NCBI GenBank assembly: GCA_025617745.1
Contig: CM046856.1
Coordinates: forward strand, 49,852,873-49,916,872
Source: Heliocidaris erythrogramma
Taxonomy: Eukaryota > Echinodermata > Echinoidea > Camarodonta > Echinometridae
Direction of reading: 5' to 3'
DNA: 64,000 bases
Shown here one piece after another: positions 1 to 64,000 of this stretch. The notes beneath the pieces are model-generated. The model ran no database searches. It saw only the letters and a program-made list of their open reading frames with translations, and was not told where the DNA came from. Both the position numbers and the translations under genes were made by a program. Numbering within the stretch: position 1 is the stretch's first letter; each line of letters opens with the position of its first letter.

Positions 1-284
1 AAATGCTTTTAAACTTCCTTTGACATATTTGAATGCTTTGATGATTGCACTTTATTTCTTTTAACATATTTATGCTAAGATACATGTAGGTAGGCCTGCA
101 TGATAACTGGGTTTAATATATACCAGAGATGATTTTATTGGACTTTTATAGTTCTACATTTGTACATAAAGTATAATTTTTTTTTGTTCAGTGTGCAGAT
201 TAATAACTAAACATTTATTAAACAGAATTGAAAACACTTTATCATCACTTACTGACAATGATAATAATTTAGATTTATATTGCA

Positions 285-572
285 TTTATACATCCATGAT
301 GTCTCTAAGCACTTTACAGATATACCATCAATAACCCTGGTCATTGGATTCAGGCTTGCCCATACACAATGTATACACATTCCCATCTTTCTGGTGAGCA
401 TTCCAGTCAGGCATCATTTTTACAGACATGCACAATGTTTAACAACCACGATGACTTAGGGAAAGAGAAGCAACGTAGATAAAATGCCTTTTTTAAGGAC
501 TGGAGTCCATACTGGGGATCAATCCCAAGACCTTTGCCTATCCAGTCAAACGTTTAAACCACTTCCCTTAGT
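285..572 (-). repeat. tRNA-headed SINE remnant
   Basis: Read on the minus strand from 572, there is a box A-like stretch (aagggaagtggtttaaacg) and, about 35 bases on, a box B-like gggattgatcccc. A body with a run of A/T follows. It is too diverged for a functional tRNA. Confidence 0.45.
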
Positions 573-657
573 CAGTGATTCACCTTCTTGTATTCATTAT
601 TTATTTCCATGAGATGAAGATATGTTACAATCCTTGAAATTGTTTGATATTGTAAAG

Positions 658-836
658 GTATGAACACAGAGAACTGGACAGTGCTAGAACCTGGCTGGAA
701 CCAGTTGAGACCAGTTTTCACCAGTTTGATGAAGTTCATGTACTTGGAGGTGCACACCTCGCCTTCATGCCAATGGACTACAACCTTACTGAGCCCGTCT
801 CAATTGAGGTTGGCCAGTTTTATGGAGATACAACTG
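658..836 (+). CDS. Exon 1 (module 1, beta half)
   Basis: Acceptor tgtaaag precedes it and donor gtaagc follows. It reads RTWLEPV, then FDEVHVLGGAHLAF and GDTTG, the same order as in exon 38 (CRTWLLPV, YVFDELSLRGKAHLA, GDTSG). The first base completes a codon begun upstream of the window, and the exon ends in phase 1. Confidence 0.75.
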
Positions 837-3800
837 GTAAGCAGTTAGACCTGCTCTTGATGAAAAACCTCAAAGTTTGCCATTGCCACATGAATTCATG
901 ATTATGCTACATAATGTATATTGCTGTTTAGCTACTGTACATGTATGTGCATTGATGTTGCAAGTATGTTGTACTATATTCTTCAGAAGGCTCTTGCATT
1001 TATCTATTTATTATGCCTCCGCCCACCGAAGGTGGGTGCCGGAGGCATTATGTTTTCGGGTTGTCCGTCCGTCCGTCCGCGTGTGCGTCCGTGCGTCCGT
1101 GTGTCCCACTTCTCGATCGTTACCGCGATATCTGAAGAATCATTTGAGGTAAGAACCTCAAACTTGGTACTAGTATGTATCCCCATACGAAGATGAACTG
1201 ATTAGATTTTGGGGTAAGTAAGTCAAAGGTCAGAGGTCACAGAGGTCAATTTACATGAAATTATATGAAATTACTGGTTTTTAGCACTGTTACCTTGATA
1301 TATCAAGAACTGTTTGAGGTAGGAACTTCAAACTTGGTACTAGTATGTATCCCTATACGAAGATGAACTGATTAGATTTTAGGGTAAGTAAGTCAAAGGT
1401 CAGAGGTCACAGAGGTCAATTTACATGAAATTACATGAAATTCTTGGTTTTTAGCACCGTTACCGCGATTTTTGAAGAACTGTTTGAGGTAAGAACTTCA
1501 AACTTGGTGTGTCCCACTTCTCGATCGTTACCGCGATATCTGAAGAATCATTTGAGGTAAGAACCTCAAACTTGGTACTAGTATGTATCCCCATACGAAG
1601 ATGAACTGATTAGATTTTGGGGTAAGTAAGTCAAAGGTCAGAGGTCACAGAGGGCAATTTACATGAAATTATATGAAATTACTGGTTTTTAGCACCGTTA
1701 CCTTGATATATCAAGAACTGTTTGAGGTAGGAACTTCAAACTTGGTACTAGTATGTATCCCTATACGAAGATGAACTGATTAGATTTTAGGGTAAGTAAG
1801 TCAAAGGTCAGAGGTCACAGAGGTCAATTTACATGAAATTATATGAAATTACTGGTTTTTAGCACCGTTACCTTGATATATCAAGAACTGTTTGAGGTAG
1901 GAACTTCAAACTTGGTACTAGTATGTATCCCTATACGAAGATGAACTGATTAGATTTTAGGGTAAGTAAGTCAAAGGTCAGAGGTCACAGAGGTCAATTT
2001 ACATGAAATTACATGAAATTACTGGTTTTTAGCACCGTTACCGCGATATCTCAAGAACTGTTTGAGGTAAGAACTTCAAACTTGGTACCAGTATGTATCC
2101 CCATAGAAAGAGGAACTGATTAGATTTTGGGGTAGGTAGGTCAAAGTTCAGAGGTCACAGAGGTCAATTTACATGAAATTACATGAAATTACTGGTTTTT
2201 ACCCTCGTTTCTTACCTTTTTTATCACCATATCTCAACTATTTTGTATTCATGACTAGGAGGAGATAAAGTGATCAAACTTTTGGGTTTAATATAAAGGT
2301 GTAAGGTCAAATGTCAAAGAGGCCAATTAATATGTAGAGGATTTTTATTCTGGTTATCACCAGGGATTTAAGACTTCCGGATTTTTTTTAATTTAAGAAA
2401 CATTTCCGGGTTTTTTCTGTGACTTGTTATGTGTTGAAGGCATTATCGTACTTTCGTGTGCATTAACCTAGTGGCAGAAAAAAAATCTTGCAAATGAAAT
2501 ATAGTCTTGTACGGGCTGTTTCACATGAAGTATGTTAATATAGCGTGAAGTGGTTCTCGTACGCACAGCACGAATTTTGTATAAAAATCCTGGTATGTGT
2601 GGACAAGTGCTATGGACTGTAAAACCATGCGCTTTACTAAAATTCGCGTAACAGCCACGTAATGATTTTGTATTTTGAACGTGCGGCGACAGGAAAAGTG
2701 GACTGATGTATGAGACTATACGTTCTGGATCATGCATTGTCAGGACTACTGCATTGCGAAACTAGCGCTAGCACACGTGCACAGCGATATTGTGCTGTAT
2801 ATTGTGTACTGTCGACGTCGCGTATCGCATGCATATCACTCAGCTGCACAGATACGTTACGACTTTGTGATAGCGTTTCAACTTCGTTTCCTGATTTTCT
2901 TTTGCCTCTTATTGGAATAAAAAATCAAAATGGAAGTGGACAGGACTGCAAATATAGCGAAAATCGACATAGGAATCAAGAATACCGGTAAGTGGAATTG
3001 GAAATGGACAGAGGAGAAGGATGCGAACGGAGGATTCTTGAGCGATTACGTTCGGACACCTACACTTGACTGAATCACTGCGCTGGGATCGTCAAATATT
3101 TTCCGAATTTTTTTTTGCTACCCACTTACATCCCTGTATCACAATATTTCAAGAACAGTTTAAGCCATCAACTGAATTTAGGCGGAGGCATTTAGGAGAC
3201 ACAGTCGCATTCATCTCGTTTCATCTGGTTTGGATTAATTTTAAAAAGTGGATAGCAGCCAGGCAGAACATTATTTTAATTACATGTAATTTGTTTTATG
3301 CCAAGAATTTTTTTTGTAGTAAATATTTGTTTTTCCAGTTAGTGACATCGCTTTTATGATATAGACATTTATATTAATTATGGTTTCCATGTAGCCCTTT
3401 CCACTGGCTGCTATTCATTCAAGCATTTTGCTTAAGATAGCTGGCCCCTGCATTTCTGTTATTTCTACTTGTTCATTTCGATGTATAATCATGTCTTTAT
3501 TCTGTTGTCATTATTTAACTGTCAAATCTTTGAATTTGAACAATTATGTTGTATACTACAATTGTAAATTTGTTATTTGATTTGACAATAAATGCAGAAA
3601 CTCCTGCAAAAAAAAAAATTATTAGCAATTTTTGTGAAGATTTACATTAAATAGTTCATATTTTGAATACATTTTTTTTCATGATGTATATTATTACCTT
3701 GATTTCCTAGCATAGTTGCCATGTTTTCAGTATTTAAATTCAAGTCTACACTATCATAGACTCCTCTAAATCCTTAAGTGCATGTATTATGAAACTATCG

Positions 3801-6800
3801 ATCAAGAATGTATTAGTATGAGGATTTAATCAAATTTTCTTATTCTTGTCCAGGTTATATCCACCTGGGATTCAAACAGTCCATGTCCATCAATATCACT
3901 CATCCTGACATCTCATTCAACACCCGGGTCTATGAAGAAGGGAGTCTGCTGATGCCTTCTCGGGCATTCTTCAAAGGAGTTGAGCTTGTGTCTTCTGGAA
4001 ATGTTAGTTACTTAATCTTATCATTCTATTTTTAAAGTGTTGGACATTGTAAAGGCAGTTCATTTTGAATAAAAAAAATTAGCTTGAGACGAAAAGCACA
4101 CAGAAAAAATTTACATTGCATGTTGTACTTGTTTGTGAACTGAAGAGCTTTTTTTATCAAGTCTTATTATACATGTAATTATAGATTTTCTGTTGCATGC
4201 AATTGTGTTTATATTTCTGGAATTGTGATAATAATATGATAATAAAATGTCTTCCCTATACCTTCTGTCATTTTTGCTACATGTACATATCAATACTATA
4301 TTTGTTTTCTAATTCCCATTTGCTTATACTTTCTGAACTTGTTCTGAAAGATCAACTGATTTATATCCCTTTCCCTCACATTATATGATTTAGACATTTA
4401 TCCACTACTCACTCCTCTTTCTACCATTCACTCTATCCCTTTTTATCCCATCTAATATTCGTTTTCATTTCTCTTTGCTGAATCTCTTTGATGTCAAATC
4501 TCCCCATCTTGTTCTCTTCCAGGCTGCAGGCTTGTTTTATGTGGTTCTCTTTATCCCTTTCCCCCTCTTTCTGTTCTTTAATTAATATATCTCTGTATGA
4601 TTCACTTTACCTTAACCCCTACCATGCCGTGGGCGGCAAATCCCACCCAAAAATTTGAGTGTTGAACATTTTGTTTAGGCTCAGAATGGCTTGAAAATCA
4701 TTCCTCATACAGAAACTTGTGCCGTAATTAAGTATTATGTTTATTCCTATGCAATATATCTTTGCCCAGTTCGCTCAAGAGAAAACGCATTAAAAGTTAA
4801 TATTTAACTCTTGAAAGTTCGTTTTTGACAATTGCTCAAAAATCCGGTGGCATGGAAGGGGTTAATGTATTGTTCTCTCTCTCCTTCAATCTTTGTTAGT
4901 CTCTTTCATTTACTTCTCTGCTCAATATTTTTCTTAGGTTGCAGGAATTAATGACTTGTTTGTCTTTGATGGTGGTTCTGTTCGTTTGGATGCCAATAGT
5001 AGCCTTGGTTATGATAGCAATCCTAGAGAGTATAACCTGTCCAGTCTTCATGTCCAAGATGGAGGTGTGTTCTGGTTGGAGAGTGTAGCTGTGTGTGATA
5101 GCATGAGCCTCACTGCTCACAATATAACTGTAAGTTTCAACACCAGAAGCCTTTTATCAGTTATATAGATACAGATCATCTCCCAGGAGATAGCAAATAG
5201 TCCTGTTTCTTAGATTTTTCAAACCCTTAATTTGTTCTCTAGTGATATTTTTTTTTTGAAACAAATTTACTCACTTTCTTCTGCATAACATATTTGATGC
5301 CATGTAGTAATACACTTGCGTATTATGTGGTTCATGTATCATTCTAAATTCTAAATTGAAATAATTATTTATCCTAATATAAGGTGCATTTCATAGCTAA
5401 TGCCTAGTTTACATTTGGCCTGCGATTTGTCTACGGAGCCCGTATCCTGCCCGTATCCCCTTTTCTGTGCGGCCTCGGAGGTAGGAGGAGGCTGTGAGAT
5501 TTTCGTACGGATTCATGGGCTTTTTTTATGAAAAATATTTATACCTTTGTTCAAAATGTCTCAAAGGTTGAACATTTGTAAACTAGTTTCTAATTTGGTC
5601 ATATTGTATTTACTGCAATAAATCATATATACCTACCTATTATGCCTGTAGTCTTGACTACGGGACCCCTTCGAGAATTTAACACACATGAGTCACAATA
5701 TTGTGCGCACCCCCCGTAATCCTATTGTCCCCTTCGCCACTCACGCGCGTCAACACGCTACGGCCATCTTCCTCTTTCTTGCTCGCCCCCGACGAGATAG
5801 GACGTATAGTCACAGCGCTCCTGAAATCAGGTCGTATAGTATCCTTTAGGTGCGCTTTTTCGCACATTTAAAGCACTTTTAGGTACCTATATTCGCTTAG
5901 ATTATAGTACTGTGTGTTTTAGTAGTCACTTTTGCCGATTGCAAGGGATTTTTGATATCCTTTTCTTGGCATTTATTTTTCCCTTTCACGGTCAGCCCCA
6001 CGTAGATATTTCTGTGTGTTTGCGGGTGTTCCGTTTGTCACCGAGCCTTTGGGTTCGGTGTTTGTTCTAACGGTTTTTTGGCTGTGAAAATCTTTTGTGC
6101 GTATCTCCCAAATAAATTTTACTTTTATTTTACTGCATTCAGTTGAAGTATTTCTTATTTTGAAAAGTATACTTTATTGTCTGTTTTATTGCAGTGGTAT
6201 GAATTCGCTGAGACCAGAGGGGGGGGCGGTTGTTTCCTGTACGGTAGCGTTCACTCGCTCTGATCCGTTAGGGGAGACGCGCCCCACTACTGCAGGGCAA
6301 CCCACGGGCTTAGTCCATGTTGGTCTGGGTTCTCAAACCATAGCCCCGTGCTAACGCCATATGGGGAACGAGTACTTTCTGGGCTGTCTCAGGTGCCAGC
6401 TGATGGGAATGCTCGAGCTAACAATTATGGACGCTCTTCGGAGCAACAGGTGTTTTCACCTGAGTGCGTGACTACTAGTGCTCCCCTATTGCTGCTTTCG
6501 AGCGGTCCAATAGCGGGTTCACACGCCTTTAGTAGTCATCGGGCACATACAGAGTCATCTCGGTCTGCCCACGCACTGGGAGCTTTTAGCTCCCAACCCA
6601 TGGCTACTGCATCTTCTTGCTTAGCCAATATGGGTGATTTGGGCGATTCTCTAGGCTTACGCCATGAGCGCTCCAATCCCTTTTTGGGAAGTGAACGTCC
6701 CTCCGCGGAGGGATCGGTTCGTGTTTCCGAAGTGGCTTCGGAGATCCGAACGAATCCGATTAAGCGTTCTAACAAAAGGGTTTCGGCTACGACTCTTGTC

Positions 6801-9800
6801 GAGCCAGCCAAGAAAAAGGCCAAGAAGAGGGCAAAAAGTGGCAAGGCTTTGCTGGCCTCTTGCCCGTCTGGCCTGGCTAACCCAGCTAGCTCCTCTCAAG
6901 CTGACATGTTCAGCATGATGCGGGCTTTTGCTCAGAATCAGGGTTGGTCCTTGTACCGGCTACTTCAACCCTGACTTCTGTCCCTATTCAGGGGTCTGAC
7001 TTTGAGACTAATCAGCCTTTTGTGTTGGATTCGTCTTTGTCTGAGTCGGTTTCGCATTCGCATGGGCGAGGAGACTTTCGTTGAACCATGCGGGGCTCTG
7101 CCTGCTGAGGCCTTTGTTAGCGTTCCTTTGTCTCTTTCCACTCGGGTGGAACCAGATTTGGAGGTGGCCTCTCAAGCTTCGTTTTTGAATCGCTTGGGCA
7201 GGCGGAGTCTCAATCGCTCGCCCTCTGTGGGGTGGAAGCGATTGCTTTGTTATCCAGATATCTCTCTGAATTTTAGTCAACCCGCGCGCAGGGTTCGACT
7301 TCGCGTTGGCGTTCCTTTGCCGGGTCATCCCGGTCCGCCCTTGCTCTGGGCGCCTTGGCGTCCGGCCCATGGCTGTTGCATCTCCTTGCTCGGCCGATAT
7401 GGGTAATTGGTGCGCGTCTTTGGGTTCAATACCCTCAGCGCACTTCTCCCATAAAGGGAGGTGAGCGTCCCTCAGCGGAGGGTTCGGTTCGTGTTCCCGA
7501 AGGGCTTCAGGGATCCGAACGAAACCGAATAAACGCTCTGAAAAGCGGGTTTCGACTTAGGCTCTTTTTGGGCCAATCAGAAGCCTAGGAAAGGGGCTAA
7601 AAGAGGCAAGGCTTTGCCTGCCTCTTGCCCATCGGGTTTAGCTAACCCTCCGGTCTCTCAAGCTGAGATGTTCAGTGTGAGATGGGCTTTGCCCAGACTC
7701 AGGGTTGGTCCCTTGTACCAGGATTCACATCCCCTGCTCTTGTCCCTTTTTTGGGTCGGACATCGAGACTAATTAGCCTTTTATGGTTTATTCTTCTTTG
7801 TCTGTGATGGGATCACATGCGCCTCCTAGTCTCGCAGCCTCGGGGCTCCGTCGGGTGAGGAGGCTTATGGCGGTTCATGCGTGAATCCGACCGTTTCGGC
7901 CTTTGTTCGTGATTCTTTGTCACGATCATTTCAGGTGGATCCAGTTTTGGAAGCGGCCTCTCAAGCTTCGGTTTCCGAATCGCTGGGGCAGGCAGAGCCT
8001 TAGTTGCTCTCCCTTTGTGGGGTAGAAGCGATTGCTTTGTTCTAAACTTTCCCTGACTTTTAGTCAACCCGCGCGCAGGGTTCGACTTTGCTTGGGTTCA
8101 GGCAGCGGGATTCCTCCGAGCGTTTTTCTCTTGCGGAGGATTTCTAGCTGGATTTTGGACGCATTGAAGCGGTGCTTCTTTTGAGCGTCATGTTTGGTTT
8201 GCAGTGGTCATAGTTTTCCACTGCAGCTGCCTCGGTCATGTTCCGTCGCAGAGTATTGGTTGGTGGCTGTCTTCGTTCCTTTCTCCCCGCTTGGGAGGCC
8301 ATCTCCGGGGACGCTTTTGTTCTCTTTGACGGACGAGACGGATTCTTCATAGATCCGCTCCCCGGAGGTGATATAGGAACTTGGTCACCTCACAGGCTGT
8401 CTTTTTCCCTTTCTCCGACTTTTGTTATTCCCAAGCCGCTCGGGAAAACTTCAGTACATTTTCGGATGGAGACTCTCGCCTCCATTCTCCCGTTGATCAA
8501 GAGGAAGGACTACGCGGTCTTGATAGTTTTCGAAGATGCGTATTTCCACTTTCCCGTTCATCGCGCTTTGCGCGATCTTCTGGGGTTTTTCTTCCTCTCA
8601 GAGACTTATCGTTTTCGCACTCTTCCCTTCGGGCAGTGCCCAGTCCCTCGGGTTCTTACTCAGGTTGTATCCGTGCTGGCAGCATCTCTGAGGCGATGCG
8701 GCCTTCGGCTATTTTTGCTACCTGGACGATTGGCTTCTCCTAGCGGAGTTGCGCAATTGTTTGTTGGGCGAGACTAGTTTGCTCGTCAATCTTACTCAAG
8801 ACTTAGGTTTCCTAATAAATTGGGAAAAGTCAGAGTTAGTTCCCACTCGCAGCCCAGTTTTTCTGGGGGCGGTGTTAGACATAAGGAATCAGTTGGCTCG
8901 GCCCAGATGAGACAGGATTCTCACCATTGTCTCTGCGGCTCGCAAGCTCTTGCTGGCCAGAAGAGTCTCGGCCAGACAGTGGCTTCAGTTTCTAGGTTAT
9001 CTAGCCAGTCTAGTCGATGTTTTAGAGGACTGCCGGCTCCTCATGAGACCCTTTCAGAGACATCTCCTCAGGTTCTTCAAGCCGGGAAAAGACTCTCTTT
9101 TGGTCTGGATTCCAGTACCAGTAAGGATCAAGTCTCTTCTCTCTTGTTGGACGAGCGAGGTGTTTCTCGCGCGAGGCAGGTCCTTCTCTGCCCCTCTTCC
9201 ATCGATATCGTTTTCGACGGACGCCTCTCGGTTGGGGTGGGGAGGACACTGCAACGGCAGCACGGTTGCGGGGGATTGGTCTCAGCTTGGGACTCTTCCT
9301 CATATCAATGTCCTGGAGTTTATGGCAGTTCTGTTGACCTTGCTCCATTTCAGAAGTCGACTTCTCAGTCGTTCGGTTCTGATTCTCACGGACAATGTTA
9401 CTGTGGCGGCATATATCAATCGGCAGGGAGGCACTCGTTCGGTTGCCCTGAATGCCCTAGCAGCTCAGCTGTGGAGGTGGTGTCGTCGCATGGCAATCAC
9501 ACCCGTGGCCTCTTTCATCCCCGGTCGGGAAAACCTCATTGCGGATTTTCTGTCTCGGGGCAGGTATCTTCCATCGGAATGGACGCTCCATCCGGAGGTA
9601 TTTTGCCGCATTCGCAGTTGCCTAGGTCCACTGGAAGTGGATCTATTTGCGTCGGTGCTAAATCACCAGCTGCCGAAGTATTGCTCCCGTGTTCGCGATC
9701 AGGGAGCATGGGCTCTCGATGCTTTCTCCCTCAGCTGGGAGAACCTTCAGGGATTCGCCTTTCCTACCTTCCAACTGATTCCACGTGTCTTGCGGAAAAT

Positions 9801-12800
9801 CAGGGAAGATCGGGCGCGGGTGCTCGTAATAGCTCCCTTTTGGCCCAGGAGGAATTGGTTTCCAGAACTTATGAGCCTCCTAAGGGCTCAACCGTTCGTT
9901 CTCCCGTTAAGAGCGGATCTGGTGTTACAGCCCCTATCGGGGATTCTTCACCACAGTCCGGAGTCTCTTCATTTGACTGCTTGGCCCCTGTCAGGGAATC
10001 TGCAAGACAGTCGGGTCTCTCTGATAGAGCCGCGGACTTTTTAATGTCCAGTCGTAGGGTTTCTACTAGGGAAATTTACAATTCCCGTCTCTTGGTCTTT
10101 TTCCTTTGGTGCAAAGAGAGAAATCAAACCCCTTCTAAGGCTCCTATTGGTTCAATTGCGGATTTCTTAATCTCGTTATTTGACAAAGGGAGATCTATCT
10201 CTACTATCCGAGGCTACCGTTCGGCGATCGGGGCCATTCATTCGGGTTTCTCGGATGGTTCGGGGATTTCCAATTCCCCGCTACTAAGTGGTTTGATTCG
10301 TTCGTTCTTTCTGAAACGACCTTCTTTTTCTAAGTTAGTGCCGTCTTGGAGTCTGCCTAAGGTCCTGGAGGCCTTGGCGAAACCTCCTTTCGAACCGTTA
10401 GGTGAAGCTTCGCTTCATCATCTTACGGTTAAGACGCTCTTTTTGGTAGCTATTGCCTCTGGGCAGAGGCGCAGTACTCTTCATGCTCTCTGTCTTACTC
10501 CTGGGAGAGAAAAGGCGTTAGATTGATTCCTAGGGCTTCTTTTGTTGCCAAGAATCAGACAGCTGCCTCTGGCCCTGTTGAGATTTTTCTTTGTCCGCTT
10601 TCTGACTTTTCTTCGGTGCGTGAGGACAAAGTTTGGTGTCCTGTAAGGGCTCTCAAATGGTATATTGATAAGACTAAGTCTTATCGTAAGGATGATCAGT
10701 TGTTCCTGATCACTAGAGAGCCTTTTTCTCCTGCCTCTCTTGATTCCATCTCTAGATGGATCGTTGAAGCTATTAGGGCCGCTGGCTCAGAGGCTCTTTT
10801 ATCCGACAGTAAGCCTCGTGCTCATGATACTCGTAGTGTCAGCACTTCTTGGGCTCTGTTTCAAGGTGTGGCGCTTGTTGATATTTTGAAGGCTGCTTAT
10901 TGGCGTTCGCCCAATTCCTTCATTTCTTGCTACCTTAGGGATGTTCCCGCAGGTGAAGTTTTGTTTGCGTCAGCCACCTTGAAGGCCGCTGTGTCTTCTT
11001 TGTAGTCTTTGGTGTAATCCTATTCCCTTCTGCTCGAAACATGCCTCCCGGTCTTTGAGTTGGCGCTGGTCTGGCATAATAGGTAGGTATATATGATTTA
11101 TTGCAGTAAATTTGTAAAATCAGCACTGATTTTCTTATTTACTATATAAATCTATATATCTACCTATGACCCTCCCTCCTTCCCCTCACCTTGCAAGCAA
11201 CATGTTTCTACTTGGGATTGCTCGCAAAAGAGGAAGATGGCCGTAGCGTGTTGACGCGCGTGAGTGGCGAAGGGGACAATAGGATTACGGGGGGTGCGCA
11301 CAATATTGTGACTCATGTGTGTTAAATTCTCGAAGGGGTCCCGTAGTCAAGACTACAGGCATAATAGGTAGGTATATAGATTTATATAGTAAATAAGAAA
11401 ATCAGTGCTGATTTTACAAGTTATTTGTAATAACTGCATATATATTGTGTTTAATTGTGATATAAATAGGTGTATGGAGGTGGTCACTTTCAGTCTAACG
11501 TGGGTCTCAATATATCTACCTCTCATCTTTTTGCGCTCTACTCTGGGGGAGAAATCAACCTAGACCATTCTGGTTTTAAGACCCAGTCTTCCATCGAGCA
11601 CGGATCTACGATGGTTAGAGGTCCGGGCCAGGGCTATGGTAAGACTCCAAAGATTTAATTTTTTGAAGACAATGCATGTTAAGTAAAAAAATTAAACTGT
11701 CTCCAACCAGATAGAGAGAAAAGTCAGCTGTGATTAACTAATCGCTGTGGATCAAGCACAAATATTGGACAAAAATGAACCAGAGAAGTAAAAATTTTAG
11801 CAAATGAAATGATTAGGAAATTGTTTGAAAGGAGGTCATGTACACATTGTTCTTCGTCATTATAAACTATGCTATTCTATTTTGGCACAAAAATGATATC
11901 TCCATTATCTTAAAACGTAATCTTGCTTGTGCTCCTGTGAATACACAATCAGAGGATGTAAATTGCCAGGAGAGCTTGTTGCAGGATTTACTTCATTTTT
12001 CTCAACTATCTCTGGGATAAAGAGTTTGAGATTTACAGGGAAGTTGGTAGTACACTGTACTGCATTTTAATTCATATTATTCCTCTGGCCATAGAACAAA
12101 ATACATTTTGTAACTCTTGTTATTTAAGACAGTGGTCCTAATTGTGTAGAAATCATTTTAATGTAGTGTTTAGACTAATGCAAAAATTAATAGTTATGCA
12201 CCTAATGCATTTTCTCGACCAACATTTCTGATTACCATTAAAACAATGCAGGTGACATGTCATCAGGTGGTAGTGGTGGAGGTCATGGTGGTAGTGGAGG
12301 TCAGGGATCAGGACAGTCTCTTGTTGGTCTAGCCTATGGATCCATCTATGAACCCACTGATTGTGGCAGTGCAGGAGGTTATGGACAGGACTATGGTAAG
12401 CATTCCTCCAGCATTTACCAGTTTTCATGAAAGAAGTTTGAATCAGTTAAGGTTTCCCAGCTATCCTGGAAATCTGAGAATCAGGGGGAAAATGAGTAAC
12501 TTATTTTTCCGTTCCGTGAAAAGTCCAGAAATTTGAGAAAAATCAGGGGGAAAATGGGGGAGTTTTGTTTTCATGAAATGCAGGGAACCGTGCAGTATAT
12601 TACCCTTTTTAAAGTGCAGAAGTTATCATTACTGATACAGTCATGTGTGGATTGCTACATGTAACTCTTGTTATTTAAGACAGTGGTCCTAATTGTGTAG
12701 AAATCATTTTAATGTAGTGTTTAGACTAATGCAAAAATCAGACTGAGGGATTTAAGGGTCCGTTATTGATATAGATATAGATATGTTAAGCAATCTGTCA

Positions 12801-15800
12801 AACAGGTTTGGTAAAGTTTACTTATATGGCAGATATTATTTTTCTGTATTTTCATGTATGTGATATTTGAAAAGCTAATTGCCCAATACTTCTGAATTTC
12901 CAGGGCAGGCACAGTTGCATTTTGATTTCTTCCAATGATCTTTCAGTAGATAAATTGGGTGTATACATGTATGTGAATTTCAAGCAGACTGAGGGATTTA
13001 AGGGTCCGTTATTGTACAAACTCTATACTTCTTTTCAGGTGGGCTGTCCTTTGGCACAGAACTTACCAAGAATAGTCTCCAGCTACTTGGGATCGGAGGC
13101 AGGGGAGGTGGAGCTTTGAAAGTGACATCACGTCATGTGATCATCGATGGTATCATATCAGCCAATGGGGAATCTTCATTGTACGTCAGTGCAGGTCAGA
13201 TTAGATTTTTTAATTCTCAGGGAAGGTGCCAAAAGTCAAATGTGCTTGTGTGAATTATATCATGCGCAGAGTGCAAAATGTCTACCATTAGATGTAAAAT
13301 TGTTGAATCAGAGTGGGTGATTTGGGTAATGGAATACAAATTAAGACAGCATGTGGATAGTTTGTGGGGAGCTGGAACTTCCATCTTGCAGACATTTAGT
13401 TAATTGGCCTTCACCAGATTATCAGACTGGTAGCTCCTGTAGATACAATGTAAATACTGTATATAGCTACATGGATATAAGTGGATGAATGGGTGAATGG
13501 ATATGGACTGATTGCTTTTGGAGGAGAGTCTGGATGCAGTGTAGGGACAGATTTTAAGTAGCTGGATGAATGGATCAATGTAAATGGATAGATGGATTGA
13601 GAGATAGATGGTCTGAGAGTGAAGGGATGAATGAATAGTAGAGCTCATTGTTAACCCGTTGGCTACTGAACTCTCAAATTCACATAGGGTTAATACAGGG
13701 ACCTCCCGTTTCCCGTAGGCAATGGGTTAATGTTGCAGGAGGAGGGTCTGGAGGCAGAGTCTGATAAGACTGAGAGGAGCTTGATGGATAGGTACATATA
13801 GATGTAGATTAATGGATGAATGAATAGATGACTATAAAGAGCTCAATGTTAATGTTTTAGGAGGAGGATCTGGAGGCAGTGTTTGGATAGACTGTGAGGA
13901 ACTGGATGGCTATGGCACCATCTCTGTTGATGGAGGGAACGGAAACACTGGTGGAGGAGGAGGTGCTGGTGGAAGGGTTGCCATCAACTACCAAAATATT
14001 GTCAACTTCAATGGGACCATAAGGGCTACTGGAGGTAACAATATCATCAGTCACTCTTGTTATCACAGTCATACTTATAATCTTCTGTTCCATTGGTCTA
14101 ATTTGTCATTTAAGGCCAAGGATTGTGAGACTAATGGTAATTGTATCCCCCGGCAGTATGCCGGAGGATACTTTGGATTCAGCAGCGTTTCGCCGCCGCC
14201 GCCGCCGCCGCCGCCGCGTCACATTCTTGTGTGCGCTCTAGCGGTCACATTTCTCGACGAATTTTTTTCAAACTTCCTGTGGACGTGTATCTTGGTAAAA
14301 TCTGGACCCCTATAGTTTCTAGTGATGCTGCCCCCAGTGTTCCGTCTTTTATAGGGTAAAAGGCCATATTTTTGGGGATAGTTTGTGTGCGCTCTAGCGG
14401 TCACATTTCTCAACGGATTTTGTTCAAATTTTGTATGAAGGTGTCTCTTGGTAAAATCTGGAACCCTATAGATTTTGGTGATGCTGCCCCCAGTGTTCCG
14501 TCTTTTATAGGGTCAAAGGTCATATTTTGATAGATGTCTTGTGTGTACTCTTGTGTGCGCTCTGGCGGTCACATTTCTCAACGGATTTCGTTCAAATTTT
14601 GCATGAAGGTGTCTCTTGGTGTAATATAAAAACCTATAGTGTTTGGTGATGCTGCCACCAGTGTTCCGTCTTTTATAGGGTCAAAGGTCATACTTCAGGG
14701 CATGGCGTGAGTGCACTCTGCAGGCCACATTTCTCAACGGATTTTGTTCAAATTTTGTATGGAGATGTATCTTGGTATAATCTACACATGTTTAATTTTT
14801 GGTGATGCTGCCCTCATTGTTCCGTCCTTTATAGGGTCAAAGGTCATTTTTCCATTTCTTGCACTCTTACTTCTGCATTTCTCGACGGATTTCGTTCAAA
14901 TTTTGCATGAAGGTGTCCCTTGGTGGAATCTAAAAATCTGTACTTTTTGGTGATGCTGCCACCAGTGTCCCGTCTTTTATAGGGTCAAAGGTCATACTTC
15001 AAGGGATGGCGTGAGTTCACTCTGCAGGCCACATTTCTTGATGGATTTCTTTCAAATTTTGTATGGAGATGTATCTTGGTATAATCTACACATCTTTACT
15101 GTTTGGTGATGCTGCCCTCATTGTTCCGTCCTTTATAGGGTCAAAACTCATTTGTCCCTTTTGTGCACTCTTACTTCTCCATTTCTTGACGGATTTCATT
15201 CAAATTTTGTATGGAGATGTATCTTGGTATAATCTACACATATTTAATTTTTGGTGATGCTGCCCTCATTGTTCCGTCCTTTATAGGGTCAAAGGTCATT
15301 TTTCCATTTCTTGCACTCTTACTTCTGCATTTCTTGACGGATTTCGTTCAAATTTCGCATGAAGGTGTTTCTTGGTGTAATCTAAAAACCTATAGTTTTT
15401 GGTGATGCTGCCACCAGTGTTCCGTCTTTTATAGGGTCAAAGGTCATACTTCAGGGAATGGCGTGAGTGCACTCTGCAGGCCACATTTCTTGATGGATTT
15501 CTTTCGAATTCTGTATGGAGATGTATCTTGGTATAATCTACACATCTTTACTGTTTGGTGATGCTGCCCTCATTGTTCCGTCCTTTATAGGGTCAAAGCT
15601 CATTTGTCCCTTTTGTGCACTCTTACTTCTGCATTTCTTGACGGATTTTATTCAAATTTTGTATGGAGATGTATCTTGGTATCATCTACACATATTTAAT
15701 TTTTGGTGATGCTGCCCTCATTGTTCCGTCCTTTATACGGTCAGAGGTCATTTTTCCATTTCTTGACGGATTTCGTTCAAATTTTGCATGAAGGTGTCTC

Positions 15801-18800
15801 TTGGTGTAATCTAAAAACCTATAGTTTTTGGTGATGCTGCCACCAGTGTTCCGTCTTTTATAGGGTCAAAGGTCATACTTCAGGGCATGGCGTGAGTGCA
15901 CTCTGCAGGCCACATTTCTTGATGGATTTCTTTCAAATTTTGTATGGAGATGTATCTTGGTATATCTCTCAACACATTTCTTTCAAATTTTATATGAAGA
16001 TGTGTCTTAGTGAAACCTACACATCTAATTTCTACACCATCCTTTTGTTTGAGGGAGGGGATGGGGGAGGGTCTTTGTCCCTCCTTCAAATCGCTGCCAG
16101 TGCCGGGGGATACATTTAGCATTGCGCGGCCCCAGCAATGCACATTTCTAGTTTTTTTATTGAGTTCTATTGGTCTTACACCCCATCAGACTAATGGTTT
16201 GGGTTTGAATAAGTGATAGCTTTAGAGTTTGGTCTATTAGACCATTGTGATTTACATATGATCCCAAGATACAACTGCAGAAGGTGAACTGTATTAAGTT
16301 GTGCAGTGACTGGGATATCATCATATCTCAAATGCTACATAGCACCTTATACATGTAGTTGTGCATCATTTGTAATCTCCTAATTGCACAGGGAGTGCTA
16401 CCTCTGAAGATGGTGGAGCTGGCACTGTGTACCTGGAACGTCACAAAGTCTTGGCAGACGAGTCCAGACAGGTCACCTACAGGATTCTGAAGGTTAACAA
16501 TGAAGGGCGTTCTGAGCCTCGTGCCCTTGACGGAACACAAGGTAGCCTCCGTAATCTACTCGATGGTCGCTATGATGATATTTCTGAAGCTGGAGGAATA
16601 ACATGGCTCTGGCATACGGACAATGAGTATCTGTTTGATGAAGTAAGCCCTCCACCTGTAATATGTCATTATTAGATACATTTATTCTTGTATTATGTTT
16701 TTTATATTCAGAAGTTTACATGGTATACAAAAATACAGTAATATGAAGAAGTAAGATATGTAAAAGGAAAATATAGTATAGATTACTGTCCCCCCCAAAA
16801 AACAATGTTCCGTTGAAAGCTCTCATAATTGCTATTGTCAACTATGATAAGCGTTCGAAACATAATCATAAAGAGATATTCAGAGAATACATGTAGTCAA
16901 CTGGGGAAGAGAGTGGCATCAATAAAACATTACTTAACAACTGTACAAGTCATGTACATCTAAAAATATTAGAAGATCTATTACCAAATGGGAAGTAAAG
17001 TGGGACGAGTGAAGCTTAGTTGATACTGAGAAAAAATAATGTAACAGATGAAAGAGAACTTTATAATGAGATAATTGTGTAGAAAAAGAACACTTTATCT
17101 CAAGAAAGAGAAATAATATTCGTTTACATCACATTCATTGTATCCCCCGGCATTCTCTGCTGGAGGATATTTGGATTCAGCAGCGTTCTGCTGCCGCCGC
17201 CGCCATGTCACATTCTTGTGTGCGCTCTAGCGGTCACATTTCTTGACGGATTTCTTTCAAACTTTGTATGGAGGTGTATCTTGGTAAAATCTGGACACCT
17301 ATAATTTCTGGTGATGCTGCCCCCTGTGTTCCGTCTTTTATAGGGTAAAAGTCCATATTTTGGGGGATAGTTTGTGTGCGCTCTGGCGGTCACATTTCTC
17401 AGTGGATTTTTTTCAAATTTTGCATGAAGGTGTCTCTTGGTGTAATCTAAGAACCTATAAGGTTTTGGTGATGCTGCCACCAGTGTACTGTCTTTTATTA
17501 AGGTCAAAGTTCATTCTTCAGGGGATGGCATGAGTGCACTCTGCAGGCCACATTTCGTGATGGATTTCTTTCAAATATTGTATGGAGATGTATCTTGCCT
17601 GGTATAATCTACACATCTTTACATTTTGGTGATGCTGCCCTCATTGTTCCATCCTATATAGGGTCAAAGGTCATTTGTCCATTTCGTGCACTCTTCTGCA
17701 TTTCTTGCAGATTTCGTTCAAATTTTGTATGGAAGTGTATCTTGGTAAAATCTACACAACGAGTGGTTTTGGTGATGCTGCCACCAGTGTTCCGCTTTTT
17801 ATAGGGTCAAATGTCATATTTTGGTTGCATGCATTCTGGAGGACACATTTGTTGACTGATTTCTTTCAGATTTTGTATGGAGGTCCATCATAGATTACTC
17901 TAGACCTCTACAGTTTTTGGTGATGCTGCCTCCAGTGTTCCGGTTTTCATAGGGTCAAAGGTCATTTGTCCATTTCGTGCCCTCTTACTTCTGCATTTCA
18001 TGACGGATTTCGTTCAAATTTTGCATGAAGTTGTCTCTTAGTGTAATCTAAAGACCTTTAGTTTTGGTGCCACCAGTGTCCCATCTTTTATAGGGTCAAA
18101 GGTCATACTTTGGAGGACGGCGTGAGTGCACTCTGCAGGCCACATTTCATAATGGATTTCTTTCAAATTTTGTATGGAGATGTAACTTGGTATAATCTAC
18201 ACATCTTTACTTTTTGGTGATGCTGCCCTCATTTTTCCGTCCTTTATAGCGTCAAAGGTCATATGTCTTTTGTGTGCTCTAACTTCCACATTTCTTGTCG
18301 GATTTCTTTGAAATTTTATATGGAGGTGTGTCTTAGTGAAATCTACACATCTTTAGTGTTTGCTGATGCTGCTCCTAGTGTTCCGCTTTTTATAGGGTCA
18401 AATGTCATATCTTGGTTGCATGCATTCTGGAGGACACATTTGTTGACTGATTTCTTTCAGATTTTGTATGGAGGTCCATCATAGATTCCGATTTTCATAG
18501 GGTCAGAGGTCATATTTTAGTGGATATCTTGTGTGCGCTCTGAGGTCACATTTCTTTCGAATTTTCTATAGAGATGCATTATACTCTAATCTACACACAT
18601 TGTTTTGGTGATGCTGCTCCTAGTGTTGACAATAGTCCAGGCCACTGGTGGCAATCTCTACGCCATCTTTTTGTTTGAGGGGGGAGGGGGTTGGAGGTTC
18701 TTTGTCCCTCCTTCGAATCGCTGCTGCGTGCCGGGGGATACATTCGCATTGCGTGGCAATGGAAATTTCTAGTTGCATTTCTTTGTTGTTCTTATTCGTT

Positions 18801-20200
18801 TTTAAGATGCATCTGAATGGTAATGCTCATGTGGCTGTTCTGAGTAATACCTCCAGTGAATCTATCTCTATTGAAGGAGGGGAGCTTTATGGAGACCGTT
18901 CAGCAGTGATCCATATTGGCATGAATCAATATCTTCGCTTTGACTTCATTGATATTTACTTTGCTGCCAATGTTCTCTTATACAGGTATAATCTAAATCG
19001 TGTTTTAGTATACCCGTATACATGTGTAGATTTAGGTGTCTGGAAATATCTTGCTTCTGCTATGACAAACTCTAATTTCCCAAATTCTTCACACTGATGA
19101 TTTTCTTTAATACATGTATGATAAATCTATTCTACATATAGATACCATTGAAATTTTCTTAAATTTGTACAATTGGTGAATATTCATCCATTGATTAATT
19201 TCTGAAAAGTATGTGCTGATCTCTATAATTATTCAATACTAAAATCAATGCAATTCAGATCTTCTTAATATAGAATAATTTATCTCTTTCATGAAATATT
19301 ATTTGTAGTTCCCTTTTGTTGTAAAAGAAAGTGAGTTGGAGTACCTACCATTTGGAAAAAATTATTATCATGGGTTTGGTAATTATTACTTTGTAAATAA
19401 TCCACTTTCATGGACATTTGAAGTTAACTGTGATACAACAAACTAATTTGGTTAAAATCAAGCCAATAGGATAATGTTGATTTCTATCAATCTTATGTAT
19501 TAGTTTTTAAATTCCCTACCAATGTGAATTACAGTGAGTTGAAAAGCGAATCATTTGAAAATTATTATCTGGGATAAGTAAATTCTTTCTCTTATGAAAT
19601 ATGCCTTTTTCATGGGCCATTGAAGTCAAATTTAATATGACAAACTAGTTTGATTCAAATCAAGCCGATAGAGTTCTGTTTACTTTAACTAAAGTAAAAC
19701 TACTGTAAAACAGTGGATTTCTGACGCTTGAAACTTATGTGAAATTTGCAATAGGTCAAGATTTCCCAAAGTTCTATGCTGCAAAATTATTGAATTGCAA
19801 CTTGCAGAACATGAAAATTTCTATTCCTGAAAACGGCTGTCATTAACAATTTTGAGAAAGTTTCATGTCACAAAAGTGTTTGCTTTTACAGCATATTTGT
19901 AATTCCTTCTAATCTAAGATATGGTGAGCTAACAGTGCCTCCAAGACTGAGTATGAGAGATGTATGGATGGATATCAAAGGAAACTTTAATGGAGTAGAT
20001 CAGTTTACAGTAGATGAAGGCGGTCAGCTGACTATGTGGTCAGTCGGACGATCTAGTGACCAACCTGTAGGTGTCTACCAGTGTGTCAACATGACAGTCA
20101 GATCAGAAGGAAATGTTAAGGTAGATCCCTTCCAGTTACTGTACTTTGCTCGATTGGCAGTTGAGATTATATACTAATAATGATAATGATAACGGTCATG

Positions 20201-20231
<31 letters not shown>

Positions 20232-23200
20232 TAATAATAATAATATATTGATATTAATAATGATAATAATAAGCGCTTTCTTTGGTGAAATCTCCATTAA
20301 TTGTTTGTGTATCACGGACACACAACCTTTCTACATGTATTTAAAGGCTCCTGCAAACAAGTGGGTTTCTTCAGTAAAGCTTTGAAGACAGTGACAGCTT
20401 GGGTTTTTGTTATGATAAGTGGAACTCTGTTCCAAAATTTTGGAGCGGTACACCTAAAAGAGTTATTTTTGTCTTAGAGTGAGGCAGTTTTAGTAGCAGC
20501 TTGTCCTGTCAACCTCATAGATTCAGTAACCCATTTTGAATGTAACATGTACTTTCCTTGTCCGAAAATATAAGATACCGTTTGGGTGCTTAAAACTGGC
20601 TTTGCTTACAATGATCGGAAGAACCAACGTGAAGGTATCAAGCAAACTGGCTATTGTTTAAAATGAATTAGAAATATATATATATATAATTGCTTTTTCT
20701 TTGTTTTTCTTGAGTCTGTAAATGTAATAGAAATTTAAACCCATTGACTACTGAATTCTTTCAATCCAGTAGGCTTAATACAAGAACCACCATGTTCCAT
20801 AGGCAATGGGTTTACGTACTGTCATTTATGATTTATTATATAGATGTTGGCTGTAGGAGGAGATGATGACATCACATTCCAGACCACGTACCTCATTATC
20901 CAGGCTGGGGGTGTAGTAGAAACTAATCGATTGATCCTCATAGCTGAGAACATCACCATCGATTCATCAGGTATGCCATTTTCTTAAAAACTCCAGATTT
21001 ATTTCTCTTTTGTGTAATATTTTCCATTATGAGGAGAACATTTTGAAGGAATTAAAGAATGTAGGTCTAGATACATTGTACAAGTGAAATAGATCATTGC
21101 TTCTTTCAGGGACACTTGATTTTATTTGCATGAAATCCATCCTTTTGCATAGTGCAATTTACTACATTTACAAGAGATTTTTTTAAATGCAAGTAAACAC
21201 CATGCAGTCTTCTTTCCCTTTCATGTAATGTGGAGCTTTGAGTTTTAGATCTAAATGAGACAATCCAACGGTTTATTTTACCTGACTGCTAAAAGAGCAT
21301 GTGTACGTTTGTCAGTAAGCAACCAGGGCGCCGACGGCTTCAAGTCCTCACTGAGGGATTAGTCCTGAGGATTAATGCCAATACCAAAAGGGCACTGGTG
21401 CATCCACTTGGTGTCAAACCTGGGTCCTCCAGTTACAAGACCACTGCTCTGCCACTGAGCCACGTGCCTTCATTGATGTCAAGGAGTTTCTTGAGAACAT
21501 CATTGTTTGATGTGGATAATCATCTTTGGTCAGGTTTGGAATAGTACTGATGGCAGAGAGAAAGAGAGAGTGAGACAGAAGGGCCTTAACCTCATGTAAT
21601 ACATGTATAATTTAATTTTATTTTTAGAACAGACTGTTAGTTCACTACAATCAGCTTATTGATGTTTGTCATATTTCACCCCTGTAGGATCATTCAATGC
21701 TGACCATAGAGGCTACCATGCTGGACAGGGCCCAGGAGCTGGTCTCTCTAGCACTGGGTACTCAGGGCTCCAGGGTGGATCTGGGGCAGGGCATGGTGGT
21801 AGAGGGGGCCGGTCCTATGGTGGGATCTACTCTGCCTGGTCTTATGGCTCCACGCACCTGCCTAGAGAGATGGGGAGTGGTGGAGGCCTGGGTGGTACTG
21901 GTGGCAGAGGGGCAGGTAAGAAACATGACTAGTGAACATTAGGAACATTATGCAAATGAGCTAATTGCCATTGCATTGTACATGTACAATAATTCAACCA
22001 TAATTCAACCAGAGCCTCTGGTGGCACTACCTATTTCTACACCCCACACCACAGGAGGTGAATTTAATCCTTATATTTAAAATTTCTTTTCCAAAATATC
22101 AGCCAAACCTTTCAAGTAGGTTGCATTCTTGTTTTGTGAGTTTGCTAAATTAATGTGATAAGACAGTAGTTGTACCAAAAATAATGATTTGAGTTGAAAA
22201 TTACAATTTTATTAAATATCACTTTGTACACATGGATTCTTTGACAAACATTTCTAGCCAGCAAACAGAGAGAAAAAATATATTTCATTTTTTAAATATT
22301 ATATGATTGTGTGTCAATTATGCTTTGGATTTCATATTCTACCCTTTTTCACACATTTTTGTCATTGGGTGGTGAAGTAAAACTAAACAACCCAAAGGAC
22401 AGATTTTATGGAATTTTTGTTGGTGTTGTGCTGGAAGGAAAATTACTAATTTCATACAAGTTTGGTTATTGCAATCTGGTCTAAACTTTAGAGGCAGTTA
22501 TTATCATTGGTGCTCTAAAAATGCAAAGATCAACAATTCAACAAGAACATTCTTTTAATGGTGCTCTCTATAGGTTCTATGTGGCTGAAGATCAATGATA
22601 CCCTGAGGGTTGAAGGTCGTCTCCATGCCAACGGAGAGGATGGACAGGGTACATCAGGAGGGGGAGCAGGTGGGAGTCTGCTGCTTGATGTCTTCCATCT
22701 CGATGGATCTGGAAACATAGAATTCATAGGAGGCAGTGGTGAGTCAAATAGACTATTTTACATGAAACGTTTAACATACCCTGTTCCTGTATGCATTGAG
22801 TTGTATTTTTTCATGAAATTTGTTTTTGAAACTTATATGATATTGATATACAGCAAACGACACCTGAAATTTTGTTCAATGTAACGATCATTTTACGGAG
22901 CCATGATTAATTACTTCACATGTGACAACTGATAAAATCGTGATTTTATAGACTCCTATTGTACATGTAGTTGAGCACCAAAAAATTTGTGTGTGTTTTG
23001 TGTGATTGGGTTTATACAGATTGTGTCAATGAGAAGTTATTATTTACATCTGTAGACTGAACTTTAATGTCACTATCTGAAAGACATGACCCAGTCTCTA
23101 ACCGATGTCTGTCAGCATCTGTTTGTAGGTGAAAACAAAGAACTGACCATACCACTAGACCAACTTCCATCTCCCCGAATTACCAGATAGGACATAATCC

Positions 23201-26200
23201 AAGAACTAAAAGGCTAGTCTTTTTGTCTTTGTTGCAGCAAGCAATGGTGGGGCAGGAAGTGGTGGTAGGAGTGCCATCTACTACCAGCATAACAGCTTTA
23301 CTGGCGACTACCTGATGCATGGAGGTTCAGCATTGGAGCAGAATGGTGCTGCAGGTACCTTCTTCCTCCAGCAGAATGCAAGTGATGAGGACACTCTCTA
23401 CCGCCATCTGGTGGCAGATAACGGCCAGGAATTTTCATCGTCTGTGGTCCTCCAAGAAGAGACGCTCAATGTTGGAGGATCATTTTCATCTTCAAGTCGC
23501 TCGTATAGTACATTCAGTGGGGTTACCATCGCAACCACTCATAATCCTTACAGAAGAAGTTCCTATCCTTACAATGCTCTGAGCAACATGTTCAACTCTG
23601 CATCTGGTGCCTATATCACACAGACCTCTTCTGTTGTCACAGTCACAGTCACATTTCCTATCGTGGTCTATGTCAAGGCTGTTAAGATCACTCCAGTGTG
23701 CAGTGGGTAAGTTCTTTGGATGAAAGGGTTTTCTGTGGTAGTGATAGGACTTACAACAATTGCTCCATGGTAGTATCCTACACTATCCAAATTCTTAACT
23801 TCAACCCTGGACTGAACACTATTATACCTAATCTTTACCCTAACCCTAAATCGAAACTAAAATGACATTGCAGCCTAGCCCTGTATTTTTGATTGAATAA
23901 AACCTGGAGCAATTTTGCCAGTGCATACATGTATGTTGAGCACCTTCTATTGCATCTGATGCTTGCCTTGCTTTTTTTTCCTTCAATCTTTTGTTGGAAG
24001 AAGCTAAGGTCTTGCCTTTATGAACTACAAATTTTAATGAAATATCCAGATATATATCTTTTCTGGTAAAAACTGACAAACTGAACACAATGAAATTCTA
24101 AATAACAATATGCCACATCCAATCACACATGTTTCCTGACAGTATTTTCAAGGATATGAATATACAGTATATAGGAAATGTTCGCATTCTTGTTTTTCCT
24201 TTTTTTATTTTTATGATTCTTTATCTCCTCTGAAGAAATGCAAGTCATTTATTTTTCAGATATCATGGAGCTGATATGTATGTACTAAATAATTTATGTA
24301 CATTCATGTGGTTTACTAAACATATAAAATGAATTTATATAAATCCCCATCTCCTTATCTGGTAATAAATCCAACTTTGAACTACCCATAACACAATTAA
24401 ATTCTAAATAACAATATGCCACATCCAATCACACATGTTTCCTGACAGTATTTTCAAGGATATGAATATACAGTATATAGGAAATGTTCGCATTCTTGTT
24501 TTTCCTTTTTTTATTTTTATGATTCTTTATCTCCTCTGAAGAAATGCAAGTCATTTATTTTTCAGATATCATGGAGCTGATATGTATGTACTAAATAATT
24601 TATGTACATTCATGTGGTTTACTAAACATATAAAATGAATTTATATAAATCCCCATCTCCTTATCTGGTAATAAATCCAACTTTGAACTACCCATAAATT
24701 TCTGTTTATGTGAAATTGAAGTTGCACAAATGTGACCCGTCACAACAAAATCACCAAAAAGTTGCAAAAAATTATTTTTTTATTTTATTATATTTGGATA
24801 GAACAAAGTCCAAGCTTTAAAATGATATATGATTCATTACAATTGAAACTTTCTAACCCTTTTATTTCAGCTAATGAATGGAGATTGTAAGAGAGGTTTG
24901 CCGGAATTAATTAGGGAGAAAATGAGCTCGAAAAGTTGAGGCCTATTCAAGCGTGCTGAGCAAGAAAACAAGAGAAAATCAATAGAGAGTGAATCAAAAG
25001 GCCATAGCACCCACTTTGTGTGAATTGTTGATTGGGTTTATATTTGGTAGGAGTGTTAAACATAGTTTATTCATTGTATTGCCAAGAGTTCAAATTGTGA
25101 ACTTTACTCATTCAAAAGTTATTATGATGGAAATGAGAGCGTTCTTATATAAGATTAAGCGCACTTCGGTGCCATGACACCTGCACTAGACAATGCCTAT
25201 TCACTCCATCCAGGTGTCTTTCTTTGTTCCCTGTTATATAATACTGGTTTGTTACCTGTATAGTCCTTCTATTATCATACACTGAACTTGCAATTTAGCC
25301 TCTAATTAACTTAAATGGAACCTACTATTTTCTTGTTCACATTGATTAACCTATGCATATGCATTTTGTTTTACATAGAACTTAATACTCTGTCCTTGCT
25401 CACGTGAATAAACTTGCAATTTGTTTTGTACATGTACAGCACTCACAAACTCTTTTCTTGCTCACTAGATTAACTTGCAATTTACTTTATACTTTTTTCA
25501 GACTCGTCATCGATATGGAACTTTAAACTGCTCTATAATATGCTTTTGTGACTATTGATATATCAGTATGATGAGATTGCTGAGAGTTTATTCTTTCTAT
25601 CAGTATAAAAATCATTTTGGAAAAGTTAATTTAAGGCACGTGAGATTGCAGTGATGTTAGGAGGGTGAGCGGTACCGATTAAAAAAAAAAAAATCATACG
25701 GGAAGGCGAAGATTTAGGAAGAAACCGAAGCTGTGCGAAAAAAACTGTTCTACAAAAACTGTTAAAAACTCTTCTTCTACTGAGTTTTAAGCTTCTAGAT
25801 TTTGATATAAGGTACAGAAAAGGATGATCTTTCAGAAACACTAAAAAATCCCAAAATCAATGTTTTTCAACCCAAATTTCCATTTCAGCTGTTTACACAA
25901 AATCACGGCCTGCAACTTTTTGGTGGTTTTGTGGTGCCGGGTCACAAATGCAACCATGGTATTTCAGTCTTACTTTACTTTGAATTTCCGATCATACAGC
26001 CAGGGATCTGGAACACAGTTCCGTATTCGTGCATTTGCTGAGTCTGAGTCTGATGTTCTGGATGTTACTGACGAGTTTGTGACCACTGTGGGTTGCTTTG
26101 GGATATACCAAGGATTCTACTATGTCATGAAGGATGTCAAAAAGGTGGGTTCAAGCCTGATATGACCCATTGACTACAGAATTCTCTCATTTCTATAGAC

Positions 26201-29200
26201 TTTATACAGGGACGACCAGGTTCTGTACCCAATGGATTAACCTTACAGGGTCATAGGCCATTTGCACCATCAAAACTCTAATTTTGCATGTAATATCTTC
26301 CTTTGCATTTGAAATAGTTTTGTGAATAGATCTTGAAGTTACGTATAATGGAACAATGCTTGCATGAAGATGCAAAATGAAGGGAAAAACACCCCATCCT
26401 GATTAAAAGTTTATCTCTGAGTAATTTATTGACAATACATGTTTTTAATCTTGGTGGCATGTACCAATAGGGTTAAAGGCGATATACATGTACAGCTATA
26501 GCAGAAGTCGTAATATCTAGGAAATGGTGTCTGCTTCTGTTCATCTGTTGGATGTAAGCAAATTCCTCCAATTGAAATATGGAAATATGTAAATATACAA
26601 TGTATAATAAAAAAGGAATTGCACTATCAGAACATTTGGAAATGTGACATAAAACTTTATAGAATGTAATACCATGTTCTTTTTCCCCTTCCAGTTTGAG
26701 ATCCAACTTCAGGGAAGCGGGGGCTATGCTGCTCTGAACGATGTTGAGTTCATATCAACAGAGAATCCTATAGCAACAGAGCAGGGAAGTTATGCCGTTT
26801 TGCCAGAAACACTCATAGTTGCAGGGTCAGAGGAACTCCCGATGCTGGAGTATGATAAGGTATAACAATTATCAGTCTAATCCACATCCTGAACCTCCAA
26901 TTAACAGTGAATGGAAAGAGTTCTTCTTTTGGTTTTATTTCATTATGTCAATGATCTTTGGCATTTAGTTACTTTCTTTGTGTTAGGGTCTTTCTCCAAA
27001 TAGCAACATTTTACGCATCTCTATCCATTTGTGATAAAAATGATACACTGTTTACTTTAAGCTAAATTAATGCTTTTCTTTATTCAGCTTTGAGAAGTGA
27101 TGTTTTGCTACATGTATATTTGTCTATTTATCAGTTATAAACTCTTCAGGAAACCGCTGTGTATTTTTAAGTTTAGAAATGATACTGGAAGCATCTCTAA
27201 GATTACTTCTCTTTTTTCTTAAATCAAATTTTAATCTGTTCCATACTTTTTGTAGCATAGATGTATATGGCTATTATTGCACATTTGGTGCTGCCAACAG
27301 CTTATCCCACTTACATTTCAGTGTTAATTGTTCGTAATTGTTCCACTTTGCAAGGATGAGCCAATGGCAGAAGAAAAAGGGGCCAATCGACTAGGATTTG
27401 GATTGATAACAGAAAGCAGTGGACAGGAATGTCTTGAGCAGCTATATGTAACTAGAACAGCTGAAGACAGTAGCTTGTGGAGAACCTGTGTCTCAAGATC
27501 TATCACAATGGCCTCCAAGCTATGGGACATAGAGTATAATGTAAAGATGTAATTGGCCTTGTCCATTCTTATAAAATATTGAATGGATTCTTACTTTATG
27601 ATAGTTGATCCCATGACATACTGTCTGTAATAAGATGCACAATGAAGACAAAAGAAGCATTCATGTATTTAAATTGTCTTTTAGATTATTTGTGAATTTG
27701 TGATACACGCGTGCAAACTTGATTGCACAGTAGGAGGTTAACTTGGTTTTTCTTTCATAGGTCACAGTTAGAGGTGGAGCTAAACTTGGACTGACTGGTA
27801 ACTCATCAAGTCTTACCATGACTGATTCACTGATTGGTGACCATACTGGACAGGTCACTATTAGAACTGGTCAGTCACTTAATGTCCAGTCAACATCCAG
27901 GACCTTCCTAACTGTCTCACTCCTGGCCAAACTCAGTAGCTCCATCACACTTTCAGAAGTACTAGAATGCCGTCGCATTGGCATGAAAATATATGGTGAG
28001 TATAACAGTAGTTTCAAAGACCACCAAAGTTTTTATATGCGAACTCAACACAGATATATTTTATGAAGATGGCATTTGATGCATGCAGTTTATCATATTT
28101 ATTATCATGCTTTTTTATGTGATGTTTGTAATGAAAATTTCATGCAATAGGCGTATATGAGTACATTGTACAAAGTACAAGGACATGCTTCCTTTAACCC
28201 CTTCTCTGCTGTGGATGGCAAATAATGTTCAAGAATTTGAGTGATGACCAATGTGTTTGAACTAAGAATGACACCATTTCTTCCTCAAAACAGAAACAGG
28301 CACCTTCATGGTGAGATTTATTTCCATAGATGACAGTTTTGCCTAATGTACGCATGATAATGAAATAAAGTATTATAAGTCAAGATTGAACTCTTGAAAG
28401 TCATTTATGAATCCAAAACTTAGCAGCACACAAAGGGTTAAAGTCTTGTGACTGCTATACACTAATCACATGAAAGCTTTTGCCTCAATTTCATTTGATG
28501 GTTATTGCAAGCTTTTTCTCTTTTTTCAAAAATTTGTACAAATAAAGGTGAGCTTCACAGACTGGATAGACTAACAATTGGTGACCAGTGTAGAGTAAGT
28601 GTGGAAAACCCTACATATACTCTACTGGAGATTGACCACTTGGACATCAAGACATTTGGTTCTCTGGACATCAACAATGAGAATGATGGACATACCACTA
28701 TAAGGGGTACAAATATGGATGTAAGGAGTGGAGCAGAGGTTAGTTTCTGATGTTGCATTCATATAAGAACCATATCAGGGGTAACATTAAATATGTAATG
28801 ATTTGTCATTTGTGTATATGATCACCCTCAAGGGTGCAATTAGGGCTCTAAGTATTGGCCCACAGGTAAAAGTCTCTAGGTTAACAGTGAGACCAGTTCC
28901 TAAGAAGCCTTTTGAAAAGGGGATGCATTTTATTCACTGAAGTTTTACTCTACAATTTTATGAATCAGCACAAAAAAAAGATATCAGCTTTATTCATGCA
29001 TGCTTTACTCCAGACTGTTCTGAGAAGCCTGAAAAAAGGGGCTGTGTGCAGCCCCTTTTTTCAGGCTTCTGGAGACCACTTTTACATCAATGAAGAAGTA
29101 CTGTTGAGAGTTAATGAAGAAAGGGCCTTGATCAGAATGGTCAGAAGACATTCTCATAGAAAACAAAGAGGATTTTACACAGTTATTAAAAGTTAACCAT

Positions 29201-32200
29201 AAGCTGTACTGAAATTTAATGAAGGGGAAATTTAAAGAATGGTTTGTTAGTTATGAAGCATACAAAAGCATAAAAAAGAAGAATGAAAAACAAATTCTGG
29301 TGTTAGAACCTACATTTGGCAAAAGAAGAAGATTTTCTTATATTACTTCAACACACTTGATATGACATGTATTTTTTCAAACATTTATCTTCATAGTTTT
29401 AGGTTACATAAAATACAACGTGATTATTCAAAGGGTTAATGTCATAAATATTTAATGAATCTACTTTGAAGTTATAAAAGAAATCTTCTGTCTTGTACAG
29501 GTGATGTGTGGAGATCTGAAGGTTGATTATAGTTTGGTCAGTCTGGAACCATCTAGTCTCATCCAAGTTGGCTTCTCACCCAACTACAAGCACCACCGAT
29601 ATGAAGGTATGCTCACTAGCAATATCAGAGTCACTCTGATCCAACATTCTAGTGTGCTACTATTAAGCATTCACTGGAAACATGGGGCATAATTTTTGTG
29701 CACTTCATGTATTCATACCTCTAGCTACATTAAATGTACATGTGTTATATGTGTGGTTAGCATGATCAACAGTGAAAGGCATGGTTTGGAGAATAAATTT
29801 GATCCAAGCTTCTTTTGAATTCCTCACTGTAGTGTAACCAATCAACTTAGTGAGATGTCCTTATTCAATTAATTTGTGTGCTATAAGTATTCAAACCATA
29901 CCCATCCAGCTACGAGTGGCAACTTAGTTCAGTATGCTATCTTACAATTGATATTTACATGCATTATTACAATGTACATATAAGACATGATTTGGTAACC
30001 TGACGGCACTTGTATTGTAGATTTCCAACATTGGTGTTCCAGCATTTGTTCTAGTTGCAGTTGCTGCACGCTTTTTATCATCAAAGATTTATGATTGAAT
30101 TTTACAGTAGAAAGATGGTTAGTGTTGGATTAAGTGTGAAGTTAAGAAATTGGTGAGTTTAGAACATTAATTGCAGTGCAGTTTTTGCTGGAACATGTGT
30201 CATCAATAAACTGTATTACTAAATCAAATCAAATCGATCAAATCAAATAAGCAGTCAGATTATAATCATTATAGTTCAAAATCAATTCAAATATCCATTG
30301 CCTTATTTCTTCAGGAGTGGGTCTTGGACTGTCAGGAACTTCTGGTAGCTCAGGTGCAGGACATGGTAGCAACGGAGGTCAGGGACTCTCCCAGGCCATC
30401 GCTGGGGCTTCCTATGGGTCCTTCCTGACCCCTGACAACTTTGGGTCAGTCGGAGGTCACTCTGTTTTCCCTCATCGTGGGGGTTCACCAGGTGGACGTC
30501 TGTTCCTCAAGGCAAACAAGAGTTTACACATTGATGGGGTGATGGATGCATCAGGTAAACAGTTGCAGACACTGATGATAATAGTGACAACCAATAATAA
30601 TGATTAAATTAAGTTTACTATTATTAATGTGCATTGCGATACTGTTAACAATATTTCTTTTTTGTATAGTACTGCTATCCACCAGGAATAGTGCTCATGG
30701 TGCTCAAGTATTACTCCTGATTTAGCGAGATTACCAGTTCCCGTGCTGGCACTATTCAAGAAATTACCAGAAATCTAGTACATGTACTACATTTGAATGG
30801 AGAGTAGCAAATGTGTTGCCAGAGGATTTGGAAAACAATGCATGTATGTTACTATCAGCCATTCACTGGATTCAAAGTCTTTTCAATTATGTTGATATCA
30901 CATTTATTTGAATTTGTCATTGAGTAAGAATTAGTGAGGAGCTGTAAAACAAAACATGGACAAAATGTTGTACAGAGATTCTGCATGTATGTTATGTTAA
31001 ATATTCCTATATAACAAAATGAGAATGGAACAACTAACATGGACACCTGCTTGTCTGTTTCTTTTCAGGTGGTTCTGGGGAGTCCCCTAATGCAGGTGGT
31101 GGAAGTGGAGGAAGCATATGGATAGAGACAGAGACCTTAAATGGAGATGGAACCATCAATGCTCTTGGAGGAGATGGAGAGGGTACAGGAGGAGGAGGTG
31201 CAGCTGGTGGAAGAGTGGCTGTCTATTACACCAACAATCACTTCTCAGGTAAATATGTAAAGAGAAGGTTGAGTTTTTGGAAAGGTGAAAAATAATTTGT
31301 GAGCTTTCTTATTCCTTTTATGCCAGTTTGGAAGAACATCATAATAGAAATGTCCCCTGAATAAGTATTGCTCTTCAAATGCCCTCATATTCAAAATATG
31401 ATGAGGAATAGCTGAAGTGTTCAGGCTGTACACTCATGCCACATGTGTGTGTGCAGTTCCATATACCCATTTCTGTGTGGAGTGCATGTGCTTTTCTGTG
31501 AGAATGGATCAATTTCTTATCATTTTGATGATGTCAGAACCTCAAAGTATACACCAATTCTTATGGAGATATAATCACCCTTTCCTAATACCTTTGAGAC
31601 AGTTTCACAATGTAATCACATGATCAGAACCAAACATTATCTTCCAGAGAGAGTTGTATGGATTCAGTGAAGAAATACCATCTATAGAAATCCAATTATA
31701 TGTTATGAAATATTTCTTTTGTTAAATTTTGAGTTGAAAGTTGAGTAACAGGAATTGTTTCTGCAGAATGATGTTGTTGCGTATAATGGCTACATTTAAT
31801 ACATAAATGTACATGTGTATGCTTAATCTCAATGCGATTTTGAATATGTTAACACTTCTATACCTCTTAGTTTACAAGTAATTATTATCAAGAGTCACCT
31901 TGGAGTTTCACTTCATGTTTCATTGTTGAACTGAAGTAAATACATCTTCCATGGACAAAACAATGTATGATGTACTTGTTTCAGGGAGGGTAAGTTACAT
32001 TTTATTGGTCCAAATATAGCTTACAGTATATACAGTCTTGGGATAAAATTGCCATAGCAATGAAAGGTTTAACACCAAGTTGACGGATTGTTTGCTCAAT
32101 ACCCTCTTTTCTATTGCCAATCTTAATATATATATTTTGATATTGTGTGTTTTGTTCAGGATCATTTGTGGCAGCAGGTGGATTGTCTTCCTATGAGCCT

Positions 32201-35200
32201 GGAGGTCCAGGGACAGTTTACCTATACAGACTTCAACCAGGCAACGGCACTGCTCTCCTTGATGCAACCAGCCCTGAAGGACAAATCACTCATGACTCCA
32301 ATGTCTCCTCTCCTCTCACCAACCGCACGCTCTATCTCAACAACCTCGGTCGTCTGCCAAGATCCATGAATCGCAATCTCACTGAGCTTTACTCCAATTA
32401 CCAGTCTGGTACCACCATAACCTGGTTAGAGCCGGGTGAGCCAGCAGACATTGCAATTCTCAGGAATGACAACTCCCACAACTTTACAGAAGACTTCATC
32501 ATAGATGAGTTGCATTTGTATGGAGGTGCAGAAGTGGCTTTCGTAGATCCGCTGTATCCGACAGAGAGGTTAAGCATGCGTCTTGGAACCATCGGTGGTG
32601 ATAGATCAGGTCGCATGCTCATCGGTTTCAATCAGACCATGGAAGTAATACAACCAGATTTTCCGCTCAGTGTAGATGTCTACAGAGGAGGGGAGATTAT
32701 ACTTTATGGGGAACTAGTTGTTAGTGGGGTAATCTTCAACATTGAGGGCGTCCTTCCTTTTGCAGAAAATATGACCATCAGAGATGGAGGTGAGGTATCG
32801 ATCTTCATTTTATATGTATTTTTCAAGGAATTTATTTTTTGAAGTTAACAGATTTAGCAGTTTAAATTCTCCTGAAATGTATTTGGATGCCCATATTTAT
32901 TTATTCATTTATTTATTCCTGGTGGATTCCATTGTTTTCAGGAGTGCTAAACATGCATGAGATGATAGGTTTAGATGGAGAAGCTACTGAGACAGTTATC
33001 TTCAACTCCATCAACATCAGGAATCATGGAACTTTCCTCACTCACAATGGGAGAAGTAGAAGGTCTCTGATTGGGGAATACATACAGGTTAGACCTCATA
33101 TGGTTGTTAATTTTTTTTTCCATTTCGTATAATGAGATGTAGGAACCTCTGCATGGATGTTTGTTTTCATAATCTTACATGTCTCTTAATTGCCAAAAGC
33201 AGTGACTGATAAAATATTCTTTATGGGTACCTGGGCAATGATCTGGATTGGTGAGCTATGTATATCATGTTACATTTATTTGTTTTACAATTTCAAAAAT
33301 ACTGACACTGAACTTTACTATTATCATCAAGTATCCAGCATCACCTCTGACTTGGAGGGCAAACTCAAACTCGATCCACTGGACCCTATCCTGTACCTTT
33401 GGATCAGCAGAGGTGCTTGTTGACATATAATGCAGGCTTCAGTCTGTTCCTGGGCTGGATATGAACCCATGATCTTTGGTTTGAGAGGCAGGATTTTATA
33501 TAATGATCAAGGTTGCTTGTCTTATCGCAGGCACATTAGACAAGCAACACTTTATAATAACAATAATAAGAGTAATACATTATACGTCTCTCTCTCTGTG
33601 CAGGTCTATGGTGGTGCATCATTGCTATCTACTAACCTCTATCTTGAAGTGCCTACAGTCAGAGTAGATTCATATGGGAAGATCAGTGTCCTTGGATCGA
33701 CTGAAGAATCAGCTGGTAATGTGCACCCCTATCTTAACTGTTTCAGTGCACTGGGAGGAAATACCTATCAAAATATTGAAATGCTTTTTTGTATGTTTAA
33801 AATAATCTGAATAAGCAAATATTTTTTCGGAAACAGAAACAAGTATGTGGATTATGACATTTGTTGACATGGAGAATTTATATGGCAACTTATACAAGTA
33901 TATAAGACATAAATCAAGCGCGAATTTTGACTCCGGTTTAAACCTTAGTGGCACAACAATAAATGATTGGCCTATATATCTTTCTTATTGATCTTTATTC
34001 CCGGAAATCAAATGTTGATAGGTCGATTAGCCTTTGTTCATCCCCAAATTTTGGTTTGTATTGCTTCTTTTTATCTATTTTTTAGTTTGTACTTATGTGA
34101 TTGTATTTTTTGTGATTTTATTCGAACTGTGGAGATAAAATTGAAATGTACTGAACTCACAAATAAAAATTTCATTATGATTATTATTGTCAACAACATG
34201 ACAGAGGTTCAGATGGCTACTTTAGTTCAACACAGAGAACCTACTCAATGTATACTTTCATGTAAGGTGTCAATGAAGCTCTAGATTAAAAAAGATCTCC
34301 AGTGATAGTTATTATCAATCAATAATTTGCTTCTATTCCTTTATGCAGATGGTCCAGGTGGAGCATACACAAACACTGGAGCATCCCACGGTGGAGAAGG
34401 AGGTGGGGAGGACTCAGTGGTACCAGTCCCTCGAGCATACGGCTCTTTCACTACCCCAACAGAGTTTGGAAGTAGCTCAGGCTCAGAAACCAGTGGAGGT
34501 GGGGTCCTATCAGCTGTAATCACAGATCTGCGAGTTGAAGGTCGTATTGAGGCAAATGGTATGGATTCTGGTGATGCTGGTGGGGCAAGCGGGGGCAGCA
34601 TAATGATAGAGGCAGATACAATCCATGGAACTGGTGCAGTCTCGGTAAGATATGAAACAATCTGGAAGCCACTGCACACTATACAATCCCAGTGTAAGAA
34701 GAAATTGCATTTACACAATGGAGGGTTAGATACAAAAGATTAAAATTAGGAAATCTTTCTGAATGATATGTCATGAACAAGTATCCCTGTAAATACATTA
34801 TGTACATGTAAATATGGATGTATGCATTCATAATCATTAATCCTAAGTTACTTAGCATGAAAAAAATGGAGAGCATATATACTTTTTTGTATTAACCATC
34901 ATTGTTTTGTTTGATTTTTTGCAGTATAAGAACTTTGTATTTAGTTTATACATAGTATGTTGTTTGCAAATGTTGGAGTCTTCCTGAAACATTAAAGCAG
35001 GCTTGGTTAATGAGGTGTGTGCATAATCGGGTTGTTACAGACATGTACCAACAAGGTACCAACCTTTAAAATCATGATCCAAACGATGTGACTCAGTTTC
35101 GAACTGGGGTCCGATCAGTGTCAGTTTATAGGCAAAGACAGAGAGCTGATTTTCCACGGACCTTACCACTAGACCAACTCGTATCTCCTTTGTCGGTAAA

Positions 35201-38200
35201 GGTTTGTCTCTGTTTGTTTCTAGGCAAATGGTGGAGCAGGCACATGTGGTGGAGGGGGTGGTCGAATGGCCCTCTACTATCAACACCTTAGCAGTGGTGT
35301 GACCCATGAGGTTAGGGGAGGTCAAGGGTCAATGTATGAACATGGAGCATCAGGAACGGTCTACCTGAAGGAGGAGAGTGATGTGGAGAAGAAGATTCTA
35401 AAATCATACAACAACTTTGCCAGAGCAAGCTCACAGGTACATTGTAATCTTTTATTCACTTTCTTTGCACATGTTAATCTTCTGTCTACTACATTCTACA
35501 TCATGTTCTACTGGCCACTAAATTTACAAGCAATTATAGTAAATGAATATTCAAGAGTAAAACTATGATATTTGATTTTTTATTCTTAATTGTTAAATTT
35601 GGCATAAAATATCCAACATGGGAACACACTTACCTGGTTATACCTAGGAAGACATAAATGGCTATTCTTTGTCTGGAGGGATCGATACTATAATATTCAA
35701 CATTTTTGATGGGATTTCTTGCTTATACTGCACTTAAAGGTTTGATCTGCATGGAGTACATGTTAAATTCCACCTTGTAAAAGGGTTTTAAGACAAATTT
35801 TTAATTTTCTAAGTTATTAATTTTTTGGAACAAATTTCACAATCATAAACCTAACTCTGTGAAGGAAGACAACACATTAATGGCTATTTCAAGTATAAAC
35901 ACACAGTACAAGATTCACATTCCACGACTGCATAATTAAAGTTTCCGATCCACAATGTGTATATGATAGATTCCAACTTGTAATAGGTTTGCATTCTAAT
36001 CTTCCATTTTCTTAATCTTTCTTTGACAGACAAGGAGAACTGTTGTTCCTCTTCCGCCTCACCCTGATCCTGACCATAACCTAGACTTGCTGGACATTGG
36101 TCGGTTTGCTCATGTTGAACTTGAAGCAGTGGACATGCAAGGAAGCCCTGCAACTGATGATCAACAGCGGACCCTGAATGTGTCTGAAATAGCAGGTGAT
36201 CTGCTTGGTGTCCTACATGTTGGAGAGCATGACAGTGTGGAGATTGGAGCCAATGCTACAGGACGGATACCTTTTAGTGTCGTGGTCTATGAGGTATGAT
36301 GTGAATTTTCAACCTCTGGTTGCAATTCTGTTATGTGGCTTTATGGAAGATTATGTAAAGCTCACAGAGAGGTGTTTTATTATGTGCTACATCTAGATGA
36401 ATTCCTTTGATTTTATGGACCTGGTAAAAAAGAGAATTGGTTGATGAAGGAATTATAATTGCTGTATACATGATGAGTTCCATCAATGAAAAGTAGCTTG
36501 ACAAAAGAGTGATTTGTGTGTGTGTCTGGCAATAATGATATCTCAGTCCAACCATGTAAAGCTTTATGAAAAATCCAAGCATAGGCTCTGGGCATTCATG
36601 TATCACAGTAGGGAAATGGTGAAAAACATATGTATCTACTTTTTTATGCCTCCGCCCACCGTAGACATTATGTTTTCGGGTCGTCTGTCCGTCCGTCCGT
36701 CCCCTTTTCGTTCTCACAATAACTGAAGAGCTGTTTGACAGATCAGCTTCTAACCTGGCCCATGTGTGCATATGGGAGGGACGATGAACTGATTAGATTT
36801 TAGGGTCTCAAGGTCAAAGGTCAAAGGTCATAGAGGTCATTATATACATAAAAATGGTTTGTGATGTATGGAGTCTAGGCCTACCTATTTTAGAAATTTC
36901 ATGGGGACAGTGGTCTATTTGCTATTAAATATCTATTTCCTTGATGTATTTGATGATTGTAAGTCATCAATGGTAATTTTTTTATTTGAAAGTGAAATGA
37001 AATAAATTTTCTGTCTCCTGTGCTTTTTAAGTGAAAAGATTTGTAATTTTGTTGGACCAATCCATTTTAGAGTGTACATGTATGCCATACATTTCCAATC
37101 TGGTGATGGCGGAGGCATAAATTCCGACCGCGCGCAGTCGAAGATTCATCTAGTTTTACTTCCAAATTTATGCATTAAAATGTTTGTATCACATTATTTT
37201 ATAATTTGCAGCATTCATGAAAAATGCCATAGATTACAAATTACTATACTTGTTTATGAAATATTGCTCCATAAAAGGTTGATACCTTCAAACTTTGCCC
37301 TTAAAAAGCAGAGTTCCATATTTTGAACAGTACTTCTGTCACTTTTCCTATTCACATGCACAATCAGAACTAAAGTAATAATGACTTGCTCAATTATCCC
37401 CCTTTCACCAGAACGGGAGAGTGTCTCTACCTCCAAGGTCTGTGTTCAAAGGTGTAGACCTGACCATGCTTGGAGGGAGGTTAGAAAGCGTCAACATGCT
37501 GGAAGTTGCAAAACACGCAAAGTTCACCTTTGACCCTAAGGCTAGCATCAATTCCGAGGAGCCCAGTGAGATAGATTTGGTTTCCATGCTGTTGCTAGGT
37601 GGAGGTACCACGGAGTATACCGGTAGCCCTGCTGGCAGTGATGAGATGAGGATGAGGTTGATTGAGGAGCTGGAGGTCCGTGGAGGTGGGGTCATGAAAG
37701 GGAATTATCTCTCTGTTACAGGTTTGTTTTCCTTTCTTTTCTTTCTATGTAAAGTGTTACTTTATAGTGGCCTTAGACAACTTCCCATCTGATCAGATTG
37801 GGTTACAGACTGTAAGAAGTGTGCCTATCTCAATCAGTCATTCACCTGTTGACTACTGTATTTTCTAATTCCTCTAGAATATATTAAAATTGTATAAAAA
37901 TTTGTCAAAAATATTATCCGCTGAATAATATGTTATTATCAGTAGTTAGAGGATCACATTAATTGATGTGCAATGCATACATCCTAAGATAAAGAATCAA
38001 TTATCCCTTGTAAAAATGTACCATACATGTAGTACCCATGGTAATTCGACCAAATTAACATCAAATCATGGAGAGTACTAGATCAAATTACCATGATTTG
38101 ACGGTAATTTGGTCAAATTACCATGGATACTATTGTACTTTTTTACAAGGGATTCCTGTATTGCGCAATGTGATGGCATGTAGAAATGCAAATGACAAAT

Positions 38201-41200
38201 TATTTAAATTTATTCCATAGAGGCAGAACCAAAATATTAGGATGTAGTATTAGTATTTAGATATGTTTGGTTATAATTTTAGGTGCACAGACGTTTTGCT
38301 CATTGCGTCTTTCCTGAAACTTTATCTGCCATTACATTTTGCTAAGCTACCTTATAGGGATACTCATGCCGCGAGATTGCACCGTGATCGTTATTCGATC
38401 ATGCTGTTGCCACGCGGGCCACAAACTTTGGACAGACTGATCACCGTGTAACATGCACGCTCTGCCTGACATGCCTGAGCTCAAGCGCTGTGCGAGATTC
38501 GGGCGGCTTCGTGCGGTCTGAAATGTAATCCCAGTAGTCCCACAGACGCGCTTGACGCACATACTTTGTGTACAAGTGAACGGGGCTTCCACAATCCTGA
38601 CTTTCCGCACGGCTGCCTGGCATAATGCTTGAAACATATAAAAGATGTCTATGTTAAGATTATACATCAGAGAAAGAATGATCATTTATTGTTGCATGTA
38701 TGTGTAATAGAGCACATCATGGAGTACATGAATACTGTTTTGTAAATGAAATAATTGATATATTTCGCCTGTTTAAAAGTAACTACTTATAGTTTCAAAC
38801 ATTTCAAGAAATGATGTTTTCTTCTTCAGCACAAGACATTACTGTTGATTCTGGAGCCCTAGTGGATGTGAGCTCTCTTGGCTGGCCCACTGGAGATGGT
38901 CCTAGTCCTGGTATCTATGGACTAAAGGGTGGGGCCGGAGGTTCACATGGTGGGCGTGGCGGAAAAGGGACTAGCGTGGAGTACAGTAACCCTGCCATTG
39001 GTAATGTTACAAGTCCAGTAGACTACGGAAGTGGGGGCAGTATTCTACAGGGCACATACCAGGTGAGGTCAGAAAAAGATAAGTTGAAGTGTTTGAATAT
39101 GCAAGAGTTACTTTAAACAAATTATTTCTAATTTGTGTGCTAACTGTATGTACAGTCATATACCGTCATGGTCTATTTTAGACTACTAATGTACATTACC
39201 CATAAATTCTTGTCCTCATCACTTATTCGTTCATTATCAACATTGTAATTCCTTGAATGAAGCTATAGTCTTTACCTTTAGATGTACAGTAATTCTGAAT
39301 GTAGCACATGGCAAATGTAAGTCGATTCCTTGCCAAAAGAACTGTGGCAGGGATTAGAAACCACAGTCCAGTGTCTCATTCACTAGACTGCAACACCTCT
39401 ATTTATGTGTTTTGTCTGTGCAGACATCAAACGGTGGTGGTATTGTTAGACTGATGGCACGAGGCAGCCTTCTTCTGGATGGGGAGATCCGAGCGAGTGG
39501 AGGAGATGCCAACCAACTGAGGACCAGTGGTGGAAGTGGAGGGAGTGTGTGGGTCTCTGGGACTACCATCGCAGGTAAGATCACTACAGTGCGAATGTAG
39601 AGATTATTATTCTTAAAAATGAAGTATATTAAAACCCAGTGGATATGTTTTTATTTATATATAACAAAAAAATTTTGTAGACTGAGTTATCCTATCTGTG
39701 ATTTTATTTTTCTATTTCTTATTCCTTTTATTTATGAATGATAAAGACATTTTAGTTTTTACGGGAAGATAAAATTCAAGGAAGATAAAGGGTCAAACTT
39801 CTCTAGGGAATGTGAAATTCTTCTCTAGTGGTTAAATCTTGCACAAATAGTATCCCAATCACTCTCCTGACAGTAATCACGGATCAAAATGAAGAGAACC
39901 ATACCTATTTTCAGGGCTCTCATATCTTTTGAAATGTGTGATAATATGAACACTTCCATTGTACAAGAGTATCCAAACCATGCAAACACATAACATACCG
40001 GTAGTGGAAGCTCAATATAACGAACTCCATGGGACCAAAGAAATTACTATATTATACAGTGAAACCTGTCTATAAAGACTGCTCAAGGGAGACAAGAAAA
40101 GCGGTCTTTATAGACAGGTGGTCTTTCTATACAGGTGGTCGCTAAAGCAGGTTTGACTGCAATTAAGCCTTGTCATATCAGGACTGGAAAACAATGGAAT
40201 ACAAAAAAGTGAGAATGCTAAAGTTACCTTGTTATAATAGTATTCTTCATAATGAGTTTCCACGGTACCTAAGAGTGTTTTAATTTTAACTTTGCAGGAC
40301 GTGGCCATATTATATCAAATGGGGGTGATGCTACCTGTGTACCTCATTGTAGCATATGTGACTCTGAGCGTCGCTGCTTACAGTGCACTGATTACAAGTA
40401 TTGGATTGACTACAACTGTGTTGATAACTGCAGATATTCAATTAATAGGAGGAACTGGAGGCACATCAGAACTGGACGATACTGCAGTGGAGAAACAGAT
40501 GGTGGAATCAAGGTACATGTATCTTTAACCTTTTCTCTGTCATCAAGTTTTTGAACGATTTTCAGAAGTTTATTTTTCATCTATACTTCTTTGTTTTTGT
40601 GTTAAATTGGAAATAGTGAAATATGTTCCTTGAGGATAAATTTCGAAATGAAAGTAGATAATTTTGCTTCAAGAAGAAAAAAAGTAGTAATTCTTAGTTC
40701 AAACCCATTGGCCCAATTTCATGAAAGAGGTTTATCTTAACCCATGGTTTAAAGCTCCATTAGCGTAGTACGCGCGTGTCCTAATGTCCAGTGGGCGGGG
40801 GGTAATGTGCTTATACATGCTTTGTGACATTTATTTTAGTCTGTGGTGAATGTTGAAACCATTATTTAGACTGTGGGTTAAATTACACCTCCATCATGAA
40901 TTTGGGCCAATGTCCAACAAAAAAAGTCTACCCACAACATAGAAAGAGTTGATGGAGACGTCATAGGCCTTTATATTCTGTTCAGAACTTTTCATTATTT
41001 GACACAATGTGAGAACAAATCTACTTTAGAAATGTCACCCAAGCAAAGAATTATTGACTAATGACAACAAAAAACAAAGGGTAACCATAGAGTCATTTCT
41101 GTTGACATTTCCAACAATAAAATATTTCTACCCTGCATACAGTACAATGAAAGCCTGTCCCATCCCTACTCCTGGTCAGTAATGTAATATTTTAAACAAA

Positions 41201-44200
41201 ATGTGAACATTATTTATAAGAAATAAGTATTTCTGTAAAATACAGGAAAGGTTGTAAATTAGGTTGTTCTACAGGTAAAGGGCTGCTGTATAAGTTCAAG
41301 CAGTATTTATTCATCATTTTATTATTTATTAAACAAACTTTGCAGGAAATTGGAGGAGGAGGGTCTGGCGGAAGAATAGCGATCCATGCGGAGGATGATT
41401 ACATATTCCGTGGAACCTTACAGGCTCACGGTGGAAGCAGTCACCAAGAGCCTGGTGCAGCAGGGACCATCTATACCAGCATCATCAATACAAATATCAC
41501 TCAACGCTCACTCATTGTTGACAATATCAACCGGGAACCGACCCAGGAGTTTCTCCCTGATGATCTGACCTTTGATAGTTGCAGGACATATGTCTTTGTT
41601 GGAGATGAAGACTTGGTTGTGGAACGACTCCAGATTGAAAGGGGTGCCCATGTGGTGTTTTCAAGTTCTGTGGAACGTAAAGGGGAGTTCTGGTGTCGAT
41701 ATGCAGAAGGTGATGGGTCAGGGTTGATCCACGTCAGACCCGAGACTCCTGTTCACATCTTAGACTCAGTTTCGCCATTCCCTATTGCTTTCAGGGACTA
41801 CGAGGGCTCTGTGATAGAACTTCCAACAGGTACATGTGTGTTGCAGCAGTGCATATTATAAAAGACCTACTAGACTGAAAACTGTACACAAATGCCTTGC
41901 TGAAGCTTTGTGTCAGTATCAGGACTCTTGAACCTCTTGTACAAAGTTGCTGGGGATATAGGAATCTTCTGGATGAAAAATTTAGAGTATTTTTGTATGT
42001 GATGTAGGCAGTAGTAGTATTTCATGTATATGATCCAACATTGTTGCTGACTTGCAAAAAAGATTATAACTTTCCAATTTTTTGTCTAGTTTAACTCAAT
42101 ATATTAACTAATCTTTTTCTATAATTTTTCTGCTTCCACTTCAATAAACTTCATACAAGGTGATAAGTTTCCTCCAAAGAAGAGATATGCTTTATGAATG
42201 TTCTATTCAACAGCCACAAAGATAATTTTGTTGCATAACTTGGCATTCATACAGCCTGGGATATATGCTTTCATACCTATCCAATTAACAGCTAAATGAA
42301 TTGTAATTTAATCTCTGTAGACCAACTGATGGATTTTCATGGAATTTTCTTCCCGAAGCTCTTTATTTAAGTGACCTATCCCACAAGAAGATCTATGTAG
42401 AGGGCACTGTTGAAGGTTTGGAAGATTTTACTGTCGGTGAGAGAATTGAAGTCATCATTGGACCCAAGGTTTGTATAGTAAATCTTCATAGTTACTTCAT
42501 AGTCTCATTTTATACTTTTGACATAAAGTCCATAATTCTGGAGCATGGTCTTACAGCCTTGGAAACAATGATTAGACCAGCTCCATTCAGATGCATATAA
42601 GCAGTGTTACGTCCATTATCTTTGGAACTAGGAAAATAATTATTAACAGCTAATTCATGATTAATATACTTCTTTTCCCTAGGACAATTACCCCAGGACA
42701 ATTATCACTAGGACGACTTCAGATTTCCCCAGACGATCCCCCCCCCCATTTCCTTATGAGAAAGGCTTTTGGACCACCCTGGAAAATATACCCTGGACAA
42801 TTATAGGACATTTATGTTTTGTTTGTAGTTCTGTATTATATATCTGTTGGGGTGCCCTTTAATGTAATTGTCCAGGAATAATTGTCCTAGGAGTTATTAC
42901 CCTTGCAGTAATTGTCTGAGGGAAAAGTTATTAAAGAGGGTAATTGTTTTGGGGAGCAGTCGTCCACTCATTATGAGTTAGCTGGTAGAAGTTGCTTTGA
43001 AAGTTCCATTACTGATGTAGCCAACACTTCCCAAATACACTGTAGGCCTTTAAAAGGAGCTGGTCTAATGATTTGTCCAGAGCTGTAGATTTATATGTTA
43101 AGATTACTGACCTTATGCTATTCATGATGATTAACCAAAGTGCTTGCATATGAGTCTTACAGTGCTAAAATTCTGCTATGTCGCCAATTCAATATGAACA
43201 GCAATGCTACAGATTTGCCCTGAAAAGTTGACAGTAGTCGGGTAAACTTGCTTTACGAAACATGTCAGCATTATAGCAGTATTATTAGTTATGAAACAGG
43301 GTAGTCATGTAGTATCAAATCTTAACAGTTGAAAGGTTTATTGAATTGATAGGGAAGCACTGCAGATTATCCTGACCAAAACCTGGTCCTGAACTCACTC
43401 CACATCCTAACTGATGGCGTCCTTAGCTCTCATTACGATAATTCTCTGAGCTATGATGATGCCATAAACCCATCACTGTCCTTGGAAATCACTGACTCTC
43501 TTCACATTCAACCTGGTGGACAACTGAAGGTATGAAAAAACCTTTAGGATCTACATGCATGTATTAATTTCTTATTTTGATTGGTTTATCGATGCTTATT
43601 TTAACTGTGATGCTAAAAAATCAATTCCATGTGTGTAGCTGTAGAGCAATCTATAAACTTACACATGGGCACTAATCGTACTAGTGCTATTATAAATGAA
43701 GCTTATGTATAATGTGCGCCAATAAAGTTGTAAATCAGTTATTCAGCATAGTCATACTATATGTACTGTGAATTTTATTTCAAGTCATAACAAAATAAAA
43801 TGAATCTTACAATCATGCAACTTTAACCATTTCCCGATTCAATTATATCTGTATTGTAAATGTATCATAAAATTCCATAAGCCCATGTTAAGATATACCA
43901 TAAGTCAATAATATTATTGTTAATATTGTTATTCCAGGGGAATTGGATAAATGTAACAGCAGGGAGGATCATTGAGATTGATTCAGCAGGTGTCATTGAT
44001 GTTAGTGGTCAAAGCCCTATCAGACCTGATGACCAGGAGAGTGGTCACCCTGGTAATACAGGTGAATATACATTTTCCCATAATTGTTTCATGAGAATAA
44101 GATGCTTACCCCATAGAAGTTTAGTGTCGCCTTTTAATAAAGTTTTGCAGCTTTTATCCCCAATGCACCTATGAAGTAATAATGCCTCACCAGTAAAAGC

Positions 44201-47200
44201 AAGACATACAGAAAAATTTGATTCCATGTATGTTGCCTTACAACGTGCTGTTCATGGATATGGATGATTTAAAATAAGCATTGAAGTCTCTAAATTGGCA
44301 TCATAGAGTGGAATTCATCGTCACTATTTCTGTGTACATTCTGTAAGTTTTATTCACATGGGTTCATGTAATATAGAATCTTTCTTTTCATTTGTCATCA
44401 ATTTTTTTAAACATGAAAGATAATTATAATTGGTACCCATTTTAGGAGGCAAAGCTTATTCACTTAGACCTTTGGAAAATTCTGAACTGCTATACATTAA
44501 TGAGGACCAAGATGGCTCAAATTGGTGTAATCCAGCCTCTGATTCTTGAAAGTAGATCCATCACAAATTATGTGCTGTATAGATGATGGTCCAAGTCACT
44601 CTGAAGAATGGAGTCTTTCACAATGATTCTTTGCATGTTTTATTTTAGCAGAATTCCAGATAATATTCTATTGAAAAACAGTGTCTGCATGAAACACTGT
44701 AGAATAGTACATGTATATTTTTCCGTTTTATGTAGGTGCTAGTGGGTTAAATTGTGAGAAGCAGTGGATGGATAGCTTTCCCTTGGATAGTATGTTGAAA
44801 CAAGAGTGTGTACATGTGCAAACAATATTTATGTGCAGAACGAGAAAGGATGACAGCAAGAGTAACTTCCCATGAATTCATATTCAGTGTAAAAACTTCA
44901 ATTAAGAAAAAAAGGTGATGTTATCTATTACTAAAAAAATAACAATACATGTATTTTCATGAAATTTTTGAACTTTTACATCCATACATGCAATGACTTG
45001 AAGTACTGTAAATGCAGAAATATTTGCGGTGCATCAATTTTCGCGGATTTCACGCTATTTTTGGCGGGCGCGAATTTTAGAACATGCGAAAATATTAGCA
45101 CAATTTTTTATGCGTGTTTTGAATGGACGCTGCATTCCGCGCTTCATCTGATTAATACGTGTTTGAATCCAATTCATTTTAGAGTGCGAGTGAGTAATTC
45201 AAGAACCCGCAAATATTTTTCGGGGGTCGCTCAGCGCGAAAATTTAATCATGCAAAAATAACAGCGTTTACAGTAATGTGAACAGGCAGTTATGAAGAAC
45301 TTTTGAACATTCTGATGAATGAAGTGATTTATGCCAGAGAAGTTTTTTGCATACAGGTAAAATTATGTCTGTTGTGTCATTCAGGATCATCTGGTGGTAG
45401 CTTAGGAGGCACTGGAGGACGCAGCTATGACCAAGCCATCCCAGCCCCACCTCGAGGCTCTGTCTTCAACCCTCACGACTTTGGAAGCTGCGGTGGGCAA
45501 AATTCTGTCAGTCTGGGATCTTTGGGTTATGGTGGTGGTATCATCAGTCTTACAGCACCCCTGTTAGATCTGAATGGGGCAGTCCAGGCAGATGGTTCAT
45601 CTTCTACAGGGGAACGCAATGGAGGAGGCAGTGGGGGATCTATCCTCATCAAAGGTACATCTTCTTTACATCTTTTGTGATATGCAGTCCACTTGTACTT
45701 ATATTGGTAAACATTATTGCAAGCCTTTCTATACACCAGTGGTTTATACTGCCCAAATTGGAAAAGTGAACTTGATATTTTTGGACTAACAAATGTGACC
45801 CTCCACCACAAAACGACCAATATGTTGGAAATTTGGGGTTTTAAATTTCAGCACAGTTTGAAAGCTTAGATTCTTAGCTTTAAAATGATATATAACTTGT
45901 CTTGCATAGACTAAGCAAACCCTTATAGATTACAGTGAGAATGTCAGAGTGTCAGAGAGGCTAATGACCAAAACAACAGAGAAAACGGGCTCTAAAGAAG
46001 AGTGACCATTTAAGAGCGCCTAATCTGTGCCCTGTTGTTTGTTGCACAAAAGGTTGAGTCAAAACTCCAAAGCCTACACTGTGAAGTACTCATTGGATTG
46101 GGTTGAAACTTTCCATACCTTTAGAATAGATAGATTTCTTTCTTTCTGTAGATTTTGAATATCAGACGGTGTATAGTTTTTGAGCTATACCAGAAAAGCA
46201 ATGTGAAGTACGATCCCAGCAAGCTGACTCACAAAGTTGCATATCCAAGAAAAAATGGACATTTTGAATGAGAGTAAAAACAAATTTGAGCGTGGTATTT
46301 TACCCCGAAATTTTGTCAGATGGTAGATTAATAAATTAACTTTCAGAAAATACCAAAAACTTAAAATAAAAATTTCCACCCCAAACAACCTTTTTTAGCC
46401 GTTTACTCCAAAACTCCGATTGCGACTTATTGGTCGTTTTGTGGTGGAGGGTCACAAATATTTTCTTTTTCATGAAGTTTGAAATGTGTTCATTGTACAT
46501 TGTTCATTCATTGTTCATTGGTGGGCCGGTAAATGTTATAGATCTACATAAACTTGAATCTAATTGTGAAAAAGGAATTCAGTCCCAAGTAAGGCATGGT
46601 GAAAAGAGTATTATTTGTAGCTTTGAAATAAGCTGGTATTGCAATGCGATCTTCAAAAAAAAAAAAATTGGTACTTACTCAGGATTTAAATGAAGTTTAT
46701 GTCTTATGGTCTACTTGTTTTCGGAAGAAACCATTGCATGATGCCAACTGCATTTATAATTTCATGGGAGCTACTTGTCTTTTTTTATTTTATTGTTCCA
46801 TTAGTGCAATACACCTAGTTTTGCAAATATTTTCTTCATCCTTTTCTATCAGTTTTATAAAGTTTTATATAATTTTTTCTAACTAGTTTCTTCCTTGCAA
46901 GGTCAGGGTTCAGTATCATCTACTAGTGGCAATGGTGGGATGCATGGTCAGACAAGCATCTTATCTACTTCAGCAACAACACCTTCCATGATAACCTTCA
47001 AGCAACTGGAGAACAATTTCAGAGAATTTACTTCCCTTATCTCACCCTTTTTATATCAGTTACTAAAGTTTTGTATTCTTTCATAATTAGTTTCTTCCAT
47101 AATTAAGGTTGGGCAACAAACCCTTCCATAGGAGCCTTCAAGCATTTGGAGAAATTCACCAAGTTTTCAAACATTTTCATAGAATCAATTCTCTTATACA

Positions 47201-50200
47201 TGATCCTTTGCTATCAGTCAGTAACAATTTGCACTTTTTTTTCAACTAGTTTCTTCAGTGCAAGGTCAGGGTTCAGTATCAGCTACTGGTGGCAGCGGTG
47301 GGATGCATGGTGGTGGAGGAGGCGGAGGTCGGATAGTCATCCACTTTAGTAACAACACATTCCATGGTAGCCTTCAAGTAACTGGAGGTGCAAGTGGATA
47401 TGAAGTAGGGGGTGCAGGTACTGTCTTGCTTGATGATAGAGCATCTGGTGAGAGAAAGCTACTGATCGACAATGGCTTTATTACTCCCGGCCCACTTGCA
47501 AAAGCTACGGATTATGACATAACAGGAAGTGAAGAGAGTTGCCGCACCTGGCTCCTACCAGTCTTTGATGATGGGGATCAGTATGTGTTTGATGAGTTGA
47601 GTCTGAGGGGAAAAGCCCATCTAGCAATAGCTGGTGGTGATCATCCTACCATGAATACAACTGTCACTGTGAGAAGGAGTTCTGGAGATACCTCTGGAAC
47701 CTTCCATGTTGGCCCTCATCAGGTTGGTTTTTTATTTCCATAAATTCCATTGTGATGAAGGTTATATTTCGTGGTAGCATGAGGGACAATCATTCAAAGG
47801 TTAAATTAATAATTTAAAGTTAGTGAGTAAACTTGGCGTGAGTGTGCATGTGTGTGACAAGCAATGAATGAGTGCAATTATTAATGTCTTTTTCCTCAAA
47901 TACATGTCTTGTTACCTAATATCATTATAAGATCACTTGTTCATGTTCATTACCACTGTTCACATCAAATTTTATTTCCCACATGGCCACAAATCTTATG
48001 AAGTTTTGCTGTAGTCTGTGTTCATTCTTTGATGTGATAGATATTTCATTGCTGTAAGTTCCTTTTAATCAAGTAGTATTCCAGCTTTAAAATACTGTGT
48101 TATACATGTACATGTCACAGCGTTATTTGATGGTATCAGAGGATCTATTATTTGTTTTCTCAGGATCTCACGATTGACCTCCCATCTGAACACCCACGTG
48201 CTGCCTGGAGTGTCCTTCTCTATCAAAATGGTGACCTTGAAATGCCAGCTGACCTTGAAGTCCATGGAGTGACCTTTGAACTTGAAGGGCAGCTGCATAA
48301 CGTTCGGAATCTGATCGTTGGCCAGGGTGGAGTTGTCAATATAAGGTGAGTTGAGTAGCATTTAGTTACAATTGATGTTTGCCATTGGTTGCATGCTTTC
48401 TTTACCAGATTTTTCACAATTGTGTTAAAAACATCACAGACATTGCTGGTGGTTGTTTGAACTGATGGATCTCCTGTGATTAAGCTTTGGAGCGTATTTG
48501 GTTTGCAAGACCAGCGATGAGATGTTAGACTTTTAATTGATATTGGTAGTATCAATATATTTTGGCAAAAAAAAAAAAAAATTATTAGCTTTAATCCTCA
48601 GAAATGTGTATGTCCTCTGATAATTACTTGAAGGATGTTACCTGTATAAAAAGAATACTGGTTAATGCTCTTTTGGGTCCCAGCAGACATTGTGAAAGCT
48701 CTTTAATAAGCCAGTTTGTAATTACTATTTGTGCATGTGCAAAAGGTCATTTGTACCAAATACAACTGACCTTTATATGCTGTCATTTTGTATGCACCAC
48801 GATGCGCACACCAGTATGATTGTACTTGTTAAAGGGCCCCTGCAACCAAATTGCACAATTATCCAACATGCAATTTGCTGAATCTAATGTCAGGATTTTT
48901 CATGCTCAGTTGATGACTGCAATGAAATGCTATTACAACTATTTTAATTTTGAATGTAGTGGGAATATCAAATAAGTCAGTTTGTAATTAGCATGGTACA
49001 AATGACCCTGAAATGACCCCAATCTGTATGCGCACGCGCGTTTCTTTGGGTGGATGCACTACTTGTTTAAAGGTCCACTGCAACCCAAATGCAAGTTTTT
49101 TGCTGTTGATGTGCAGGGATGCATACAACTAAATATTTTGTTATTCCAACATCTAAATATGTTTCATAGATTTTTAAATATTTTTAAAATATTTTTTCCA
49201 ACCTCCAAAGCTCCACCCTAGAAAAGCTCCAGATCTCATTTCTGCAATGACATCATCTGTCAATCATCAGTCAGCTACAATAACATGCTACAATAGACAG
49301 TGGATGTAATGTACTTCCCCCAACTCAGCACATGCTCACAATAGAATGGGATGCTTTTAAACAATACCTCCTCAATACCATTCTTTTCCTGGTGATGCTA
49401 CAGTATGTCTGACATAGCAACTACTATGTAGGCATTGTATGGTCTAATAGAACAGATGGTCATCTCTGGCAAAGCTACATACCACTGTCTCTCCTTAGCT
49501 CACTAATGATTGACAGATGATGTCACCGCATGACTGAGATCTGGAACATATTTTTTGGGCGCAGCTTAGCATGTTTGAGAAAATGATTTCAAAAAATATT
49601 TAAAAATCTATGAAACATATTTAGATGTTTGAATAACAAAATTTGAGTTGTATGCATCCCTGCACATCAACAGAAATCAACTTGCATTTGGGTTGCAGTG
49701 GACCTTTAAACAAGTAGTGCATCCACCCAAAGAAACGCGCGTGCGCATACAGATTGGGGTCATTTCAGGGTCATTTGTACCAGGTGCTAATTACAAACTG
49801 ACTTATTTGTATATTCCCACTACTTTTGATTCAAAATTAAAATAGGGTTGTAATAGACATTTCATTGGGTTTTAGTCACAAAGAACAACTGACATTCAAG
49901 CATGAATGTTAAATCCTGACATTAGATTCAGCAAATTGCATGTTGGATAATAGTGCCATTCAGAGATTTCAGAGATTTAAATTTTGAATAGTCCATGTGA
50001 GAGTGTATGAAAGTAGGAGAAACAGTTATTGTATCTCCCATCCTCAGACCATACACCAATGGCAGTGCAGGCATATCTGACACTCTTCAATATGACTCTA
50101 TAAGAGTACGAGGAGGAGGCAGGTTAGTGGTGGAGGGTGGAGTAAAAGGATTCAATCTCCATGGCAACATCCTCGTTGTGGAGAGCGGTGGTATTCTGAA

Positions 50201-53200
50201 GGCAGACCATCTTGGCTTGGTTGTGGAAGATCTCATAGTGGAGGAACTTGCAGTGATTGACCTGAACCATGTGGTAAGCTTTAGTGTTGAAGTGTCACTG
50301 TGTGCACATACATGTAGCATTGTGTGTTTTCCTGCTGTTTTAGCCATGCAAGCCATGCACATTTACATGTTATGAATATGTATGATAATACTCTGTTATA
50401 ATCATGTTTATGAACACAGTACTGATGTAAATCAATGTTTGATAAAATCCAATTTACTATAATTATTGCTTTTATTCAAGATCACTTCTTTACCACTGTG
50501 TTCATGTTTCCTTTATGTCATCATTTTTCTCAATGTTCAACAAATTTATTTAGATTTTCCTAGAAAAGTTAAATGTGAAATCACAGGTAAATTGAAAATT
50601 ATCATTGGAGGTTGCATTAAATTGACCTTTTAATATACCTGTACAACAGATGTCCTATTCAAAGTTATGCAAATCATATGAAGTGAGAATGTAAAGGATG
50701 ATGTGTATTATTATTTTTTTCTCTCAGTCTCAATTCATTGGTGGTCAAGGGTCAGGAAACTCTGGGGCAGGGCATGGAGGATTTGGAGGAGGCAGTGAGG
50801 ATCACCTCAGAGGACTCGCCTATGGAAACATGTTCCGACCAAACCACTCTGGCAGTGTGGGTGGTAATGAAGGTGTGAGGGGCGGTGGAATACTTCATGT
50901 AGATGCAAGCAACCTCATAAGAATAGATGGTGAGAGATATTAATATTTTACCTATTCACGTACTAGATTTTTTTGCTTTTGTGTGTTATGTAAATGTACA
51001 TAGAAATCAGAGACAAACAAAACCGGTAAATTTCTTTTACCGCGCTATGCTATAAACCTCACAAGCTTTTATATGTAGGAGTGTCAAAAGGTCAGCGGTG
51101 CTGATATGGCCTAATTTTATTGATTTTAGGATATGCACAATTCATACTCACTTGAAAGTGAACATGTGCTGGTTAAACTTCTGTTTAGATGGCTTTACTC
51201 CCTAAGGGGACAACACGTATGCTTGTATCCTGAAGGTTTGAAGAGGGGGAAAATCTTGTTTCATTCACATGAGTAAGTGTCTATGGCTCCTGGTAGTGTT
51301 CGGCTTGGCTCAGCTGCCCATGTCATCTTTTTCTGAGCTCTGGGTCGCTTTCCATTATATTAATGTTTCCAGTGTAGATTCCAATTAAAAATGCCTGTAT
51401 CTGTAAAACTGTTATAGACACAAATGTGTTTTTTTTTAATGTTTGACAGTACACTGCTTATTCTCTTAGGAAATATTGAGTGTGATGGAGAAACTGGCTC
51501 TGATGAGGCTGGAGGAGGAGCCAGTGGAGGAAGCATTCTCCTGGAGACTGGGATCTTCACAGGATCCGGAAACATCCATGCAAACGGAGGGAATGGTAAG
51601 TTTCCAACATTATTGACATTATTTAAAAAACAAAAAGTGCTGATGGGAGTTACTTATTATAAATGTTGCTTTGCCGCTGGTACATGTAGGTATGAATTTG
51701 TTTTCATGAATGCAAATGAAAATGAAATATAACTTAAATATCAAACATTAAAGCTATTGTGCTATGCAGTCAAAACTGAAAAATTCTTGCCTGCCCCCTA
51801 TAAGGCCCATAAGCTAGCTGCCATTATGCAAGCTCATTACTCATAGAGCACAATGTAGTTTTAGTCCCTAGCTTGCAAGTTGAGCTATCAAAATTAAGAT
51901 GTGGGCAATTCCAGTGTAACAGACATGACATTCAGACATGTGTTTGGTTTATTCAAGATATTTGTAAGCAAAATTAAAAGTCCTGAAAGACATTTCAGTA
52001 AGCGAATCAGGCGCAATTGAGGGAGATACACAGCACATTTCATAGTATGCCTCTGAATAGTTGAAGAGAAAATGAACTCTTTGTATCTGTGACGGACATG
52101 ACAAAAAATAGACGAGGGTTTTTCACTCCTGTGAATAGTTTGAGTTATGGGATTCAATTAGTGTAATTTAGGAATTAACAGAAGCTTATAATCATACTCT
52201 GAACATGAAAATAGTTTGTGAAATGATTAGACTGCAAATTAGCTTGTCAGGGATACAAAAATTGCCTAACAGACATGACACTTTTTTACAAACCCCTATA
52301 ACTTTACTTTAAAATATTCAAAGGCTCATGCAAACCTCATAACAATAATCTTCGTTCCATTCACATCAGTTTACGACCGAAAAATCAAATCTGAATTTCT
52401 TGTATGAAATAATAAGGCCCCCATTTTGCCCCCAAAGTGAATTTGTAAAGAGAATCATTGATATACCAATCAATTTAAAGGGCTTGTTCAGCTCTTTTGT
52501 TTGATACCAAACATGTCATTGTAGCACAAATATTTCTGAAGTTATCACCAAATTTATGAATTTTTGGAAGTGAACATTTTCTGTGGAATTGCCCATATAT
52601 AAATGAAAGATGAATGAATACAAAGCAAACAAAGATTTGAAATGCATATGACACACTCCATGCAGTACAAAGAACTTTGCTTGAACCTAACAACTGCTTA
52701 TACCTTACAGATGTGATTTAAAAATGTATGACCTAAGCATTGCATATAATGTGAAGTGCATAATAAATAATAAATGTACATACATAAATGAGAAAGCTTA
52801 ATAATACAATACTTTTCAATTTTCCTTAGGCTTTGGGAGTTCTGGAGCAGGAGGAGCAGGAGGGAGAATAGCTGTCTATTACACTGATCACTTATTTCTT
52901 GGTCAAATGATGACGTATGGAGGATCAGCATCGGACGTAAAGAATGGAGCAGCTGGGACAGTCTACCAGGAATCCAGAGATCCATCATTTATTCACCGAG
53001 TACTTCTTGTTGATAACAAAGGCCGTCAGGTCACAGATGTGAGTATCTAATTGCTGTTATTATTGTTATGTTATTATTATCATTAAGTCTTATTTATACA
53101 GGGTAGCCCCACCAGTGACATGCACTGTTCTCCCAGAGGGCCCTGTTGAAAGAAAAATAAAACACATAGAGATACAAAATATTCAAACGTACAATTACGC

Positions 53201-56200
53201 CAAGTTGGCGGTGTTGAATTGTCAATCTGAGATTAAGGTCTGTGGACTCGCCAGTTAATGAAATGAAAATTTGTGGGGTTGCTGAAATCCTAATTGAGTT
53301 TGGCATACTGTTCCACAATATTGGTCCATCAACTGCAATTCTTTTCTTTCCTTTTTCAGTTCTACATTTTGGTATATTGATTCTGAAAGTGCTAGCACTT
53401 CTGGTATGGTATGAGTGGATACTGTGAGATATTTAGTATTTCCATTCAGAGCATTGTATACAAATTTGATTTTTTGGAATTTCCATCTCTCCTCTATGGG
53501 AACCCATCCTAGCTTTTGCAACACTTCTGCTGTTGGGGTTCGAGTATCCACTTGTAAAATAGTATGGCCCATTCTTTTTTGTTGCTTGATGATTATATCT
53601 TTCAGGTTCAAATTGCAGTTTGACCAAACTGAACTGCAATAATCAAAATGTGGCATAATTAGCGAGTTTGCTAATTAGTTTGGCACAGTGCTCTGTAAGG
53701 AATGGCTGGAGCCTTCTAAGTAATGATATTTTTAATCCTATTTTCTTACTTATATACTCAAGGTGATCATTCCAATCAATGATTGGTCCAAGAAAACACC
53801 TAGGTATTTAAAGAAAGCCACCCTTTCCAGTCTAACATTGTCAACTGCAGGTTCACAGACATTAGCTTACTTCTGAGATGTTCTATTATCATAAACTTAG
53901 TTTTGGATGTGTTCAATACAAGTCTATTTTCCTTCACCCAATGATTTACATTATGCAAGTCTGCATTGAGGCTGACTCAATATCAGAAACTAAACATATT
54001 AGTCAAATAAGAATACAATTCTTCAAAATTGGGAGGCTTAAAATATAAATGTTTTAATTTAAGAAAGGCTTTATGTGTTTTATAATGTTTAAACAGTTGT
54101 TTTTCTGAGCATTCCAGTAGTATACATCTACATGCAGTTTGAATATGGATTTACATTGTAGGAATACATGTGGGTGTTGGGGAAGGATGGCTATCTATCT
54201 GTTTACAGGGATAAACATCATTTGCTCAAATGTAATAATTAAGCAGTGACATGGTCATCATAACTATGACAGAAATGATAAGTGATGATGTGATTACTTG
54301 AATTTAATCTTGTGTAGTGGTTACAGAGGTTACATATTCAAAGTGAGAAAGCAATGAGATGTAATATAGACTTGTCTGGACATGAATGGGCAACATGTAC
54401 TGAGTCAAGCTTATATAAATTCTTCATGTTGTAACTTCTTCCCAGACATTGATTGAAGACTATGGAGATCTTGAGACTGTTGGAACAAAGACCTGGATCC
54501 CTTATACTGTCAGTAACATGACCTTTGAAGAACTCTCCCTGCTAGGCAATGCACACCTTGTGTTTGGAGCTAGTCAAAGTCGAGAGCTGACCTTGACAGT
54601 TACAAAGGTGATTGGTCCGTCTGTTCATGAGGTTTCCTTTGGCACTCTCCACATTGGTCCTTACCAGTCCCTCCAGCTGAATGAAGTAGACATTATCCTA
54701 CCATTCAACCTCAGGCTGTACCGTTATGCTACTCTCACTATCCTTCCACCTGCAGTCACCTTCCAATCAAGCCAGAATTTTATCAATGGGAAGGTGATTG
54801 GTGGTGGTGATGTGACAGTCATTGATGCAGAGTTGACTTACGGTCGATTCGGTCAACATGTGAGCACTGGAGACTCTGCGGAAGCTACAGTTGAACTGCA
54901 CTCATTGCAGATTAGACATGGAGGAGTAGTCTCATTTACAGATGGTGTTGATGAATACAGGGTGCAAGCTGGAACTGTTAATCTGTCCCCTGGAAGTGCT
55001 CTGAAAGGACGAGCTCTGCTAATGGAAGGAGTTAATACCCTGACCATTGAGGAGACAGCCATTTTGAATGTTGACCATGGCAATTCCTTCTTACAAACTA
55101 GTGGTAAGTGGTTATTGTTTACACCTGTGAATCACAATCAAAACAAAAGGTCTTGTTCTTTTAAAGTTTTCTGATTCAGTGTCAATTTCTTCAAAAATAT
55201 ATGGGACTCTAATCTTTCTAGGGAAGGTTTGCGTTATTGTTAAGAAAGTTTAATCTCTGCAGCATAAATTGTTGGAAAAGAATGTGCAGTTTACATTTAG
55301 CAAAATTGGCCTTTTTTGATGAAGGCAGCCAGCCAGTCCTTGTAAATTGATTGTCTAGTTAAATCATTTTGAATGAATAAAAATCAACTAACGTATGGTA
55401 CGAGATATACTCATGTACATGTAAGCATCAAATCAATAAAAAAGAAAGTATATTCTTCTTCCAATAATGTGTAGAGTTTAGATCAGGAGCTGGAGGTAGT
55501 CTTGGGGGTGAAGGTGGATATGGAGAGGGTACCATCTCAAGATCCTATACGAGAACCGATATCAGCAGTCCGTACTTGTTTGGTGAACCTGGGCAATGTC
55601 ATCAGAATCCCTGTGTTAATGGAGCATCACCAGCAGCTGGAGGAGGCAAATTGCACATCAAGGCACAGACTATCATCAATCGTGGGACCATTGGCGCTAG
55701 GTCTGTGGGAATATTTGCATTTGCAGTGTTGTCTTTCATGCATTATTTTAGTATTATTTGCATTATGTGAAAGTGAATTTAATGAGAGCTGTCATGATCT
55801 CTTGTATGAGTGAATTCTTATACAGCCATAATTGTAATTTTATGGCAATTGATTTTGAAAGTTTTAGGGTCTATAAAGATTATGTCTGTTTCTGGAAAGG
55901 TGTTAGATATTCACATTTGAAAGTATTGTTTCTGGATCCTTGATACTGATGAAATCAAAGAAAAGAATGTGAATCTCAAGGATGATGACGCTTGGATTTC
56001 AGAAAAACATTCTGGAATTTAATTTTCATTATTTTTATAATAGTTTAGGGAAAGAATGATTATAAACTACTTGTTTTCTTGCAGAGGACATCATATCATG
56101 TGCATTCCAAAATATATTAGTAACATTGCCAGTGATGTGATCATAGAACAAATGGTATCTAAATTTTAAATGGGCAGATATTTTAGAGATCATACTGTTC

Positions 56201-59200
56201 AGATGTAAATGTTATTTGTAAATTTCTCTTCATCACAGTGGAGAGGATGCTCCCACCAACAGACAGGTTGGTGGTGGGTCTGGAGGTAGTATCTGGCTGG
56301 AGTGCACAAAGATTGATTCTTCAGGTAAGCAAAATGTAAAAATGTAACAAAACTTAACTTTCGTACATATTGTTGAGTATAACAGAATGGTAAGAACAAA
56401 GTGAAGAAGTAAAAAGTACTTAAAATGAATATGATACAAAGTTTGTAATAGATCAAGCTAGGACTGTTTTTGATAGATTGTGTTCAGAATTTGCACTGAT
56501 CGTTTTATTTCAAAGCTGGAGTGCTCCATCTGTACTGTTTCTGCATTAATCTTTCCCCAAGCTTTCATGCATCATATTTGTTTATATATAATTACATGTG
56601 TACCATAGATTCTATAAAAGATATTAAAGGGTTAAGGTACTGTATTACAGGTATATGTTCTTTTTAGAGGAATCAAATTAAATTTTGCTTTTGGTGGTGA
56701 TCTTACCAGGCACCATAGATGCAGGTGGTGGTAGTGGCTGGGAAGGAGGAGGAGGTGGGAGTGGTGGATTGATCAAGATTTCATATGAAGTCAGCTCCAT
56801 CATGAGTACACCAAGGGCCTGTGGAGGGATAGGCTACCAGTCTGGAGGATCAGGAATAGTCTTGCTTGAACAAAAGATGTCTGGAAGCTTTCACAATATG
56901 GCAAGTTCATTTTGCAGTATTGAACTAATTATCTGGAAGCCTAATCCATTTTTAGGTTATCTATGCAATTAGATAAAACATAGATGCAGTTTCAAGAAAT
57001 TATTTGCTTGTGGCATAAACAATTTTCAAGAATCTAACTGCCTGTGACATAAAAAGTGAAAAGTAGTATATAAGAGTCACAGTTTATAGTATCGTCGAGT
57101 TGTCAATGTACATGTACAATAACCCATTAGAGCAGAGATATTTATATAATTTGTTTGCATGTATAAGAAGTAATTGGTAAATAAAAATTGAATGACATTT
57201 CTTCATGCTGAATTGATTGCCATTGGGAATACTATCATTACAAAATCCTATAGTGTTTTTTTGTAGTTTAGAGATGACGTGCATTGTTTGTGTTTCATTC
57301 TTTTTAATTTTCTATCTCGTAGATGTATATCACAAACTGTGGGAGAGAAACAGATCGCTCTGCTCTTTTAGCTGTGCCATCACCCTCTCTCAATCTGCAG
57401 ACACTCGGTATTCAAGAGGGGGGAAATGTCATTATCCAGTGTACTCCAGGAAACATTGAGACATGCATGAGTGTTGGACATGTAATTGGTGACCGAACTG
57501 GTACAATTGAATTAACTGAGGTTGCCTCGATGTTCCTTGGAGTTTGTAGTTCCTCTGGCTGTGAGTATGAAGAGCAAACAGAAATGGATCTTACAGTTAG
57601 TGTTATTGTTCAGTATGATGCTTACATCAAGATTCCAAGTCATCTGACGTTGAGAGATGGTGTTACCTTTGACCTCTGTGGAACAGTAGATGGTATTCAA
57701 GATGGAAGTGTTGACATCAGGAGGGACGGTACGTTCCTGGCCAGTTATCCTGCAAGGACTTTGCCTCAAGACTCGGAGGTCAACGAGCTTGGCATCCTGC
57801 AAATCAGCAATGTACACATCTATCAGGATGGCACATTTGATGTGTCTCAGAGGTGTCCATATTTCAACACAAAACTTGATCTTGACTTTGATACTTTTGA
57901 AACCCTCTACGAGTCATATTTCAATCCAGGAGCCTTTGACCTAATCACAGCACATCCAAGCATGGAACCTGCTGGAGATCCTCTAGAAGATATAATTTGT
58001 AGAGATGATGGAGAACTTATCTTGTTGTCAGGTCAGACCTGCTCATTGCCTACAGGAAGCTATGACTATGCATCCATTGTTATTCATGGTGGAGCTGTAT
58101 TGAAGATCCTAGGCGATGAAAATGGGACTGCGCTCACTGAGATTTCAGTGGTAGAACTTCAGGTAAATCCTGGAGGGCTAATTGATGGGAAAGGAGCAGG
58201 TTTGAGATATTTTGGAGTCTCAACATCAGCAGAAGGGGGTAGTTATGGTGGCTATGGCGGAAACTCTGAAGAACCTCCATTTGGGAGTGTCATCGATCCA
58301 ACGGATTACGGCACTTACGGCTCAGGCAGCAGGGGAGGTGGTCAGCTGAAGCTAGTGGTCGTGAGGTGTGCTGTTATTGATGGGGATATTATCATGGATG
58401 GTGGTGATGTTAGTTTCTATAACCAAGGAGCTGGAAGTGGTGGCAGTGTTCTCATTCAGACACCTTGTCTCCAGGGTCATGGTACCATTTCGAGTCGAGG
58501 AGGAAATGCAAGCACTGGAGGTGGTGGAGGTGGAGGAGGAAGGATTTCTATCCAATTTACTGATGATGACAACAAGTTTATGGGTACTATGCAAGTAGAT
58601 GGTGGGCGTGGTTCAGGTTCTAGTGGTACTATTTACCTGCAGTCACATAGGGAAGAAAAACATCTTATCCTGACTGGCTCCACGGACATCGCAACCCCAA
58701 TAACATCTGATATTTTGAGTAACATCCGTCAGATTGATATTCTCCAGATTACCCAAGGATACAAAGTGGAATTAGACCTTAATATTACCATTGGAGAACT
58801 GAGAGGAGATTTAAGTGGTCTAGTTCTGCTACTTGACAATTACACCATGCTAGTAGATTCAGTTGAGATTGATCACCTAGGTGCACAGTGCTCATTTGAC
58901 ATCAGGGAACATGCCGGACTCATTCTTCCAGATTCCATAATCATTCCAGGAACTTTGAATTTAGAAGGCATGCTGGTAACAGGATTTTTCATGCTTGGGG
59001 AAGGAGCATCTGCTACTGTATCAGGTACCCTCATGGCAACATCAATAAGATTGCAAGAGAACTCCTATCTCATCGTTAATAGTACTGCCATCATTGGCCA
59101 GATGGCTACACCTGGAAACATGGATATTGAAAGGCTTATCATTGATGTCAATGCCCACCTTGCTCTGAGTGAAAGCAACACTATAATTACATCAGACTTC

Positions 59201-62200
59201 CAAATGCATGAGTTTTCAGAACTAAGTGCGAATTCAGACCTGAAAAATTTATCCATTATCTGTAGGCATGCCTACATTGCTACAGGTGCCCATATATCTG
59301 TAGATTCTGGTGGACTTGTTGATGGAATGGGAAGTCCATCAGACCATAGGTCGGGTGCCAGTTATGGTGGTGAAGGGGGTGTGAATACTGGAACAGCTGG
59401 TTTGACCTATGGTTCAAGCTCCACCCCCTTCATGCTAGGTAGTGGAGTCACGTATGGCTCTTCCAAAGTTCGTGGAGGAGGGACAATATCCCTTGAAGTA
59501 GAATCAGATCTGATATTAGAAGGGATGATATCTGCAAATGGGCAAAGTTCTTCAGAAATTGTTGGTGGTGGCTCTGGAGGAAGTGTGAACATCCAGGTAA
59601 ATGTTGTCTTTGAAGGTCATGGTACAATCAGTGCCAATGGAGGTGCAGGAAGTGGATCTTCTACCTCAGGTGGTGGAGGAGGTCGCATTTCTCTTTCATC
59701 AACCAACAGTAACTTTTATGGTATCACTGAAGCTCATGGAGGTAAAGGACACAATAATGGTGCTGCTGGTACAGTTTACATCACCACGTCTGTGGGTACT
59801 TCTTCTCAAAGATCCTCCTTGGTTGTTGATAATGCAGGTAGCATCAACATCGGCAGTGCAGTCTTTGATGCAAAGGAGACAGACATCGCTCTCGATATGG
59901 TTATCATAAGGCAGTATGGACAGCTCAGAATTAATAGTCCTCCACATTCCACAATCACAATTACCAATCTGGAAGGAGACAATACAGGGTTATTACTTGT
60001 TACTGCCAACCAGAAACTGTTCCTCGCAAGAGATCAAGCCATTGCAACTTTTTATTACTTGCCGTGTGCTCTTGATGTAGGGGAAAATGCAGAGGTATAC
60101 CTTCCACCAAACATTTATATCTCAGAATCTTCGTCCACAGAAACATCTTTTAAAATAGCTGGACAATTAACTGGTGTAGCAAATATTGTGATTGGAGCGA
60201 ATGCATCTATGATCATTGGTATCACAGCTCATTCTGCAGTCTTTCTTGCTCGTAATGAGCTGAAAATTGATCCACCAGGGACTTTCTCAGCTACATCAAT
60301 TGATGTTTATGGACTTGGCCGACTAGAATTTGAGTATTCAACAGAGACACCTATCAAACTAGAGTTGCTAACTGGGTTGAAAGTCAGATATGGTGGCACA
60401 GTCCAAGCAGGATGGCTGAAAATTGATACTCCCTCTGTCGAGGTGGAATATGGAGGAACAATATCAAGCACAGGAGGTGGCTTTGGATCAGGTGCAGGTC
60501 CATGCCCAGGACAGATTAACACAGGAGGTGGTTCAGGCGCTTGTCATGGTGGCTCAGGGGGTTTCGCATCCAGTGGTGCAACAACACCTCATCAGGTAAT
60601 AGGTAGTCTGTATGGCACCAAGGACTTTGGAAGTGGGGGTGGCAGTAGTGAGACTGGAACTGGCGGGGTCGGTGGTGGAATGGTGTCTATATCAACAGAG
60701 ATGATAAGGATTGATGGCACAGTTAGCGCTAATGGCCAGCATGGACAGGGAACAGGTGGTGGAGGAAGTGGTGGTGCTGTTCACATAACATCAGAATCTA
60801 TCACAGGATCAGGTCTTGTCAGGGCAACTGGTGGGAATGGTGGAGAGATGGGTGGCGGTGGAGGAGGAGGGGGTCGCATTGCAATTTTTCTTTCTTCTCC
60901 AAGCAAGTTCAAAGGCACCTTTGGTACCCATGGTGGAACTGCAAAAGTAGGCAACCAAGGAGGATCATCAGGCACAGCTTTCCTTCAAACTAAGCTTGGG
61001 ATCACAACATCCAAAGAACTCTACATCAACAATGACGGTGCCGGTTCTGTTGTGCCACTTGTGACCTTGCTTAATGAGACACAGGATGAACCTCACACCT
61101 TCTCCAAGTTGACCCTTCTCAATAATGTTCATGTGGAGGTTGAGGGAGAAAATGTTGAAGTGGTGATTGACAGCCTTGAGAGTGATTCGTCCTCCCAGAT
61201 TCAGGTCCATGACACCATGATTCTTAGCGTGGAGACTCAGCAAGAGACAGGTGTCTTTCATTGTAGCTTTTTGGTGGATACTCAAGGAGAACTCAGACTA
61301 CCATCTCGTGTGACCTTTCAGGGTACAACCAATCAATTTGCAGGTAAAAATTTAAATTCCTCACATGTTTTCCTAGTTACTAGGCAAAATAATTAATCTT
61401 CTTGAAATTTGATGTCTCTGTACGAATGCTAGATCGATTGATCCTGAATAGTTTATCAAAGCTATAATTTAATGAGAATGAGCATGCATGTAGAACACTA
61501 GTTGTCAGGGGTAAAGAGGACAAAATTGATAGGGTCACAAAATTAATGTAATATTTCAGCAATGATAACCATATATTTTGTAAAATTCTTTTTGCTGATT
61601 ATATGCTTTATCCACTACACTAATGTGAAATTGCATGCTGTAGCGCAAAATTGCAATTTAGGGAATGCATATATTCAGTAGTTTTTAATTTTAAATGTAG
61701 ATGTAAAACTTGTTATTTGTAACACTATTCATAGAAGCCTACTGATATTTTTACAAGTATATTATGTATTATGCTTTACAGGTACTTTAACTAATATCTT
61801 TGAGCTGGTAGTTGGTGCCAACCAGTTTCTTTCTCTCTCCACGGAGGCTCGTACTGCTGTGTATGTTGGAGGAAGCTACACCTTCATCTCGCCTAGAGGT
61901 GTGTACAGCCTGGCTTCCATTGTCATCCAGGAACACGCTACTCTATCTCTCTCTGGGATGAGTGCGAACATGTCTGTAGGAAGGTTACAGGTGGATTACG
62001 GAGGAACTCTTGATGTCCCTGAACTGTACCTGGAGGGTAGTGAGGTGGTGGTGAATCCAGGGGGTTCCATTGATCTGACAGGAGGCAGCTTGGGAGGACC
62101 AGAACAAGGCATGGTATGTAAAACCTTATATAAGTCACTTTTTAATTTGTTAAATACCATTTCCCCATTCACCTCAGCCCGATATACAACTATAAATGTA

Positions 62201-64000: not shown

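Follow-up and report, generated by a model that had tools for sequence, protein, structure and literature searches.

Fibrocystin, PKHD1L1 and TMEM2, all of them large and membrane-bound, contain G8 and parallel beta-helix repeats, and the plant proteins At5g11700, At4g32920 and At5g47020 seem to have a glycine-rich core and a C-terminal membrane helix similar to those described below. Dumpy of Drosophila, a protein of the extracellular matrix, is among the largest animal proteins, and its mutants are reported to change the tension in the developing wing (PMC8520396). In published proteome counts, the most proteins of over 5,000 residues are given for the echinoderms Patiria miniata (250) and Strongylocentrotus purpuratus (234). 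Of the six groups of bacteria with the strongest tendency to proteins of this size, four are members of the PVC superphylum (PMC11573180).

Here we describe a predicted giant gene of the sea urchin Heliocidaris erythrogramma, whose architecture (exon chain, repeated modules and domain order) is well supported. The reading that we prefer, with a probability of roughly 0.55, is that of a single type I membrane protein of ~20,400 residues, a beta-solenoid rod most likely tethering the cell surface to its coat.

Exon chain in the window

The window, i.e. the whole stretch of 64,000 bases that was analyzed, corresponds to C4:49852873-49916872 (CM046856.1) in a genome assembly of 1.06 Gb and 26 contigs. 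In this genome, Pfam matched two stretches to bindin (E 2.1e-68 and 4.0e-8), a sperm protein of echinoids with distant relatives in sea stars, and it gave no such match in 14 control genomes, among which there may be no animal; the match marks a sea urchin as the very probable host. Exons were predicted with a gene finder combining a frame-specific Markov model, splice-site weights and phase-consistent dynamic programming, which was given the window together with 80 kb upstream and 120 kb downstream; a profile of the repeated module was added later as evidence. In total, the gene finder with profile predicted 52 exons on the + strand between positions 658 and 63999, joined in frame into ~5,078 residues. 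The fifty exons and ~5,030 in-frame residues of the initial annotation, which started at the same position 658, agree well with this predicted splicing. The chain represents residues 3970-9047 of about 20,414, or ~1/4 of the gene. Without the module profile, 51 exons and about 4,852 residues were predicted within the window, and from the window alone the + strand gave 52 exons and 4,733 residues with a score of 1,978 (1,976 with the retroelement masked). Control scores were 71 for the - strand, 151 for the reversed sequence and 14-42 for five order-2 Markov sequences, a contrast that is partly due to training, since the coding model was trained on the same gene and the + strand is thus favoured. 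Seven of the 52 exons are low-scoring (<17): 11470-11638, 26000-26144, 27355-27540, 29065-29139, 29501-29606, 42359-42468 and 46887-46946. No tRNA was found in a tRNA scan of the window.

Several repeats accompany the exons. A tandem array at 1099-2201 consists of 170- and 408-base units with ~93-96% identical matches on many contigs, and two arrays of a similar 148-base unit lie in introns at 14227-15964 and 17221-18475. Frames of a DIRS-like retroelement, RNase H-like and recombinase-like by eye, are located between two exons at 6264-11005, and similar DIRS-like frames are found downstream, near 97-106 kb and 119-128 kb. Three retroelement frames scanned against Pfam gave no match. The frame from -45610 to -44302 looks like another retroelement and ends in what we take to be a GIY-YIG-like motif. 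Early gene models strung DIRS-like pieces and one other likely retroelement frame into the protein as exons; these regions were masked in the final model.

Module cores

The core profile gave 14 matches in the window, which correspond to 12 distinct cores after merging of two cores reported in two pieces. Over the whole gene, 36 matches, 26 of them with E below 1e-20, were merged into 31 modules. Since cores of the same gene served to make the profile and to iterate it, its E-values within the gene are not independent; those of the bacterial matches are. The features of the window are as follows.

12335..16435, + strand: module core 1, several exons (core HMM E 1.8e-34)
21843..23368, + strand: module core 2, several exons (core HMM E 2.1e-33)
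23238..26859, + strand: stretch between cores 2 and 3, exons 23238-23706, 26000-26144 and 26695-26859, core spacing here 636 aa
30413..32224, + strand: module core 3, several exons (core HMM E 7.1e-37)
34438..35367, + strand: module core 4, two exons (core HMM E 4.4e-29)
39000..41474, + strand: module core 5, two pieces (core HMM E 4.5e-19 and 6.6e-12)
45456..47428, + strand: module core 6, two pieces (core HMM E 1.8e-18 and 1.1e-12)
50821..52966, + strand: module core 7, several exons (core HMM E 9.1e-36)
55582..56864, + strand: module core 8, several exons (core HMM E 6.2e-19)
57323..61343, + strand: largest exon of the window, an open frame of 1,357 aa with cores 9-11 and the tail of the preceding module
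58280..58639, + strand: module core 9, single exon (core HMM E 5.1e-31)
59408..59782, + strand: module core 10, single exon (core HMM E 3.2e-30); the AlphaFold2 model covers 59252-60598
60602..60985, + strand: module core 11, single exon (core HMM E 1.3e-28)
63807..63999, + strand: last exon of the window, opening module core 12, whose spliced core runs on to 67126 (core HMM E 3.5e-31); absent from the first two gene models and recovered with the module profile

Adjacent cores are 376-465 aa apart, with the one exception of 636 aa, and the 24 full cores have an inner period of 32-33 residues. The later part of 23238..26859 is unlike the module and appears by eye to be a galactose-binding-like insert. 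With this one (aa 4831-5009), three inter-module stretches are galactose-binding-like by eye, the others being aa 400-582 and 3827-4029; Pfam gave F5_F8_type_C at E 0.081 only for the first, and neither aa 4831-5009 nor aa 3827-4029 had a match at E<=1.

Counted strictly, GDx[S/T]G occurs 8 times in the window, 4 times if only S is allowed, and GSGGS also 8 times, against shuffle means of 1.2 and 0.26, respectively. The initial annotation had reported about twelve copies of GDxSG and eleven of GSGGS, which overstates both, but its suggestion that whole modules are repeated is borne out by the 12 cores. Motif counts were abandoned as a measure of module number, for which the profile is better.

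Ends and domain order of the predicted gene

In window coordinates, the predicted gene extends from -78187 to 151021 and comprises 123 exons, ~20,414 aa and 31 modules. Both candidate ends are outside the window, as previously concluded from the open array; its open-ended look is due to the window limits, the predicted protein ending ~87 kb past the window. The first exon at -78187, 78 kb upstream, is signal-peptide-like by eye and by hydropathy. The glycine-rich modules occupy the N-terminal two thirds of the protein, about 13,600 aa, up to aa 13,637. From aa 13,638 they are followed by an EGF array (Pfam EGF_TEN, E 7e-75, scoring 252 bits where the cut-off is 65) and, at aa 14,803-20,291, by nine VWD-LamG-EGF units, of which the fifth lacks part of its beginning and the last part of its end; the VWD domain (Pfam E 1.8e-26) is found with EGF in the same exons. 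A C-terminal membrane helix at about aa 20,312 has a mean hydropathy of 3.37 over 19 residues and precedes a basic stretch, and the predicted stop at 151021 comes after this helix and a short tail, basic then acidic. Hydropathy peaks a second time at aa 158 (2.63), in an upstream exon that is itself doubtful. Pfam matches below the cut-off were set aside, e.g. ASFV_J13L over the membrane helix (E 0.0011). The signal-peptide-like start exon, the EGF, VWD and LamG domains downstream and the C-terminal membrane helix all speak for the extracellular placement that had been proposed from composition and sequons.

Two uncertain points enter into the total of 20,414 aa: exons upstream of -40 kb, which are weak between -70 kb and -40 kb, and the removal of one copy of a 22-kb stretch which is present twice, at 92987-114370 and 114879-136567, the copies being 98.6-99.5% identical and flanking a 500-N gap. 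This duplicate, counted once here, is probably a case of unmerged haplotypes in the assembly. The extra 3' exons 124-126 of the third gene model were rejected and replaced by the single terminal exon of the second model.

Tandem paralogue

With one module as query and 69 candidates scored, all 45 matches in the genome were found in C4:49.57-49.94 Mb, i.e. in the gene itself and in an upstream tandem copy. The last 573 residues as query identified the same two loci only, the copy keeping 545 of the 573 residues at 78%. The start exon is kept in the paralogue at 89%, and a five-module exon in the flank downstream of the window at 92%. The window exon 57323..61343 and its counterpart at C4:49639366-49643389 are 90% identical in nucleotides along the full 4,021 bases, the paralogue being 3 bases longer. 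First exon, module exons and last exon follow in the same order in the paralogue over about 260 kb, and both copies contain long open frames (1,357 and 1,350 aa; 2,088 and 2,071 aa). Between the paralogues, dN/dS of the five-module exon, the one exon compared, is 0.22 (NG86) or 0.28 (YN00) over 2,054 codons, and this exon is under purifying selection. For the last 73 residues, a search at E<=1 gave no match in the paralogue and recovered this copy only.

Predicted fold of the module

The AlphaFold2 model of one module, which is of moderate confidence, is all-beta, with no helix and a mean pLDDT of 67, and in the model of two modules the mean pLDDT is 58, with the joining stretch largely below 50. 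The module is predicted to be a right-handed parallel beta-helix, in which strands alternate with glycine-rich turns. The earlier suggestion of a long, fibre-like shape gains backing from this predicted fold. Foldseek searches gave no significant match, the best being E 0.026 and TM 0.19 against the PDB and E 0.23 against viral models, and the resemblance to parallel beta-helices holds among the fold families compared. By sequence, the five-module exon had no match in the PDB at E<=10, and the C-terminal exon had seven, with a best E of 0.2.

Relatives of the module in PVC-group bacteria

The module had no match above cut-off in Pfam, NCBIfam or PHROGs, and long surface proteins built from it thus escape annotation by those libraries. 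A scan of bacterial and archaeal genomes identified one locus among 421 matched stretches, L039 in a MAG of the PVC group (PWZG01000278.1). With a query that included two L039 rows, 52 module matches were found in this MAG at E<=0.001, and 44 of the 387 genomes of its phylum had matches at E<=1e-8; among the matches listed, no genome had more than nine candidates scored. When only the animal gene is used for the profile, it still finds bacterial frames of L039-L047, with E from 4.9e-8 to 1.8e-24, and the first L039 module is 32-44% identical to six cores of the window and its flank. The bacterial core is the same as that of the urchin, with the pattern YG..P..GSGG..GGG.I.I...L.IDG.ISANG..GGGSGGSI.I...GxG.ISANGG..GGGGGRIA. 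As judged from sequence similarity, the core is common to the urchin gene and PVC-group bacteria, and the module is not confined to animals.

The bacterial modules are often spaced by about 300-330 aa (226-516 in other frames), compared with about 400 in the urchin. One bacterial frame of 4,355 aa contains six modules; most frames hold few modules each, though some modules lie in frames of 9,781-14,967 aa. The longest (G100:C1, G380:C6 and G321:C449, of 14,967, 10,950 and 9,781 aa) were each found to have two or three module copies. The bacterial frames begin with a start that is signal-peptide-like by eye and a G8-like stretch, followed by tandem modules. Of the three frames in which the G8-like stretch was scored, L039 is above the Pfam cut-off (E 3e-5) and two are below (2.3e-4 and 3.2e-4). 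EGF, VWD and LamG gave no Pfam match in the three bacterial frames scanned.

A tree of 28 cores (25 animal and 3 bacterial), from which bacterial matches covering less of the profile were dropped by a length filter, has little resolution in most parts; in it, the bacterial rows cluster together (94/76), next to a single long animal row (80/74). This tree fits both transfer and ancient descent and cannot tell them apart. Scans of viral contigs gave 0 relatives among 7, 2 and 600 matched stretches, and plasmid and phage scans gave no match.

The module is one concrete building block present in both echinoderm and PVC settings rich in giant proteins. Tentatively, and with the odds well against so broad a statement, animals and PVC bacteria may share an uncatalogued beta-solenoid module that builds some of the longest proteins known. 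The urchin version would be a membrane-anchored rod of ~0.2 micrometre that props the hyaline layer or cuticle against the microvilli like a strut, and its module may have been acquired from bacteria by transfer.

Proposed structure and function

In an anchored rod, the 31 predicted beta-helix modules would stack end to end into a stiff structure. A beta-helix rises 0.48 nm per coil, and from an estimated 12-16 coils per module we infer a continuous rod of ~180-240 nm. Since the junction stretch is largely below pLDDT 50, end-to-end stacking is not supported by the two-module model. The rod would tie the surface of epithelial or embryonic cells to the coat above them, either the hyaline layer or the cuticle, a role suggested by analogy with Dumpy. 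The VWD and LamG units near the membrane may bind matrix partners or each other, and the short cytoplasmic tail would grip the cell cortex. The tail ends in EDTSL, presumably a class I PDZ ligand, by which the protein may be anchored; conservation of this end is unsupported, as the paralogue gave no match to the final 73 residues. Should the rod model be true, it offers a testable structural basis for the hold of embryo cells on their coat.

The alternative that survives best, although we regard it as clearly less probable, is cleavage of the protein close to the membrane, so that it would serve as a secreted matrix or coat filament and not as a membrane tether. Shed or secreted proteins of the matrix often have stretches rich in VWD and EGF, and the tail that is missing from the paralogue matches would suit a filament released from the cell, whereas the strongly hydrophobic helix followed by a basic stretch argues for a protein that is anchored in the membrane. 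Slightly less probable again is that the chain is a series of shorter genes or transcripts belonging to one family. Such a series would be compatible with the 5' introns, which reach about 16 kb, and with the weakness of several exons upstream of -40 kb, but the exon phases join throughout, a single signal-peptide-like start and a single strong membrane helix at the C-terminal end were found (the peak in the doubtful exon aside), and the conserved exon order of the paralogue argues for one unit.

We consider it unlikely that the protein is a recognition or immune receptor with repeated units varying to bind microbes. The gene is tandemly duplicated, and VWD and LamG are binding domains in other proteins, as such a receptor would lead one to expect; however, neither the single-module query nor that with the last 573 residues revealed more than two loci, and the exon compared, which holds modules and not the C-terminal units, is under purifying selection. 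A decaying or misassembled locus without product, to which the near-identical 22-kb duplicate beside the 500-N gap and the retroelement-like frames in introns might point, is highly improbable in view of the long open frames in both copies, a dN/dS well under 1 and the gene-finder controls.

Comparison with known systems

The beta-helix passengers VacA, pertactin, HMW1/HxuA and Ag43, as well as tailspikes, are like the module in its predicted fold and predicted stacking of coils. Unlike these, the urchin chain has glycine-rich turns and is eukaryotic, membrane-anchored and multi-domain. As to the G8 family (PKHD1, PKHD1L1, TMEM2 and CEMIP), the urchin start exon has a weak G8 match, which remains under the Pfam cut-off with 16.3 against 22.9 bits (E 0.0093). 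The nine G8 matches of the genome are all located on contig C16, in three clusters, two of which are ~130 kb apart in opposite orientation.

An EGF array of the teneurin type is present in the urchin protein, with EGF_TEN above cut-off. Its signal-peptide-like start and C-terminal membrane helix differ from the type II topology of teneurins, and the YD-shell barrel of teneurins was not listed by Pfam for the scanned exons, a subset of the gene. With VWD-EGF proteins the urchin gene shares the occurrence of VWD together with EGF. The C-terminal ZP domain of Dumpy was not among the seven Pfam families found at E<=0.1 for the last urchin exon, and we know of no beta-helix modules in Dumpy.

The initial annotation knew of no named animal protein of this layout. 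None was found in the searches of families, the PDB and the literature (titles and the starts of abstracts), with eukaryotic proteomes outside their scope, and to this extent the claim stands, with the addition that the module itself is also bacterial. Within those same searches, an animal protein of ~20,000 residues made from an uncatalogued module shared with bacteria did not appear, while huge modular surface proteins and beta-helices are each of a known kind.
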